A program made the translations under genes and the position numbers. From contig QWII01000038.1 in assembly GCA_021405325.1 (NCBI GenBank), positions 1-64,000 of the forward strand: a stretch of DNA of 64,000 bases, written 5' to 3'. How positions within the stretch are numbered: the first letter of the stretch is position 1; each line of letters starts with the position of its first letter. Shown here piece by piece: positions 1 to 64,000 of this stretch. The notes beneath the pieces were generated by a model that did no database searches, had not been told where the DNA came from, and was given only the letters and a program-made list of their open reading frames with translations. The DNA is from Caldilinea sp. CFX5 (GTDB lineage: Bacteria; Chloroflexota; Anaerolineae; Caldilineales; Caldilineaceae).

Positions 1-70
1 GGGTCTACTGTAACATTGTCGTAGTAGTTACCTTTTCGTATGAGTGATGATGGTTCAGTAGGAAATAAAC

Positions 71-865
71 ATGCCAGCGCAGATTGAATATGTCAATGGT
101 CACACAACGCTTAAGGGCGACCTCAACGGGCGCGAACAGCAAGCCAGTCGTGGACTCCCGCTTGTTTTCCCCAAGCATATCGGCATCATTATGGATGGCA
201 ACGGGCGCTGGGCGACTGAGCGCGGTCTGCCACGCATTGCCGGTCATCATGCCGGCGTTGAAAATGTCAGACGTATTTTGAAAAAATCCGCCGAATATGG
301 GATCAAAGTGCTGACCATCTATGCCTTTTCCACCGAAAACTGGCAGCGCCCCATTGATGAGGTCAACGGTCTCATGCGTCTGTTGGGCTTGACCATTCAG
401 CGCGAGTTGAACGATCTGCACAAAAATGGCGTGCGCATTGTCCACAGTGGCCGGTTGGACGAAATCAGCCCCCATTTGCAAAGCCAGATTCGCCGGGCGA
501 TTGAAGTCACGCAGCACAACACGCGCATTACCCTCAATGTCGCCTTCAACTACGGCGGTCGCGCCGAAATTCTCGACGCCATGCGCCAGGCGTTGGCCGA
601 CGGCATCAAACCGCAAGATCTGACTGAGGAGCGCTTCAGCCGCTATCTCTACACCGGCAACCTGCCCGACCCGGATCTGATCATCCGCACCGGCGGTGAG
701 TGGCGCCTGAGCAACTTCTTGATCTGGCAAGCTGCCTACGCCGAGTATTACACCACGCCAACCTACTGGCCGGACTTTGATGAAACCGAATTGGATAAAG
801 CGCTAACCGAGTTTGCGCGCCGGGAACGGCGCTTTGGCCGGGTCCTCGAAAAAGCGCAGCCCTAG
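71..865 (+). CDS. uppS: Isoprenyl (undecaprenyl) diphosphate synthase
   Basis: Cis-prenyltransferase that elongates farnesyl diphosphate with isopentenyl diphosphate to give the C55 lipid carrier for cell-wall glycans. The diagnostic MDGNGRWA block is at residues 41-48 (catalytic Asp42), GHHAG follows at 58-62, and the C-terminal [10 protein letters not shown] block starts at 206 and ends the active site. The 264 residues are normal for the family, with a ~30-residue N-terminal lead before the core. The ATG is preceded by AGGAAA. The next gene, cdsA, is directly downstream on the same strand; the uppS-cdsA order is conserved in many bacteria and puts this gene in envelope lipid synthesis. Confidence 0.96.
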
Positions 866-902
866 CAAAAACCGCCATCGCACAAAGAAGCCGAGCCGAT
901 TT

Positions 903-1694
903 GTGATTACACGCACTGTTGTCGCGTTAATTGCCCTACCGTTGGTTGTTCTGCCGATCTGGTTCGGCGGCCTTTGGTTTGCCCTCCTGGCGCTGGTTAT
1001 TGCTCTGTCCGGCGGTTATGAATTTTATAAGCTCTTAACCGCCGGCGGTTACCATCCCGCACTGCCCATGGGCTTGGTCTGGGTCGCCGCCTTGACGCTC
1101 ACGGGCCTGCAACCGGGGATGCCCCTGCTCCTGCCCACCATTACCTTTGGCTTTATGGTGACCTACGTCTACGTCTTTTTCCAACATCGCGAGCCAATCA
1201 GCACTTGGATTGCCACGGCCACCGGCGCGCTTTACCTCGGCGTGATGGTGGGGCAGATGGTGGCTTTGCGCTATTTACCCAGTGGTTTCTGGTGGCTGGC
1301 GTTGGGGCTATTGGTGACGTGGGCCAACGATGCCGCCGCCTACTTTGTGGGTGTGACAGTGGGGCGCCATAAGCTCTGGCCGCGCATCAGCCCCAAAAAA
1401 ACCTGGGAAGGGACGCTGGGAGGTTGGTTCTTTGGCGCGCTCTTTGGCGGTCTCTGCGTCTATCTCTTCTCCCTGCCCATTCCCCTTTGGCAAGGGGTGC
1501 TGATTGGCGCCGTCGGCAGCATGTTAGGCTTGCTGGGCGATCTGGCGATCAGCGTCCTCAAACGGCAGGTTGGCGTCAAAGATGCCGGCAAGCTCTTTCC
1601 CGGTCACGGCGGCATGTTGGATCGCCTGGACAGCGCCCTCTTTGTGCTGCCCTTTGTCTATCAGGTGGCCTTCTGGCTAACCCAGCGCGCCTAA
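903..1694 (+). CDS. cdsA: Phosphatidate cytidylyltransferase
   Basis: Membrane enzyme making CDP-diacylglycerol from phosphatidic acid and CTP, the entry to phospholipid synthesis. It is strongly hydrophobic with about seven to eight membrane segments. The C-terminal family signature is complete (KRQVGVKDAGKLFPGHGG, followed by DRLD). The reading frame is open back to a TTG at 813, inside uppS, but the 30 residues gained are basic and non-conserved. The family normally starts just before the first membrane helix, which fits GTG at 903. The start is therefore a choice, not proven. It is probably co-transcribed with uppS and ends 24 nt before a bidirectional hairpin. Confidence 0.93.
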   Translation: MITRTVVALIALPLVVLPIWFGGLWFALLALVIALSGGYEFYKLLTAGGYHPALPMGLVWVAALTLTGLQPGMPLLLPTITFGFMVTYVYVFFQHREPISTWIATATGALYLGVMVGQMVALRYLPSGFWWLALGLLVTWANDAAAYFVGVTVGRHKLWPRISPKKTWEGTLGGWFFGALFGGLCVYLFSLPIPLWQGVLIGAVGSMLGLLGDLAISVLKRQVGVKDAGKLFPGHGGMLDRLDSALFVLPFVYQVAFWLTQRA

Positions 1695-1717
1695 CACATC
1701 ACATTGGCATCGCTTGT

Positions 1718-1769
1718 AACCGAGGAGTTCGCGCCCGATGGGCACCCGCCACGTGCGAACTCCTCGGTT
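1718..1769. terminator. Bidirectional hairpin between cdsA and rpe
   Basis: A 15-bp perfect inverted repeat (AACCGAGGAGTTCGC at 1718-1732, its complement at 1755-1769) lies between two convergent genes. Position and symmetry suggest a shared terminator. There is only a short T run, so the mechanism is inferred. Confidence 0.6.
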
Positions 1770-1776
1770 GTGCAAT

Positions 1777-2451
1777 TTACGCTTCAATCGCCCCACGCAG
1801 CCGGGCCAGGTTCTCGGCCGGCGCTGCTTCGCGATTATAAACCGAACTGCCCACCACAATCACATTGGCCCCGGAACGCACCACATCATTGATATTGTGC
1901 GCGTTGATCCCGCCATCGACCTGTAAGTCGCAGGTGGGGTTGAGTTCTTCCTGCAAACGGCGCATCCGGCGTAATTTGCTGGTGCTGGTTTCGATAAAGC
2001 GCTGACCGCCAAAGCCGGGGTTGACGCTCATCACCAAGACCAGATCGACAAAGGGCATGATTTCGCGCACCGACTCAATCGGCGTGGCCGGGTTGAGCGC
2101 CACACCAACGGTACAGCCCAGTTCCGTAATGCGTTGCACCGTGCGGTTCAGGTGCAAACAAGCTTCCACATGCACGGTCAAATGGTTGGCGCCGGCCTCC
2201 ACAAAATCGTTCAGGTAACGATCCGGTTCCTGTACCATTAAGTGAACATCCAGCGGCAACGTCGTGATCTTGCGCACTGCCGCTACCACCAACGGCCCAA
2301 AGGTAATATTCGGGACAAACATGCCATCCATCACATCGAGATGAATCGTGTCTGCGCCACCGGCTGCGGCCGCTTGAATTTGCGCCGCCAGTTGACCCCA
2401 ATCCGCCGTGAGGATCGAGGGCGCCAGTTTGGTTGGTTGTGGTATACGCAT
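1777..2451 (-). CDS. rpe: Ribulose-phosphate 3-epimerase
   Basis: TIM-barrel epimerase that interconverts ribulose-5-phosphate and xylulose-5-phosphate in the pentose phosphate pathway. The metal-binding and catalytic landmarks are visible: HLDVMDG at 37-43, VHLMV near 69, the [12 protein letters not shown] signature in the middle, and VDGGI with the phosphate-binding VVGSS near the C-terminus. Its 224 residues match the family. It is the last gene of a minus-strand run; the alpha/beta hydrolase upstream ends 31 nt before this start. Confidence 0.96.
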
Positions 2452-2482
2452 ACAAACTTTTCCCTTTCCAGTGCGTGCTACG

Positions 2483-3262
2483 CTATGGCTGCGTAATGCG
2501 ATTGAGAAAGGCCGCCATCAGTTCGGCAACCTTCCAGGGTTGGCGAAAGATCAGAGCATGGGGCTGCCCCGGCAGGAGATGCACTTCCGCATTGGGCAGC
2601 GCCGCCGCCATCTGCTCCACAATGACCGGCGGAAAGAACTCATCCTCGGCGCCGTGAATCAGACAGACAGGCAACATCCAGGTGCGCAGGGCGTCTAGCG
2701 GCAGATCAATACTGGCGGCCGGTTTCAAGCGACGAAAGTGAGTCAACAACACTTCGGCATAATAGCCGGGGTAGTGATAGGGATCATGTAATTGCGCCGT
2801 CGCCTCCATCCAACGCCTTCCCGCGCGAAAAGTCTCCGGTTTGAGACTTTGGCCCTGCCCTGTCACTTGGGGCGCCGTGCTATAGGTTGTGCTGACCAAA
2901 GTTAGGCTGGCGGGTTGCACCAATCGTTGGTTTACGAGCAATTGCGCAATCATGCCGCCGGCGCTACAGCCGGCCAGGTGGCCATGATCAGCTCCTTCGG
3001 CGCGCATGAGCGCGGCGACTTGTTCGGCCATCGCACCATAGTGAAAACCAGCCGGATAACCCTGCGAGCGCCCATGCCCTGGCAGATCGGGCAGCAGTAG
3101 ACGAAAGCGCTGCGCTAACTGCGCCAGCAATGGCCCCCAGGCGCTGCGACCGGTACTCATAAAATTGTGCAAAAGGGTCAAGGTCTGCGGTTGCCCAATA
3201 CCACCCGGCGGTGGAATCACCTCATAGAAAATTGAGCCGGTGGCGGTAACAAACTCAGACAT
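2483..3262 (-). CDS. Alpha/beta-fold hydrolase
   Basis: Soluble alpha/beta hydrolase of 259 residues. The nucleophile elbow is GCSAGG, the acid is in HGAEDEF near the C-terminus, and the catalytic His is in GQPHAL. An LLHNF-type oxyanion strand lies near the N-terminus. The frame opens with GTG at 3268, but the Shine-Dalgarno GGAGG is correctly spaced only for the ATG at 3262, so that start is chosen. The start overlaps the end of the site-2 protease gene by 8 nt, implying translational coupling. The substrate is not predictable; esterase, haloperoxidase-like or proline-iminopeptidase-like activity are all possible. Confidence 0.85.
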
Positions 3263-4439
3263 CCACACCCTCCGGCTTCGGTTGATAGACCGTTGTCACC
3301 GCAGCGCGGCCTGGCCCGGCCAGTTTGGCGCCGTAGACCTGGAAGACTTCCGTAATATCGTCCAGAGTTAACAAACCGAGAAACTCCTGTCCCCGCTTGA
3401 CCGCCACCACGCGACTGCCCTTCGTCGCCATCATCTCCCAGACCACGGAGAGATCCTGGTTTGGCGCGCAGACCGGGATCTCCTCCGCCTTGAGCATTAC
3501 TTCGACAATGCGTGCGTCGGGGCCAATTTCCTTGAGGGCATAGATCAGGCGCGCCCTGGTTAAGACGCCAACAAAGCGACCCGCCAGGTCAAGCACCGGG
3601 TAGTCGGTCTGATAACTGTTCATAATCAGGTCAACAGCGCGATCGGCCCGTTCACTGGTATAGAGATTGACGGCATTGTGGGGTAACGCCTGTTCCGCCA
3701 AAATATTGCGCAGCACCGCTTTGCTTTCCACGGCCTCGCGCTCTGAGCCGCCACCGACGTAAATAAAGAAGGCGATCAAGAGCATAAAGATATTGATATC
3801 AACAATACCCCACAAGGCAAAGAGCGCCGCCATCAGCCGCCCCACAAAGACCGCGGCACGCGTCGCATCGACATACGAAATGCCCAATGCCAGGAGCGCC
3901 CGCAGCACCCGCCCGCCATCCATCGGAAAGGCCGGCAATAGGTTGAAAATGCCTAGCCCGACATTGGTCACAACCAGGTAGGTCAACAGATTGGTCAAGC
4001 CGGGCGCCTGCATCTGGCTCAACAGCCGTTGGATGGTGTAGGGATTGAACAGGTTATTCGACAAATTGCCAAAGAGCAGCAAGAGCGGCAGCAGCACCCC
4101 GGCAATCACAAAGTTGACCAGCGGGCCGGCAATGGCAATAAAAAACTCTTGCAACGGCTTGTCCGGCATCCGCTCCAGGCTGGCGACGCCGCCGATGGGC
4201 AGCAAAGTAATATGGGGAACGTTGATCTTGAAATATTTGGCAACCAACGCATGACCAAATTCATGCAAGGTCACACAGACAAAGAGCAACAAAATGAGTA
4301 GGATACCATAGAGCGCGCCGAACAGCGGGTTGCCGACGCCGGTGCTATAGAAAGCGCCATAGACCAGGATCAAGACGAATGACCAGTGAACCCGCACTTC
4401 AATATCGAATACTTTGAACAGCGTCGCTGAGGTTCCCAC
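3255..4439 (-). CDS. Site-2 protease (M50B) with C-terminal CBS pair
   Basis: Intramembrane zinc metalloprotease of 394 residues. The zinc motif HEFGH is at residues 59-63 in a membrane helix, and the third ligand is Asp174 in [11 protein letters not shown]. About six membrane segments fill residues 15-240. A tandem CBS-domain module occupies roughly 255-385 and would bind an adenine nucleotide or related ligand in the cytoplasm. This is the SpoIVFB-like, CBS-bearing subgroup, so activity may be gated by nucleotide state. The substrate is unknown; no sigma or anti-sigma gene lies next to it. It overlaps the downstream hydrolase gene. Confidence 0.93.
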
Positions 4440-4473
4440 ATGGACTCCTTGTTTATGTTACGGCACAGTCTAC

Positions 4474-4511
4474 AGTCCTAAGTCCGCAGTCGGGTGTGAT
4501 GACTTAGGACT
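4474..4511. terminator. Short hairpin
   Basis: An 11-bp perfect inverted repeat (AGTCCTAAGTC / GACTTAGGACT) with a 16-nt loop lies between the DUF971 gene and the site-2 protease gene, both on the minus strand. It could attenuate or separate the two transcripts. Confidence 0.45.
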
Positions 4512-4516
4512 CTGGA

Positions 4517-4879
4517 CTATTCCTCAATCAACTTGGCCGGCGGGCCTTCCGGGTGACAACGTGCACAGGGACAGGCCGCCCGCAAGATCGTAAAGGCATA
4601 GATGCCGGCGTCATGACCATCGCTCCAGCGCAGGCGGATGGCATAATTGCCCACCAACTCGGCGCCGGCGATCTGGCTGCTGGGGAGCGGGCCGGAGGAT
4701 AATTTCAGAATGTCGGTATCCAAGGCCGCGACCCGTCGCTCCTCCCGACAAGTGGCGCAAGGGCAGTTGGCGCGTAACCAGCGCAAAGCATAGGCGCTCA
4801 CATGCTGATCTTGCCAGGTAATGGTAAGCCGCTGGGCGGTGCGGTCAACCGCAATATCCCGTGGCCGCTGTGCATTCAT
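4517..4879 (-). CDS. DUF971-domain protein
   Basis: A 120-residue protein matching the DUF971 / GBBH-like N-terminal fold: a basic N-terminus, the ITWQD strand, an RANCPCATCREE cysteine cluster and a second cluster RAACPCARC near the C-terminus. The paired CxC/CxxC clusters suggest metal or Fe-S binding. Stand-alone copies are often linked to Fe-S assembly or Mrp/ApbC ATPases, but none is adjacent here. It faces the SH3b gene across a 216-nt divergent spacer. Function is not established. Confidence 0.85.
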   Translation of the reverse strand: MNAQRPRDIAVDRTAQRLTITWQDQHVSAYALRWLRANCPCATCREERRVAALDTDILKLSSGPLPSSQIAGAELVGNYAIRLRWSDGHDAGIYAFTILRAACPCARCHPEGPPAKLIEE

Positions 4880-5095
4880 AGTTGCTCTTTGATCCTTTGT
4901 CTTAAGCTAAAGTACAACAAAAGACAGGGCAAAACCTTATGTTTGACGCTTCACAAGTACGATAAGCACCGTCTATGATGCATGTCAAGCATCCTACTAT
5001 TAATCATATGATTATAGTGGCCGCGCCTGTCGTCTGTTTATGAGATGGGTCACAATTATAGCACAGCTTTGCCAAATTGTTTAGGAGTACCATAG

Positions 5096-5953
5096 ATGCT
5101 ACAACCCAAAGTTATCTACTCCTTGATCATCTGCCTCTTTATTACCGTTGTTACCGGCGCCGTCTTCTTCTTGCTCCACCGCCAATTGACGCCCTTGCTC
5201 GCTGATATTGCCAGGGGTGCGGCCGTTGCCGGAGCCATGCGGGTGAATGCGGCGGCCGCCCAGCCCACCCCGACATCGGCCGAGTTTACGCTAAATTTGC
5301 TATTAACCGTGCCGCCAACCGCCACGCCAATCGCACCACCGCCGGCAACACCGACCCCGCCGCCGGCGGCGACCGCCATTGCGCATAGTGGCGTAGTCAA
5401 CAGCGATCTGGTCAACTTGCGCAGTTATCCAAGTCTAGCCGGCGATGTCGTCGGCCAAGCCAGAGAGGGCGACCGAGTCACGATTCTGGCCGCCAGCAAC
5501 GATGGCGGCTGGTTACAGATTTGCTGCCCGCTGGGAACAAGCGCCGGTGGACCGCAAAGTTGGATCGCCGTCGAATTTATCACTGTGGCGACACAACCGG
5601 TTGCCGGCGGCGCGGCATTGGCGTCGCCGGCAATGGCTGTACAACCTACCACTGAACCACTTGTGCGCGCCGCTACTCAGGGTAGCAATGGCCCAACCCT
5701 GACGGGGCGTGTGAATGGCGCACTGGTCAACTTGCGACGCGGGCCGGCTACCACCTACGCCACTGTTGGGCAAGTGAATGAACAGAGCACCGTTACCCTT
5801 ACCGGCCGCGACGCCACCGGCGCCTGGTGGCGCATCTGTTGCCCGCCGGGTGTGCCTGCCGAGAGTTGGATCAGCGCCGAATTTGTTGACCTGCCGGTCG
5901 CCAAAGCGGAAGCGTTACAGCAAATTCCGCTTGTACCGGCATCAGCCCCCTAG
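5096..5953 (+). CDS. Membrane-anchored bacterial SH3 (SH3b) protein
   Basis: A 285-residue protein with one N-terminal membrane segment (about residues 8-28), an Ala/Pro/Thr-rich extracytoplasmic linker (about 55-100) and two SH3b domains (about 100-165 and 200-270). Each SH3b domain has the VNLR...P signature, VGQ, and a WxxICCP...SWI tail. Each has a Cys-Cys pair in the same place, which is unusual and may form disulfides. SH3b domains commonly bind cell-wall peptides or glycans; no catalytic domain is attached. TAGGAG precedes the ATG. It stands alone, with a long gene-free region after it. Confidence 0.85.
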   Translation: MLQPKVIYSLIICLFITVVTGAVFFLLHRQLTPLLADIARGAAVAGAMRVNAAAAQPTPTSAEFTLNLLLTVPPTATPIAPPPATPTPPPAATAIAHSGVVNSDLVNLRSYPSLAGDVVGQAREGDRVTILAASNDGGWLQICCPLGTSAGGPQSWIAVEFITVATQPVAGGAALASPAMAVQPTTEPLVRAATQGSNGPTLTGRVNGALVNLRRGPATTYATVGQVNEQSTVTLTGRDATGAWWRICCPPGVPAESWISAEFVDLPVAKAEALQQIPLVPASAP

Positions 5954-6010
5954 CGTTTTATCAGCGAAGGCATAAGCAGTCTTTGCTGCTGGTCAAACTT
6001 GCGTAATGGC

Positions 6011-6350
6011 TGATGTGAAAATAACAGGGATTTCACCGATTATGCCGATTAACGAATAGAAAAATCGGTGCCATCGGTGAAATCCCTGTTGCATTTTCAT
6101 CGTTTGCGGCGCCGCTAAGGCATGTGGCCTGATATGAAAATAACAGGGATTTCACCGATTACGCCGATTCACGAATAGAAAAATCTGTGAAATCGGTGAA
6201 ATCCCTGTTGCATTTTCATCGTTTGTGGCGTCCTCAGACATGATGCCTGCTGTGAAAATAGAACCCCACACGTCAGTAAGGGGCCGGCTCGCTAACGCTA
6301 GGCGGTTCTGTTTTCATCCTTTGTGGCGCCGCCAAGGCATGTGACCTGTT
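6011..6350. repeat. Three tandem copies of a ~120-bp palindromic repeat
   Basis: Copies lie at about 6011-6130, 6131-6249 and 6249-6350. All begin with a (T)RTGAAAATA block and end with a TTTTCATC.TTTG.GGCG block; the CC..AGGCATGTG.CCT tail is clear in copies 1 and 3. Copies 1 and 2 carry an 18-19 bp perfect stem (AACAGGGATTTCACCGAT and its complement, 6023-6040/6073-6090 and 6142-6160/6191-6209). Copy 3 has a different interior (GAACCCCACACGTCAG...GGCGGTTC) nearly identical to a fourth copy at 42354-42458. The ends are conserved and the interior is exchangeable, like a non-autonomous mobile or REP-like element. Confidence 0.85.
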
Positions 6351-6414
6351 ACGAATTTATTTCGGCAATCCTTCTAGGCGCCTACAGAGTGATTACCGGT
6401 TTATTTCCATAATA

Positions 6415-6549
6415 TAGGACTTAGGCAAGACGCAACCGGCCAGACCGCCGGGAGGTGGGCACAAGCTGTTGTACCAGAGAAAGTTCATTTGCCCGCCTCC
6501 GGCGGTCTGGCCGAGCGACATCATCGTGGCTCGTCTTGCGGAAGTCCTA
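6415..6549. repeat. 135-bp imperfect long hairpin
   Basis: Outer arms TAGGACTT/AAGTCCTA (6415-6422, 6542-6549), a middle pairing CAAGACG/CGTCTTG, and an inner 14-bp perfect stem GGCCAGACCGCCGG (6438-6451) with its complement at 6499-6512. No reading frame fits it. It could be a folded RNA or a palindromic element. Confidence 0.7.
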
Positions 6550-6589
6550 CATGTTCATAACGCCGGTCGCTACAAATTTCATGCTGCAT

Positions 6590-7020
6590 TTTCTGTAATA
6601 TCACACATAAATATGACAATTTGTAAAGCAACGCTCTTGTAGGTTCAAGTAAATCATACTCTCTAACCACTTCTTCGCAGAATGATCCATTTACACGTAT
6701 CTTAACTCTCTCCCCAATTGTGGATAACTTTGGGGAAAACTAATCGTAGCAGGGGAAAACTCCTACTATGCGATGGGGAAAATTTTACCACCGCTCTAAG
6801 CAAAAAAGTGTTTTTTGGGAATAACCTTAAAAATATTGGGATTTTGATCGAACGGCGCGTCTAGCTATCTAGGTTGTAACAAAATTTTCACTTCTAGATT
6901 TAGTGTAGAACGGAAGTTCTGTGGCCATAAACAGCGTTATTTCCCCTGAAAAGCGTCGCTTCTGCGCGCCCATCAACATTGGCAGAAGTAAAAAGTTCTG
7001 TTACACTTATCCTCAATGAT
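6590..7020. other. Candidate replication origin (oriC-like) segment
   Basis: An AT-rich stretch upstream of dnaA contains a perfect DnaA box on the minus strand (TGTGGATAA at 6719-6727) and a one-mismatch box TTATCCTCA at 7007-7015. Three GGGGAAAA motifs follow the perfect box at 6732, 6752 and 6775. Position next to dnaA and composition support an origin, but the DnaA-box count is low, so this is tentative. Confidence 0.4.
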
Positions 7021-7335
7021 TTTGCTTAGCACGTAATGCGGTATTAGTCCTGTTGCGATTAGGCAAAAAGGCTTAGGAAGCTGGTTATCTCACTTTTGTG
7101 GCGCTCCAATGCGACAGAAGTTGCCGCCATCTTCTGTTCTGCGAATGCTTTCTTTCCACACCTCTTTGTCACCTTGCGGCCCGTGCAATGCCCAAGCGGC
7201 TGACAAAACAGCGTAAGCGATCGATTTTATGGAGTTTGGCAACGCCTGCTTTGGCGCGCAAAGCGGTGGTGGATAGCTTTTCCTGTGATGAAGTTGCGTC
7301 GCAGTGCAATGTTTTAAACGAGAACTTATTTACGT

Positions 7336-7513
7336 TAGGCGTTACGCACTTGCGCAGCAGTTCGACTTTTATATGAAGGTTAGCTACTTGTTTCGGTAAT
7401 CCTTGGAACTTGTCACGCCGGCGGCGATGACCTCCAGTTACCGCTTTATTTTCGTAACGTTCATTCAAAAGTCGAACTGCTGGGGTCGGTAGACCTCAAC
7501 TGCGTAACGCCTA
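7336..7513. repeat. 178-bp inverted-repeat element before dnaA
   Basis: Perfect outer arms TAGGCGTTACGCA (7336-7348) and complement (7501-7513), and perfect second arms AGCAGTTCGACTTTT (7356-7370) and complement (7467-7481). Imperfect pairing continues inward through ATGAA.GTTA. Two overlapping open frames inside it on opposite strands are products of the symmetry and are not called as genes. Confidence 0.7.
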
Positions 7514-7545
7514 TACGCAACTTCCAGCACTATAGGTTGACGATG

Positions 7546-7576
7546 AAAGTGAGAGTTTTATCAAAACTCTCACTTT
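7546..7576. promoter_or_regulatory. Hairpin in the dnaA leader
   Basis: AAAGTGAGAGTTTT (7546-7559) pairs perfectly with its complement at 7563-7576 across a 3-nt loop, about 75 nt before the dnaA start. It may be a regulatory or attenuator hairpin, or a terminator for any transcript entering from upstream. Confidence 0.5.
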
Positions 7577-7649
7577 TCTGTCACTATTAGCCATCTGATC
7601 CATTATTCCGAGTTTATACTCGTTTTGTCTCGGCATGGGAGGAAATTTT

Positions 7650-9407
7650 GTGACCTATCATCCAACACAACCCCGCTCCCCTCATCGTTCTATGATCACC
7701 GCGCCGGGGCTTCCGCAGCGCAGCCAAGACGCGCTGTCAGCTGGAACTGCCGATGCTACCCAAGCCAGTCGCTATGACCGCACCTTCAGCCGACAATATA
7801 GTTTTGAGCACGGCGCCGCCGAAGTATCTACTGACCGGCCCATCGAAAAGCCGGCGGAGCGACAGACCGAACAGACGAAAGCAAAAACTGGTGATGCGCT
7901 GTTGGCGCAAACGCCGAGTGAGTATGAGGAAGCGGCGCTGATCGGTAAGGAGTTCGATCCTCATGCGATCTGGCAGATGCTCCTGAGCGAACTGGCCTTA
8001 CAGATGCCATCCGCCACCTATAGCACCTGGGTGCGCGACACCTGGGTGATTGCGTATGAAGATGGCGAATTTATCATTGGTTTGCCTAATGCCTATGCGC
8101 GTGACTGGTTGGAAAATCGGCTGCGCCACAAAATTAAACGCGTCCTCAGCGCGCTCATTCATCGCTCGGTTCAGGTGCAATTTCGCGTCTGCCCGCGCAC
8201 CGTCAGCGACTCCCCCAATGCGGCGCCAACCCCCCTGTACCAGACCCACGACGGTGAGCCGCCGGCTTATATGAACACCCGCAACGAACGGACTTTGCCG
8301 AGCGGCGAGCCGGCGCCCTCTCCTGTTGTCGCCGGTCATAGCCAGCAAGCCCAGGGGCGCGCCCAGGAAACGGTCATGGTTACCCGGAGTCAACTGAATA
8401 GTTATTATACCTTTGAAACGTTTGTCGTCGGTAGTCATAATAAGCTTGCCCACGCCGCCGCCGAGGCGATTGCCGAACGGCCAGGGCAGAGCTTTAACCC
8501 GCTCTTTGTCTATGGCGGCGTTGGCTTGGGTAAAACCCACCTGCTGCATGCCATTGGTCAGCGCGCTTTGCAATTGGGCTACCGGATGCTCTATTGCTCT
8601 TCCGAGCAATTTACCAACGAGCTGATCGGCGCCATTCGCAACCAAAATACCGATGAATTTCGCAATAAATACCGCCAGGTCGATATTTTATTAATTGATG
8701 ATATTCAATTTATTGCCGGCAAAGAAAGCACACAGGAAGAATTTTTTCACACCTTTAACTATCTTCATGCCGGCGGACGGCAAGTGGTCTTAAGCAGTGA
8801 CCGTCCGCCCAAAGCGCTTGCCACCCTTGACGACCGCCTACGCAGCCGCTTCGAGGGCGGTTTGCAAACTGATATTTCCCAACCCGATTTTGAGACACGC
8901 GTCGCCATCCTCCAATGCAAAGCGAAACGGATGAATGCCAACGTCGATCACAGCGTGCTGATGATGATTGCCGAACGGGTGGACAGCAATATTCGCGAAT
9001 TGGAAGGGGCGCTCAACCGCCTGACCATTCAAGCGCGTCTGGTTAACAGCCCGCTCAACCTCTCCCTGGCCACAGCCATTATCGACAATCTGGCGCCCGA
9101 ACGCACCCCCTGTGCGCCCGCTGCCCTGGTGCGCCTGGTGGCCGCCCATTTCCAACTCAAGGCGGACGATCTGACCGGGCGCAAACGCACCAAAGAGATC
9201 GCCTACGCCCGCCAGATCGCCATGTTCCTCTTGCGCGAAGAACATGCCCTCTCCCTCCCCGCCATCGGTGACCAACTCGGTGGCCGCGACCACAGCACCG
9301 TGCGCTACGGCATCGAAAAAGTCGCCGCCGATCTCAACGAAGACGAAGCGTTGCGCCAGGCCATCACCACCCTGCGTGAGAAGATTTATGTGCCGTTTGC
9401 TGTTTGA
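7650..9407 (+). CDS. dnaA: Chromosomal replication initiator DnaA
   Basis: AAA+ initiator that binds DnaA boxes and opens the origin. Domain I begins near WQMLLSELALQM, the Walker A is GGVGLGKTH, Walker B is ILLIDDIQF, and the domain IV DNA-contact signature GGRDHSTVRYGIEKV is intact. An ATG exists at 7635, but GGGAGG lies inside that extension and is correctly spaced for the GTG at 7650, so GTG is chosen. The product is ~585 residues against ~440-470 usually. The excess is a ~100-residue polar N-terminal extension before domain I plus a long domain II linker. It is followed by recA on the same strand, not by dnaN. Confidence 0.97.
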   Translation: MTYHPTQPRSPHRSMITAPGLPQRSQDALSAGTADATQASRYDRTFSRQYSFEHGAAEVSTDRPIEKPAERQTEQTKAKTGDALLAQTPSEYEEAALIGKEFDPHAIWQMLLSELALQMPSATYSTWVRDTWVIAYEDGEFIIGLPNAYARDWLENRLRHKIKRVLSALIHRSVQVQFRVCPRTVSDSPNAAPTPLYQTHDGEPPAYMNTRNERTLPSGEPAPSPVVAGHSQQAQGRAQETVMVTRSQLNSYYTFETFVVGSHNKLAHAAAEAIAERPGQSFNPLFVYGGVGLGKTHLLHAIGQRALQLGYRMLYCSSEQFTNELIGAIRNQNTDEFRNKYRQVDILLIDDIQFIAGKESTQEEFFHTFNYLHAGGRQVVLSSDRPPKALATLDDRLRSRFEGGLQTDISQPDFETRVAILQCKAKRMNANVDHSVLMMIAERVDSNIRELEGALNRLTIQARLVNSPLNLSLATAIIDNLAPERTPCAPAALVRLVAAHFQLKADDLTGRKRTKEIAYARQIAMFLLREEHALSLPAIGDQLGGRDHSTVRYGIEKVAADLNEDEALRQAITTLREKIYVPFAV

Positions 9408-9469
9408 GATAGACAGGTAGACAGGTAGACAGGTAGACAAGACCTGTCTACCTGTCTACCTATCTACCT
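9408..9469. terminator. Self-complementary simple-repeat hairpin after dnaA
   Basis: Right after the dnaA stop, tandem AGACAGGT units (AGGTAGAC register) face their own complement CCTGTCTA, giving a stem of roughly 25 bp with a few-nt loop. It probably ends the dnaA transcript. It is built from a 7-8-nt repeat rather than a unique sequence. Confidence 0.6.
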
Positions 9470-9538
9470 CAGCCGGTCAACTTTTTCTGATTTGTTCCGA
9501 TGCAATCCTATGCAGATGGTTACTGCCTTCTACCCCGT

Positions 9539-9567
9539 TTGCAATATTAATCCAACTACAGTACACT
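9539..9567 (+). promoter_or_regulatory. Possible recA promoter
   Basis: TTGCAA (9539-9544), a 17-nt spacer and TACACT (9562-9567) form a plausible sigma-70-type promoter 110 nt before recA. No clear SOS operator was recognised near it. Confidence 0.4.
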
Positions 9568-9676
9568 ATAGCGTAGCGCAACTATTGTATTGGAACGTAT
9601 CAGTACCTCGCGATATGATTTGCGACTTGATTTGCGATTTGACTTGATAGACAACAGCGCCGCACTGGAGTAAGGC

Positions 9677-10756
9677 ATGAGCATAGACGGTCGCCAGAAA
9701 GCCTTGGAAACAACCCTGGCTGGCCTCAATAAACGATACGGTGAAGGGGTGGTCATGAAGTTGGGGGAAGCAACCCGGCTGCAAGTCGCCACCATCCCCA
9801 CCGGTAGCCTCAGCCTGGACATTGCGCTGGGCGTGGGTGGTGTGCCGCGTGGGCGGATTGTCGAGATCTATGGGCCGGAAAGCTCCGGTAAAACCACGCT
9901 CTGCTTACACATCATCGCCGAAGCGCAAAAAAAGGGCGGCCTCTGTGGCTTTATTGATGTCGAACATGCGCTGGATCCGGCTTATGCCCGCCGCATTGGC
10001 GTTAATGTCGATAATCTCTATGTCAGTCAGCCGGATACAGGCGAACAGGCATTGGAAATTGCCGACGCGCTGATTCGCTCCGGCGCGATGGATGTGGTGG
10101 TGATCGATAGTGTGGCGGCGCTGGTGCCCCGTGCCGAGTTGGAGGGCGACATGGGCGATAGCCATGTCGGTCTGCAAGCCCGCTTGATGAGCCAGGGGCT
10201 GCGCAAGCTGACCGGGGCCGTAAAATCCAGCGGCGCCTGTATGATCTTCACCAACCAGCTTCGGCAAAAAATCGGCGTCATGTTTGGCAACCCGGAGACA
10301 ACCACCGGCGGGCTGGCCTTGAAGTTCTACGCCAGCGTTCGTCTCGATGTCCGTCGGATTGAGTCGATCAAACAAGGCAATGATGTGATTGGCAACCGGA
10401 CGCGCGTGACCGTCAAAAAGAACAAAGTCGCCGCTCCCTTTAAAGTAGCAGAATTTGATATTATGTACAATGAAGGGATCAGCACCATCGGCGACCTGCT
10501 TGATTTGGGGATTGCGTATGACATTTTGAGCAAACGCGGCGCCTATATCCGCTATCAGGATGAGCTGATCGGACAGGGGCGTGAAGCCAGCAAGGCTCAT
10601 CTAGCGGCCAATCCTCAGCTTGCCACCGAACTTGAGCAACTTATACGGACAAAGGCAGGCTTGTTGGGCAACAGTGGCGAAGCGCTCCTGAATGGTAGTC
10701 ATACCTCAGGCCAGCATGCCGTAGCCGACGAGGAAGATCTGGCGATTGAACAGTAG
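9677..10756 (+). CDS. recA: Recombinase RecA
   Basis: ATP-dependent strand-exchange protein for homologous recombination and SOS signalling. The Walker [10 protein letters not shown] (about residues 65-73) is complete. [19 protein letters not shown] is the Walker B/L1 region, the L2 [21 protein letters not shown] is near-canonical, and the C-terminal acidic tail ends EEDLAIEQ. At 359 residues it is normal length. The ATG follows GGAG. It stands alone between dnaA and rny, with an invariant-loop hairpin 5 nt after its stop. Confidence 0.98.
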
Positions 10757-11112
10757 TTCATTGGTTAGTGCGGTGGTTGAGCTTGTCGAAACCACCGCAC
10801 TAACCAACCAACTGTTGATAAGCCAAATTGAGTGTGCCGATCTGTTCCAAAGCAACGTAAGATGGTATCACAAGCGCACTGATGTCACGGCGACCTGGCC
10901 GTGACGCGCGAACGCGGCGTAGCGCTTGGTGTGGATAAGCAGGGTCGCGCCTTTGGCTGTACATGGGCTTGTGCAGCCGGCTGTCATACCATGATGGCAA
11001 GGCAAACTCGCTTATGATGCGCTGTGGCTTCGGCTACAGCGTTTTTGTTTATATTTGTCCGATCTTTTGCGAGCGATAAGATGGAATTACCACTGACGAG
11101 GAACTTGAGCTT
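10757..11112. other. Intergenic region recA-rny
   Basis: 356 bp without a gene. It contains the invariant-loop hairpin (10761-10807), a TGTTGATAA at 10813-10821 and a perfect DnaA-box-like TGTGGATAA at 10930-10938, both possibly chance. A weak long-range pairing joins GATGGTAT near 10860 and ATACCATGATGG near 10986. No promoter is called with confidence. Confidence 0.6.
10761..10807. repeat. Invariant-loop hairpin, copy 1 (after recA)
   Basis: An 18-bp perfect stem, TTGGTTAGTGCGGTGGTT (10761-10778), with its complement at 10790-10807. The loop is GAGCTTGTCGA (10779-10789). It probably also terminates recA. Confidence 0.85.
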
Positions 11113-12681
11113 ATGGGCAACATGATTCTAACCATTGTGCTAATCATTGTCTTTGCCGTGATTAGCGCAGGGGCTGCCGCCTATTTTGCCTTCAAACGCG
11201 GTGAGCAAGCCGGCGTGACGACCGAAAAAGAACGCCAGGTGGCTGTGCGGCAGAGTGCAGAAGACCAAGCGGAGCATATTATCCGCGAAGCGGAAACTGA
11301 AGTAAAACAGATGCGGCTGGCGCTTAAAGAGGAGGAAGTCCAGCAGCGCAATGAGATGGAAGCGGAGCTGACCAAGCGCCGCAAAGAGTTGGAACGCATT
11401 GAAGAACGCTTACAAAATCGCCTGGATAATGTCGAACGGCGGTTGGAACAGATCGAAACGCGTGAACGCAAATTGAACCAACGCGAAAGCAAGTTGGATC
11501 AACGGGCCGCCAAAATCACCACGATGGAGGAAGAACGGCTGGCCGAATTACAGCGCATTGCCAACATGTCACAGGACGAGGCGCGCCAGGTCTTATTAGC
11601 CGAAGTAGAGAAGGGGACGCGCCAGGAGATGGCGCGTTTGATTCGCGAAGTGGAAGCCGAGACCCATGACGAAGCCGATCGCCGGGCGCGCAATATCATC
11701 ACAATGGCGATTGAACGGCTGGCCTCGGAGCATATCTCTGAATACACCGTTAGCAGCGTCGATCTCCCTTCGGATGAGATGAAGGGCCGCATCATCGGGC
11801 GCCAGGGCCGTAACATTCGGGCGATTGAGCAAGCCTTGGGCGTTGATCTCATCGTTGATGATACGCCGGAAGCGATTATCATCAGCAGCTTCGACCCAAT
11901 TCGCCGCGAAGTGGCGCGCATGACGCTGAGTAAACTGATCACCGACGGGCGCATTCACCCGGCGCGCATTGAAAAAGAGGTGGAGAAAGCCCAACAAGAG
12001 ATCGAACGGGTGATCATGGAAGCGGGCGAGTACGCCATGATCGAAACGGGCGTCCAAGGGTTGCATCGTGAGGTGCAACGCATTCTAGGGCGGCTCAAAT
12101 TCCGCACCAGCTATGGTCAGAACCAGTTATTCCATGCCATTGAAACTTCCCACTTGGCCGGCATGATTGCGCAGGAATTGCACGCCAATGTCAACATCGC
12201 CCGCTTAGGTGGCCTGCTCCATGACCTGGGCAAAGCGGTCAGCCACGAGATCGAAGGCCCCCATGCCATTGTCGGCGCCGAAATTGCCAAACGCTATGGC
12301 GTGAATGAGACGGTGGTCAACTGTATCGCCAGCCATCATGGCGAGGTGGAGCCGCAATCGATTGAAGCGGTCATCGTGGCCGCCGCCGATGCCATTAGCG
12401 GCGCTCGCCCCGGCGCCCGCCGTGAAAGCCTGGAGACCTACATCAAACGGGTGACGGCGCTGGAAGAGATCGGCAACAGCTTCCCCGGCGTCAGCCAGAC
12501 CTATGCCATCCAGGCCGGTCGTGAAGTGCGTGTGCTGGTGCGCCCGGAGGATGTGGATGACCTGACAGCGATTTCGATCAGCAAAGAGATTGCCAAGAAG
12601 ATCGAGGACAATCTGCAATACCCCGGCCAGATTCGCGTCACTGTCATCCGCGAGACGCGGGCCACCGAGTACGCCAAGTAG
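11113..12681 (+). CDS. rny: Ribonuclease Y
   Basis: Membrane-anchored endoribonuclease that starts bulk mRNA decay. Order of parts: one N-terminal membrane helix (residues 3-25), a long charged coiled coil (about 35-200), a KH RNA-binding domain with IIGRQGRNIRAIE (about 232), and an HD domain with HAIETSH and LLHDLGKAV (about 337-375) followed by a conserved C-terminal region. The 522 residues match the family. The rny-spoVS order downstream is conserved in several Gram-positive-type lineages. It is followed by a strong intrinsic terminator. Confidence 0.97.
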   Translation: MGNMILTIVLIIVFAVISAGAAAYFAFKRGEQAGVTTEKERQVAVRQSAEDQAEHIIREAETEVKQMRLALKEEEVQQRNEMEAELTKRRKELERIEERLQNRLDNVERRLEQIETRERKLNQRESKLDQRAAKITTMEEERLAELQRIANMSQDEARQVLLAEVEKGTRQEMARLIREVEAETHDEADRRARNIITMAIERLASEHISEYTVSSVDLPSDEMKGRIIGRQGRNIRAIEQALGVDLIVDDTPEAIIISSFDPIRREVARMTLSKLITDGRIHPARIEKEVEKAQQEIERVIMEAGEYAMIETGVQGLHREVQRILGRLKFRTSYGQNQLFHAIETSHLAGMIAQELHANVNIARLGGLLHDLGKAVSHEIEGPHAIVGAEIAKRYGVNETVVNCIASHHGEVEPQSIEAVIVAAADAISGARPGARRESLETYIKRVTALEEIGNSFPGVSQTYAIQAGREVRVLVRPEDVDDLTAISISKEIAKKIEDNLQYPGQIRVTVIRETRATEYAK

Positions 12682-12709
12682 AGCGACGCAAAAACCCGGC
12701 AAGCTTTAT

Positions 12710-12768
12710 TTGTCATTCTGAAAGAATCTACCGCCTGGATGAGGGTAGAGATTCTTTCAGAATGACAA
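12710..12768. repeat. Perfect 20-bp stem hairpin after rny
   Basis: TTGTCATTCTGAAAGAATCT (12710-12729) and its complement (12749-12768) around a ~19-nt loop that itself partly pairs (TACC/GGGTA). The TCATTCTGA...AAGAATC theme resembles intergenic palindromes seen in many bacterial genomes; that comparison is from memory. Confidence 0.75.
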
Positions 12769-12776
12769 GCACCCTC

Positions 12777-12834
12777 TCTTATTGTCAGCAAAACTGCTGA
12801 ACTTTTCTTATTGTCAGCAAAACTGCTGAACTTT
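12777..12834. repeat. Perfect 2 x 29-bp tandem duplication
   Basis: Positions 12777-12805 and 12806-12834 are identical. Each unit contains a small hairpin TCAGCA-AAAC-TGCTGA. No open frame spans it. Confidence 0.85.
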
Positions 12835-12888
12835 GCGCTTAAGCGCAGTTCTATGACAAATGTCCTGCTTTACCTTTCCCACCTATGC

Positions 12889-12920
12889 AAACGCCGCTGC
12901 GAACAACCGCAGCGGCGTTT
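12889..12920 (+). terminator. Intrinsic terminator of rny
   Basis: AAACGCCGCTGCG (12889-12901) pairs with CGCAGCGGCGTTT (12908-12920) across a 6-nt loop, followed by a T-rich tail. This is a classic rho-independent terminator. Confidence 0.85.
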
Positions 12921-13213
12921 TTGTGTTCTTACCACAATCTTACTATAATAGGGCCGAATAGTGTAAACGAACTGTAAGGTCAAAAATAAAATAAATCGAT
13001 TATAATTTGCATAGCAAAGACAGTTTGCCAAAAAGCAATAAGAACAAAATTGTAATTGTGTTGTAAGCGATTTGCAAGTATCTTCTTGCTACAACAAGCG
13101 TCCTAAGTAGTAAGCAAAATGTCTTGCAAATCTTGAACTAGCGTATCTTTTCCTTGCCTGGTGCGTCGAAAGATACAAAGACCGGTCTTTAAGCTAGTAG
13201 CAGTTCCAGACTT

Positions 13214-13249
13214 AGTATCAAACGTAGTATCAAACGTAGTATCAAACGT
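13214..13249 (+). repeat. Three direct 12-bp repeats upstream of spoVS
   Basis: AGTATCAAACGT occurs three times head to tail (13214, 13226, 13238), with a partial fourth AGTAT, 150-185 nt before spoVS. The spacing is close to one helical turn, as in iterated protein-binding sites. Confidence 0.7.
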
Positions 13250-13398
13250 AGTATACGGGCGTTGTCACTAAAGAACCCTTGTTTGTTCTCTAGATGCACC
13301 AGTTGTCAACAGCACAGGATTTCCGTGGTGGCAGTTGCAGTATATCGACTCGTACCAAGCTGATATACATCGACCTAGTTTCTTAAGGAGGCAATTTC

Positions 13399-13734
13399 AT
13401 GGCTGAGCTAATTCGAGTCTCTGCCCAATCACGTTCGACGGCTGTCGCGGGCGCGATTGCAGGTGTGATGCGTGAACAAGAGCATGCAGAAATGCAAGCC
13501 ATTGGCGCAAGTGCCGTCAATCAGGCCATTAAGGCTGTTGCGATCGCGCGCGGCTATCTCGAACAGGATGGTATTGATCTGGTCATTGTACCGACCTTTA
13601 CCGAGGTAGATATTGAGGGCAATGAGCGCACCGCCGTGCGCATTGCGATCTATCGGCGCCCCCAGTCGTTAAAGAGCACCAACGGCTTTTTCAACGGGAA
13701 TGGCATTGCTACCGCCAGTCTGGTGATGGCCTAA
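13399..13734 (+). CDS. spoVS: SpoVS-family protein (Alba-like fold)
   Basis: Small, highly conserved nucleic-acid-binding-type protein of 111 residues. The SpoVS signature is clear: LIRVSAQSRS at the start, VAGAIAG, then IGASAVNQAIKAVAIARGYL and VPTFTEVDIEGNERTA. In Bacillus it is needed in late sporulation, but it is widespread in non-spore-formers, where its role is unknown. AAGGAGGC sits at ideal distance before the ATG, suggesting strong translation. The ~85 N-terminal residues match the family; the last ~20 are a divergent Gly/Asn-rich tail. Confidence 0.95.
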   Translation: MAELIRVSAQSRSTAVAGAIAGVMREQEHAEMQAIGASAVNQAIKAVAIARGYLEQDGIDLVIVPTFTEVDIEGNERTAVRIAIYRRPQSLKSTNGFFNGNGIATASLVMA

Positions 13735-13834
13735 CCGTTAGACCTGAGCGCCCTATCCCGTGTAACATCTCACCTGTAAGGGTTACAGGCTCCCAACTAC
13801 CCGCGATCCATTGCACGTACAACCAAATAGGAAA

Positions 13835-13889
13835 CCTACACAGTCTATTCCGGCCGGAGCTGTGATCTGACTGGAATAGACTGCGTAGG
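13835..13889. terminator. Bidirectional hairpin spoVS/ricT
   Basis: A 17-bp stem with one mismatch (13835-13851 and 13873-13889, core CAGTCTATTCC/GGAATAGACTG) lies between convergent genes. Confidence 0.6.
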
Positions 13890-13902
13890 TGAACCAACCG
13901 GA

Positions 13903-14889
13903 TCAGCGGCGGCGACCACGGCGACGGCGCCGCTTGCTCTGATCGGCCCCCTCTTCGGTCGCGTCCTCTGCCGGGGCTGCTTGTCGTTCGGCGCGCTGTT
14001 GACGCACCCGCGCATTGTCTTCTTCGGCGCCGGCGCGGCGTTTTACGGTACAGCCGCCACAGGTGCTGCAACCGCTGCCGCTGCTGCTTTTGCTGGCGAT
14101 CAATTCGCCCACGGCAAACTCGGCAATGGCGTTGCTTTCCAGCAAGACGGTTACCGTCTCCTTGAGTGGGTGCAGGTGGCGGACCCGACCGGCGCCTTGG
14201 GGTGTGATCACCTCAGCGCCAAGTTTCGGCATTTTGCGATTCTGTTCTTTGTATACTTCATCTTCGTAGGACAAACAACAGAGCAAACGCCCGCAGACGC
14301 CGCTGATCTCCTCTGGGTTGAGCGGCAACTGTTGATTCTTCGCCATACGAATACTGACCGGCGTAAACTCGCGCAACCAACTGGTGCAACAGAGCTGACG
14401 ACCACACTTGCCGACGCCATCGAGCAATTTGGCTTCGTCGCGCACACCAATCTGCCGCATCTCAATCCGCGTGCGGAAGATGCGTGCCAATTCACGCACC
14501 AATTGACGAAAATCAACCCGATTCTCCGATGAGAAGTAGACCAACAACCGTCCGCCGGTATAGTTGTAATCACAGCGGATGATCTTAATATCCAATTCGT
14601 GTTCACGCGCCTTGCTGCGACAGATCGCCAGCGCTTCTTGCTCTTTGCGCGTCCACACATCTTTCTGCACCAAATCCCAGGCCGAGGCGCGGCGCACCAC
14701 ATTTTTCATTTCCCCCACCACATCCCGTTGGTCAATGATGTGGGGCGCTTCGACAACCTGGGCAATCTCCGTCCCTTTGGCCGTCTCCACAATCACAAAA
14801 TCACCCCGGCCCAGATCCAGCAATTGGTTGGCGCCAAAATGGTAGACTTTGGTTACAGGATTAAATTGAATTCCAACAACCGTTGGCAT
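13903..14889 (-). CDS. ricT: PSP1-domain regulatory protein RicT (YaaT-like)
   Basis: The PSP1 (RicT) protein is a partner in the Fe-S-containing Ric complex, which in Bacillus modulates RNase Y processing. The PSP1 core spans about residues 1-270, with the family cysteines in VGKCGRQLCC and GVCGRLLCC. A basic tail ends SKRRRRRGRRR, after a Gly/Cys segment with two further Cys pairs (GCSTCGGC). The frame is open to 14973, but those 28 residues are encoded by the invariant-loop hairpin. MPTVVGIQF at 14889 matches the usual start and has GGAG upstream. holB precedes it, the conserved holB-yaaT order. RNase Y is encoded only 1.2 kb away. Confidence 0.92.
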   Translation of the reverse strand: MPTVVGIQFNPVTKVYHFGANQLLDLGRGDFVIVETAKGTEIAQVVEAPHIIDQRDVVGEMKNVVRRASAWDLVQKDVWTRKEQEALAICRSKAREHELDIKIIRCDYNYTGGRLLVYFSSENRVDFRQLVRELARIFRTRIEMRQIGVRDEAKLLDGVGKCGRQLCCTSWLREFTPVSIRMAKNQQLPLNPEEISGVCGRLLCCLSYEDEVYKEQNRKMPKLGAEVITPQGAGRVRHLHPLKETVTVLLESNAIAEFAVGELIASKSSSGSGCSTCGGCTVKRRAGAEEDNARVRQQRAERQAAPAEDATEEGADQSKRRRRRGRRR

Positions 14890-14911
14890 CAGGTAAATTA
14901 CTCCGTATTCT

Positions 14912-14978
14912 GGGTTGTGGGATGGTTCGTTCGTTGGTTGAGCTTGTCGAAACCAACGAACGAACCATCCCACAACCC
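14912..14978. repeat. Invariant-loop hairpin, copy 2 (holB/ricT junction)
   Basis: A perfect 28-bp stem (14912-14939 with 14951-14978) around the loop GAGCTTGTCGA (14940-14950). It begins 2 nt after the holB stop and spans the ricT leader, producing a false 28-codon extension of ricT. Confidence 0.88.
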
Positions 14979-14979
14979 C

Positions 14980-16056
14980 TCACTTTTGGGCAACAGTCGG
15001 CAATTGCAGTAGCAATACTTCGAGGGCCAACCGTGTATTAATCGTATGTTGTAAATAACGCTCAATCCGCTGCAAGGTGCGCAGATAGTCACGCACCGTT
15101 GTCTGCGGCAGCCGCTCGGCCTGTTGTTGCAGGACAGCCGCCTGGTCGATGTTACAACAGTGGTCACGGCAACCGGACTGCATCAACAGCACATCCCGCC
15201 ACCACGTTGTCCACAGATCGATCATCGCAAAAAGATGGTGACTGGTAAAGGTGGCGGCGCTTTTTTCGGCAAAGAGCAGGCGATCAACCGGGTCGGCGGC
15301 AGTCAATTGCCACAACTGTTGCAACTGCGCCAGCCGCTGTTCCCCCTGGTCACGCGCTTTGGTCTGATCGACCGCCCAGCCCAGACGACCGCGCGCCAGC
15401 CGGCCCAACAAGGCTGCTTCCTCGGCGCCCATCTGCCATTGCGCTTGCAAGGCGGTGACAATCGTTTCCGTCGCCAGCGGGCGCAACTCCAACACCTGGC
15501 AGCGACTCACAATCGTGGGCAACAGCTCATTGCGATCCAGCGCCGTCAGGCAAAAGAGCGCATGAGCCGGCGGCTCTTCCAAGGTCTTGAGCAGCTTGTT
15601 AGCAAAGCTGTCATTCGCCATCTGCATATCCAGAATCAGAAAGACTTTGTGCTGCCCTTCCATTGGCCGCAACGCCACATCATGGATGATCTCCGCCGCT
15701 TGTTCAACGCGCAACGCGCCGCCCCGTCGATCAACGGCCCCCTCTTTTGTCACCGGCTGAATGATCCGTAGATCAGGATGGTTGCCCCGCGCCAGCAAAT
15801 TACACGCGCGACAGCGACCACACGGGCGTTGTTGTGAATTGGTGCAGAGCACCGCTTGGGCAAAAAGCTGCGCCAGGGTGCGTTTACCCACCTGTTGTGG
15901 GCCAAAGAGCAGATAGGCGTGACGCAACGTAGTAGCGCCGCCGACCTTACCCGGCGGGGTTGGTTGTACAAGTTTTTGTAAAAATTGTACGGCCGCCGTA
16001 TGGCCATAAAGCGGCCAGGAAGCAGTTGGCTGCGCCGTCGCGGGCTGATCCTTCAT
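14980..16056 (-). CDS. holB: DNA polymerase III delta-prime subunit
   Basis: Clamp-loader subunit that helps load the sliding clamp at the replication fork. The N-terminal AAA+ fold has a zinc cluster, CTNSQQRPCGRCRAC (C-x8-C-x2-C-x2-C), followed by HPDLR. The P-loop is GPQQVGKR, with Arg where a Ser/Thr normally follows the Lys, so ATP binding may be lost, as in several delta-prime proteins. The SRC-type sensor (VSRCQVLELRPL) is present. At 358 residues it is typical. It is co-oriented with ricT and divergent from the solute-binding protein gene. Confidence 0.9.
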   Translation of the reverse strand: MKDQPATAQPTASWPLYGHTAAVQFLQKLVQPTPPGKVGGATTLRHAYLLFGPQQVGKRTLAQLFAQAVLCTNSQQRPCGRCRACNLLARGNHPDLRIIQPVTKEGAVDRRGGALRVEQAAEIIHDVALRPMEGQHKVFLILDMQMANDSFANKLLKTLEEPPAHALFCLTALDRNELLPTIVSRCQVLELRPLATETIVTALQAQWQMGAEEAALLGRLARGRLGWAVDQTKARDQGEQRLAQLQQLWQLTAADPVDRLLFAEKSAATFTSHHLFAMIDLWTTWWRDVLLMQSGCRDHCCNIDQAAVLQQQAERLPQTTVRDYLRTLQRIERYLQHTINTRLALEVLLLQLPTVAQK

Positions 16057-16095
16057 TGGGTCATTATAACATAGATGAAAATGGCAATCAAACGT

Positions 16096-16111
16096 GGTAT
16101 AATCAACAGTA
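16096..16111 (+). promoter_or_regulatory. Extended -10 promoter, possibly leaderless
   Basis: TGGTATAAT (TG at 16096 to -10 hexamer TATAAT at 16098-16103) is a perfect extended -10. The next in-frame ATG is at 16111, only 7 nt after the hexamer, so transcription would begin at or near the start codon. Confidence 0.55.
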
Positions 16112-17439
16112 TGATAAACGATACCTTTGCTACCCTCAATAAGCTGCGCGCCCGCGCTGCCGTCTACGGGCTGCTCTGGCTATGTTGTACCATTGGCCTG
16201 GGCGTTGTTAGTTGCCGCGCCGATAGCGCACAGCCGGTACTGCCGCCAATGGCGACACCTGATGCCGCTACAACATCTGTGCAACCGCGCCTCGAACAGA
16301 CTGTACCGGCTGCCACCGAACAAAATCGGCAGTTGGTCATTTGGGTTCCGGAATTTTTTCAGCCGCCGGATCAACCGCCGCCGGCGCTGCTCCAAACGGT
16401 CTATGACCAATTCCGGCACAACCATCCAGAGGTGCATTTGGATATTCAGCTTAAAGCGGAAAGCGGCGAGGCGAGTCTTTATGCCTATTTGCGTAATGCC
16501 CAGAGTATGGCGCCGACCATTCTCCCCGATGTGGTGTTGCTTGATACTGTTCAACTATGGCAAGCCGTCGAACTGGGCTTAATTCAACCCGTTCAATGGG
16601 ACGCCCTCCATCATACCAATGATTTTTTTCAATTTGCCCGTACCGCCGCCAGCTATCAAGGTCAAATGATCGGCATTCCTTATGCTGCGGATCTCATTCA
16701 TCTCGTCTATCATACGAATCAGATCACCCAATTACCAACGACCTGGGATACCTTGCTCACCACCGGCGGCCCTTATTGGTTTGCCGCCGGCAAACACGAT
16801 TCCCCCAATGAGTCGCTGCTGCTGCAATATGTGGGCGCCGGCGGCCAACTCTTTGAAAATGGCGCTGTTAGTAACCCGGATGCCCTGACTGCGCTCTTTG
16901 CCTTTCTCCTCGAAGCAAAGACGGCTGGCGTTTTGCCCGACGAGATCTTAGAATTCAAAAACACCACTGATACCTGGTCGATCTTTGCCGGTCAGCAGAC
17001 CGGTTTTGCCGATGTGTCCGCACACTGGGTGTTGGCGCAACAAGATGTGGTGCCCGACCTCGGCTTTGCCCAGATTCCAACCATCAATGGCGCGGCTGTC
17101 ACCATCGCCCATACCTGGGCTTTCGCCTTGGTGACGCCTGTGCCGGAACAGCAACAATTGGCCCTGGAGTTGATCGATCAATTGCTGGAACCGACCGTCC
17201 ACAGCGCCTGGAGCCGCGCCACCAAGCAATTGCCGACTCAGATGGGCGTCTACGCCACCTGGCTGGATTCTTCGCCTTACTATGAATTCCTCCAACGCCA
17301 ACTCGATGTCGCCATTGCCCTGCCCAATGGCCCCCAGTTTGCCGATTTCGCCCGTCGTCTACAACAAGCGCAAGAGGCCATACTGCTTAGTCAATTGAGC
17401 GTTGAGGACGCTGTGCAATTTGTCCAAACCGCGCCATAA
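16111..17439 (+). CDS. ABC-type extracellular solute-binding lipoprotein
   Basis: Family 1 (sugar-type) periplasmic binding protein. A lipoprotein signal ends at the lipobox GVVSC (Cys35 from the ATG at 16111), followed by a P/T-rich spacer. The mature domain shows family-1 strands LVIWVPEF, YDQFRHNHPEV and DVVLLDT, the GIPYAADLIHLVYH segment and a C-terminal lobe. The frame also opens at ATG 16075, which lies upstream of the extended -10; 16111 gives a normal-length signal peptide. No permease or ATPase genes are nearby, so it is an orphan binding protein. The ligand is unknown; oligosaccharide is a family-based guess. Confidence 0.85.
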   Translation: MINDTFATLNKLRARAAVYGLLWLCCTIGLGVVSCRADSAQPVLPPMATPDAATTSVQPRLEQTVPAATEQNRQLVIWVPEFFQPPDQPPPALLQTVYDQFRHNHPEVHLDIQLKAESGEASLYAYLRNAQSMAPTILPDVVLLDTVQLWQAVELGLIQPVQWDALHHTNDFFQFARTAASYQGQMIGIPYAADLIHLVYHTNQITQLPTTWDTLLTTGGPYWFAAGKHDSPNESLLLQYVGAGGQLFENGAVSNPDALTALFAFLLEAKTAGVLPDEILEFKNTTDTWSIFAGQQTGFADVSAHWVLAQQDVVPDLGFAQIPTINGAAVTIAHTWAFALVTPVPEQQQLALELIDQLLEPTVHSAWSRATKQLPTQMGVYATWLDSSPYYEFLQRQLDVAIALPNGPQFADFARRLQQAQEAILLSQLSVEDAVQFVQTAP

Positions 17440-17444
17440 AGCAG

Positions 17445-18305
17445 CTACTTGCTCCCTGCTACCACTAGCTTCTCAAGTGCGATAGCAGCGCCGTCATCTT
17501 CAATCGTGGGTGCAATCCAGTCGGCGATGGCTTTGAGGCCGGGGGACGCGTTACCCATCGCGACACCATAGCCGGCTGCTTGCAAGAGGGGGATGTCATT
17601 GTCATTGTCGCCAACGGCGAGGACGCGTTGCGGGTCGATATGGAGCATCCTGCAGAGTTGACGTAATGCTTGCCCCTTGTTGACCCCTTGCGCCATGCCT
17701 TCAACCAGGCGCGGGTGACTGCGCGTGATATAGAGCGTCTCACCAAAGCGCGCGGCCAACGGGGCCAAGACATCCGGGGCGGAGAGGGGGTCGTTGTCGC
17801 TCAGAAACTTAAGCGGCGCCCGTGCGCCCGGTTGTGTGAGGAGCCTCTGAAAGTGCGGATAGAGCGTGCGCGGTGTGCCAAAGATGTGGTCATGAAAACC
17901 CGCGAGCGTCGGATCAGGGGCCGGTCGATTTTGGTAGAGATGGGTATGGCCCGCGTCATCGTTGATGTAGAGTGTAGTCACAACCTGGGCGTTATCCAAC
18001 CAGGCGGCCACGTCGGCGGCAACCGCCAGCGGCATGGTCACTTCGGCATACATGCGGCCGCTCTGCGGATCACCGATGACGGCGCCGTGAGCCGTGATTA
18101 CCGGATAGGTTAAGTTGAGATAAGCGCCGGTCGTGCGTACATAATCCAGGGTGCGCCCGGTGGCGACAGTCAACGGGATGCCGGCGGCTTGCACCGCCCC
18201 AATTGCGGCGCGGACACGGGGCGTCGCCACACCGGCATGAAACAGATCCTGCACCGTACCATCCAGATCCAGAACGACCAAATCAAACAACGGGTGCTTT
18301 GCCAT
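17445..18305 (-). CDS. HAD-superfamily (Cof-type) phosphatase
   Basis: A 286-residue Cof-like HAD hydrolase. Motif I is DLDGTV (nucleophile Asp13), motif II is VATGRT, the C2-type cap lies in the middle, Lys-containing motif III is KGQALRQL, and motif IV is VGDNDNDIPLL with the family-typical AVGDNDND sequence. Such enzymes dephosphorylate sugar phosphates, flavin or nucleotide intermediates; the substrate is not predictable. It converges with the solute-binding protein gene (5 nt apart). The upstream boundary is an invariant-loop hairpin. Confidence 0.9.
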   Translation of the reverse strand: MAKHPLFDLVVLDLDGTVQDLFHAGVATPRVRAAIGAVQAAGIPLTVATGRTLDYVRTTGAYLNLTYPVITAHGAVIGDPQSGRMYAEVTMPLAVAADVAAWLDNAQVVTTLYINDDAGHTHLYQNRPAPDPTLAGFHDHIFGTPRTLYPHFQRLLTQPGARAPLKFLSDNDPLSAPDVLAPLAARFGETLYITRSHPRLVEGMAQGVNKGQALRQLCRMLHIDPQRVLAVGDNDNDIPLLQAAGYGVAMGNASPGLKAIADWIAPTIEDDGAAIALEKLVVAGSK

Positions 18306-18342
18306 GAATTCTCTTTCGCTTACGGTTTTCCTGGCCGATACG

Positions 18343-18407
18343 TGCTTCGTGCTGCATATTACGTGACCTGAGCTTGTCGAAGGTCACGTAATATGCAGCA
18401 CGAAGCA
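18343..18407. repeat. Invariant-loop hairpin, copy 3
   Basis: A perfect 27-bp stem (18343-18369 with 18381-18407) around the loop GAGCTTGTCGA. The stem sequence is unrelated to the other copies. It lies between prmC and the HAD gene. Confidence 0.88.
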
Positions 18408-18434
18408 TAAAAGGCTCAATAACTTTGCCGGGTT

Positions 18435-19517
18435 TTAGAAAATGATAGTCACCAGACGATCACGGCCATGATAATCCTGACGTAGCGAGATGCTATAAGC
18501 GGCGGGCAGCAGACGTTTGGCAAGGGCCACCACCGCTTCGCCCTGGTCATAGCTGATCTCTAAAAAGATAGCGCCTTGGGGACGCAGGTAACGCGACGCT
18601 TGTTGTAAAAGTCGGGTAATGGCATCCAACCCTTCGACGCCTGCTTCCAGCGCCAATTTGGGTTCGTAGTCGCGCACGCCGGCTTCCAGTTTCGGGTAAA
18701 CCGTGCTGCTGATGTAGGGCAGATTGGCAACAATAATGTCAACGGCTTGGGGCAAGGGGGCGAGCAGATCCCCGTGCAGCAGTTCCACTTGTTGGCGCTC
18801 GTCCAACCGCATAACATTGCTTTTCGTCACGGCCAGCGCATCTTCACTCAGATCAATGGCATAGACTTTAACCGGCGGCGCATTCGTCGCCACCGCCAAC
18901 GCAATTGCACCGCTGCCGGTGCCGACATCAGCCACCAGGCAATGGCCTTGGGCATGTTCACTGACAAAGCCGAGCACCGCATCCACCAATAGCTCTGTCT
19001 CCGGGCGCGGGATCAACACCCGGTGATCGACCTGGAACTCCAGCCCATAAAATTCTTTGCGGCCAATCAAATAGGCCACCGGCTCGTGGGCCATGCGGCG
19101 GGCGATGAGGTCGGTGTAGGCGTTGGCCTGCTCTGCCGAGAGGGTGTACTCATGATGGGCAAAGAGCCAGCTCCGGTCCACCTCTAGCACATGAGCCAGA
19201 ATCACTTGGGCATCCAGGCTGGCGGAAGGGGAACCGGCCTCCTGGAGCCGCTCGCGCGCCGAATTGAGCGCACGCCCGATGGTGGTGGACGGCATCAACC
19301 GCCAAATAACCTTTTGCCATAGCGAGGGTGATTGCGCATTCGTAAGTGGATCGCTTTGATTGGTCTGCACTGGTTGGCTCTGTTGAATTGTGTGATTACC
19401 ATTTGAAGACGAATGGTTGGCGTTATCAGGTTCAGTCGGACGCGCTATCGTAGCGTCTGAATCGACTGGCTGCCAAAGTGACAATGTGGGTCGAAGGTTG
19501 ACCTGTAGGATTGCCAA
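18435..19517 (-). CDS. prmC: Release-factor glutamine methyltransferase PrmC (HemK)
   Basis: N5-glutamine methyltransferase that modifies the GGQ glutamine of release factors. The substrate-binding N-domain contains YLIGRKEFYG and VLIPRPETE, the SAM motif is VADVGTGSGAIALA, and the active-site motif is ANLPYIS; NPPY is the most common form, so the second position differs. The start is TTG with a perfect AGGAGGTC, adding an unusual N-terminal extension of ~75 residues rich in Ser, Asn and Gln; usual length is ~280, here 360. prfA, its substrate's gene, is upstream on the same strand but 386 nt away. Confidence 0.93.
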   Translation of the reverse strand: MAILQVNLRPTLSLWQPVDSDATIARPTEPDNANHSSSNGNHTIQQSQPVQTNQSDPLTNAQSPSLWQKVIWRLMPSTTIGRALNSARERLQEAGSPSASLDAQVILAHVLEVDRSWLFAHHEYTLSAEQANAYTDLIARRMAHEPVAYLIGRKEFYGLEFQVDHRVLIPRPETELLVDAVLGFVSEHAQGHCLVADVGTGSGAIALAVATNAPPVKVYAIDLSEDALAVTKSNVMRLDERQQVELLHGDLLAPLPQAVDIIVANLPYISSTVYPKLEAGVRDYEPKLALEAGVEGLDAITRLLQQASRYLRPQGAIFLEISYDQGEAVVALAKRLLPAAYSISLRQDYHGRDRLVTIIF

Positions 19518-19903
19518 AAGGACCTCCTTGTCCTAATTCATCCGGCCGCATCGTGATACGGCCGCGGGCTATGGCGCAGTTTGCTGACCAGCCTGATAGC
19601 AAGTGCGGATCACGATTCAGCCGGATGATAACGGCATCGCTGACGAGCCGATGCAATTGGTTGCCATGTGTGAGGAGATGAATCAACATTGTTGTTCGCC
19701 ATCGACAGCGTCGGCGATGGGATCTGTATGGATAACCGTAGTATAGCTATACTATCCAAAAATGTATGATCATTTGCTTACACATTGATAACACTTGGCC
19801 AACAACTTCGTTGCGCTTCCCTGACGCTTTGCCGACCGGCGCGCAAACAGGCGGCTGTTCGCCCCTTCGCGAAAGCGCTCCGGTCTACTTGTACAGCGGT
19901 GGG
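19518..19903. other. 386-bp spacer between prfA and prmC
   Basis: No supported gene. It includes a 16-bp perfect palindrome TAGTATAGCTATACTA (19739-19754) in an AT-rich stretch, a plausible operator or promoter site for prmC, and the prmC ribosome-binding site at 19521-19528. Nothing else is recognised. Confidence 0.5.
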
Positions 19904-20986
19904 TTAGGCTTCGTCGGCCAACGCCTGTAAGCGTTCGGCTTGATCGTGTTGGGCCAATTCGTCAATAAATTGATCAATATCGCCATTCATCACGGCGTCC
20001 AACTGGTAGATCGTCATGTTGACGCGATGATCGGTCACCCGGTTTTGGGGGAAGTTATAGGTGCGAATCTTTTCGCTGCGGTCGCCGGAGCGCACCTGGC
20101 TCTTGCGGGTGGCGTCGATCTCGTCACGCTGGCGTTGCAATTCCAGATCATAGAGACGGGTGCGCAGGATGCGCATGGCTTTGAGTTTGTTCTGCAACTG
20201 GCTGCGCTCATCCTGACACTCGATCACAATGCCCGTGGGGACATGCACCAGACGCACCGCCGAGTCGGTGGTGTTGACCCCCTGACCGCCCGGTCCGCTG
20301 GCGCGCGAGACGCTGATCTGAATATCGCTCTCATTGACCTGAATTTCGACCTCATCGGCTTCGGGCAGGACAGCCACGGTGGCGGCGCTGGTGTGGATGC
20401 GCCCCTGGCTCTCGGTCGCCGGCACCCGCTGCACCCGATGAACGCCCGATTCGTATTTCAGCCGGCTGTAGGCGCCTTTGCCCTTGATCGCAAAGACCGC
20501 TTCTTTGATGCCGCCGATGCCGGTCTCGCTCAGGCTCAACCCTTCGATCTTAAATTTGTGATCCTCGGCCCAGCGCATATACATGCGATAGAGTTCGCCG
20601 GCAAAGAGACCGGCTTCTTCGCCGCCGGTGCCGGCCCGAATTTCAACGATGACATTTTTGTCATCTTTGGGATCTTTGGGCAGCAGCAGTTGCTTCATCT
20701 TCTGCTCAAGCCCTGGTTGCTCTGCTTCCAGTTGTTCGATCTCCAGGGCAGCTAACTCGCGCAGATCGGGGTCGCTCTCATCGAGCAACTGGCGATTTTC
20801 GGTCAACTGTTTTTCCACCGTGCGAAAACGCCGGTAGGCCATCACCAGTTCTTCGATCTCGCTGCGTTCCTGGGCCAGTTCGCTCATGCGGCCATAGTCG
20901 GCCAGGACAACCGGATCGGCCAACAACTGTTCCAACTCATCAAAGCGTTTGTTAATTTTTTCAATCTGTTCGTAAATGGTCGTCAT
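19904..20986 (-). CDS. prfA: Peptide chain release factor 1
   Basis: Class I release factor for UAA and UAG. The codon-recognition tripeptide PAT is in [10 protein letters not shown], and the peptidyl-hydrolysis GGQ is in GPGGQGVN. The N-terminal helical domain and the C-terminal [14 protein letters not shown] block are intact. At 360 residues it is the standard length. It begins 5 nt after the phosphoribosyltransferase gene, implying co-transcription. The GGQ glutamine would be the target of the PrmC encoded downstream. Confidence 0.97.
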
Positions 20987-20991
20987 AAAAA

Positions 20992-21543
20992 TTATTCAGT
21001 AAAAATAGGAAGATGGCCTAAAGCAACAACATCAGCCCAGTCAGTTGGACTGCCTTCGGTGAAGACTGCCATTTCGCCAACCAACGTGGCGTTGGCTTCG
21101 GCAACGAGACTCTTTAAGCCCCGCAGAGTGCTGCCGGTACTGATCACATCATCAATAATCACCACTTGCTTCTTGTGAATGAGAGGAAGGTCTTTGCCGT
21201 CAATATAGAGCGTCTGCGGTTTGCCGGTGGTAATGCTCACCACTTCGGCTGCCAGACAGTTGACCATATAGGGTTTACGTACCTTGCGCGCCACCACATA
21301 GGGCAAACTGCTGCGCACAGAAAGCGCATGGGCCAGCGGAACCGCCTTCACTTCCGGCACAAGCAACACTTCGGCATTCATGGGTATCTGCGCTGCCAGG
21401 AGAGACGCCGCCGTTTCAACCACCGCCGTATCACCCAACATGTTAAATATAGCAATTTTTACCCCAGGCGCAACCTCAAAGATTGGCAAAGCGCGCGTCA
21501 AGTCCCCGATCTGTACGGTGTGGACGCGACCGTCATAGCTCAT
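20992..21543 (-). CDS. Adenine/orotate-type phosphoribosyltransferase
   Basis: Type I phosphoribosyltransferase of 183 residues. The PRPP-binding loop is [13 protein letters not shown] (about 131-143), and APRT-like [15 protein letters not shown] is upstream. The sequence resembles adenine phosphoribosyltransferase-like proteins rather than a canonical apt, so the base is uncertain. The open frame begins with TTG at 21546, but AGGAGG is correctly spaced for ATG at 21543. It heads a run with prfA. The divergent neighbour is the Zn-binding lipoprotein gene. Confidence 0.85.
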
Positions 21544-21725
21544 CAAATCCCTCCTGCTCGTGCTGGCGCATTATGAGCGCATAATGACACAAAATTCACT
21601 CACAGATTGTGAGTATATCACAATCATCGGCGTTCTTCATAAAAGAAAGCGGCAGAAGAAAAGGCGCTGCGCTGTTACCCCCGCCGTTTGACAAGTGTGC
21701 AGTAAAGATGATACGCTAGTGTAAT

Positions 21726-21740
21726 TGAGAACTATTCTCA
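21726..21740. promoter_or_regulatory. Candidate Zur/Fur-type operator
   Basis: TGAGAACTATTCTCA has palindromic outer hexamers TGAGAA/TTCTCA with a 3-nt centre, a Fur-family-like layout. It lies 83 nt before the zinc-binding lipoprotein gene in an AT-rich promoter region. The regulator assignment is inferred from shape and target. Confidence 0.5.
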
Positions 21741-21822
21741 TTTAATTTTCGATTGCCCACACGACAATTGCGGTAGCTGCTGGGGTGCGCCTGGCCGTTA
21801 CCAACATCAACCATAGGAGAGA

Positions 21823-22950
21823 ATGCTGATGACGCTATTTGTTGACCGCCGCCGTTTTCGCCAATCTTATGCCGCCCTGTTGATCCTGATTTTGCTGTTG
21901 GCCGGTTGTACCGCCGCGCCCCCAACCACTGCCGGCAACAACGAAGAAGCTGCACCCACCGAAGAGGCCCACAGTGAAGAAGGTCATAGTGAAGAAGGCC
22001 ACAGTGAAGAAGCTCACAGTGAAGAGGCGCATCAAGGTGAGGAAGGCCACGGTACGGCTGAGGTTTTGCCGCCGCTCGCGGCTGTTGCGTTGGCTGCGGG
22101 CGAAAAATTGCATGTTGTGGCCACGACCAACCTGGTTGCGGATGTGGTAGCCCAGGTCGGCGGGGATCGGATTACTCTGCACACATTGATGGGACCAGGG
22201 GTGGATCCTCACAGCTATAGCACGACGCCCCAAGATTTGCGCACGCTGGAAGAAGCGCAGGTTGTCTTTATCAATGGTCTACATCTCGAAGAGGCGCTGG
22301 CCGACCTGCTGGGTGGCTTGACCGCGCCGGTTGTGCCGGTCAACGCCGGGATCACCCCACGCGCTATAAGCGAAGAACATAGTGCTGAACACAGCAGCGC
22401 AGGGGACGAACATCACCACGAAGGGGACGATCCGCACACCTGGCAACGGGTGGCGAATGTCAAGCTTTGGGTGGAAAACATTCGTGAGAGCCTGCGCCAG
22501 CTTGATCCGGCCAACGCTGAAGCCTATCACGCCGCCGCTGCCGCCTACCTGGCCGAATTAGATGCGCTGGATGCCGAAATTCGCGCCAAGATCGAAACCA
22601 TCCCGGCCGAGCGCCGCAAATTGGTCACCGACCATGAGACCTTTGGCTATTTTGCCGATGAGTATGGCTTTACCATCGTCGGCGCGCTCATCCCTTCGCT
22701 CAGTACAGCGGCGGAACCCTCGGCGCAAGCCTTAGCCCAGCTCCAGGATCAACTGGCTGCAGAAGGGGTCAAGGCGATCTTTGTCGGCACCACAGTCAAC
22801 CCCCGGCTGGCTGAACAAATGGCGCAAGATCTGGGGATTCAGGTGGTCAGCCTCTACAGCGACTCCTTGAGCGCCCCCGATGGGCCTGCAGCGACCTATC
22901 TGGACTTTATGCGGTATAACGTCAACGCCATGGTCACGGCGTTGCAATGA
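21823..22950 (+). CDS. Zinc/manganese ABC transporter substrate-binding lipoprotein (ZnuA-like)
   Basis: Cluster A-I metal-binding protein of 375 residues that captures Zn2+ (or Mn2+) outside the membrane. The lipobox is LLLAGC. A His/Glu-rich tandem repeat follows (HSEEG / HSEEA, five units), and a second His-rich loop EHHHEGDDPH lies mid-protein; such loops are typical of zinc rather than manganese binders. Ligand regions are DPHSYS, DPHTW, VTDHETFGYFADEYG and the C-terminal YSDSL. AGGAG precedes two possible ATGs (21823, 21829). No permease or ATPase gene is adjacent. The stop codon overlaps the left end of a palindromic element. Confidence 0.9.
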   Translation: MLMTLFVDRRRFRQSYAALLILILLLAGCTAAPPTTAGNNEEAAPTEEAHSEEGHSEEGHSEEAHSEEAHQGEEGHGTAEVLPPLAAVALAAGEKLHVVATTNLVADVVAQVGGDRITLHTLMGPGVDPHSYSTTPQDLRTLEEAQVVFINGLHLEEALADLLGGLTAPVVPVNAGITPRAISEEHSAEHSSAGDEHHHEGDDPHTWQRVANVKLWVENIRESLRQLDPANAEAYHAAAAAYLAELDALDAEIRAKIETIPAERRKLVTDHETFGYFADEYGFTIVGALIPSLSTAAEPSAQALAQLQDQLAAEGVKAIFVGTTVNPRLAEQMAQDLGIQVVSLYSDSLSAPDGPAATYLDFMRYNVNAMVTALQ

Positions 22951-23214
22951 CACTACAACGGATGAGGGCGGGAACGGATATTATTTCGGTGAATAACGCT
23001 ACAACGGATGAGGACGGAAACGGATATTACTGGTGTGTCGAACGCTTATAAGCACAAGGTTCACCCACGAAAGCAGCATCTATTTTGATTAGCTGTAACT
23101 ACTAAGCCCGCTCCTAGCCGGTCACGGACCGGCTAGGAGCGGGCTTAGTAGTTACGATTAGCTTTCATTGAGCAGCCGCACCATCGGTTCCCGCCTTCAT
23201 CCGTTGTAGTGTCA
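22948..23214. repeat. TIR element A (267 bp) overlapping the znuA-like stop
   Basis: The left terminal repeat at 22948-22979 (begins TGACACTACAACGGATGA) and the inverted right copy at 23183-23214 match at 30 of 32 positions. The left end is partly duplicated about 40 bp further in. A second palindrome (23095-23155) is nested inside. The initial TGA is the stop codon of the zinc lipoprotein gene. No transposase frame is present, so it would be non-autonomous. Confidence 0.8.
23087..23163. repeat. Palindrome family P2, copy 1, with 8-bp flanking repeats
   Basis: A perfect 29-bp stem (23095-23123 with 23127-23155, starts GTAACTACTAAGCCCGCTCC, ends AGCCGGTC) with a 3-nt centre. It is flanked exactly by GATTAGCT on both sides (23087-23094, 23156-23163), as expected of a target-site duplication. 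Confidence 0.85.
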
Positions 23215-23227
23215 TTCTGCTGTCGTG

Positions 23228-24400
23228 TTACTCTAGCGCCCCTACATCCTGCAACATTGTCAGCGTGCCTTGCAGATCACTCAGGTTGCTCAACTCAATC
23301 TCCGGTGTGACAATCTCACTCAGTGGCTTGAGCATGGGGTTGATCTCGATTTCGGCGCTGGTCAACGGGTATTCATTGGTTTGGGTGGCAAAGTATTGTT
23401 GCGCCTCGGTCGAGAGCAAGAACTCGACAAATTGTTGGGCAGCTTCCTGGTTGGCGCCGGTTTGCAAAATACCGACCCCGGCTACATTGACCATGGCGCC
23501 GACATCACCGGCGGGGAAGTAGTAGTTGCGCGCCGGGAACTCTTCGCCCTGCTCCTTCAGGAATTGATAGAGGTAGTAGTGGTTGACCAGACCGACGGCA
23601 ATCTCGCCCGCGCCCACAGCCGTGACAATGGCGTTGTTGTTGGGGTAGACATGGGTCTCGTTGGCGACCATGCCTTCGAGCCACGCCTGCGCCGCCTCTT
23701 CCCCGGCCAGCCCACGCATGGCCGTGACAAAGGATTGGAAGCTGCCATTGCTGGGCGCCCAACCAACCCGTCCCCGCCATGCTTCGCCGGTTAGATCAAA
23801 GACGCTGGCCGGCAGATCGGCTTCGCTCACCAAATCCGTGTTGTAGACCAACACACGGGCGCGGCCGCTAATGCCCACCCACAGATTTTCCGGGCTGCGG
23901 AACCGTGGCTCGACCTGTTCGGTCAATGCTGTGGGCAGCTCCACAAAGCGTCCTTCTTGGGCCAACGCCCCCAGTGCGCCGGCATCCTGGGCAAAGAAGA
24001 GGTCGGCAGGTGAGTTGTCACCCTCTTCCAGAATCGTCGCCGCCATTTCAGCCGTGTCGCCATAGCGCACCTGGACATCAATGCCCGATTGTTCCTTAAA
24101 TTGTTCGATCAACGGGCCGACCAGATTCTCATTGCGGCCCGAATAAATGGTCAATTGCGCCGTGCCGGTCGCGTTTGCGCTCGCACCGGTATCCGTCGTT
24201 GGCGCCGGATTGGAAACCACCGGTTGGCAGGCCGCGACCAGGATGGCTACCACCAGCAATCCTGCCGCCCAACGCGCCCAAAGCGGCGGCGCCAGGCGCA
24301 GCGTTTTGCCGCTTTGGGCCAGGTGGATGATGACCAACAGAACCAGACCGACGGCGAAAAGGCCAATCGCCAGCGCCATTTGCAACAGTTCCATAAACAT
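23228..24400 (-). CDS. Iron(III)-type ABC transporter substrate-binding lipoprotein
   Basis: FbpA/FutA-like family protein binding ferric iron (or another oxyanion-coordinated metal). The mature domain begins LTIYSGRNENLVGP; family strands ADLFFAQDAGALGAL and VGLVNHYYLYQFL contain the paired tyrosines of the iron site. The frame is open to 24493, but ATG 24400 with AAGGA upstream gives a membrane-start protein. Unusually, a complete extra membrane helix (about residues 5-28) precedes the helix carrying the lipobox LVAAC (Cys58). Transporter subunits are absent from the window. Confidence 0.85.
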   Translation of the reverse strand: MFMELLQMALAIGLFAVGLVLLVIIHLAQSGKTLRLAPPLWARWAAGLLVVAILVAACQPVVSNPAPTTDTGASANATGTAQLTIYSGRNENLVGPLIEQFKEQSGIDVQVRYGDTAEMAATILEEGDNSPADLFFAQDAGALGALAQEGRFVELPTALTEQVEPRFRSPENLWVGISGRARVLVYNTDLVSEADLPASVFDLTGEAWRGRVGWAPSNGSFQSFVTAMRGLAGEEAAQAWLEGMVANETHVYPNNNAIVTAVGAGEIAVGLVNHYYLYQFLKEQGEEFPARNYYFPAGDVGAMVNVAGVGILQTGANQEAAQQFVEFLLSTEAQQYFATQTNEYPLTSAEIEINPMLKPLSEIVTPEIELSNLSDLQGTLTMLQDVGALE

Positions 24401-24726
24401 GCTTTTTGTTATCCTTCTCTGTAGTAAGCCAAAGTAGTAAGCCAAAGATGTTGTGGACAACATCAAATTATCCATACATGATGGATGAATCATAGTATTA
24501 CATAGATTTACGGGAAATCAAGAGGGAAGTGCAGCCCAATTTGGGGTTTGCCGGTATGGTTGCCATAAATCTACAAGCTAAGTGGGCTAAATCGTACAGT
24601 TAATCAAGGTTAACGCTGACCATGACGACGGGTAGACAGTTGCATTCTGCTGGCGTACAGGTTACAATAGCGGCATTCGATGATGCCACCCAATGCCAAT
24701 CATTCAGCAGTGACAGAGGAGAAGCC
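24401..24726. other. 326-bp divergent intergenic region
   Basis: Holds the promoter region of the iron-binding protein gene (minus) and the amidohydrolase promoter (24640-24668, plus). It is AT-rich between 24470 and 24600. No gene is supported. Confidence 0.5.
24640..24668 (+). promoter_or_regulatory. Sigma-70-type promoter of the amidohydrolase
   Basis: TTGCAT (24640-24645), a 17-nt spacer and TACAAT (24663-24668) lie 58 nt before the start codon. The hexamers and spacing are close to consensus. Confidence 0.6.
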
Positions 24727-25623
24727 ATGTTACCAATCATTGACACCCACCAACATCTGTGGGATTTGAGCAAGTTCAAGCTACCGTGGGTTGATGGCGC
24801 ACCGGCGATCAACCGTAGCTATCTGCAGAGCGACTATGCCGAAGCGACGGCGGGTCTCAATGTCGTCAAGGCCGTTTACATGGAAGTCGATGTTGATCCC
24901 AGCCAGCAAACGGCTGAGGCGCGCTATATCATCGACCAGTGTCAACGGGACGACACGCCTACGGTTGGCGCCGTCATCTCCGGTCGCCCGGCGTCAACGG
25001 ACTTTGCCGCTTACATCAACCAGTTCAAGGGCAATCGTTATATCAAAGGGGTGCGTCAGGTCTTGCATGTGCCGGAGACGCCCTCCGGTTACTGTCTCCA
25101 GCCGACTTTTGTCAAGAGCATCCAGTTACTGGGTGAATTGGGCATGAGCTTTGATCTCTGTTTGCGTCCCAGCGATTTGGGGGATGGCGTCAAGCTGGCC
25201 GATCGTTGCCCCAACACCCGTTTTGTGGTGGACCACTGTGGTAATGGCGACCCGAATATTATTGCCGCGTCGACCGATCTGCCGCGTGACCCGGCCAATC
25301 CCTTCTCGCACACCCGTCGCCAATGGCAGGATGATATGCAGGCATTGGCCAATCGCCCCAACGTGATCTGCAAAATCTCCGGCATCATCGCCCGCGTCAC
25401 GCCTGGTTGGAGCGCCGCCACCCTGGCGCCGACGGTGAATCACTGCCTGGATGTCTTCGGCCCTGATCGTGTCGTCTTTGGCGGCGACTGGCCGGTCTGC
25501 ACCCTGGGCGCTTCCTATCGCGAGTGGGCGACAGCGTTGCGTGAAATCATTGCCGAGCGCAGTGAACGGGAGCAGCGCAAGTTGTTGTATGACAATGCTG
25601 AACAGTTCTATCGATTGGCGTAG
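24727..25623 (+). CDS. Amidohydrolase 2 family protein (lactonase/decarboxylase type)
   Basis: A TIM-barrel metal-dependent hydrolase of 298 residues. The metal motif IDTHQHLWDL is at the N-terminus; the next His is in FVVDHCG, and a terminal Asp is in VFGGDWPVC. It most resembles L-fuconolactonase / 2-pyrone-4,6-dicarboxylate-lactonase-like proteins, so sugar-lactone hydrolysis is likely. The frame extends to 24622, but the promoter lies inside that extension and GAGGAGAAGCC precedes the ATG at 24727. The next gene is a Gfo/Idh/MocA dehydrogenase, fitting a sugar oxidation pair. Confidence 0.87.
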   Translation: MLPIIDTHQHLWDLSKFKLPWVDGAPAINRSYLQSDYAEATAGLNVVKAVYMEVDVDPSQQTAEARYIIDQCQRDDTPTVGAVISGRPASTDFAAYINQFKGNRYIKGVRQVLHVPETPSGYCLQPTFVKSIQLLGELGMSFDLCLRPSDLGDGVKLADRCPNTRFVVDHCGNGDPNIIAASTDLPRDPANPFSHTRRQWQDDMQALANRPNVICKISGIIARVTPGWSAATLAPTVNHCLDVFGPDRVVFGGDWPVCTLGASYREWATALREIIAERSEREQRKLLYDNAEQFYRLA

Positions 25624-25635
25624 AGCTAATCCAGC

Positions 25636-25693
25636 CGCGCTTAGCCGGTCCGTGACCGGCGCCCAGGCGCCGGTCACGGACCGGCTAAGCGCG
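25636..25693. repeat. Palindrome family P2, copy 2
   Basis: A perfect 28-bp stem (25636-25663 with 25666-25693) and a 2-nt centre. It contains AGCCGGTCCGTGACCGGC. It sits between the amidohydrolase and oxidoreductase genes. No direct repeats flank it. Confidence 0.85.
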
Positions 25694-25716
25694 AGTAGGT
25701 TCATTGGGAGTAAAGA

Positions 25717-26703
25717 TTGAGCGTTCAACCATTGCGCATTGGCACACTTGGGGCGGCGCGCATTACGCCGAACGCGCTGATTCGTCCGGTGCGTCAGGTG
25801 GAGGATGTAACCATAGCGGCGATGGCCGCACGTGAGCCGGCGAAGGCGCGCGCCTTTGCCGCCAAACAGGGCATTCCCCGGATTTATGATTCTTATGCTG
25901 CGCTCCTGGCCGATCCCACCATCGACGCCATCTACAACCCGCTCCCCAACCATCTTCATGCCGAATGGACGATCCGTGCCCTGGAAGCGGGCAAGCATGT
26001 TCTCTGTGAAAAGCCGCTGGCCGCCAACGCCGCTGAGGCAGAGCAGATGGCGCAGACGGCGGAACGCACCGGCCTGGTGTTGATGGAAGCCTTTCACACG
26101 ATCTATCACCCCCTGGCAACGCGGATGAAGGCGATCATCGACAGCGGCGAACTGGGCCGGATCCGGCATATTGATGTCCAGTTTTGCACCCTCATGTGGC
26201 GCTGGTGGGACATTCGCCTGCGCTATGAACTGGCCGGCGGCGCGACGATGGACTTGGGCTGTTACGCCATTCGTCTGCTTCGTTTCCTGGCCGGCGCCGA
26301 ACCGGAAGTGGTGCGCGCCCAGGCGCAGACCAGTTCACCCCAACTCGACCGCTGGATGAGCGCCGATCTGCGCTTTCCCGGCGACGTGACCGGTTCTTTC
26401 ACCTGCGCCTTTTGGTCAACCAAATTGATCCGGATCACCGCCCGCGTCACAGGCGAGGCTGGTGAAATGTCCGTTCTCAACCCCATTCTGCCCCAACTCT
26501 ACCACCGGCTCCAGGTGCGTACTGCCGCCGGCGCCCGCACCGAACGCCACCCCGGCGACAGTACCTACACTTATCAACTGCGCGCCTTTGTCGATGCAAT
26601 CCGGAGCAAGCGCCCCCTGTTGAGCGATGGGCGGGATGGGGTGGCCAATATGCGGGTCATTGACGCCGTTTATGAGAAAGCTGGTTTGAAGCGGCGCGGC
26701 TGA
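25717..26703 (+). CDS. Gfo/Idh/MocA-family oxidoreductase
   Basis: NAD(P)-dependent sugar or cyclitol dehydrogenase of 328 residues. The N-terminal Rossmann fold starts IGTLGAARI, and the family EKPLAANAAEAE motif (Lys of the catalytic triad) lies near residue 97. The C-terminal substrate domain contains the DLGCYAIRLLRFLAG motif with its catalytic-region Asp and Tyr. The start is TTG with GGGAG upstream. Being next to an amidohydrolase/lactonase, it may produce the lactone that enzyme opens; this is inference from order only. Confidence 0.9.
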   Translation: MSVQPLRIGTLGAARITPNALIRPVRQVEDVTIAAMAAREPAKARAFAAKQGIPRIYDSYAALLADPTIDAIYNPLPNHLHAEWTIRALEAGKHVLCEKPLAANAAEAEQMAQTAERTGLVLMEAFHTIYHPLATRMKAIIDSGELGRIRHIDVQFCTLMWRWWDIRLRYELAGGATMDLGCYAIRLLRFLAGAEPEVVRAQAQTSSPQLDRWMSADLRFPGDVTGSFTCAFWSTKLIRITARVTGEAGEMSVLNPILPQLYHRLQVRTAAGARTERHPGDSTYTYQLRAFVDAIRSKRPLLSDGRDGVANMRVIDAVYEKAGLKRRG

Positions 26704-26786
26704 GAGCGGGCAGCGTGAATGATTGGGCAGAAAATTACTACCCTGCCCCTCTTGCAATTTAGGTAGAACATTTATCTGCGGTACAA

Positions 26787-26822
26787 TACAACGGGTGGGC
26801 GACGGATCGTCCACCCGTTGTA
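26787..26822. promoter_or_regulatory. Palindrome before the site-2 protease gene
   Basis: TACAACGGGTGG (26787-26798) pairs perfectly with its complement (26811-26822). It lies 40 nt before the next start, so it could terminate the previous transcript or act as an operator. Confidence 0.5.
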
Positions 26823-26861
26823 CTGGCGTCCGGCGCTGCCGGTCTGGATTGTTGAGAATTT

Positions 26862-28088
26862 ATGGCTGACCCAACCACATCTGTTCATCATGCCTTTCGT
26901 GAATTGCCGGCGGAGGAAGCGCAAAAGCTGGCGAATGAAGTGCGCGCGCTGGTGGCGAATGATCTAGCGATTGAAGCCGTCCAGACAACCCGTGATCAAC
27001 GGCAGGGCGCCGTTGTCGTCGAAGGGCGGCTGTTGCGCCCCAGTCACCAAGCCTTTCCCCGTTGGTTAACCACGCTCAATGGCATGGGCTATACGCCCAT
27101 GTTGCGTCACCGCAGCGATGGCGGCCCCGATGATGTCAAGCTTCATGTCATGGCCGGCGTCGCCCCCAAAATCGCATCAAACGGCTGGATTAATTTAGTT
27201 CTATTCATTCTCACTTTGTTTAGCACGCTCTGGATCGGTTCTCTGTTTAGCAATACCCCGCCCGTAGCGGACACGCTGCCGCAAGCCTTAGTCGCGATTG
27301 TGGTGGGTGGGTGGCCGTTTGCGTTGACGCTTCTTGGCATTTTAACCGCCCATGAATTTGGTCATTACTTTGCGGCGCGCTACCACAAATTATCGGTGAC
27401 GCTGCCCTACTTTATCCCCTTTCCGCTGCCGCCCATCGGCACGTTGGGCGCCTTTATTCGCTTGAAAGAGCCGGTGCCGGATCGGCGCAAGCTCTTCGAT
27501 ATTGGCGTCGCCGGCCCGTTAGCCGGTTTTATCCTTGCCGTTCCGCTGCTCTTTTATGGCCTCAGCACCAGCCCTGTCATTGTGCCGCAGCCAACGCCCG
27601 GCGCCTGGGTGGAGGGCAACAGCATCCTCTATTACACGGCCAAACTAATCACCTTTGGCAAAGCGCTGCCCAACGCCGTCACCGGGGAAGATGTGCTGAT
27701 GAATCAGATCACCACCGCCGCCTGGATCGGGCTGCTGGTCACGGCGCTCAACCTGCTGCCGGTGGGGCAACTGGATGGCGGCCACACGGTCTTTGCCCTC
27801 TTTGGCGAAAAGGCGCGCTATTTTAACATGGTGACCGTTGGCGCAATGGCGCTCTTTGCCGTGGCGGGCCTGGACTTTGTACAAGCCTACTTGCCCTCCC
27901 TCAGCGCTGTCGGCTTTACCGGCTGGTTTGTTTGGCTGGCGCTGATCTTTTTCATGATCGGCCCCTACCACCCGCCGGCGCTGGACGATGTCACCCGTCT
28001 CGACAACCGCCGCCGCTGGATCGGCTACTTGATGATTCTGATCTTCATCTTGACCTTTGTGCCGGTGCCGTTGCGCTTTATGATGTAA
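26862..28088 (+). CDS. Site-2 protease family (M50) membrane protease
   Basis: A second intramembrane zinc protease, 408 residues, unlike the CBS-bearing one. A soluble N-terminal domain (about 1-105) precedes roughly seven membrane helices. [10 protein letters not shown] carries the zinc ligands, and [11 protein letters not shown] carries the third ligand Asp. [18 protein letters not shown] and the NxxPxxQLDGG spacing resemble the EGY/cyanobacterial S2P-like subgroup. No substrate is evident. It lies between the oxidoreductase and glyQS, separated from glyQS by an invariant-loop hairpin. Confidence 0.92.
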
Positions 28089-28093
28089 ATTAG

Positions 28094-28148
28094 GTGATTG
28101 GGTGATTCGGTGACTGAGCCTGTCGAAGTCACCGAATCACCCAATCAC
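28094..28148. repeat. Invariant-loop hairpin, copy 4
   Basis: A perfect 22-bp stem (28094-28115 with 28127-28148) around the loop GAGCCTGTCGA (28116-28126), right after the site-2 protease stop. Confidence 0.88.
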
Positions 28149-28193
28149 TCAATCACAATTACCCAAATCACTACCCATACAAATTAAGAATTT

Positions 28194-31100
28194 ATGCAAA
28201 CCCAAGCTCTTTCCATGCAAGAAGTCATCCTGCGGCTCCATGACTATTGGGCCGCCCATGGTTGCTTAATTTGGCAACCCTATAGTGAAAAAGTCGGCGC
28301 GGGGACGATGAACCCCGGCACGGTGTTGCGCGTCCTGGGGCCGGAGCCGTGGAACATTGCCTATGTCGAGCCTTCTTTCCGCGCCGACGATGGCCGTTAT
28401 GCCGAGAACCCCAACCGGATGCAGATGCACCACCAATATCAGGTGATCCTCAAGCCCGATCCCGGCAACCCGCAAGAGTTATACCTGGGCAGCCTGGAGG
28501 CGATTGGGCTGGATCGTACCCGTCACGACATTCGCTTTGTCGAAGACAACTGGGAGTCGCCGGCCCTGGGCGCCTGGGGGCTGGGCTGGGAAGTCTGGCT
28601 CGACGGCCAGGAGATCACCCAGTTCACCTACTTCCAACAAGCCGGCAGCCTGACCCTCGACCCGGTCAGCGTTGAGATCACCTACGGGCTGGATCGTATC
28701 GTCATGTATCTGCAAAACCGCAGTCAGGTCTGGGACATTGATGTCGATGGGCAGCACACCTTTGCCCAGATTTACAAAGACCCCGAAGTGGAGCACTGCA
28801 TCTACAACTTTGAGCTGGCCGATGTCGAGCGCCTGAAACAACTCTATGACATCTACCGCGCCGAGGCCGACGCCTGTATCCGTCGCGGTCTGGTCATCCC
28901 AGCCCATGATTTCGTCCTGCGTCAGAGCCAAACCTTCAACCTACTCGACGCCCGCGGCGCCATCGGCGTCACCGAGCGCGCCAAGTTCTTCGCCGCCATG
29001 CGCAATCAAGCGCGCTCCGTATCCGAACTCTATGTAAAACAGCGGGAAGCGGCAGGGTTTCCCTGGCTGCAGAGTACCGAGACAGGAGACACGAGACAGG
29101 AGACACGAGACAGGAATGGGATAACGCCACACGCAACGCTTGTCCTGGAAGGACGCAATACGCCACACGCCTCCTTCCTACTGGAAATCGGCTCTGAGGA
29201 GCTGCCGCCGCAGGATGTGGTGGATGGCCTTGCGCAGATTGAAGCGAACCTGACCCGATTGCTGGGTGAATACAAGTTGAGCTATACCAATCTGCGCGTA
29301 ACGGGGACGACGCGGCGGTTGGTGGCTTATGTGACCGAACTGGCGCCGCAACAGGCAGATGAAACCGTGGAAAAGCGCGGCCCGGCGTTGGATCGCGCCT
29401 ATGATGGCGACGGCAAACCGACGAAAGCGGCGGAAGGCTTTGCCCGTGGGCAAGGCGTTGATGTGGCTGAACTGGAAAAGCGTGATAACTATGTCTATGC
29501 CATTAAGCGGGTCGCCGGTCAGCCAACGCCCGCCGTGTTGCCGCAACTTTGCACCGATCTACTGAACAGCCTACGCTGGGGCAAGACCATGCGTTGGAAC
29601 AGCAGCAATGTGGGCTATCCGCGCCCGCTCCGTTGGCTGGTTGCGCTCCTGGGCAATCAAGTTATACCCTTTACCTGGGCAGGGGTCAGCAGTGGCGCAA
29701 CCAGCCGCGGCCCGCGCTTTGCCGATGCCGCGGCGCAGTTGCCGGTGGGCGGCTTTACTACCTTTGCGGTCGAGTCGGCAGATAGCTATTTTGCCACCGT
29801 AGCCCAACAAGGGGTGATTGTGGACCGCGCCGAACGCCGCCGGCGCATTGCTGAACTGGTGCAACAAACCGCCGCCGCCGCCGGTGGTGTTGCCCCGGAC
29901 GATCCCGATCTGCTGGACGAAGTGACCGATCTGGTGGAAGCGCCCCAGGCGTTGCTCGGCTCCTTTGAGGAGAAATATCTGGCGCTGCCGGCGCCGGTGT
30001 TGGTTGGGGTGATGAAGAAGCACCAGCGCTACTTCCCCGTTGTGCGCAATGGACAGATGCTGGCCCACTTTATCACCATTGCCAATGCCCAATCCCTGGC
30101 CCATCCCGCTGTGGTGGTGGCCGGCAATGAAGGGGTCATTCGCGCACGCTACGCCGATGCCGCCTATTTCTACCGCCAGGATACCGCCCGCCCGCTGGAA
30201 AGCTACACGCCACGGCTCGCTACCCTGACCTTCCACGAGCGTCTTGGTTCGATGTTAGACAAGGTAGAACGACTGAAGAAGATCGCGCCGGCCGTCGCGC
30301 AACTGCTCAAGGCGGGGGCTGATGCAGTTGCCGATGCCGAACGCGCCGCTGCGCTAGCCAAATCTGATCTGGTAACAGCGATGGTGGTCGAGATGACCAG
30401 CCTCCAAGGCATCATCGGGGAAATCTATGCGCGCCAGAGCGGTGAACGGGACGCGGTGGCGCAAGCCATTCGCGAACAGTATCTGCCCCGTTCGGCCGGC
30501 GATGCCAACCCGGCAACGGTGGTCGGGCTGGCGTTGAGTCTGGCCGATAAGTTGGATAGTCTGGCGGGGTTGTTTGCCGTGGGCGCCATTCCCACCGGCA
30601 GCGCCGATCCCTTTGGCCTGCGCCGCGCCGCCTTAGGTGTGGTCAACAACCTGCTGACCAGTCGCACTGACTTTAGCATTCGCGCGGGCCTACAGGTGGC
30701 CGCCGCCCAACAGAACGTTGTCGTTACGGAAGCCGCGCTGGCAGAAACCATGACCTTTATCGAACGGCGCTTCCAGGGGGTGTTGGCCGAACTCGGTTAT
30801 CCCTATGATGTGGTCGATGCCGTGTTGGCTGTCCGTGGCGACAACCCGGCGGCAGCCCAACGCGCGTGTGATGCTTTGCAACAAGTGGTGGCCCAACCCG
30901 GTTGGAGCGACACCTTCACGGCCTATGCGCGTTGCGCCCGCATTACCCGCAATCTGACGGCGCCGCTATCTCTCAACCCGGCGGCTTACACCGATGCGGT
31001 AGAACAAGATCTGCACGCCGCTTACGAACAAGCACACCAACAGCTAGGCGCGCAGCGGGAGCCGGCAACCGTCATCGGTGATCTTCTCCAGCGGTTGCAA

Positions 31101-31241
31101 GGCCCGATCAATGCTTATTTCGAGAAAGTGTTGGTCAACGCCGCTGACGAACAGTTGCGTAACGCCCGTCTGGCTCTGGTGCAACAGATTGCCCAACTCC
31201 CCGCCGCCATTGCTGATCTCAGCAAGCTGCAAGGGTTCTAA
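28194..31241 (+). CDS. glyQS: Glycyl-tRNA synthetase, fused alpha and beta subunits
   Basis: Charges tRNA-Gly. The alpha (GlyQ) part, residues ~1-290, has the catalytic YEP-type core ([33 protein letters not shown]). The beta (GlyS) part starts near [14 protein letters not shown] (~325) and includes the HD-like [12 protein letters not shown] and C-terminal anticodon domain. Separate genes are usual; fused proteins are known in some bacteria. The ~35-residue linker is encoded by simple repeats (29079-29115), suggesting intergenic repeat DNA became coding. It converges with the CAP-domain gene. Confidence 0.95.
29079..29170 (+). repeat. Simple repeats encoding the GlyQ-GlyS linker
   Basis: GAGACAGGAGACAC repeats 2.6 times (29079-29115). 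The 11-mer ACGCCACACGC occurs at 29124 and again at 29160. The region is in frame within glyQS. Confidence 0.8.
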
Positions 31242-31264
31242 GCTTATTCCACACAATTTAAGTC

Positions 31265-31312
31265 GATCAAAGATTACGCAGATTTAAAAATTAATCTGCG
31301 TAATCTTTGATC
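31265..31312. terminator. Bidirectional hairpin glyQS / CAP gene
   Basis: A 20-bp perfect stem GATCAAAGATTACGCAGATT (31265-31284) with its complement (31293-31312) and an AT-rich 8-nt loop lies between convergent genes. Confidence 0.7.
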
Positions 31313-31326
31313 AGCTAATTTCTGAC

Positions 31327-32202
31327 CTATCGTTTGGCGGTCGGCAGGTAAATAAAGAAATTCCCTGTTGGCGGTGGTGGGGTGGCGACAGGGGTGGGCG
31401 TGGCGGTTGGTGCGGCCGTGCTGGCAAGGACAATGGTGTCGCTGCTGGTGACAGAGGTGGCGCCGTTGCTCAACTCCACCTCAACCCGGCGTTCGCCGCC
31501 GACGTTGCGCAAATTCCAGCCCACTTCCTGAGAAAAGGTCTGCCAGTCGCTCCAACTGTCATCGTCATTGCGCAGCCGCATCTGCTGCCATGTGCCATAG
31601 ATATAGAGTGTCACTTGGGTTGAATCTGTCTGTGCCGCTTCGCGATTGATAATGACCGGATAGTTATTATTGCGGTCGCCAAAATCCTGCACCCAATAAT
31701 TATCAAAAAAGCCGACGCCAATCTCACGATAATTGCCCAAAATGTTGGCGCGATGACCGCTGCTGTTCATCCAGCCGGCCATTACACTTTCCGGTGAGTC
31801 ATAGCCATAAGCGATATTCTCTGCCAGACCATTATAGACCGTGTAATAGCGCTTGAGCCGATCAGACCAGTTACAGACTCTGACAAGCGTACCATTGCTG
31901 CGATCTTGCGTTTGGTGATTAAAGTAATCATCCTGCTTCATATCGGCGGCATGATAACGAGCGGCGTTGGTCAGATCGGCATTGTATTTCATCGGCGGCA
32001 AGCCGTTGGCGGCCCGTTGTTCATTGACCAGTTCAATCACCCGTGCTTCGTTGGCGGCGTTAGTGGCGCTCACCAGTTCGCCGCCACAGCCGGTAAAGGC
32101 GGTTTCGGCAAAGAGATGGGAGCGCGAGAAGAGCGATACAAGGACGATCAACGGTGTAATAAGCAAGAGTTGTTTCAAAAAACGTGGTTCGAAGTTCTCC
32201 AT
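31327..32202 (-). CDS. Secreted CAP-domain (SCP/PR-1-like) protein
   Basis: A 291-residue secreted protein. An N-terminal signal/anchor helix (LLLITPLIVLVSLFS) is followed by a CAP domain: VIELVNEQRAANGLPPMKYN, then ARYHAADM, SVMAGWMNSSGHRANIL and IGVGFFDNYWVQDFG, which hold the family His/Glu cavity residues. A jelly-roll-like region follows (~170-250), then a P/T-rich linker and a short C-terminal tail FIYLPTAKR. The frame opens at 32259, but MENFEPR at 32202 has GGGAAAG upstream. Bacterial CAP proteins are secreted with roles mostly unknown. Confidence 0.87.
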   Translation of the reverse strand: MENFEPRFLKQLLLITPLIVLVSLFSRSHLFAETAFTGCGGELVSATNAANEARVIELVNEQRAANGLPPMKYNADLTNAARYHAADMKQDDYFNHQTQDRSNGTLVRVCNWSDRLKRYYTVYNGLAENIAYGYDSPESVMAGWMNSSGHRANILGNYREIGVGFFDNYWVQDFGDRNNNYPVIINREAAQTDSTQVTLYIYGTWQQMRLRNDDDSWSDWQTFSQEVGWNLRNVGGERRVEVELSNGATSVTSSDTIVLASTAAPTATPTPVATPPPPTGNFFIYLPTAKR

Positions 32203-32635
32203 GTTACTTTCCCACTGCCGGTAATTGCGCTGCCGGCCTACCCCCATCGTGTGCGGCACACGATGGCAGGGTCAGCCTGTCACATTGCGCATAGTTGTGA
32301 ACCCATCTACATCAGTAACGGTTCAGCAATTCATAAGTCAATAATGTGTAAGTCAATAATGTGCCAAACGCTTTAGTAATCTGTATTAGAAGTGTAGCAT
32401 AGATGGCAATAAGAATATCATGACAAAATCTTATCATCTCGACGCCGGTGCGCCGGACATACAATGAGTGAATAGTGCTTACCCAGCGCTTTTTATACGT
32501 ATAAAAGAAGTAGAAATAGAAAAGGCGTAGAAAAAGGTAGTGCGGATTTGTGAATGGTTGGTTTGTCCGTTGGTTTCGACAGGCTCAACCAACTGGTTGA
32601 GCCTGTCGAAACCAACGGACAAACCAACCGCCGGC
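32203..32635. other. 433-bp intergenic region
   Basis: No gene. It contains a 23-bp perfect palindrome CCATCGTGTGC-G-GCACACGATGG (32244-32266), a possible operator 42 nt upstream of the CAP gene; a 16-bp palindrome TTTTATACGTATAAAA (32491-32506); and a double invariant-loop hairpin (32556-32629) that ends 7 nt before the next gene's stop. Confidence 0.6.
32556..32629. repeat. Invariant-loop hairpin, copy 5 (double)
   Basis: A 20-bp perfect outer stem (32556-32575 with 32610-32629). The interior holds both orientations of the loop, TCGACAGGCTC (32576-32586) and GAGCCTGTCGA (32599-32609), around the self-complementary 12-mer AACCAACTGGTT. Confidence 0.88.
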
Positions 32636-33436
32636 TCAAAGCTGACCGGTGAAGAGGATATGGCTGTTGTGCGCAACAATGATCGGTTTCGGGTCGGTGG
32701 GGCTGAAATGGCCGGCCCATATTGCCGGATCATAATCCCGTTTGATAAAACAAGCGCGGTGGACCGGCACGGCGTAGCTTACACCACATAAGCGCGCCAT
32801 CTTGGCGGAGCCGGAGAAGAAGGGAAACTCGCCTTCGGTCGGGTGTGTGGTCATAAAACCCAGGGCCGGTCGCAGGGCGGCGACAGCGCCGGTTAAGTCG
32901 GCATGATCGGCAAAGGTGTTGATCGGATCGCCGGTGAAGTAGAGGCGACGCTCCCCATTGACCACGACATAGCCAAGATGGGTGACATCCGGCGGCTTGA
33001 TCCCGGCGCCCGGATCGCCGGCGGGCGGCTTGGCGTAGACCACATGCAGCGTAAAGTCGGCAGCAGTGACTGTATCCCCGGCGGCCACAACCGTGGTTTG
33101 CGCTTCGGGCAGCCCTATTTCGTTGACGATGCGCCGGATGCTTTCAATCGGGCCGATCATCTGCACCGCCGGGTTGGCGGCTTTGACGCGTAGTAAGGTT
33201 TCGGCGTGCGTATGATCCAGGTGGTCGTGGGTTAAAATCACCAGATCCGCCGGTAGATCGCTTTCCTGTACTGGCGGCGTCGGGTGCACAAAACGCTCGG
33301 CGGGGCGCTCATGGGGGAAATAGGGATCGATCAGCGCAATTTTGCCGGCGCTATTTTTGAGGGCAAAGCTGCTTTGCTCAAACCAATGAATGGCGACTGT
33401 ACCGCTCGGCACAGTCAGGTTGACAAGCGGGTGCAT
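32636..33436 (-). CDS. Metal-dependent hydrolase, beta-lactamase fold (UlaG/UPF0173-like)
   Basis: A 266-residue metallo-beta-lactamase-fold hydrolase. ALIDPYFP is the first strand, the metal motif is THDHLDH, YFTGDPINTF supplies the bridging Asp, and a C-terminal PVHRACF supplies the last His. This architecture is shared with L-ascorbate-6-phosphate lactonase and UPF0173 proteins; the substrate is unknown. The open frame starts at 33487 inside a P2 palindrome region; the ATG at 33436 with AAAGGAA upstream is preferred. It may belong with the dehydrogenase and SMP-30 lactonase upstream. Confidence 0.87.
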   Translation of the reverse strand: MHPLVNLTVPSGTVAIHWFEQSSFALKNSAGKIALIDPYFPHERPAERFVHPTPPVQESDLPADLVILTHDHLDHTHAETLLRVKAANPAVQMIGPIESIRRIVNEIGLPEAQTTVVAAGDTVTAADFTLHVVYAKPPAGDPGAGIKPPDVTHLGYVVVNGERRLYFTGDPINTFADHADLTGAVAALRPALGFMTTHPTEGEFPFFSGSAKMARLCGVSYAVPVHRACFIKRDYDPAIWAGHFSPTDPKPIIVAHNSHILFTGQL

Positions 33437-33464
33437 GAAATGGTTCCTTTCTTGTGCTACTGCG

Positions 33465-33509
33465 CTAGTTTGCTGGTAGCCGGTCACAGACCGGCTACCA
33501 GCAAACTAG
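33465..33509. repeat. Palindrome family P2, copy 3
   Basis: A perfect 21-bp stem (33465-33485 with 33489-33509), with core TAGCCGGTC-ACA-GACCGGCTA. Confidence 0.82.
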
Positions 33510-33530
33510 TACAGAGCGGCCTAAGTAAGC

Positions 33531-33595
33531 CAGTAGGTCAGTAGGACAGTAGGTCAGTAGGACAGTAAGTCAGTCACTGTCTCACTGTCTCACTG
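33531..33595. repeat. Imperfect CAGTAGGT / CAGTAGGA tandem repeats
   Basis: Short units (CAGTAGGTCAGTAGGA) repeat and then run into a complementary-looking CACTGTCTCACTGTCTCACTG stretch. It is a simple-sequence expansion with hairpin potential, between the dehydrogenase and hydrolase genes. Confidence 0.7.
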
Positions 33596-33638
33596 GCAAC
33601 TATGGGTTTATTTACGCCGTCATGTACTAGCGCAGTTT

Positions 33639-34745
33639 CTATGTGTCAAACAAAATGACGCCGCGGGCGACCTTACCGGCTTCCATGTCGTGGAAGGCTT
33701 GGGCCAACTCCTCTAGGCGGTAGCGCTGGCTGACCAGTTTGTCCACCGGCAGCCGACCGGCGCGATAGAGTTGGAGGAAATGGGGCAGGTCGAGATGGGG
33801 TCGCGCCGAGCCGGCAAAGGAGCCGAGCAGCCGCTTGTTCATCGCCACCAACACCGCCGGTGAGAGCGGCACATCCGCCTTCATCGAGTGCATCCCCATG
33901 ATCACCGCCGTGCCGCCGGAACGCACCCCACGCAGCGCCTGGTCGATGGTGACACCGGCGCCGACGCTGTCAAAGATAAAGTCGGGGCCGCCGCGTACTA
34001 CCTCACGCAGCGCTTCAATGGCGTTGGTCTCCCGCGAATTGATGGTATGGGTGGCGCCCAGTTCACGGGCAAAGGCAAACTTGCTCTCCATGACATCGAC
34101 GGCAATGATCGGGTAGCAGCCGGCCAGTTTGCAGCCCATGATCGCGCTCAGGCCGACGCCGCCGCAACCGATCACCGCGGCTGAACTGCCCGCCGGCACC
34201 TGCGCCGTGTTCAGCACCGCGCCCGTTCCGGTCAACACCGCGCAACCAATGATCGAGGCCACCTCAAAGGGAACATCATCCGGCAACAAAATGGCGCTGG
34301 CTTCATCGACGACGGCGTATTCGGACATGGTCGAAGCGCTCAGGTAATGTTTGAGCTTGACACCATCCGTAGTCGAAAGGCGGGTGGTGCCGTCGGGGAG
34401 GAGCGCTTGTAAAGTGGTGCCCGGCAACCGCTCACAGAGATTGTTCTGGCCGCGCAGACAGGCGGTGCATTGGTTGCACGCAGGGAGCCAGTTGACCAGA
34501 ATGCGGTCGCCCGGCTTGACTTTGCGCACTTCGGCGCCCACCGCTTCAACAATACCGGCTCCTTCGTGGCCCAACACCAGCGGCGGCATGGCGCGCAATT
34601 CACCGCGATAGGTGTGCAAATCGGAATGGCAGATGCCGGCAGCCTGCATCCGCACCAACACTTCGTAGGGCTTGGGTGGGTCGAGGTTGACTTCTTCAAT
34701 GGTCAGTTGATTGATTTCCCGCACAACGGCGGCTTTGGTTTTCAT
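33639..34745 (-). CDS. Zinc-dependent alcohol dehydrogenase (MDR family)
   Basis: A 368-residue medium-chain dehydrogenase. Catalytic zinc ligands are in GICHSD (Cys39) and GHEGAG; the structural zinc lobe is CNQCTACLRGQNNLC. The Rossmann motif is AVIGCGGVGLSA. The sequence resembles class III / glutathione- or mycothiol-type and NDMA-dependent alcohol dehydrogenases, so an alcohol or adduct rather than a sugar may be the substrate. It is followed on the same strand by the UlaG-like hydrolase and preceded by the SMP-30 protein. Confidence 0.92.
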   Translation of the reverse strand: MKTKAAVVREINQLTIEEVNLDPPKPYEVLVRMQAAGICHSDLHTYRGELRAMPPLVLGHEGAGIVEAVGAEVRKVKPGDRILVNWLPACNQCTACLRGQNNLCERLPGTTLQALLPDGTTRLSTTDGVKLKHYLSASTMSEYAVVDEASAILLPDDVPFEVASIIGCAVLTGTGAVLNTAQVPAGSSAAVIGCGGVGLSAIMGCKLAGCYPIIAVDVMESKFAFARELGATHTINSRETNAIEALREVVRGGPDFIFDSVGAGVTIDQALRGVRSGGTAVIMGMHSMKADVPLSPAVLVAMNKRLLGSFAGSARPHLDLPHFLQLYRAGRLPVDKLVSQRYRLEELAQAFHDMEAGKVARGVILFDT

Positions 34746-34837
34746 TGCGTTTGCCCTTGATCATGGATAATGTTTAGGAAGAAGGTGATGGGGGTAAGAG
34801 AAATGGCAATTCTTCGCCCTTTATCTACTTCTGTCAA

Positions 34838-35737
34838 TCAGCTTTGAGACAAAGGTGGATAGGCCAAATACCCTGGAAGCTTTAATGAAATCGCATACAA
34901 AGAGCTACTAGCGGCAATATAAAGCGTACACAGCTCCGGCCCGCCAAAGGTGCAATTCCCAGGGATCTCACCGGTGGGAATAAAGCCGATCACGGCGCCG
35001 CTGGGGGCAAAGATATAGATGCCGGCATGTTCGCCCTCACCGGCGGTCAGGTAGATGTTCCCGGCGACATCCAGGGCCATACCATCGCCGCCATTGCCGC
35101 TGCCGAAATCATAGATCACGCGGCGGCGTCGCCAGTTGCCGTTGGTATCCACATCATAGGCCAACAAGGTGCGGGCGCCGCCGGGCGCCGGGTTGTGATC
35201 AACCAGATAGATGGTGCGGTTGTCCGGCGTGATCAGAATGCCGTTGGGGGTCTCGGCGTCGTCGATCACACGGGTCAGCGAACCATCCAGTTCAATGCGG
35301 TAGACGGCCATGCAATCTTGTTCGAGATCATCTTGGTAGCCATAGCGTGGGTCGGTGAAGTAGATGCGCCCGGCGTTGTCAAAGCAGAGGTCATTCGGCG
35401 CATTGAGTTTCTTGCCCTGGTAGTGACTTGCCAGCGTGGTGATCGTGCCGTCATGTTCATAGCGGCGAACCGCCCGCGCCCCGCCATCTTTGCCGTCACA
35501 ACAGACCACGAGCCGCCCTTGGGCATCAAAATTCATGCCATTGGCGCGCAAACTCGGTTCTTGCCAGACGCTGGTCTGCCCGGTGGCTGGGCGGTAGACC
35601 AAAATGCGATTGTTGGGACAATCAGAAAAGTAGACATTGCCCTCAGCATCCGCCGCCGGCCCTTCGGCAAAGGCGCATCCTTGATACAATCGTTCCAAAC
35701 GGCTATCAGGGGAAAAGATCGTCTCCGGGCCAACCAT
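34838..35737 (-). CDS. SMP-30/gluconolactonase family beta-propeller
   Basis: A 299-residue six-bladed propeller hydrolase. Family landmarks are EGPAADAEGNVYFSD (Glu metal ligand), NGMNFDAQGRLVVCC, the NDLCFDNAGRIYFTDPRYG metal site, and ETPNGILITPDNRTIYLVD with the Asp ligand. These enzymes hydrolyse sugar lactones or organophosphate-like esters using Ca2+ or Zn2+. No signal peptide is seen. It lies between the LuxR-Kelch gene and the alcohol dehydrogenase. Confidence 0.92.
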   Translation of the reverse strand: MVGPETIFSPDSRLERLYQGCAFAEGPAADAEGNVYFSDCPNNRILVYRPATGQTSVWQEPSLRANGMNFDAQGRLVVCCDGKDGGARAVRRYEHDGTITTLASHYQGKKLNAPNDLCFDNAGRIYFTDPRYGYQDDLEQDCMAVYRIELDGSLTRVIDDAETPNGILITPDNRTIYLVDHNPAPGGARTLLAYDVDTNGNWRRRRVIYDFGSGNGGDGMALDVAGNIYLTAGEGEHAGIYIFAPSGAVIGFIPTGEIPGNCTFGGPELCTLYIAASSSLYAISLKLPGYLAYPPLSQS

Positions 35738-35777
35738 AGCGCCCCCTTTCTTTCGTTACTCGTCGCCAACGGCGATT

Positions 35778-37244
35778 TTAATCATTGGTAATTACCGGCA
35801 AAAAGGTGCGAATATTGCTCTGATATTGCAGATGGAGATCCAGATAATCGCCGCTCCAGCCGCCAATCAGATGAATGCGGCCCCCCTGGACAACCGCCCC
35901 CGGATTGCGCCATTCGCCGGTCAAGGGCGAGGGGAAGTTGCTCCAAAGGTTGTTGGTCAGATCAAAGCGTTCATGGGCCTCAATGGCATAGGGGCCGCCG
36001 CCCCCCAAGGCAAAGAGCGCCAGCCCATCATAGGCCAGTTGCAACCCGCTCCGCGGCGAGGACAAGGGCGGCAGATCGCGCCACTGATCCGTACTAAGGT
36101 TATAGGCTTCAGCGGTGGCAAGATCATGTTGCCCATCATGCCCGCCCACGACAAAGATTTCGTCATTGACCAGCGCGGCGCCAAAAAAGGCGATGGGCGT
36201 GCGCAGGCGACCAACCAACGTCCACCCCGGCATGGCGGCGTCGATGGCGGCCGGTGGGGTCAACTGCCAGATCTCATCGTGCATGTTCCGTCCATCCCAA
36301 CCACCCAGGAGATAGAGCGCGTTTTCATCGGCCACCAGCGCGGCGCCGGCCAATGGATTCGGCAATTGACCGGCAGGGCGCCATTGATCGCTCTCCGGGT
36401 CAAAGACAAAGAAACGGTCACTGATGGTAATGGCGGAAGATTGGGCGTCGTCGCCGCTGCGGCTGTTGCCGCCAGCCACATAGATCCGCTCCTTAAAGGT
36501 CACTGCCGCCAGATTGGCTAAAGCTGCGGGCAATGGCGGACCGGTGCGCCAGTCATTCACCTGTAGATCATAAATATCAACGGTGGGAACCGTGCTGCCG
36601 CCCGTTGTCTCACCACCGATGGCATAGAGTCGGTTGGTCAGGGCAACAACGGCCAACCGGCTGCGTTGCGTCGTCAAAGGCAACCGTTGCTCCCAGCGTG
36701 CTTGTAAGCGGGGCGCCGGCTGCCCCAGGACGGTGCGGTTACTGTCACTAAGCAGATCTGAAGAGGCTTTCCCCCAGATTGGCAACTGGGGTGTCAACAA
36801 CGCGGCCAGCACCAGTGCCAGGGCGCCGACCAGATAATAAGTCTGCCAGTGCGCCGGTTGCATGGGGAGATCAAACAGCGGCGCCGGTTCTAGTGGCGGC
36901 TGGGGCGCCGGCTCCGCGAAGGGGGCGGGCGATGCAACAGTCGGGTCATCGCGGCCGGCTTCCTCAACGGTCTCGTCAGCCTCGCCGGGCGTCTCCATGC
37001 CGGGGAGGGTCAACCAGTTGCGTTGCACCAACACAATCGAGGCTTCGGTGCGGCTGTTGACCTGCAATTTTTCAAAGATATTACGCAGGTGAACCTTGAC
37101 TGTGTGTGGGCTGATCACCAGGGAGCGGGCAATTTCGGCGTTGGTCGCGCCGGTCGCCAACAGGCGCGCCACTTCCATCTCGCGCTCACTCAGCGGATTA
37201 TGGTCGTGCTTATCAGCTAGAATTGAAATTGTTTCGTCAGTCAC
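35778..37244 (-). CDS. Membrane-tethered LuxR-type HTH protein with extracytoplasmic Kelch propeller
   Basis: A 488-residue protein with an unusual domain order. A LuxR/GerE HTH spans residues 16-78 ([20 protein letters not shown], then [14 protein letters not shown]). An acidic, Pro-rich linker (~82-130) and one membrane helix (~137-155) follow. Residues ~185-480 form Kelch repeats with the typical GG doublets and spaced Tyr/Trp ([54 protein letters not shown]). The layout implies a one-component sensor: ligand or wall contact outside, DNA binding inside. It is co-oriented with the SMP-30/dehydrogenase genes, which may be its targets. The tail ends FLPVITND. Confidence 0.85.
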
Positions 37245-37282
37245 AGACGCTGTTTTACTCTAGGTTATCTTCGCTCTACTAT

Positions 37283-37711
37283 TTACCGGACGATCACCAG
37301 ATCTTCTTCCAACATGGTCGCCAGGGTATTCATATAGAGGGTGACATCCTCCCGGCAATTGCGTCGCAGGTAGCGTCGCTCCTGGCCCAGCCGTTGTAAG
37401 ACGCGCTGGTCGGAAAGGTTTTCCAGGTGAATCACATCCTGGTAGTCAAAGCCCATTGCTTGTAAAGTCAGGAAGAGCGTATCCAGGGAATGGCCGCTAC
37501 CTTCGCAGTAATCTTTGGCATGTTCGCTCCACTCATTCAGCCGGTGATCGGCGACTTGGACAATTTCGCGATCGGTCAGCGTGGTGATCGTCTGCACCAG
37601 ATGACCACAGTTGCAGCGCCCCATATGGCCCCATTCATAGTGTGCGCCCGCAGTCAAGCGCTGGGCGGTGGTGCGTAAGGCGTCAATTAATTCAGGCTTG
37701 CTCTTTGCCAT
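37283..37711 (-). CDS. Conserved-looking hypothetical protein
   Basis: A 142-residue soluble protein not assigned to a family with certainty. It has a Cys/His cluster near the N-terminus (HMGRCNCGHLVQ), a CEGSGHSLD loop in the middle and RRNCRED near the end, suggesting metal binding. It is Leu-rich and predicted mostly helical. It lies 38 nt upstream of the LuxR-Kelch gene on the same strand, so it could be co-transcribed. GGAAAG lies before the ATG. Confidence 0.7.
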   Translation of the reverse strand: MAKSKPELIDALRTTAQRLTAGAHYEWGHMGRCNCGHLVQTITTLTDREIVQVADHRLNEWSEHAKDYCEGSGHSLDTLFLTLQAMGFDYQDVIHLENLSDQRVLQRLGQERRYLRRNCREDVTLYMNTLATMLEEDLVIVR

Positions 37712-37837
37712 GTGTGCTTTCCTTCATCCCATCACGATCATCGTTCGCCAAATAGATTATACCACCACCCGCGGTTGGTCGGATAGTTTCAAAGTTTCTG
37801 TAAGCGGGCTTGAGCCGACAAATCAGTCGGAAAAGGA

Positions 37838-37867
37838 TTGACCAGCGTATTGTTTTGGTGCTATACT
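37838..37867 (+). promoter_or_regulatory. Sigma-70-type promoter of the DUF433 remnant
   Basis: TTGACC (37838-37843), an 18-nt spacer and TATACT (37862-37867), followed by GAGGAAGG before the ATG at 37911. Expression signals remain although the gene is broken. Confidence 0.65.
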
Positions 37868-37910
37868 TGAGCGATAGATTGTTACAGACTCTTGAGGAAG
37901 GTAACACAGG

Positions 37911-38119
37911 ATGAGTGTAGAAATTGAACCAACCGAGCATCCATATGTGGTTCGTCATGCAGGCATTGGACGCGGCGAGCCGATTATTATCTTGATCACC
38001 AAACCGAGATCGAAGAACTCATTGCAGCCAATCGTATTGAGCATGTACTACAGAAAAGGGGGTTAGTGATGGATAAGAACGGCGTCATTGATCTATCGCG
38101 AACCACGGAGAAAGCCTGA
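37911..38119 (+). pseudogene. DUF433-type antitoxin-like gene with internal frameshifting deletion
   Basis: The first frame (37911-38066) begins MSVEIEPTEHPYVVRHAGIG with RGEPIII, a normal DUF433 start. It then jumps: the family's C-terminal YxDHQxEIEELIxxN segment continues in another frame as LDHQTEIEELIAANRIEHV (37991-38119). About 35 central residues, including the predicted winged-helix core, are missing. DUF433 proteins often sit before a DUF5615 PIN-like toxin; none is seen here, so the partner is lost too. The promoter and ribosome-binding site are intact. A short peptide of 51 residues would still be made. Confidence 0.75.
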
Positions 38120-38179
38120 ACATATTCATTCATCCGGTGTACTCATCCTGCACCACCAGACCAGAAAAGATAAAAACGT
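38120..38179. other. leuS leader
   Basis: 60 bp between the DUF433 remnant and leuS. No clear T-box, terminator or other riboregulator is recognised; only a weak AAAAGA precedes the leuS ATG. Confidence 0.4.
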
Positions 38180-40681
<2,502 letters not shown>

Positions 40682-40879
40682 CGGGCGGGTGATTTGAACT
40701 TTTCTTGAGTTTGACCCTTTGCCCAAAGGGGGTAGAAAAGGGATGAACTTGGTGTAAAGTAGAAGTAGTGAAAAAACTGTAGACCAAGGACATCCCCAAT
40801 GAACGATACCTAAGAAAAAGCTGTGTGCATCTTATTTTCTCCTTTGTCTACGATGATTGTCTCTATGAACCCTAATCAT

Positions 40880-41329
40880 CTACCATTCTTCTAACTCATG
40901 TGGTTCCCCCACACGTACAAGTAAGACCGGCGCCGGCGCTTTGCACACAACCCCGTCGGCGGTGCTGCCCAACACCCAGCGGTTGAAGCCGCCGTGACCA
41001 CGCGTACTCATGACGATCAGGTCAATCGCATTTTGGGCGGCATAGCGCACAATCTTGGGGGCGGCCCCCGTGCCGCCGCCGCCTTCAATGCTGACAATCG
41101 CCACGGCAACGCCGGCTGCGCGCACTTTTTCCGCCACCGGCGTTAACACCGTCACCACCTCAGCCGCTGCGGCTGCTTCCCTTTGTGGGCTGCGCCATTC
41201 CAGGAGAGGCGGAATCACCTTTAGCAAAATCAACTGAGCGCCAAACTGTTGGGCCTGGGCAATGGCATAGGGCAGCGCTTCTTCCGCCAGCGCCGAACCA
41301 TCCAACGGTAGCAGAATTTTTTGGTACAT
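40880..41329 (-). CDS. Universal stress protein (single domain)
   Basis: A 149-residue UspA fold. The N-terminal ILLPLDGSALAEEAL and the C-terminal ATP-loop STRGHGGFNRWVLGSTADGV (G-x2-G-x9-GS/T) mark an ATP-binding Usp. It is the first member reading left to right of a dispersed set (41403, 47445, 61449 plus remnants). GGAAAT/AAGGAAAT lies upstream. It is separated from the tandem-Usp gene by 73 nt, so they may be co-transcribed. Confidence 0.93.
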   Translation of the reverse strand: MYQKILLPLDGSALAEEALPYAIAQAQQFGAQLILLKVIPPLLEWRSPQREAAAAAEVVTVLTPVAEKVRAAGVAVAIVSIEGGGGTGAAPKIVRYAAQNAIDLIVMSTRGHGGFNRWVLGSTADGVVCKAPAPVLLVRVGEPHELEEW

Positions 41330-41402
41330 GCTGATTTCCTTCGCTTCAAGAGTTCCATACCATCAGAATCGTCGAGGTTACGTACTAGCGTTTTCGCTCA
41401 TC

Positions 41403-42320
41403 TTAGATCGAATCCGTTGGCGGATTGTGAATCATCAGTAAGGGACAGGTGACGCCCCGTAAGACCTTATTGGCGACGCTGCCGTAGATCCAACGCCGTA
41501 GGCCGCTACGCCCGTGGGTGCTCATTACCAGGAGGTCAATGTCTTCGCTTTCTGCCGTGGCAATGATGGTTGGCGCCACATCGCCCGTCACTGCTTTGCA
41601 GACACAGACCACGCCCTCGGCTTGGAAGGGTTGGGCTTTCTGTTGCAGATAAGCGATGGCGTTCGTCTGCCATGTGGTAAGCAGGGCTTGCGCTTCTGCG
41701 CTATCCTTGTGTAAAAAGAGATCTTGATTGCGATCATCCAGTGACTGAATCACCTGCAACAGCAAGAGTTCAGCGCCGGTCGCTTTGGCCAGGGCGCCGG
41801 CTTTGGGTAAGGCTTGCTCGGCCAAGGCGGAACCATCCAGCGGCACCAAAAGGCGGCGCAGTTTGTCGCCGGGCAAAGCCATCGCTTCACGCACCAGGAA
41901 GACCGGCAACGGCGTTTCGCTCACGATGCGTTCGGCCACGCTGCCCAGCGCCCAACGGACAAAGCCGGAGCGGCCGTGGGTGGTCATGGCAATCAGATCG
42001 ACCTGCGCCGTTGCCGCTGCCTGCAAAATACCGCCGGCGGCGTCCTCCTCCACCACATAGGCTTCGACTTGAAAGCCGGCGGCTTCCAACTGCCGACCCT
42101 GTTTGGTGATATATGCTTCGGCGCTGGAACGCAGATGGGTGAAATAGTTGGGCGGCAGATAGCGCCCCTGCGCCACCACATAGTGCGTTGGGTCCATGAC
42201 CGTTACCAACACCAGCGTTGTTTCACCGGGCGTAGCCAGGCGTTGAAGATGGGGTAACACTTGCTCCGCCAAGATTGATCCATCCAGGGGAACTAAAATT
42301 TTGCGATAGAAGCCAATCAT
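41403..42320 (-). CDS. Universal stress protein, two tandem Usp domains
   Basis: 305 residues with two UspA domains. Domain 1 starts KILVPLDGSILAEQVL with loop THGRSGFVRWALGSVAE. Domain 2 starts LLVPLDGSALAEQAL with loop STHGRSGLRRWIYGSVANKV. Tandem Usps bind ATP in one or both halves. The open frame reaches 42449, but the extra residues are encoded by a dispersed repeat; AGGAG is correctly spaced for ATG at 42320. The C-terminal ~50 residues are the parent type of two decayed fragments near 61.3 and 62.1 kb. Confidence 0.92.
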   Translation of the reverse strand: MIGFYRKILVPLDGSILAEQVLPHLQRLATPGETTLVLVTVMDPTHYVVAQGRYLPPNYFTHLRSSAEAYITKQGRQLEAAGFQVEAYVVEEDAAGGILQAAATAQVDLIAMTTHGRSGFVRWALGSVAERIVSETPLPVFLVREAMALPGDKLRRLLVPLDGSALAEQALPKAGALAKATGAELLLLQVIQSLDDRNQDLFLHKDSAEAQALLTTWQTNAIAYLQQKAQPFQAEGVVCVCKAVTGDVAPTIIATAESEDIDLLVMSTHGRSGLRRWIYGSVANKVLRGVTCPLLMIHNPPTDSI

Positions 42321-42353
42321 GTGCATTCTCCTCTCGTAATGATCCACAGCCCC

Positions 42354-42458
42354 CTGATGTGAAAATAGAACCCCGCACGTCAGTAAGGGGTGGCCGCCCG
42401 CTAACGCTAGGCGGTTCTGATTTCCTCCTTTGTGGCGCCGCCAAGGCATGTGACCTAT
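42354..42458. repeat. Fourth copy of the repeat found at 6011-6350
   Basis: TGTGAAAATAGAACCCCGCACGTCAG..., then GGCGGTTCTG and the end GGCGCCGCCAAGGCATGTGACCT-type block. Its interior and end nearly match copy 3 at 6249-6350, 36 kb away. It supplies the false N-terminal extension of the tandem-Usp frame. Confidence 0.85.
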
Positions 42459-42477
42459 TCACAGGATATAGCGGTGT

Positions 42478-42545
42478 TGTTATGCGCTGATTCAGTTCCT
42501 ATTTAGTTTCTGACAGATCGTGTTTCAATTTTGAAACAGGTCAAG
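42478..42545. repeat. Dispersed ~65-bp repeat with 18-bp palindrome, copy 1
   Basis: Matches 51826-51892 at most positions. It contains the perfect palindrome TGTTTCAATTTTGAAACA (42521-42538). It lies about 200 nt upstream of the tandem-Usp start. Confidence 0.65.
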
Positions 42546-42577
42546 GGTGTGCCCAAAAGTCAAGCACGATCTGTATT

Positions 42578-44560
42578 CTAGCTCTCGGCGAGTAAGTTCC
42601 AATACGTAAGCCACCAGACAATGGCCAGGGATAGGAGGGTCAATAGGGCCAGATGCAGACGTGTCCAGCGGGGAATAGATGGCTGTGCCGCGCTTAATGC
42701 TCCCCGCCAGAGCCAGCCGGCGCTCACGGTCAGGCCCGCAGCCAACAGCGCCAGCAGCCAGGGCAACAGCAGAATCATATCGACAATGGGCGGCGCGCCA
42801 AAGAAGAGGCGGGGTACGCCAAACGCCGGCTCTATATCGCCCATGACGCTTACGAACGCCACTAGGAAGATAAGAAAGATGAGGCCAAAAGCAGTCGCCA
42901 ACCAGCGGGCCAAACGAAGGACAAAGGGCGGTTTCTCCCTCGCGCCCCGCCGCCATAGCGCTCCAATCAGCCAGGCTAAACTGGAAATGGTAAAGAGCAG
43001 CAGCGTTAGCAAAAGGAGCAGTGCGCTAAAGGAGAGGGTAGCATACCAGGGAACCTGGAAGGCGGAAGTAGCCGTGAAGCTCAGAAAAGCCGGACGACCG
43101 TCCAATGACAACCACTGCGTCCCATCCGCACCAGTGTGGAAGGCCAGATATTCTTCCCGTTCCTGGTGACGAAAGAGTCCTGATTCGACCTCGACATAAC
43201 GCGCGGCGTCTCCCTCTACTACAAGCTGCAAATAGCCATCGGCGGTGGCGCTCACCTGAGCCGCTTCCAGCAAACGAATGATTTTGCCGGCGCCGCTAAA
43301 TTCAGCGCGCGCCAGGTGATATTCACCAGTGTAGGCGGCTAACCGGTCAGCCGCGCCTGGCGTTGGGGTCAACATGGGCAGCGCCGGCGCAGGATAATAG
43401 TGGTCCATAAAGGCTTGCCAAAGCTGGGCCGGGGCATTGATGCCCCCCAGCCCATTGTAGACGACATAGAGGCCCACCGCTTCATCCGGCAAGAGGTAGA
43501 GCGCGGCATTGAACTGAAAGGTAGAGCCGCGATGGAAGAGAACAGCCTGACCGTTTACCTGCTGCCGCATAAAGCCGTAGCCCATGCCCTCTAGCCGGGG
43601 ATCAGGCGCGTATTGAAGGCGGTGCATTGCCTGGATGGTGGCGGGTTGGAGAATGGTTGTGTCGGCGTAACGACCATCTTGCAAATGAGCGAGCATAAAG
43701 CGTGCCATATCGGCTGCCGGCGCACTCATGGCGCCGGCCGGATAAGCCGGCATGAAGACAAAGCCCCCTTTCAGATTACGATAGTCGCCTGCACCATAGC
43801 CGGCGGCCAGGTCGTCCGCCCATTCAAGCGGAACCGGTTGCCGCAGCGTGCTACGGCTCATCGCCAGCGGGACAAAGATCTGCTCTTCGACATAGTCGGC
43901 AAACGACGCACCGGAGACGCGCTCGACAATATACCCGGCCAGCGCCGTACCATAGTTGGAATATGCCTGCACACGCCCCGGTGGAAAAACCCGTGCCGGT
44001 TGCAGTTCGATCAGATATTGGCGTAAGGGCATCATTTTGTCTGGCGACAAGACGAACAGCGCTTCACCAACATCTTCAAAGCCGGGGGTATGGGTCATCA
44101 GATGTGCCAGGGTGATTGGTTCAGCAAAGGTGGCCGGAATCGTGAAGTCGAGATAGTCATTGACATCGGCATGAAGGTCGAGTTTTCCCTGTTCGACAAA
44201 CTGCATGACGGCCGTCCAGGTGATAAGCTTGCCCACCGAACCGGTGCGGAAGAGGGTGCGTTCCCCATCCACCGGCCGGTTTTGTTCCCGATCAGCAAGG
44301 CCATAGCCTTTAGCCAGCAGCAGTTGGCCGTCAGCCACCACCGCCACCGCAGCGCCGGGGATCGCCAGCTCTGCCAGTTGGCGGCTAATGGTTGCGTCTA
44401 AAAATTGGTCCAAGTTCGGTAAATTGGCCGGGGCATCGGGCGCTTGGGCCCGCGCGGGGGCAGGCAACACCCCGCTTCCGCAAAGCAACAGCCAGAAACA
44501 GAGCCAGAGCCACCACCACCGTAAGCGCTGTTTTACCTTTTGGGCAGCAAATGTTTGCAT
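42578..44560 (-). CDS. Serine beta-lactamase-fold hydrolase with C-terminal membrane domain
   Basis: 660 residues. A signal peptide (cleavage after ARA near residue 38) is followed by a class C beta-lactamase / DD-peptidase-like domain. The SxxK is SVGK (~109-112), the YxN is YSN (~198), and an HRG-type third motif is HRGST (~340). A lipocalin-like or DUF3471-type stretch (~410-480) precedes four to five membrane helices (~495-650). Members act as esterases, D-aminopeptidases or penicillin-binding proteins; the exact substrate is unknown. The membrane tail makes it a tethered extracytoplasmic enzyme, perhaps acting on wall peptides. Confidence 0.88.
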   Translation of the reverse strand: MQTFAAQKVKQRLRWWWLWLCFWLLLCGSGVLPAPARAQAPDAPANLPNLDQFLDATISRQLAELAIPGAAVAVVADGQLLLAKGYGLADREQNRPVDGERTLFRTGSVGKLITWTAVMQFVEQGKLDLHADVNDYLDFTIPATFAEPITLAHLMTHTPGFEDVGEALFVLSPDKMMPLRQYLIELQPARVFPPGRVQAYSNYGTALAGYIVERVSGASFADYVEEQIFVPLAMSRSTLRQPVPLEWADDLAAGYGAGDYRNLKGGFVFMPAYPAGAMSAPAADMARFMLAHLQDGRYADTTILQPATIQAMHRLQYAPDPRLEGMGYGFMRQQVNGQAVLFHRGSTFQFNAALYLLPDEAVGLYVVYNGLGGINAPAQLWQAFMDHYYPAPALPMLTPTPGAADRLAAYTGEYHLARAEFSGAGKIIRLLEAAQVSATADGYLQLVVEGDAARYVEVESGLFRHQEREEYLAFHTGADGTQWLSLDGRPAFLSFTATSAFQVPWYATLSFSALLLLLTLLLFTISSLAWLIGALWRRGAREKPPFVLRLARWLATAFGLIFLIFLVAFVSVMGDIEPAFGVPRLFFGAPPIVDMILLLPWLLALLAAGLTVSAGWLWRGALSAAQPSIPRWTRLHLALLTLLSLAIVWWLTYWNLLAES

Positions 44561-44635
44561 GGAATCACTCTCAAAAATCTATTTCCGTTTTGCCAGTAAA
44601 GAACAGGAATGGCTCATCAAATGAACTGCGCCTGC

Positions 44636-44956
44636 CTACTTGATGCGCTGCCAGCTTGCCTGCATGGATACGTGCTGCGGGTCAGTCAGATCCAGGACGG
44701 CCGTCCACAAATACGTTTGGGGCCACTGTGTAAAGTCGGCTGCCAGCCAATACAATAATCGCACTGACCATTTGTGTTCGTTGGGCTGCCAACCTACTGG
44801 CATCATCTGCACCTCGACCTGCTCGCCCTGGCGCTTGATCTGGTATTCGCCCGTCACAATACCGACCGCGGGATCGCCTGTGATCGTGAACAGTCCCTTT
44901 GTCTGGGCGCCGTCAATCAGGCTCAGTAGGTTTGGCAGGGCTGGGGTGAAGGCCAC
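44636..44956 (-). pseudogene. Hypothetical protein, probably 5'-truncated
   Basis: A 106-residue frame starting with a GTG that has no good ribosome-binding site. Coding-like sequence continues upstream in frame (…TYDIAFKERTLTVAF) for about 23 more codons without any ATG/GTG/TTG, until it runs into the palindromic element at 45025-45124, where an in-frame stop appears. This suggests the original 5' end was lost or displaced by the element. No family recognised; the sequence has Trp/Leu-rich strands (WSVRLLYWLAADFTQWP) and could be a small beta-fold protein. Confidence 0.5.
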
Positions 44957-45024
44957 AGTCAGCGTCCGCTCCTTGAAAGCAATATCATAGGTATTCGGGT
45001 CGAGTCTTAAACCGGGTTGGTGAA

Positions 45025-45124
45025 TTAATAACTGATGTTATGCAGTTTCCCCTGGGAACGCCGGCATCCCTGCCGGCTGCCGCTAGAGATGGCGGTGCTC
45101 CCACTGCGTAACATCAGTTATTAA
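45025..45124. repeat. 100-bp element with 22-bp terminal inverted repeats
   Basis: TTAATAACTGATGTTATGCAGT (45025-45046) and its inverted copy (45103-45124) differ at one position. The interior has its own small palindrome (GCCGGCATCCCTGCCGGC). It ends 2 nt before the stop codon of the 30-residue membrane peptide gene. Confidence 0.8.
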
Positions 45125-45125
45125 G

Positions 45126-45218
45126 TTATATCACCCGCCACCAGGCAAACAATACAGTGAGGATCAGCAATAAGCCACCCATGCCGGTCGCCAGTCGATT
45201 GATGTAGATATGCAGCAT
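45126..45218 (-). CDS. Small membrane peptide (30 residues)
   Basis: Frame MLHIYINRLATGMGG then LLLILTVLFAWWRVI. It has a strong AGGAGG ribosome-binding site and sits 10 nt downstream of the flavocytochrome gene on the same strand. It has one predicted membrane helix and an aromatic/Arg end (AWWR). No family can be named at this length. Operon position suggests a small accessory subunit of the reductase; that is inference. It is too short for routine ORF calling. Confidence 0.6.
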   Translation of the reverse strand: MLHIYINRLATGMGGLLLILTVLFAWWRVI

Positions 45219-45228
45219 GATGTGCCTC

Positions 45229-46548
45229 CTAAACAATCTTGAAACGTTCCGAGAAGATTTGACGCAAGGGAACGCCCCGTTGGCGCAAGTAAGGTTCGAC
45301 CATATCCATCATGGGTTCGGGGCCACAGACGAAATAGGTAAAGTCCTTCAGGTTTTGCGGCAAGTAACGGTCAATCAGCGCTTTGTTGATCAACCCTGTT
45401 TCACCGTTCCAATCCACAGGCGGATTTTGGAGTACATGAACCGCTTTCAGGTTGAGTTCTTGCGGCAGCCGTTCAAGCTCTTCGCGGAAGAGCACCCCTT
45501 CCCAATCGACATTGCCGTTGATCAACAGAAGCGGACGTTGGTCCCCGCAATCCCGTAGGGTGCGTAGAATGCTCATGACCGGGGTGATCCCAACCCCGCC
45601 GACGATAAAGATCACACCCCGGCTGACATTGGGATTAAGCGTGAAGGCGCCATATGGCCCCTCCAGATAGGCGACCGTGTCAGGCTTGACCATTTTGACA
45701 GTGGCCGTGAAATCGCCTAATTCTTTGATCGTCAGTTCTAGGGTGTCGCGGCCGTACGCACTGGAAGAGATGGAAAAGGGATGTTGTTGCAGCGCGAAAG
45801 GCGAATCGCCCAACGTCAGCCAGACAAATTGACCAGCCGTAAAGCGCAGCCCGGCATGACCTTCAGGCGCCAACGTCAACGTGCAGGCGCGCCCGCGCTC
45901 CTCACGAATGCCGGTGACCCGATAAGGCGTACGGCGCATTTGCCAGGGACGCAAGAGCCGTGTATTCACGAGCAGGAGCATGGCGCCGCCGGTCATCGCA
46001 ATCCATAGCGCCTGTTTCCAGGGTGTAGAAACGTAATAGCCGACCTGCAAAATATGCACCTGTCCAATGAACAGCACGAACAAAGCCAACAACCCGTGAC
46101 CGACGCGCCACCATTCATAGGGCAACCGCACCGTTTGCCGCCAAAGGGTGGTGACAATCAGCAGCGTCAACGCACCCAACACTGCGGAAAGCGCCAGGGC
46201 GCGTGGCAGGTTGGCGCGCGGATCCAGATAGACGAGATACTCCGGGTGCGTGATAAAGAGGATGAGGGGATGCGCCAGGATAAAAAAGAAAGCCACCAAA
46301 CCGGTCTGGCGATGGAACTGCAACATGGCGTCCAACCCCAGCGACGCGGCCACGCGTTGAAAGCGCCCGGTCAGCACGAACTGTAACCCCATGATGGCCA
46401 GACCAACAAAGCCCAACCCCACGGAAAACTCGATCCAAAAGGAACGCGCGGCCGGCAGTGATCCCGAGTAGGCAATCAGCAGCGGCGCCACCGCAAGCAC
46501 GATGTAAAATGCAAGCCATAAGAAAGCCTGTTTCAAGCTGTAGTTCAT
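45229..46548 (-). CDS. Ferric-reductase-like flavocytochrome (transmembrane domain + FAD/NAD reductase)
   Basis: 439 residues. About six membrane helices (residues ~8-205) contain His pairs (FHRQTG...ILAHPL and WRVGHGLL...GQVHIL) expected to bind b-type hemes. A ferredoxin-reductase-type cytosolic half follows, with FAD motif HPFSISS, NAD(P) motif VGGVGITP and CGPEPMMD near the end. It would pass electrons from NAD(P)H across the membrane to ferric iron or another acceptor. The Na+/K+ balance and stress genes around it suggest redox-stress context. The 30-residue membrane peptide follows 10 nt later. Confidence 0.92.
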   Translation of the reverse strand: MNYSLKQAFLWLAFYIVLAVAPLLIAYSGSLPAARSFWIEFSVGLGFVGLAIMGLQFVLTGRFQRVAASLGLDAMLQFHRQTGLVAFFFILAHPLILFITHPEYLVYLDPRANLPRALALSAVLGALTLLIVTTLWRQTVRLPYEWWRVGHGLLALFVLFIGQVHILQVGYYVSTPWKQALWIAMTGGAMLLLVNTRLLRPWQMRRTPYRVTGIREERGRACTLTLAPEGHAGLRFTAGQFVWLTLGDSPFALQQHPFSISSSAYGRDTLELTIKELGDFTATVKMVKPDTVAYLEGPYGAFTLNPNVSRGVIFIVGGVGITPVMSILRTLRDCGDQRPLLLINGNVDWEGVLFREELERLPQELNLKAVHVLQNPPVDWNGETGLINKALIDRYLPQNLKDFTYFVCGPEPMMDMVEPYLRQRGVPLRQIFSERFKIV

Positions 46549-46577
46549 GCTGCCTCCTCTCTACTAGCGGATAGGAT

Positions 46578-46653
46578 CCATCTTCCGGGCAGGTCATTTC
46601 TGTCGGGATCCCGTTGGGCGGCGATCATCTGGTCAAACCTGCCCGGAAGATGG
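46578..46653. terminator. Inverted repeat between LPXTG gene and reductase gene
   Basis: A 17-bp perfect stem CCATCTTCCGGGCAGGT (46578-46594) with its complement (46637-46653) and a long loop. Probable terminator of the upstream minus-strand transcript, or a folded leader of the reductase mRNA. Confidence 0.5.
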
Positions 46654-46697
46654 TGAGCAAGTCCCTAAGTTCCGCTTGAACCCACCCTGTTATTCTT

Positions 46698-47342
46698 TTA
46701 TCGAACCGGCCAGAATGTCCTTAGCAAAACAGTGCCGATCAAAGTAACGATTGCTAACCCAGCCAGCAACCATGCTATCGGCAGCAGTGTGTGTGCGCCA
46801 CCGGTGACAGGCAATAGGGCAGGGGTCGGCGGGATGGGCGTGGCGACAGCCACGGTCGGCGCCACAGGGACCGGCGTCGGCGTGGCTGGTGTCGTCGGGG
46901 TTGGCGGGACCGGCGTCTCTTCTTCTTCCGGTGGCTCGACGACGGCGCTGGTCGGGGTATTGGTTGGCGCCGGCGTCTCTGTCGGCGGCTCTACAACCGT
47001 AGTTGGCGTTTCTGTGGGGGTTTCTGTGGGGGTTTCTGTGGGGGGTGTTGTTGGTGTCGGTGTGTTGATCGGGGTCGGCTCCTCTACGGTTGGTTTACCG
47101 GTTGGCGTTGCCGTTGGCGTCTCTGGCGGCGTTGGCTCCTCTGCGGTTGGCTTGCCGGTCGGCGTCTCGGTTGGTGTCTCTGGCGGTGTTGGCTCCTCTG
47201 CGGTTGGTTTGTCGATTGGCGTCTCGGTCGGCTGTTCAGTTGCTGTCGGCTCGCTGGTCGGCTGTGCCAGCGCCACTGTGCTAAAAAGGCAGAAGAGCAG
47301 CAAGCCGAGAGTCACTCGATATGCGTTTTTTTGATTCAACAT
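46698..47342 (-). CDS. LPXTG-anchored P/T/E-rich surface protein
   Basis: 214 residues: a signal peptide (to about residue 26, ALA-Q), then a low-complexity region built from ETPT, KPTAEEPTPPETPT and PTPTP units (~27-172). A cell-wall sorting signal follows: LPVTGG (~177), a hydrophobic helix and the terminal RTFWPVR. LPXTG is the sortase target and implies covalent surface attachment; no sortase is in the window. Three imperfect EEPTPPETPT repeats point to slippage. It lies between a Usp gene and the reductase gene; GGAGA precedes the ATG. Confidence 0.82.
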   Translation of the reverse strand: MLNQKNAYRVTLGLLLFCLFSTVALAQPTSEPTATEQPTETPIDKPTAEEPTPPETPTETPTGKPTAEEPTPPETPTATPTGKPTVEEPTPINTPTPTTPPTETPTETPTETPTTVVEPPTETPAPTNTPTSAVVEPPEEEETPVPPTPTTPATPTPVPVAPTVAVATPIPPTPALLPVTGGAHTLLPIAWLLAGLAIVTLIGTVLLRTFWPVR

Positions 47343-47444
47343 CGCGTTCTCCGATCGTCGTATAGATCACCAAGTGCGGTCTGTTCGCAATGGGCCGCTC
47401 ACAGCATCGCCGCCACGGATAGTTGATGCCAGACCGATCGTCTG

Positions 47445-47864
47445 CTACTTGATCACTAAGACTGGACACTTGGCCCCTTGCACAACGGCCATGCTCGTGC
47501 TGCCGAGAATGACGCCGTTCCAGGGACTTACCCCACGCGCCCCCAAGATGATCACATCGGCGTTGCGGCTTTCCGCCATATTGAGAATGACGGTAGCGGG
47601 TTGCCCCGCCAAGGCATCTTCTTCCACAGCCACCCCCAAGCCATGCAATTTATCGGCTGTACGAACGACAACTGACGCCGCTTGGCGCAATAGGTGGGTG
47701 AGCGTCTGGCCGTAGGTAGGATCGCCCTGGATGATGGAAAGTTCAGCATAAGCGTAGAGAACCGTCACCTTGGCATCATAGTGCATGGCTAATGACGCTG
47801 TATAGTCGGCGGCGCGCTCGGCGGCGGCTGAACCATCGGTCGCCAGTAGAATATGCTTAAACAT
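47445..47864 (-). CDS. Universal stress protein (single domain)
   Basis: 139 residues, start HILLATDGSAAAERAADY, with ATP-loop LGARGVSPWNGVILGSTSMA. It is a close paralogue of the Usp at 61449 (both share LLATDGSAAAERA and GSTSMAVVQ.AKCPVLVIK) and different in type from those at 40.9-42.3 kb. It lies directly downstream of slipin/NfeD on the same strand, 21 nt away, so it is probably in that operon. Confidence 0.93.
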   Translation of the reverse strand: MFKHILLATDGSAAAERAADYTASLAMHYDAKVTVLYAYAELSIIQGDPTYGQTLTHLLRQAASVVVRTADKLHGLGVAVEEDALAGQPATVILNMAESRNADVIILGARGVSPWNGVILGSTSMAVVQGAKCPVLVIK

Positions 47865-47885
47865 GGGATCTCCTTCAACGGTAGA

Positions 47886-48794
47886 TTATGGTTGGGGTTT
47901 GCTATTCCCTGAACCATTCTCAGCGGCACGGACGCCTGCCTGTTTCGTATAGTTGACGAAGGGGCGTAACAAGGTTGTGAACTCCATGGGCAGGACAAAC
48001 TTGGTCGCCGGGCTAGCGCCCACTGTCCGCAGGGCATCCAGATATTGGAGGCTCATGGAATTCGGGCCAATGGCGTTGGCGGCGGCCTCGATCTTTTCCA
48101 AAGCCAGGGCATAGCCTTCGGCGGTGAGGATGCGCGCCTGGCGTTCCCCTTCGGCTTTGAGGATGGACGATTGTTTCTCACCTTCGGCGACTTTGATGGC
48201 CGCTTCACGCTTGCCATCGGCTTCGGTGACCAGGGCGCGGCGATTGCGCTCGGCGGCCATCTGGCGGGTCATTGCTTCCTGGACATCTTTGGGCGGTTGG
48301 ATCTCGCGAATTTCGACCATCGTCACTTTAATGCCCCAACGCGCCGTGACATCATCCATCTTGATACGCAAGACCTGATTGATCTCATCGCGCTTGGCCA
48401 ACACATCATCCAGCGGCAGATCGCCGACGACGGCGCGCAAGGTGGTTTTGGCAATACCCTGCGCCGCACTGAGATAATCCTCCACCTCGACAACACTGGG
48501 GACGGCATCCATCACCTTGAGATAGATGAGCAGGTCAATCGAGACGGGGGCGTTGTCTTTGGTGATGCAGGTTTGCGGCTCCACATTAAAGACAACTTCG
48601 CGCAGATCCTGCCAGATCGCCCGATCCACCAGCGGGATGAGGAAGACCAAGCCCGGCCCGCGTGAACCGATGCTTTTGCCCAAACGCAAGACGACGATGC
48701 GTTTGTATTCCGGTACAATCTTGATGGCAGCGCTCAACACGAAGAGTATGAGCAGCACAATGAACAACAAAGTGGCAAAGGTTGCGTCAAACAT
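47886..48794 (-). CDS. SPFH/Band 7 (slipin-type) membrane protein
   Basis: 302 residues. One N-terminal helix (~6-27), then a Band 7 domain with EYKRIVVLRLGKSIGSRGPG and VEPQTCITKDN..., a helical coiled region rich in Glu/Ala (AIKVAEGEKQSSILKAEGE) and a C-terminal EFTTLLRPF. Slipins form membrane microdomain scaffolds and are encoded next to NfeD proteases, which cleave their C-terminus in some organisms; this genome keeps that pair with an 8-nt overlap. A role in membrane stress is inferred. Confidence 0.93.
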   Translation of the reverse strand: MFDATFATLLFIVLLILFVLSAAIKIVPEYKRIVVLRLGKSIGSRGPGLVFLIPLVDRAIWQDLREVVFNVEPQTCITKDNAPVSIDLLIYLKVMDAVPSVVEVEDYLSAAQGIAKTTLRAVVGDLPLDDVLAKRDEINQVLRIKMDDVTARWGIKVTMVEIREIQPPKDVQEAMTRQMAAERNRRALVTEADGKREAAIKVAEGEKQSSILKAEGERQARILTAEGYALALEKIEAAANAIGPNSMSLQYLDALRTVGASPATKFVLPMEFTTLLRPFVNYTKQAGVRAAENGSGNSKPQP

Positions 48795-50166
48795 CTTTCT
48801 TCTCCTGTTGGTTGATTGGGGGGAGCTTTGTGACCGGGCGCACCTGCAACATGACCCCTTTCATGGCCGTGACCACAATTTTGTCGCCGGTGCGAATCGG
48901 TTGGGCGCCTTCGGTAACGACGGTCCATAGTTCACTCTCTATTTGGGCGGTGCCAACCGGTGTGAGGTCGGTCACGGCTGTGCCGGTGGCGCCGGCGAGC
49001 CGGTGCGCGACATCAGTGACAGGGAGCAAACGCTGCGCTTTCAAGCCTAGTCTGACCACCCAGAGCAGCAACAGCACGGTCAGCCCGGTAATGGTCGCCA
49101 CCAGCCACGGGTTCACAGCGACAACCGGCAGCGACGGCGCGGTCGGCGTGAAGGGACGGTAGAGCATGAGCGCCCCCAACGCGAACATGGCGACGCCGGC
49201 CATCCCCATAGCGCCAAAACCGGGGGAAAAGGCTTCGGCGGCGAGTAAGATGGCGCCCAGGACGATCAAGCCGACGCCCGCCCAGTTGAGCGGCAGGCTG
49301 CCAAAGGCGACAAAGGCGAGGGCCAGCGCAATGACGCCGACACCGCCGGCCAGCCCGAAGCCCGGCGCCTGGAACTCGATGATGAGGCCATACAGCCCCA
49401 GGGTAAGCAATAAGAACGCAATGTTCGGATCGGTGATCAGATGGAGCAGCCGTTCGGCAAAGTTCATGGGCGTCTCTGTGATGGTGCTGTCAGCGGTTTG
49501 CAACATGACAGCACCGGCGGCGGTCTTGACCGTCCGTCCGTCGAGTTGGGTCAGCAGATCCGGCAGATCAACGGCGATCAGGTCAATCAGCCCATGTGCC
49601 AACGCTTCGGCATAGGTATAGGAGAGACTATCGAGGACAGCTTTTTCCGCCCATGCCGGGTCGCGACCCCGCTCCAAAGCCAGCGCGCGCACGGTGGCGG
49701 CGGCATCCTGGGCGACCTTGCCGGCCATTACTTCATCCTGCGCTTGACCACCGAGGGCGACCGGGTGGGCCGCGCCAATATTCGTGCCGGGCGCCATCGC
49801 CGCCACATGCCCGGCCAGGGTAATAAACAGCCCGGCCGAGGCGGCGCGGGCGCCGGCAGGGGTGACATAAACCACCACCGGCAGACGGGCCGCCAACAAG
49901 GCTTGACTCATTTCACGCGTGGCGCTATCCAGGCCGCCGGGTGTGTCCAGCCGCAGCACCACGAGCGTCGCCCCGGCCGCTTCGGCAGTGGTCAACGCGC
50001 GTTCCAAATAGCGGGCGCTCAGGGGGTTGATCACCCCTTGAATGTCGATCACCTGCACCTGACTGGTTGTGGCGTTCGTTGGCGCGGCGAAGGTTGCCCG
50101 TAGGAGCGTCGCTGCCAACCAGATGATGATACCGAGGCGAATAATTGTGATCGCAATCAGTTTCAT
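48787..50166 (-). CDS. NfeD-type membrane serine protease
   Basis: 459 residues. Signal helix, ClpP/SppA-like protease domain (~35-210) with TPGGLD and the nucleophile region ARAASAGLFI, then five membrane helices (~240-390) and a C-terminal NfeD/OB domain (ATGTAVTDLTP, TEGAQPIRTGDKIVVTAMKGV). This long form (NfeD1b) partners slipin. The catalytic Ser is in AASAG; a Lys dyad partner is expected but not assigned from sequence. It is translated just before slipin with overlapping ends, so the two are coupled. Confidence 0.93.
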   Translation of the reverse strand: MKLIAITIIRLGIIIWLAATLLRATFAAPTNATTSQVQVIDIQGVINPLSARYLERALTTAEAAGATLVVLRLDTPGGLDSATREMSQALLAARLPVVVYVTPAGARAASAGLFITLAGHVAAMAPGTNIGAAHPVALGGQAQDEVMAGKVAQDAAATVRALALERGRDPAWAEKAVLDSLSYTYAEALAHGLIDLIAVDLPDLLTQLDGRTVKTAAGAVMLQTADSTITETPMNFAERLLHLITDPNIAFLLLTLGLYGLIIEFQAPGFGLAGGVGVIALALAFVAFGSLPLNWAGVGLIVLGAILLAAEAFSPGFGAMGMAGVAMFALGALMLYRPFTPTAPSLPVVAVNPWLVATITGLTVLLLLWVVRLGLKAQRLLPVTDVAHRLAGATGTAVTDLTPVGTAQIESELWTVVTEGAQPIRTGDKIVVTAMKGVMLQVRPVTKLPPINQQEKKDV

Positions 50167-50279
50167 GGCGCGCCTACCTCCGGCGGTATGTCAGCAGTGG
50201 AGACGTTGTCAACACATGTCAACACAAAAGTCAAAGGTAATGAGTTCGGGTGACAGTCACACCCTGACTGGCTCGTGCG

Positions 50280-51179
50280 TCATGGTGATTGCTCCCGCTT
50301 GAGACCATGTAATCGCCGGTTGGCGCCTAAGCCCAACAGATCAGCGCTTGTTTCTTGCTGGTAAATCAGTTCACTCTTCGGCGCCGGCGCTTGCGCCACG
50401 TTGAACTCGATGAAGAAGCAGTGATTTGCGTTCGCCCGGCCAGCGGCGAACCCTTGGGATTTTGGCTCGATGAGTAACGGCGCGCCCTCTGGCGTCTCCA
50501 ACTTGAAATAGAGATCGGGGCCGCCATTTTCCCGGTTGAAGAGCGGCGACAGGGGGGTGCGCGTAAAATCAGCGCGCGTGTAATCAATGCGAAACTTACC
50601 GGCCTCATCAGTTACGGCGCTGCCCAGCAGATCATCTTGCAGCCAGTCAGCATCAAAGGCGGTTACGCGCACATTGCACATGGGTTGAGCAGCATCCTGG
50701 GCCAGGACACGACCACAGATCACCCAGGCGTCAAAGGTGGCGCGCACTTCACGCCAGAAGGTCGCAGGCAGGCAATAGGCCCAGGCGTCCAACGTCTCGT
50801 CCCGGTTCTGTACTTTGAGCCTAAGCGTCGTCAAGGGAATTTGCACTGGCCGCTTGGGCGCCTGAGCCAGATGATGCGGTGCGTTGGTTAGCAAGAGATC
50901 GAGTTCACAGGGGCCGCCATCATAATCGCTCTGTTCGTCCAGCGTAAAGATAAAGCGGCCCTCATCATCGGCTGTCGTTTCGGTGATAAACGACGCCTTT
51001 TTGGCCTGCCTGGCATCCGGTGATAGCATCGTCAGGGTGGCGCCGGGGTCGGCCACTGACAGACCGGAGACATACTTAGTCCCCCGATACTTATAGAGCC
51101 GCAGCGTGGCGCCGGCGAGGGGTTCGCTAAAGCCAGGGGCGATCTGACCAGAGAGTTGACCACAAAATAGGTATGTCAC
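50280..51179 (-). CDS. Hypothetical protein with carboxypeptidase-regulatory/transthyretin-like repeats
   Basis: 299 residues, no signal peptide. Several beta-rich repeats resemble transthyretin-like or CarboxypepD-reg domains: SGQIAPGF...LAGATLRLYKYR, then TADDEGRFIFTLD, and PMCNVRVTAFDADWLQDDLL with TDEAGKFRIDYT. Such domains usually sit on other proteins; here they are stand-alone. The frame extends to 51227, overlapping the next gene, but GTG at 51179 has GGAG 8 nt upstream and removes the overlap. It lies between NfeD and the coiled-coil membrane protein; function unknown. Confidence 0.7.
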   Translation of the reverse strand: MTYLFCGQLSGQIAPGFSEPLAGATLRLYKYRGTKYVSGLSVADPGATLTMLSPDARQAKKASFITETTADDEGRFIFTLDEQSDYDGGPCELDLLLTNAPHHLAQAPKRPVQIPLTTLRLKVQNRDETLDAWAYCLPATFWREVRATFDAWVICGRVLAQDAAQPMCNVRVTAFDADWLQDDLLGSAVTDEAGKFRIDYTRADFTRTPLSPLFNRENGGPDLYFKLETPEGAPLLIEPKSQGFAAGRANANHCFFIEFNVAQAPAPKSELIYQQETSADLLGLGANRRLHGLKREQSP

Positions 51180-51196
51180 GATAAATCTCCTACTGC

Positions 51197-51721
51197 TTAC
51201 TGCCGCAAGCGATGGTTTTCTTCCCATGCGGCACGATCACGAACACGCAAAGCCAGATTTAGCAAGAAGGCAATGGCAATCCCGGCAATGCCGGTTAAGA
51301 CGACAAAGATCGTAAAAACGCGGTCCGCATGGTCCTGGCCTGCTACCGAGCGCGGCGCCGCATTGCTCTCCATAGATAATGGCGCCGGCTTCAGGATCGT
51401 GGTAACTTGATCGATCTCTTGTTCAATGACAACAAGTTGTTCATCAACATCGGTGAGCAATCCTGTCACTTCATCCAGGGTTTCGACCGGCCGGGTCAGA
51501 TCGGCGGTGGTGCGAATTTCCGATAGATCGCTTTGAATGGCGGCGGTGGTCTCTTTCAATTCATCCAGATTGCTCTGTAGCTCGGTGCTTAGCTCGGCCA
51601 TCGCTTGTTGCAGCCAAATCTCGCGAAAGACAAAGGCCGCCAACAACAGGTTCACGGTCACAAAGACGGTGAGGGCTGCCACGACAAAGCGATTCAGGAG
51701 TTGATCCAAATCGGAATTCAT
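51197..51721 (-). CDS. Two-helix membrane protein with extracytoplasmic coiled coil
   Basis: About 174 residues. Membrane helix one (FVVAALTVFVTVNLLLAAFV), then a ~75-residue heptad-rich segment (ELSTELQSNLDELKETTAA, then DLSEIRTT and VDEQLVVIEQEIDQVTTIL), then helix two (IFVVLTGIAGIAIAFLLNLAL) and a short basic tail. This is the sensor topology of receptor proteins without an output domain. A TTG at 51763 would add 14 residues; ATG at 51721 is preferred though its ribosome-binding site is weak. It lies just downstream of the histidine kinase, a possible sensory partner. Confidence 0.7.
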   Translation of the reverse strand: MNSDLDQLLNRFVVAALTVFVTVNLLLAAFVFREIWLQQAMAELSTELQSNLDELKETTAAIQSDLSEIRTTADLTRPVETLDEVTGLLTDVDEQLVVIEQEIDQVTTILKPAPLSMESNAAPRSVAGQDHADRVFTIFVVLTGIAGIAIAFLLNLALRVRDRAAWEENHRLRQ

Positions 51722-51825
51722 GACGTTCGACTCTGCTGCACAAATCGACAAAGCTGCCGGCAAAGGTAATTATTCAGCCGGAAACCAGGGTTTTCACCTA
51801 TAATTCACAGTATACAGAGGAGTTG

Positions 51826-51892
51826 TTATGGGTTGATTCAGTTGGTATTCAGCTTCTGACAGATCATGTTTCAATTTTGTAACAAGTTAATG
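51826..51892. repeat. Dispersed ~65-bp repeat with near-palindrome, copy 2
   Basis: Counterpart of 42478-42545. The palindrome reads TGTTTCAATTTTGTAACA (51867-51884), one base off perfect symmetry. It overlaps the end of the kinase gene and lies ~145 nt before the coiled-coil membrane protein gene. Confidence 0.65.
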
Positions 51893-52795
51893 GTGCGTCA
51901 AGGCCGGCAGCCGTAATGTGACAGTCGTGCCCGCTCCTGGTCTACTTTCAATCTGGACGCTCCCATTGTGGCGTTCGACAATCGCCCGGACAAGGGCCAA
52001 CCCGATACCGCTGCCGGTGATCTTTTCGGGCAGCGGCGCCCGGTATAGCTCTTCCCAGACCTGGGGCAGCGCGCCTGGCTCGATCCCGATGCCGGTGTCG
52101 GCAACCTGGATGAGTAATTCTTGCTGTGTTGTGACCCGCAGGCGGATGGCGTCGCCGGGATGGGTGTATTTGAAGGCATTGTCAAGGAGATTGTGGATGG
52201 CCAGGGCCAGCAGATCTTCATCGATAACCCAAATGGGCTGGGCCAACGTCGTCTTGTAGGTGAAGGTGCGCCGGCTGGCGACAAAGCGTTCCCGCTCCAG
52301 TTGGACAATGTTCTGGATAAACGGCTCAATATTGACAGGGTCTACATGCAGCGGTTCGGTTTCCAACTCGGCCAGTTTGCGTAGATCGGTCACCAGGCGG
52401 TTGAGGCGCAAGGTCTCTGCTTCCATCGTCTCGACAAGCTGTTGCTGTTGTTCATTCAACGGGGTCAGCAGCATGGTTTTGAGACCGGTCCGCAGCGTTG
52501 TCAGTGGATTCTTGAGTTCGTGGTCCAAGCGGCTGAGAAAGCGGCGATGTTCGGCCAGCGCTTCCTGGCGCACCTGACGGACACTGCGCAGTCGCAGATG
52601 ATCCATAGAGATGCGTACCAGCGTATGAATCGCCACTACAATGGCAACACCCAGCAGGGCAACCAGGACAACGACATCAATGTCGTCGGGCACCAGGACT
52701 AAGGCGTCGAGCAGGTAGACGCGCACCAAGAGCAGCAAGCTCAACACGCCAAGGGTCAGCGGTAGCCAATAGCGGCGGAGCGCTGACCAGATCAT
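51887..52795 (-). CDS. Sensor histidine kinase
   Basis: 302 residues. Two membrane helices (~10-30, ~40-60) are separated by only a ~10-residue loop, so it has almost no external domain. The HisKA box is SRLDHELKNPLTTLRT with phospho-acceptor His92, the N box is LLDNAFKYT, G1 is VADTGIGIEPG and G2 is GSGIGLALVRAIVE. The start overlaps the response-regulator stop by 4 nt, a coupled pair. With so little external sequence, sensing may be intramembrane or through the neighbouring coiled-coil membrane protein; that link is inference. Confidence 0.95.
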   Translation of the reverse strand: MIWSALRRYWLPLTLGVLSLLLLVRVYLLDALVLVPDDIDVVVLVALLGVAIVVAIHTLVRISMDHLRLRSVRQVRQEALAEHRRFLSRLDHELKNPLTTLRTGLKTMLLTPLNEQQQQLVETMEAETLRLNRLVTDLRKLAELETEPLHVDPVNIEPFIQNIVQLERERFVASRRTFTYKTTLAQPIWVIDEDLLALAIHNLLDNAFKYTHPGDAIRLRVTTQQELLIQVADTGIGIEPGALPQVWEELYRAPLPEKITGSGIGLALVRAIVERHNGSVQIESRPGAGTTVTLRLPALTHH

Positions 52796-53517
52796 GGTAC
52801 AATCTCGACGGGCGCAATATAACGGTAGCCGGCGCCAGGCACCGTTTCAATAAATTGGGGAGCAGCGGGATCATCGCCAATCGCCTTGCGCAGTTCAACC
52901 ATGCGCGTATCCACGACGCGTTCGCCGATCCCGCTTTCCCAGCCCCAGGCGACATCCAGCAAGCGCTCACGGGTGATCAGTTCATTGGGGTGGGTCATCA
53001 AATGTTCCAGAATTGAAATCGCTTTGGGGGTTAGCGGAACTTCCCTGCCGCCCACATAGGCGCGCCGGGCGCTGCGATCCAGCACGACACGGTGGCTGCG
53101 CAGGCGGCGTGAGCTTTGGAGCGGCTGCTTGCCGGCCTGCGTTCGGCGCAGCACAGCGCGGATACGCACCACTAATTCCTGGGGGTCAAAGGGTTTATTG
53201 AGGTAATCGTCGGCCCCTTCCTCAATCGCCATGATGCGCTGGGCTGTCCCTGTCACCTGCGTCAATAAAATGACCGGCGTCCACTCGCCGCGCCCACGCA
53301 GCCGCCGCACCGTTTCGCGCCCATCAAGTTGCGGCATGAGAACATCCAGCACCACCAGATCAGGCCGCTCTTGCGCCAGCCGGTCGAGAGCTTCGAGGCC
53401 ATTGCGGGCTGTCACCACGGCAAAGCCTGACAATTCAAGAAAGGTCTTCAGGGTAGAGACCAGCGATTCTTCATCGTCAACCAGGAGAATCTTGTCTCTT
53501 TGTTCTGGTAGCGTCAT
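52792..53517 (-). CDS. OmpR-family response regulator
   Basis: 241 residues. Receiver domain with acidic pocket Asp14/Asp15, phospho-acceptor Asp58 (LVVLDVLMPQLDG) and the Lys in YLNKPFDPQEL. The C-terminal winged helix has LTPKAISILEHLMTHPNEL, then GERVVDTRMVELRKAIGDD and the YRYIAPVE end. It is paired with the downstream kinase. Targets are unknown; genes on the same strand (slipin-NfeD, Usp) are candidates. Confidence 0.95.
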   Translation of the reverse strand: MTLPEQRDKILLVDDEESLVSTLKTFLELSGFAVVTARNGLEALDRLAQERPDLVVLDVLMPQLDGRETVRRLRGRGEWTPVILLTQVTGTAQRIMAIEEGADDYLNKPFDPQELVVRIRAVLRRTQAGKQPLQSSRRLRSHRVVLDRSARRAYVGGREVPLTPKAISILEHLMTHPNELITRERLLDVAWGWESGIGERVVDTRMVELRKAIGDDPAAPQFIETVPGAGYRYIAPVEIVP

Positions 53518-53613
53518 GGGATATACCTGTTCACACTCTTTAGCTTTTTACTGTTCAACGTATCATGCCACAAAAACACCCTGCGGGAACTGGTCAGGCG
53601 GGCAGTTTTCCTC

Positions 53614-53722
53614 GCATGAAAGTAACTACTAAGCCCGCTCTCAGCCGGTCCATGACCGGCGTATAGGGCGCCGGTCATGGACCGGCTGAGAGCGGACAGA
53701 GGCTTGGTCGTTACGCGTGAAA
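53614..53722. repeat. Palindrome family P2, copy 4, with 8-bp flanking repeats
   Basis: 53622-53714 begins GTAACTACTAAGCCCGCTCT and ends GTTAC. The inner stem AGCCGGTCCATGACCGGCG (53643-53661) pairs perfectly; outer pairing is imperfect. GCATGAAA (53614-53621) and GCGTGAAA (53715-53722) flank it exactly (7 of 8 identical). It shares its first 18 bases with the copy at 23095. Confidence 0.8.
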
Positions 53723-53788
53723 TAAGGCGATGTAGCAAAAACCCAGGGCATTGACGAATCTTTTACCCAGTCTGCCAACAACATCAAC

Positions 53789-53818
53789 TTGGAAATGACA
53801 GGTGATAAAATATATAAT
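53789..53818 (+). promoter_or_regulatory. Promoter of the AI-2E-family gene
   Basis: TTGGAA (53789-53794), an 18-nt spacer and TATAAT (53813-53818), 70 nt before the ATG at 53889. Confidence 0.55.
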
Positions 53819-53888
53819 GGCACTGTCGTCAGCCAAGTATTACGGCGTGTTGTGACCAACACTTTAGCATAGGTACTAAGTAAGCAGT

Positions 53889-54989
53889 ATGCGTATCATC
53901 AAACAGAACCCGTTGTACAACACCCTTTTGGTTGGCGCCAGCCTGGTGTTGATTGTCGCCGGTCTGCGGACCTCCGCGCCGATCGTAAGCCCCTTTCTCT
54001 TGGCCTTTTTTCTGGCGGCCCTGCTTTACCCCGCTTATCAGTGGTTGCTACAGCGCGGCATCCCCACCTGGTTGGCCGTTTCGCTGATGGTCTTCGGCGT
54101 GACCTTGATCGGGTCAGGTCTAATTGCGCTGTTGTGGGTCTCCATCGAGCAACTACGCAGCAACTTGTGGTCTTACACGAACCGCCTCTTGGAGCAGCGC
54201 CAGCATATTGAAGAACTCCTCAGTTTGATTGGGGTGGATGCACCCACGTTAATCAGTCAGGAGGTGCTCAATCGCCAATTCTTGATCACCACAGCCGCAC
54301 ACATCCTGACCAATTTAGGTTCGCTGCTCTTCACCAGTCTCTTTGTGCTGATCACCACCATTTTTCTGCTCTTGCAAACCCACCATCTGCGCGAACGCGT
54401 GGCGCAGGAGTGGGGGCCAAATAGTTTTATTTCAGCCCAGATCGTTGAAGTGGCGCAACGGATTGCCCGCTTTTTTGCCATTCGGGTGCGGGTCAATCTT
54501 ATTGTCGCCGTCGGCATCACGCTTTGGCTGCTGATCTTGGGCGTTGACCTGGCCTTGTTATGGGGAATTTTGGCCTTTTTTCTCGGCTTTGTAATGTATG
54601 TTGGTCTCGTTATTGCCGCCGTCCCCCCCGTGCTGCTGGCGCTGGCCGAATCAGGTTTGCTATGGGCTTTGCTCGCAGGGGTTGGGATTATGGTCATTAA
54701 CATGAGTGTTGAGAATGTGGTCGCCCCCGCCCTGATGGCGCAAGGGCTAAATTTGGCGCCGGTGGTGGTGCTGATGTCGCTGGTCTTTTGGTCTTGGGTG
54801 CTAGGACCGTTGGGGTTGATCCTGGCGATTCCGCTGACCGTCATTGTTGTCATGGTGCTGGCCGGCAATGACGAGACCCGCTGGCTCCTCGTCCTGTTAA
54901 CAATGGATACAACCCCTTCTGTGGACTTAGCGCCACGCCCAGCCCCACCCCCTGCCCCTGACCTGAAGCCATTGGATAGAAACCCCTAA
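53889..54989 (+). CDS. AI-2E family membrane transporter
   Basis: A 366-residue permease with about eight membrane helices: a hairpin start (NPLYNTLLVGASLVLIVAGL), PFLLAFFLAALLYPAYQWL, an extended middle, and the conserved C-terminal VGLVIAAVPPVLLAL / ENVVAPALMAQGL region. The family includes the autoinducer-2 exporter TqsA and several Na+/H+ antiporter-like proteins; which one applies is not decidable. It is convergent with the end of the mrp operon (12 nt), which may fit an ion-transport role. The C-terminal tail is Pro-rich and cytoplasmic. Confidence 0.9.
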   Translation: MRIIKQNPLYNTLLVGASLVLIVAGLRTSAPIVSPFLLAFFLAALLYPAYQWLLQRGIPTWLAVSLMVFGVTLIGSGLIALLWVSIEQLRSNLWSYTNRLLEQRQHIEELLSLIGVDAPTLISQEVLNRQFLITTAAHILTNLGSLLFTSLFVLITTIFLLLQTHHLRERVAQEWGPNSFISAQIVEVAQRIARFFAIRVRVNLIVAVGITLWLLILGVDLALLWGILAFFLGFVMYVGLVIAAVPPVLLALAESGLLWALLAGVGIMVINMSVENVVAPALMAQGLNLAPVVVLMSLVFWSWVLGPLGLILAIPLTVIVVMVLAGNDETRWLLVLLTMDTTPSVDLAPRPAPPPAPDLKPLDRNP

Positions 54990-55001
54990 GACCATTCCCA
55001 A

Positions 55002-55439
55002 TCAACGACGAATCTGCTCTTCCGCCGATCCAGCCGCCAACCCTTCCGGGTCAGGGGTATAACCCATGGGTGGGGCTGGCATGCCCTGCTCCAGAGCATG
55101 GGTGCGTAAGTTGTAATGGCCGCGCAACTCGTCGGCAATGGTGCCCTGCCAGAGCGGCACGCCGGTAAAGTAGGCGGCGCGACCAATCATGTGGGCGCCC
55201 ACCGGTGCGGTCAGCAGCACAAAGACCAGGATCGCTACGGCGCGCGCGACGACGCCCATTTCATTAAAATAAATCGCCGCGGCCAGCAGCATCAAGGCCA
55301 CGCCCAGCGCCGTCACCTTGGTCGTGGCCGACATACGCAGAAAGAGATCGGGCATGCGCAGAATGCCAATGCTGCCCAAAAACATAAAGAGCGTCCCGAT
55401 GATGATCAAAATCGCAGTAATCAACTCACGCATGGTCAC
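55002..55439 (-). CDS. mrpG: Na+/H+ antiporter subunit G
   Basis: Last gene of the Mrp operon. 145 residues, three membrane helices in the first ~95 (LITAILIIIGTLFMFLGSIG, TKVTALGVALMLLAAAIYF, AVAILVFVLLTAPVGAHM), followed by a hydrophilic tail of ~50 residues, longer than usual. ATG overlaps mrpF by 4 nt. The Mrp complex expels Na+ in exchange for protons and supports growth at alkaline pH or high salt. Confidence 0.93.
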   Translation of the reverse strand: MTMRELITAILIIIGTLFMFLGSIGILRMPDLFLRMSATTKVTALGVALMLLAAAIYFNEMGVVARAVAILVFVLLTAPVGAHMIGRAAYFTGVPLWQGTIADELRGHYNLRTHALEQGMPAPPMGYTPDPEGLAAGSAEEQIRR

Positions 55440-55702
55440 ACCCTCATCTCAATATAGCGGGCAAAGGCCACCGTCCCCAAAAAGGAGAGTAAGGCCAGCA
55501 CCATTGTCACATCCAACAGCGTCGCCTGCTGCTCGGCAATGGCATAGACCGCCACGATCCCCATGACGATGGCTACAATCAAATCGAGCGCCACGACCCG
55601 ATCGGCCAGACTGGGGCCGCGCAAAAGGCGCAGAAAGGTAAAGAGCAGGGAAAAGCCTAACAGCGGCAAGATCACCCAATAAATTAAGTCTGCCAAAGTC
55701 AT
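55436..55702 (-). CDS. mrpF: Na+/H+ antiporter subunit F
   Basis: 88 residues, three membrane helices, with [17 protein letters not shown] typical of MrpF between the first and second helices. 4-nt overlaps at both ends (with mrpE and mrpG) show tight translational coupling. Confidence 0.93.
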
Positions 55703-56172
55703 CGCAACACCTCCATGACGCGCCGTTCAAAACCCTCTTTAATCTCCCGCCGGGCCTGCTCCGGGTCGCGCATGTACATTTCATGCACATAGAGGACGCG
55801 GCGATCGGCCGAAACATCCAGGCTCAAGCTCCCCGGCGTCAAGGTGAGCAGATTCGCCAGCAGGGTGATTTCGGCATCGGTTTCGAGATCCAATGGCACG
55901 GCCACCACACCGGGGCGCATGGTGTGCGGCGGCGTCAACACTTCGTAGGCGATCCGCAGATTGGCTTTGACAAGCTGTGTGACAAAGAAACCGAAAAACT
56001 CCAATACCTGGCGCACCTTGCGAAAGTAAGGGGGCAACGCTGTGCGTGGTTGCATCATCCGCAAGAGCAGATAACTCACCGCAAAACCGCCCAGAAAGTT
56101 CACCGGCGTAAATTGACCGGTCAGCGCCATCCAGGCAAGCGCCAATAGAATGTTCAGCAGAAAAATTCCCAT
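55699..56172 (-). CDS. mrpE: Na+/H+ antiporter subunit E
   Basis: 157 residues. The N-terminal helices ([19 protein letters not shown]) match MrpE, followed by a soluble domain with [20 protein letters not shown] and [11 protein letters not shown]. The frame opens at 56220, but AGGAGGTG immediately precedes ATG 56172, which also restores the usual MrpE start. Unlike the other subunits it is separated from mrpD by ~257 nt containing TIR element B. Confidence 0.93.
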
Positions 56173-56429
56173 TACACCTCCTGTCATCGTATACCACCGC
56201 CGCACCCGGTAAGTTTCCATCCCCAGGCGGAAGAGAAAGCACTCTCATGTGTATCAAACGAAGACACTACAGCGGATGATGGCGGGAACGGATTTGCCTG
56301 CTTTCGTAGACGTTCCCGAATCAAGAAGCGATCACCTGATAGAATGCTCTTGCTTTTCGGCGGTTTGTGTTTGGCGATAAGCCCATCCGTTCCCGCCCTT
56401 ATCCGCTGTAGTGTGCCGCTTTTTGAGGG
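56173..56429. other. 257-bp gap inside the mrp operon
   Basis: Contains TIR element B (56264-56414) and nothing else recognisable. Mrp operons are usually contiguous, so this is an insertion. It may insulate mrpE-G from mrpA-D or carry a promoter; none is clearly seen. Confidence 0.7.
56264..56414. repeat. TIR element B (151 bp) in the mrp operon
   Basis: 30-bp terminal inverted repeats (56264-56293 and 56385-56414, starting ACACTACAGCGGATGATG) match at 28 of 30 positions and correspond to the termini of element A (22948-23214). No reading frame or target duplication is visible. Confidence 0.82.
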
Positions 56430-57944
56430 CTACGGCGGGGTCGCGCCCAAGACCACTTGCAGATAGCCGGCTGGGGTCATCAACTGTTCGGCGGCCTGGG
56501 TTGCCAGCACAAAGAGCGGCTCGGCGGCCACGCCAATCACCACACTCAACAGCGCCAGGAGCAGGACAGGCGCCACCAGCGCGCCAGGAATCGCAGCGGG
56601 CTGGTGCGCTTTACGCGTCTTTTCCGCCTGTTCGGCAACCGGCGCTTCTTTCCAAAAGGCTTCCGTCCAGATTTTGATCATCGAAAAGAGCGTCAGGAGA
56701 CTCACCCCCAAGGCGACGGCAATGATGACAAACGCCTCCTGGCTGAGGCCGGCCTGGATCAGCGCCAACTTGGCAAAAAAGCCGGAAAAGGGGGGCAGTC
56801 CGGCCAGCGAGAGCGCCGGGATGAGAAAGAGCAACGCCAACCCCGGTCGTGTGCGGTATAAGCCGCCTTGCACCTTGAGTTGATAGCCGCCCTGGAGCCG
56901 CTGGACAATGCCACTCACCAGAAAGAGGGCCGACTTCGCCAGAATAACATGGGCCATAAAGAAGATCGCGCCGGCCAACGCCGCCACGCTGTATAGCCCC
57001 AGCCCCATCAACAGATAACCGATCTGGCTAATAATGTGAAAGGAGAGCAGCCGCCGCACATCATATTGGGCCACGGCGCCCAGCACACCCGTCACCATCG
57101 TCAACCCGGCCAGCACCAGGAGCAAGTTCTGCGCTGTACTCATCTGCTCGGCAAAGACCAGCGTAAAGACGCGGATGAGCGAGTAGACGCCCACTTTGGT
57201 GAGCAGCCCGGAGAAGAGCGCCGTCACCGTAATCGGCGGGGTGTGGTAGGCGGCCGGCAGCCAGAAGAAGAGCGGGAAGATGGCGGCTTTGATGCCAAAG
57301 GCCACCAAGAGCAACATGGCTGACGCATAGACCAACGCCGGTTCACCCACCACTGGCAGCCGTTGCGCCAGCGCCGCCAGGTTGAGCGTCCCGGCAATGC
57401 CATAGAGAATGCCCACGGCAGCCAGAAAGATCGCCGAGGCGATCAGATTGAGGGTGACATATTTGACGGCGCCTTCCAGTTGCGCCCGTTCTCCCCCCAG
57501 CGCCAGCAGCACAAAGGAGGCGATCAACAGCACCTCGAACCAGACATAGAGGTTGAAAAGATCACCGGTGAGAAAGGCGCCGCAGACGCCCATGAGCAAG
57601 AAATGGAGCAGCGGATAGTAGCCATAGGCCACCCGTTGGGCATCCACGCCGGCCAGCGAATAGACCGCAATCGTCACGGCAATCAGCCCGGTCAACAAGA
57701 CCATGATGGCGCTAAAGAGGTCGGCGGCCAGCGTAATGCCATAGGGCGCGCGCCAGCCCCCCATCTGCGCCGCCTGAATGCCCCCTTGTTGAACGGAAGC
57801 CAACAGACCTACGCCGGCCAGCAAGAGCGCCGCCGCCCCCACCACATTGAGGGCGCGCTGAACTTTGGGCTGACGCCAGGTGAGCAGGGTGGCAATCGCC
57901 GTAAAAAAGGGAATCAATAAGGGCAGGAGTAACCAAAGATTCAT
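56430..57944 (-). CDS. mrpD: Na+/H+ antiporter subunit D
   Basis: A 504-residue NuoM/N-like subunit with about 14 membrane helices. The conserved core is recognisable: [24 protein letters not shown] (with the family Glu), [20 protein letters not shown] (Lys of the channel), [20 protein letters not shown], and [17 protein letters not shown]. It translocates protons or Na+ together with MrpA. The start overlaps the mrpC stop by 4 nt. Confidence 0.95.
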
Positions 57945-58357
57945 CGCGCCGGCCCTCCGGCTGCCGCCACCGGGTCTAACCGATCATCGATCAACACGTC
58001 GTCCACTTCACAATCGGTCGCCTTCATATCATCCAAATCGTCGGCGCCCACTGTTTGATAGGCCCGTTTGAGCAAGACCAGGGCAAAGGCTTGCACGCCA
58101 AAACCGATGACAATCGCCGTTAAGATCAAGGCTTGGGGCAGGGGATCAGCATAAGGCGCCGTCAACTGCGTACCATCCGGTGCAATCAAGGGCGCCCGGC
58201 CACGGGTCAAGCCGCCCAGCGTAAAGATCAAGAGATTCGCCGCCTGTCCCAACAAGACCAGGCCGATGATCAACTTAACAATGCTGCGGCGCAACATCAT
58301 ATAGAGACCCACGGCATAGAGGACGCCCACAACAAAGGCCAGGATTGTCTCCATCAA
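57941..58357 (-). CDS. mrpC: Na+/H+ antiporter subunit C
   Basis: 138 residues, NuoK-like with three helices: [35 protein letters not shown] and [20 protein letters not shown]. The usual [15 protein letters not shown] motif is intact. A ~25-residue acidic C-terminal tail follows. It is 2 nt from mrpB and overlaps mrpD by 4 nt. Confidence 0.94.
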
Positions 58358-58359
58358 AG

Positions 58360-58767
58360 CTACTCCTCCGCCAGCGAAAAGAGAATCAGCGTGGTGATGC
58401 CGATTACCGTCAGATAGACGCCGGTGTCAAAGAACAAGGGCGTCCCTGGTTTACCAATGATGGGCAGCTCCTGGGCGCCCCACACGGGGGCAAAAAAGGG
58501 CCGCCCGGTGAGCAGACCGCCAAAACCGCTGACGCCGGCCACCGTCAAGCCCAGGGCGATCAAAACGCGCGGCTCCAGACGTAACAAGCGGCGAGCAGCA
58601 TTTACATCAAAGGCCAAGGCATAGAGGGCAAAGGCCGAGGCCGCTACCAATCCCCCCACAAAGCCGCCTCCCGGTTCGTTATGCCCGCGGAAGAGCAGAA
58701 AGAGAGAAAAGAGCAACAGCAGCGGCAACAAGTAGCGACCAGCCACCGACAAGATCAACGAGTTCAT
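58360..58767 (-). CDS. mrpB: Na+/H+ antiporter subunit B
   Basis: 135 residues with four helices. The MrpB signature [22 protein letters not shown] is seen after the first helix, and a second conserved block is [14 protein letters not shown]. The frame opens at 58836 inside mrpA; ATG 58767, with GGAGATGATCTG upstream, gives a normal start 4 nt after the mrpA stop. Confidence 0.93.
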
Positions 58768-58771
58768 CAGA

Positions 58772-61072
58772 TCATCTCCGTTCCAGGCGTAATTTGAGCA
58801 AGGCGTAGACCCCCACCGCCGCAATCGCCAGCACAACTATTTCGCCAAAGGTGTCCAGCCCCCGAAAATCGACCAGGATCACGTTGACCACATTGCGCCC
58901 TTGCGCCAATTGCAGGCTGGTTTCGGCAAAATAGGGCGAAAGTTGTGAGTCCGGCAGGGTATAATTGGCCAGCAGCATGATCGTGGTCATCAACACACCG
59001 ACGCCGCCGGCCACCACCATATCCCGAATGCGTTCGGCGCGGCCCGTCAGGGTAGCAAAGCGGGGCAGCCGATACAAGACCAGGACAAAGAGAATCACCG
59101 TCAAGGTTTCCACCGCGAACTGGGTCATCGCCAGGTCGGGGGCGCCATAGAGAATATAGACCAGCGCCACCCCATAGCCGACCACCCCCAGGGCCGCCAC
59201 CGCCGCCAGCCGTGAACTTGCCAGAACCGCCGCCAGCGCACCGCCCAGAATCAACGCGGCCACCAACAATTCGTAAAAGCGCACATCACGCCACTGCCCC
59301 AAGCCAAAGGGCTGTTGCCACCAGAGCAAGGGGTAGCCGACGAGCGCAATGGTGGTCAGAATGATGACCAGCAAATAGTAGCGCAGATAGCCATTTTGTA
59401 AGATCTGGGTCTGGCCGCGCGCCAGGGCGTTTAAACCATCCAACGCACGCAAATAGCCCGCTTCCGCCCCCCAGCGCCCGACTGCATCCAACCAGCCGGC
59501 GGCAGCGTGCAGGCGGCGATGCGCTAGATAGAGCGCCACACCCCCTGCCAAGGTCAACCCGCTGAGCAGAAGCACAAGATTAAAGCCATGCCAAAGCGCC
59601 AGTTTCACCGTCACCGGCGCGCCATACATGGCGTTGGCCGCTGGCCCCACCAGCCACGTCGCTACCGGGCCGGGCCACAGACCGCCAACCAGCCCAATGC
59701 CCGCCAGCAGAACCGGGCCAAGCCAAAGCGTCAACGGTGGGTCATGGGGATGATGGTCGCTGGTCGGTTTGGCGGCAAAAAAGGGATGGAACCCGGCCAG
59801 GATCGCTGCCACCACCAGCAGAATATTGGCAAAGACCCCGGTGCTAATCAGCCAAAGAGCCGCCGTGGGCGCGGCTAGTTGCGTCTCATAGAGTACCTCT
59901 TTGTTGATAAAGCCCAACAATGGCGGCACGCCAGCCATAGAAAGCGCCGCCACGCCCGCCGCTGCTGTGGTAATTGGCATCAGCCGCGCCATGCCGCCCA
60001 ATTCGGCTACATTGCGAGTGTGAGTCTCGTGATCGACAATGCCCGTCACTAAAAAGAGCGCGCCTTTGTAGAGCGCATGGGCCAGCAGAAAGAGCATCGC
60101 CGCCTTGGCCGCCAAAGCGCTGTCAATGCCGATGAGCACCATCAAGGTTCCCAGCGCGCTCAAGGTGGAATAGGCGAGGATGCGTTTCAGGTCACGCTGG
60201 AAAAGGGAGAAGAGCGCGCCGAGGAGCATGGTCACCGCGCCGACCGTGGTCACCAGCAGCACCCAACTCTCGGTGCCGCCTAGCACCGGGTTCAGTCGCG
60301 CCAACAGATAGACGCCGGCTTTGACCATGGTAGCGGAATGGAGATAGGCGCTGACCGGCGTGGGCGCGGCCATGGCATTGGGCAACCAGAAATGAAAGGG
60401 GACTTGCGCCGATTTGGTAAAGGCGCCCACCAGGATCAACAAAAGCGTTGGCAGGTAGAAGGCATCGGCTTTGATCGCTGCGCCCTGCTGCACCAGGGTG
60501 GTTAGCTCAAAACTGCCGCCAATCTGACCCAGAAGAAGTAACCCGGCCAGCAGCGCCAACCCGCCGCCACCGGTGACGAGCAACGCCTGGAGCGCCGAGG
60601 CGCGTGACTTGGCCTCCTGATGGTCAAAGCCGATCAGAAGATAGGAGCTAAGGCTGGTCAACTCCCAGAAGATAAAGAGCGTCAGCAGATTATCCGCCAG
60701 CACCAGACCCAACATGGCCGCCATGAAGACCATGAGCAGCGCGTAAAAGCGATCCAGATAGGGGTGATCGGCCAGGTAGCCGCTGGCATAGACCAGCACC
60801 AGCGCCCCAATGCCGCTGATCAACAGGACAAACAGCAGGCTCAAGCCATCCAGGTGAAAGGAGAGATTGATGCCTAACGTGGGCGCCCATGCATAGGCGA
60901 CGCGAAAGGTTTGCCCCGTGCTGACCGCATTGATATAGGTGGCAAAGTAGAGGGCAATCGCCGCCGGCGCCAGGGCGATGAGCGGCCCGGCCGCGGTGCG
61001 CGCATAGCGATAGATCACCGGGGCAATCGCTGCGACCAGAAAGCCGATAAAAATGGCACTTGTAATTCCCAT
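58772..61072 (-). CDS. mrpA: Na+/H+ antiporter subunit A
   Basis: 766 residues, NuoL-like, ~20 membrane helices. The N-terminal half carries [52 protein letters not shown] (conserved Lys/His channel residues) and [14 protein letters not shown]. The C-terminal extension (~600-766) corresponds to the MrpA tail with the [18 protein letters not shown] and [16 protein letters not shown] blocks. It is the first gene of the operon; no Shine-Dalgarno stronger than GGGAAT is seen. With mrpB-G the seven-subunit set is complete in this window. Confidence 0.96.
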
Positions 61073-61171
61073 AGATGTATTGAATTCTCAGTGTAGCTTT
61101 CGAGCACAAACGCAACAGCCCGAAGAATATAATAGCAAGCTGGCGGTAACTGTAATGATTACCTCTAAATT

Positions 61172-61260
61172 CCACCATCTTACGACGGTATAAAAACGCC
61201 CCTGATGACCCATCCACCAGGGGCGTCCGAAAAACTGGTCAGTGTGGATGGCGTTTCCTA
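61172..61260. terminator. Terminator-bearing direct repeat, copy 1
   Basis: ~89 bp matching 62722-62812 at most positions. It contains the hairpin ACGCCCCTG (61196-61204) with CAGGGGCGT (61218-61226) preceded by TATAAA, and the downstream segment GGAAAAACTGGTCAGYGTGGAT-type block. It lies downstream of the Usp fragment. Confidence 0.7.
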
Positions 61261-61452
61261 GGATGAATTCGCCGCTGTGGGCGGGTGATGGATCAGCAGC
61301 AAAGGACAGGTGACGCCCCGTAACACCTTGTTGGCAACGCTGCCGTAGACCCAACGACGTAGACCGCTGCGCCCGTGGGTACTCATCACCAGCAGGTCAA
61401 TCTGTTCGCGAGAATTTTGTGATATAGGCCGATCATTGGCGCCTCCATTCAT
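61258..61452 (-). pseudogene. C-terminal fragment of a universal stress protein
   Basis: 64 residues. From residue ~16 on (QIDLLVMSTHGRSGLRRW...) it is nearly identical to the C-terminus of the tandem Usp at 41403, but the first ~15 residues (MNGGANDRPISQNSR) are unrelated and the N-terminal beta-alpha core is absent. ATG overlaps the stop of the Usp at 61449 (ATGA), so it is still translatable by coupling. It may be a decayed duplicate or a truncated accessory domain. Confidence 0.75.
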
Positions 61453-61871
61453 TTAATCACCAACACCGGACACTTGGCCCGTTGGACAACCGCCATGCTG
61501 GTGCTGCCGAGAATCAGCCCACTCCACACCCCTAGCCCACGGGCGCCCAGGATAATCACATCCGGTTGGCGACTTTCGGCGACATCGAGAATCACGGTGG
61601 CCGCTTGCCCCGCAATACTGTCTTCTTCCACTGCCTCAACGCCAAGGAGACGCAGTCTGTCCCCTGTGCTGGTGACCAGGTCTCTGGCTTCCCGCAGCGT
61701 TTTATCGAGCGCGTGACTGTAGTTCGGTTCCCCCAGAAGGGTCGAAACCGGGGCAAAGGCGTGGATGACCGTCACTTTGGCAGTATAACGCGTCGCCAGC
61801 GAGGCGGCGTAATCGGTGGCCCGTTCCGCGGCCGCCGAACCATCCGTCGCCAACAAGATATGCGTAAACAT
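61449..61871 (-). CDS. Universal stress protein (single domain)
   Basis: 140 residues, start HILLATDGSAAAERATDYAA and ATP-loop LGARGLGVWSGLILGSTSMA. It is a paralogue of the Usp at 47445 in the same block, probably by duplication. It overlaps the following Usp fragment by 4 nt. GGAACAATACC lies upstream of the ATG. Confidence 0.92.
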   Translation of the reverse strand: MFTHILLATDGSAAAERATDYAASLATRYTAKVTVIHAFAPVSTLLGEPNYSHALDKTLREARDLVTSTGDRLRLLGVEAVEEDSIAGQAATVILDVAESRQPDVIILGARGLGVWSGLILGSTSMAVVQRAKCPVLVIK

Positions 61872-62407
61872 GGTATTGTTCCTTTTCTACTTTTACATCC
61901 ACACTTGTTTGAACCAGCAAGTGGAAACATCCTATCAGGACAATACCACAGAAGCGCCCCTGTTGAACTAGCCAACAGGAGTGCTAGGGAACTGGACAGG
62001 CGGATAGGTTTTGGGGGTTTAGCTCATCTTCAGGTCGAATCGGCCGGCGGATTGTGAATCATCCGTAAGGGACAAGTGACGCCACGTAACGTCTGCTTGG
62101 CGACTCTTTGCCATTGCGCCGTCCAATGGCAACCGCACATATCATCAACCTGGCTACTTGGCGGAACAAAAAACTCGCCATCAGTAGAGGGTAGCCAACA
62201 GTAAATCGTGTTACACTGAAGCTACAGTCAACTTTATCTTTGGGCGCTGCATACTGCACGTAGGCGCTAAGCGTTTCTTTGATCCGTGACGAAACCGATC
62301 CGTACCAGGATAAGCGTTGACCTCGTGTGCCGTTACTGTAGGGGCGTACCCTTGCGGTCGCCCCCATTCGCCGGGAAACCGGAGGTAGACGACGAGAGGA
62401 GGAGACC
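61872..62407. other. 536-bp region with decayed Usp sequence
   Basis: Contains a degenerate third copy of the terminator-bearing repeat (about 61950-62010), a Usp C-terminal remnant (62030-62113) and the promoter/leader of the small coiled-coil gene. An overlapping 127-residue minus-strand frame here has no coding character and is not called. Confidence 0.6.
62030..62113 (-). pseudogene. Remnant of a Usp C-terminus
   Basis: Only ~27 codons: RVAKQTLRGVTCPLRMIHNP, then PADST and a TGA stop. It matches the last residues of the tandem Usp at 41403 (SVANKVLRGVTCPLLMIHNP). No upstream frame continues the domain, so it is a dead fragment of a third tandem-type Usp. Confidence 0.75.
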
Positions 62408-62713
62408 ATGGGATTGAAAGCCATGTACACCATCGAAGTCAAAACGCGTTTGATTGAGATCAGGCGAGAATTGGACGAATTGAAGGGGCGGTTGGCAAAA
62501 ACTATGCCGGCAAATCAGACGTTTTTCGCGCCACAAGTGAAAGCGTTGGAGGAACAGTACACGCAACTCCAGGCTGATCACGATTTGCTGCGCATGTTTG
62601 ATGAGTCGGAGTGGGGGAAATTCCCCGATGCAATGGACAGAGCGATCCACCAATTGCGCCACGACATCGGCGCCCTGCGCGCAGCCATCATTACGCCATT
62701 GGTTCCGGCATAG
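62408..62713 (+). CDS. Small coiled-coil protein, unknown family
   Basis: 101 residues, helical and charged, with heptads through IEVKTRLIEIRRELDELKGR and VKALEEQYTQLQADHD. No membrane helix or cysteine. A strong AGGAGGAG precedes the ATG, so it is probably real and well translated. The sequence gives no family. It is the only plus-strand gene in the Usp cluster and is followed by the second terminator-bearing repeat. It could be a stress or ribosome-associated factor, but nothing shows this. Confidence 0.6.
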   Translation: MGLKAMYTIEVKTRLIEIRRELDELKGRLAKTMPANQTFFAPQVKALEEQYTQLQADHDLLRMFDESEWGKFPDAMDRAIHQLRHDIGALRAAIITPLVPA

Positions 62714-62721
62714 TCCAAATC

Positions 62722-62812
62722 CGACCATCGCACCGTAGTATAAAAACGCTCCTGGTGGATGGGTCACCAGGAGCGTCGGAAAAACTGGTCAGCGTGGATA
62801 GCGTTTTCTAAT
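62722..62812. terminator. Terminator-bearing direct repeat, copy 2
   Basis: Hairpin ACGCTCCTGGTG (62746-62757) with CACCAGGAGCGT (62765-62776) in the same flanking context as 61172-61260. The two copies bracket the Usp genes and the coiled-coil gene. Confidence 0.7.
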
Positions 62813-62937
62813 AGTAAAAACAACGAACGAAGCAAGGGTCGAGTGGGCGCGCCAGCCGTCACTAATTCACTGATTGCCATTTACTCTCCGGTAAAGGCGC
62901 CTTCGCCCTTCAAGTACACGTTAAAGAATTGCAAGTC

Positions 62938-64000
62938 CTAAATACGTTGATTTGGGAAGCTACTCTTTGCACTTGCGCCACGCGCCGGCCGGAACAGCGC
63001 CAACCCCACGAGCGTCACAAACCCCGCCATACTCAGCCAGGCAAAGAGATCCCCGATCACCGTGTAGACGGTTTTGACCCCTTGGGTTGGCACGTACGAA
63101 ATCATCGCTTGCTTTGTCGTGAAATAATCAGCCGTTGCCAGGGTGCGCCCTTGATAATCGAAGGCGGCGGAGAGGCCATTACCTGTTGCCCGCACGATCG
63201 AGAAGCCGTTCTCAATGCCGCGGAACAACGCCATATAGGTATGGAAAGGAACAATGTCACGCCAATCGTTGGCCGGAACCAACATCACATCCGTGCCGGA
63301 ACGCCCAGCCTGGCGGATGTAGACTGGATGATCCATATCGAAACAGATCACCGAAGCGATCGCGCCAAACCCGGTCTGATCCTGTGGGATGACGCCATCG
63401 CCCGCGACGACGCCTTCACCCGGCACTGGCCGCCCTTTGAGATAGTGCCATTTCACATCGCCGTCCGGCGTAATCCAGACCGCCTGGTTATCGGCCTTAA
63501 CTTCAGGGTACGCTTCAGGCAATGTAACCAACCCCAGCAACAAATACACCTTTTCCTCCTGCGCCAGTGCGCGCGCTGTTTCGATGAAGGTCGCTTCATC
63601 TTCCTGTAGCGCGATCATGGCCCCTTCCTGCCAGATGATCACATCGGCCCCGGCTTGCGCTTGCTGGCGGCTCTGTTGGAGCAGGTGCTCGCTTGATTCC
63701 AGCAATTGATCCCGTGTGGCCCGTACGTCTTTCATTTTCAAAAAGCTGAAGTGATCGATATCCCGGGTTAGCGATGCCACTTGCAGGGTCGCTGACTGGG
63801 GTGGAAAGAACGCCATCCGCCCATCACCAACCAACAACACCAGGGCCAGGATACCGCCGTAGGTCAACATGGCGGTGCGCACCCGCTGCAACGCAAAGTC
63901 CTGTTCCCAGGCCCAATTGACCACCGGCGCCAGCCAGGCAATCAGGAAGCTGAGGCCCCACATCCCGGTAAGCGAGAGCAGTTGGAGCAACGGGAGAAAG
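62938..64000 (-). CDS. Carbon-nitrogen hydrolase / apolipoprotein N-acyltransferase-like membrane protein (N-terminus outside window)
   Basis: Partial: the frame is open through the right edge, and the leading part (LSLTGMWGLSFLIAWLAPVV) is an internal membrane segment typical of Lnt. The nitrilase-like domain (~80-310 of the visible part) has Glu in VIWQEGAMIA, Lys in WHYLKGRPVPGEGV and Cys in VICFDMDHP, the complete E-K-C triad, with PANDW following. One membrane helix and a basic tail follow near the C-terminus. It may acylate lipoproteins such as the ones encoded here, but an alternative amidase role is possible because Chloroflexota carry divergent versions. Confidence 0.82.
   Translation of the reverse strand, partial: FLPLLQLLSLTGMWGLSFLIAWLAPVVNWAWEQDFALQRVRTAMLTYGGILALVLLVGDGRMAFFPPQSATLQVASLTRDIDHFSFLKMKDVRATRDQLLESSEHLLQQSRQQAQAGADVIIWQEGAMIALQEDEATFIETARALAQEEKVYLLLGLVTLPEAYPEVKADNQAVWITPDGDVKWHYLKGRPVPGEGVVAGDGVIPQDQTGFGAIASVICFDMDHPVYIRQAGRSGTDVMLVPANDWRDIVPFHTYMALFRGIENGFSIVRATGNGLSAAFDYQGRTLATADYFTTKQAMISYVPTQGVKTVYTVIGDLFAWLSMAGFVTLVGLALFRPARGASAKSSFPNQRI

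Follow-up and report, generated by a model that had tools for sequence, protein, structure and literature searches.

How can hairpins keep one and the same loop while their stems differ from place to place? The question is raised by a 64-kb stretch of DNA (the window) from an uncultured Chloroflexota bacterium, in which four single hairpins and one double hairpin carry the motif GAGCYTGTCGA (the core; Table 1). A first-pass annotation of this DNA had reported the coordinates, stem lengths and loops of the four single hairpins, together with the fifth, double version, and our analysis reproduced all of these. It also confirmed that the hairpins lie at gene ends, with all five located 1-27 nt behind stop codons.

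Table 1. Core-bearing hairpins of the window and the genes behind which they lie (genes named from Pfam matches).
Feature	Position (strand)	Stem	Loop or tip (position)	Context	Stop codon	Gap from stop codon (nt)
h1	10761..10807 (+)	18 bp, perfect	GAGCTTGTCGA (10779-10789)	behind recA	10756	4
h2	14912..14978 (+)	28 bp, perfect	GAGCTTGTCGA (14940-14950)	behind minus-strand holB (DNA polymerase III delta')	14980	1
h3	18343..18407 (+)	27 bp, perfect	GAGCTTGTCGA (18370-18380)	behind minus-strand prmC	18435	27
h4	28094..28148 (+)	22 bp, perfect	GAGCCTGTCGA (28116-28126)	between M50 peptidase gene and glyS	28088	5
h5, double hairpin	32556..32629 (.)	35-bp arms, perfect	AACT	behind minus-strand lactamase-B-fold gene	32636	6
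h5 cores, one per strand	32576-32586 (minus); 32599-32609 (plus)

Core hairpins of the window

Exact matches to the core occur six times in the window, and all six lie within the five hairpins. The first-pass annotation had asked whether the stems could be due to chance, which is answered by 100 dinucleotide shuffles of the window, in which the mean number of exact sites was 0.03 (maximum 1) and no site had a stem of at least 5 bp. Perfect hairpins of at least 12 bp with loops of 3-20 nt were likewise absent from five shuffles of the window. When h1-h5 were folded as single-stranded DNA, z-scores ranged from -8.6 to -14.4, and for each hairpin none of 200 shuffles was as stable. The description of perfect pairing around a fixed loop therefore stands, but the stems are not wholly unrelated, contrary to what had been claimed: counted outward from the loop, T1, G7, C8 and G16 are common to all five, with T1 and the C8-G7 pair being loop-proximal, and GGTTnGTnCGkTGGTT is common to the stems of h1, h2 and the double h5. 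An Rfam search of the window at the gathering threshold returned no match. The window also contains other long perfect hairpins, including a second tip family, AGCCGGTC, in single and double forms; such forms thus occur in two unrelated tip families.

Each of the five hairpins is positioned between codirectional genes. Using gene calls from a crude longest-ORF rule, we counted 11 window hairpins of at least 14 bp that are located outside the called ORFs. Of these, 8 follow a stop codon by no more than 30 nt (control 0.184, P=1.3e-4), including all four core hairpins counted; h2 was omitted from this count because it overlaps the longest-ORF call made for the gene that comes next. A similar bias was found in genome G008 (14/23, P=0.0011), and there was no enrichment in G059 (5/20), G427 (5/22) or G388 (2/6). 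With respect to the gene upstream, the loop reads sense in h1 and h4, antisense in h2 and h3, and in both directions in the double h5. This mixture speaks against a single RNA-loop-binding protein, whose site would need one orientation to transcription; a factor that recognizes the loop at the level of DNA may exist.

Dispersal and arm evolution in relatives

The core is amplified in a patchy manner within the Chloroflexota. Among 400 genomes surveyed, 22 (counted by eye from the survey table) contain at least 60 sites, with the highest count being 650 compared to 17 for a reversed control, followed by 483 compared to 5 and 320 compared to 2. Cores with short stems are also present in viral contigs, where stems are no longer than 9 bp, and in Comamonas plasmids. 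The first-pass annotation was right that other bacteria have similar cores. It had also named, as a result that would refute its proposal, a loop occurring mostly without paired flanks. No core in the window is unpaired (0/6), and none of the 15 cores in the G388 contigs read has a stem below 5 bp; where relatives show weak enrichment, stems of only 0-3 bp are found on many copies. Nearly all cores lie within hairpins where the core is most enriched, which may weigh against reading the core as a DNA uptake signal, and some cores in relatives lie inside called ORFs. Cores in the window are palindromic, multi-copy and extragenic, and those in relatives are multi-copy.

In one well-bounded case, the unit measures approximately 8+11+8 nt. 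Seven listed copies in G388 stop at the identical base 8 nt behind the loop, and this edge is also the end of G388 DNA that is missing from the G370 orthologue. At the locus of h4, where the best identity of a relative's M50 protein to that of the window gene is 65%, no exact core was found within 140 nt behind the M50 stop codon in relatives, with one relative (L117) having a core with a mismatch; some relatives carry other hairpins there. The 80 loci around M50 in relatives contain two cores, of which one has no stem and the other a stem of 1 bp.

We examined covariation of the arms in contigs of G388, G427, G370 and G059, which were chosen for holding hits of a covariance model (R1) trained on four window hairpins; dropping the 12 picks of the model from 33 cores left 21. 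At stem positions 5-16, 154 of 252 cells are paired, compared to 95.0 when arms are re-dealt among cores, a level reached in 0 of 1000 shuffles. At positions 17-22, 39 of 126 cells are paired compared to 37.2, which is no excess. A stem is lacking altogether in 4 of the 21 cores that the model had not picked. In these four Chloroflexota genomes, all distinct from that of the window, covariation of the arms reaches to about 16 bp.

Individual changes were read from the G388 family, for which at least 40 copies were scored and the 30 best were used, so that strongly decayed copies are missing. Copy L531 carries a loop inverted in place, which reads TCGACAGGCTC, between two unchanged arms. In copy L524, the right arm has AAG instead of the family TCC at positions 17-19, which is the complement of the unchanged left arm and yields a stem of 22 bp. 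This one inversion and one multi-base correction among the 30 best copies are both outcomes that template switching produces. The first-pass annotation had proposed either a loop-recognizing factor or a copying mechanism that regenerates stems; the two copies from this relative favor copying, and the mixed loop orientation disfavors a factor that acts on RNA. Correction is not the rule in G388, where arms mostly decay, since the 39 one-sided, uncompensated changes at stem positions 1-16 among the best 30 copies far outnumber the three compensated pairs found besides the two-state position 11 (G-C in 13 copies, T-A in 13).

Competing accounts of the stems

The account that we favor, to which we assign about an even chance, is that of a REP-like repeat with arms extended and repaired by snap-back synthesis, which is possibly kept as a hairpin at the 3' end of mRNA. 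The core would form the loop at the apex of a palindrome that is short and dispersed, measures roughly 8 bp + 11 nt + 8 bp and has increased in copy number in many Chloroflexota genomes. One strand would fold at the tip and permit template-switch (snap-back) synthesis, by which the palindrome could grow into neighboring DNA at single places and the arms could at times be made complementary again. The outcome would be a fixed tip on a perfect stem specific to each locus, with an occasional inverted loop or doubled hairpin. In mRNA, hairpins placed behind stop codons would make highly stable structures at 3' ends or between cistrons, and they may be retained for that reason. The pairing of all six window cores against 0.03 expected sites supports this account, as do the patchy amplification, the covarying arms, the two G388 footprints, the common edge of the dispersed unit, the single and double forms in two tip families and a parallel fixed-tip family in G059 and G427. 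Against it stand the excess of one-sided arm changes in G388, the four stemless cores and the short stems in viral contigs. For the stems of the window themselves, an origin by snap-back synthesis is suggested by analogy with footprints from a distant relative, and their role in mRNA is likewise putative. Reading the double h5 as a fold-back depends on few bases, because only the last three of the seven in AACCAAC exceed what pairing needs. In a stronger version, which we consider doubtful, the tip (loop plus inner pairs) alone would be inherited and mobile and would set off snap-back synthesis that builds each new perfect stem from local DNA. An unrelated tip of other Chloroflexota, GGCGGC-NNN-GCCGCC, whose perfect arms vary and are rich in G/T, would offer a parallel: perfect stems of at least 18 bp on varying arms are found at 18 of 29 such tips in G059 and 5 of 9 in G427.

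Selection alone could also yield these hairpins if they serve as DNA structures or as 3'-end or intercistronic mRNA structures, with compensatory substitutions keeping the pairing as the stem sequences drift and a binding partner holding the loop constant. The bias toward stop codons in the window and G008, the perfection of all five window stems and the three compensated pairs in G388 are consistent with such selection. We nevertheless consider selection alone rather unlikely, as stop-codon enrichment is absent from the three other genomes, the correction in L524 affects positions that are otherwise hardly paired in the G388 family, the loop inversion in L531 has no effect on pairing, and loop orientation to the gene in the window is mixed. 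Alternatively, a mobile core could have landed in the tips of pre-existing hairpins, which would produce like loops on place-specific stems. Seven of the top covariance-model hits in Caldilineaceae-related genomes are long coreless hairpins with similar arms (L141, L142, L144-L148), and L147 (genome G045) has 17 bases identical to the 3' arm of h4. However, these hits are selected, because the model was trained on window arms, and the 17-base piece was found in none of the 400 Chloroflexota genomes (a set to which G045 does not belong), nor was a 15-base piece of h2 in any of 46 genomes. Furthermore, loop-proximal inner pairs are common to different places, which indicates that the loop is just one part of the unit, and the sharp right edge in G388 lies in DNA missing from G370. 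We therefore regard insertion into tips as distinctly improbable.

Intrinsic terminators that share a loop by chance would account for hairpins that are long and stable and immediately follow stop codons, but no T-tract in the gene direction directly follows the stem of any of the five hairpins, and terminator-like sites with T-tracts lie farther downstream, at 11019-11042 for recA and at 12889-12920 for RNase Y. The scan that found these sites, which covers loops of up to 8 nt, returned 24 in all, hardly more than the 21.4 in shuffles. We rejected termination as the main role because of the lacking T-tract and hold this explanation to be very improbable.

Relation to known repeats and implications

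REP elements associated with RAYT (TnpA-REP) are described as short, dispersed intergenic palindromes that occur singly or paired, mostly behind genes (PMC3733652; PMC6006769), and those mobilized by RAYT are described as having a GTAG or GTGG at the hairpin foot, at a distance of 0-2 nt (PMC6006769). The window unit resembles GTAG REPs and REPINs as a short dispersed palindrome found single and paired behind genes, and differs from GTAG REPs in its loop of 11 nt and its locus-specific stems of 18-28 bp. Neither GTAG nor GTGG was found within 2 nt of the 10 hairpin feet in the window, and the core was absent from 28 Y1 transposase loci (88 kb) of 14 motif-bearing relatives, 5 of which lack PF01797 at E 1e-5. 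The RAYT link is thus unsupported in these relatives, and their Y1 loci yielded no mobilizing enzyme for the unit. REPs tagged with CGTC are likewise reported as dispersed palindromes for which no dedicated transposase is known, with stems of 8-9 bp and loops of 4-5 (PMC3733652). The window unit shares the dispersal and the lack of a known dedicated transposase, but the stems and loop of its single hairpins place it outside the CGTC class.

Template switching between the arms of inverted repeats has been described to homogenize arms and invert spacers (PMC8604942; PMC8794818), which parallels the quasi-palindrome correction and the loop inversion seen once each among the 30 best-scoring copies in G388. 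The cases covered in the cited passages concern single genes or RNAs, unlike the fixed-tip dispersed repeat considered here, for which the parallel comes from a relative only.

The double-hairpin elements of fungal mitochondria are likewise dispersed hairpins with varying stems; these belong to a different genome and have different sequences, and we claim no kinship. Text searches of mainly open literature for the core on both strands, REP, hairpin, Chloroflexota and template switching returned no description of this repeat among the titles and abstract openings listed. The core itself is widespread and matched to no Rfam family in the window search; with neither a family nor a literature description, annotators may profit from a name. 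Because a single genome offers many parallel copies of such a family, one can measure how often arms are corrected, loops are inverted and copies decay. If our account is true, long perfect hairpins behind bacterial genes can result from the way DNA is copied around a dispersed tip and would then be available for the control of mRNA ends, without selection having to assemble them one pair at a time.

Fixed-loop hairpins in the window

The exact 11-nt loop GAGCYTGTCGA (the core; Y = C or T) occurs at six sites in the 64-kb window, all within five hairpins (h1–h5), compared with a mean of 0.03 sites expected per shuffled window. No perfect hairpin of at least 12 bp was present in five shuffled windows, and folding z-scores of the five core hairpins ranged from -8.6 to -14.4. 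The fixed-loop hairpins noticed in the first-pass annotation are thus real and do not arise by chance, and their reported position at gene ends was borne out, with all five located 1–27 nt behind stop codons. The gene beyond each is codirectional with the gene before it. The closest relatives found for the window are Caldilineaceae and their kin, with M50 peptidase identity of at most 65%.

Hairpins and related features of the window, with the preceding or nearby gene and the distance from its stop codon
Feature	Coordinates	Gene	Gap (nt)	Stem
h1, single	10761-10807	recA	4	perfect, 18 bp
h2, single	14912-14978	holB	1	perfect, 28 bp
h3, single	18343-18407	prmC	27	perfect, 27 bp
h4, single	28094-28148	M50 peptidase	5	perfect, 22 bp
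h5, double	32556-32629	lactamase-B-fold gene	6	arms 35 bp
Other hairpin	9415-9461	dnaA	<=30	long, perfect
Other hairpin	12710-12768	RNase Y	<=30	long, perfect
Other hairpin	31265-31312	glyS	<=30	long, perfect
Second tip family, single	23095-23155			perfect, long
Second tip family, single	33465-33509			perfect, long
Second tip family, double	25636-25693			perfect, long
Second tip family, double	53635-53695			perfect, long
Palindrome AAAGTGAGAGTTTT	7546-7576	58 nt upstream of dnaA ORF		14 bp

The hairpins near the ends of dnaA, RNase Y and glyS differ from the core hairpins in both arms and loops.

The stems had been called unrelated, but they are partly related: T1, G7, C8 and G16 (counted outward from the loop) are common to all five arms, and GGTTnGTnCGkTGGTT is common to h1, h2 and h5. 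The 5' side of the arms is 80% G+T, and short internal repeats exceed composition (0/300 shuffles; singly p<0.05 in three of five arms). A covariance model built from the four single hairpins was scanned against 400 genomes and gave matches at E<=1e-6 in eight, and the matches of G427, G388, G370 and G059 combine the exact loop with long stems. After the 12 model-picked cores were dropped from 33 in contigs of these four genomes, the remaining 21 had perfect stems of 0–22 bp, with four at 0. Positions 5–16 were paired in 154/252 cells compared with 95.0 when arms were re-dealt (0/1000 shuffles), whereas positions 17–22 were paired in 39/126 compared with 37.2, which indicates a stem of about 16 bp whose sequence changes but whose pairing is largely kept. 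Including the 12 model-picked cores left this picture unchanged.

Dispersal and limits of the unit

At least one core site was found in 385 of 400 Chloroflexota genomes, mostly close to the level of the control, which is the reversed loop counted in the same genome. Twenty-two genomes carry at least 60 sites, the top counts (control) being 650 (17), 483 (5), 320 (2), 234 (4) and 230 (1). Counts among 19 relatives were 0–91, with a control of 4 in the 91-site genome. Across 559 loci (4.65 Mb, partly selected for the motif), we counted 427 cores, 288 of them with stems of at least 4 bp, against 12 for the control; the related loop GAGCGNAGTCGA gave 12 against 2. The core flanked by two closing pairs per side occurs in at least 120 stretches of viral contigs. 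Stems were 0–9 bp for 105 cores in 80 viral loci among the matches listed, and at most 7 bp when longer fixed patterns were searched (23 loci). One Comamonas plasmid shares 32/32 bases with a Chloroflexota copy, and a second matches less well. Because viral and plasmid copies are short-stemmed, we conclude that the short form is widespread and that long perfect stems are a Chloroflexota feature within this sample. By crude ORF calls, core hairpins at four viral loci (L537, L541, L551, L556) fall inside ORFs, recalling palindromic elements within genes. Tandem core hairpins recur about every 39 bp in G427 (L227, L241) and about every 160 bp in G080 (L224).

A 6-kb G388 piece carrying three core hairpins was set against its orthologues in G455, G454, G213, G382, G377 and G370. 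Ten orthologous stretches, covering the first and third places (the second did not align cleanly), contained no exact core. At the third place, the G388 DNA absent from G370 stops right behind an 8-nt right arm, an end base shared by seven copies among the matches listed. The right edge and common end base suggest that the unit is likely 8+11+8, with a tentative left edge. In G388 (L283, 3300-3700), a core hairpin sits inside a larger repeat with inverted frame TAGAGCGATC / GATCGCTCTA that is missing from orthologous spacers of relatives. The element is REP-like by kind but fails the tested marks of both RAYT-type and CGTC REPs. In 5 of the 14 relatives examined that carry the motif, the Y1 transposase domain PF01797 is absent (E 1e-5), and none of 28 Y1 loci from such relatives contains a core.

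Double forms and other tips

The double hairpin h5 can be read as a single fold-back in which arm, loop and the first seven far-arm bases (AACCAAC) are followed by a return copy; pairing itself requires all but the final three of these bases. Similar double hairpins, with cores 19 bp apart, occur in G016 (L149, L160), where several such pairs are present. A second window family, with tip AGCCGGTC, also has single and double forms, and two members share the outer stretch GTAACTACTAAGC. The tip GGCGGC-NNN-GCCGCC occurs at 29 places in G059 (L305-L316), including some near-duplicates, and nine in G427 (L289-L296), with perfect stems of 18–25 bp in total at 18 and five places, respectively. Its 5' arms vary, are rich in G/T (G059: 85%, contigs 51%; G427: 74%, contigs 49%) and pair clearly more often than re-dealt arms do. 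GAGCYTGTCGA is thus not the only fixed tip that sits on varying perfect stems. Members of this family are often preceded by TTTTTT and followed by AAAAAA.

Copying footprints in a relative and possible selection at gene ends

The first-pass annotation had also proposed copying that regenerates stems, and footprints of it appear in one G388 family, although decay is commoner there. The arms of L531 have their normal orientation but enclose a loop of sequence TCGACAGGCTC, which was inverted in place. L524 has AAG in place of the family's TCC at right-arm positions 17–19. These three bases are exactly complementary to the left arm, which is unchanged, and the perfect stem is 22 bp long compared with the usual 16–18. 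Arm correction and spacer inversion are described as products of template switching between inverted-repeat arms in PMC8604942 and PMC8794818, and these two copies match those two products. Among 30 G388 copies (the best of at least 40 scored), positions 1–16 show 39 one-sided and three compensated changes, which indicates that correction occurs but is rarer than decay. Position 11 is two-state (G-C in 13, T-A in 13), which may represent one old event.

The main rival is selection for a 3'-end hairpin, which may act alongside. A position no more than 30 nt behind a stop codon is found for 8/11 window hairpins of at least 14 bp outside called ORFs (P=1.3e-4; control 0.184) and for 4/4 counted core hairpins (h2 was left out because a longest-ORF call overlaps it), and G008 shows a like lean (14/23, P=0.0011). 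However, this lean is absent in G059 (5/20), G427 (5/22) and G388 (2/6). Intrinsic terminators were rejected, since no T-tract directly follows any of the five core hairpins; terminator-like sites with T-tracts lie farther downstream of recA and of RNase Y. Relative to the gene, the loop is sense in h1 and h4 and antisense in h2 and h3. On our reading, the core hairpins would be non-terminator 3'-end or intercistronic hairpins. We infer from the G388 relative that its footprints extend to the window hairpins. Taken together, the constant tip on perfect, varying stems is best accounted for by template-switch synthesis around a dispersed unit.
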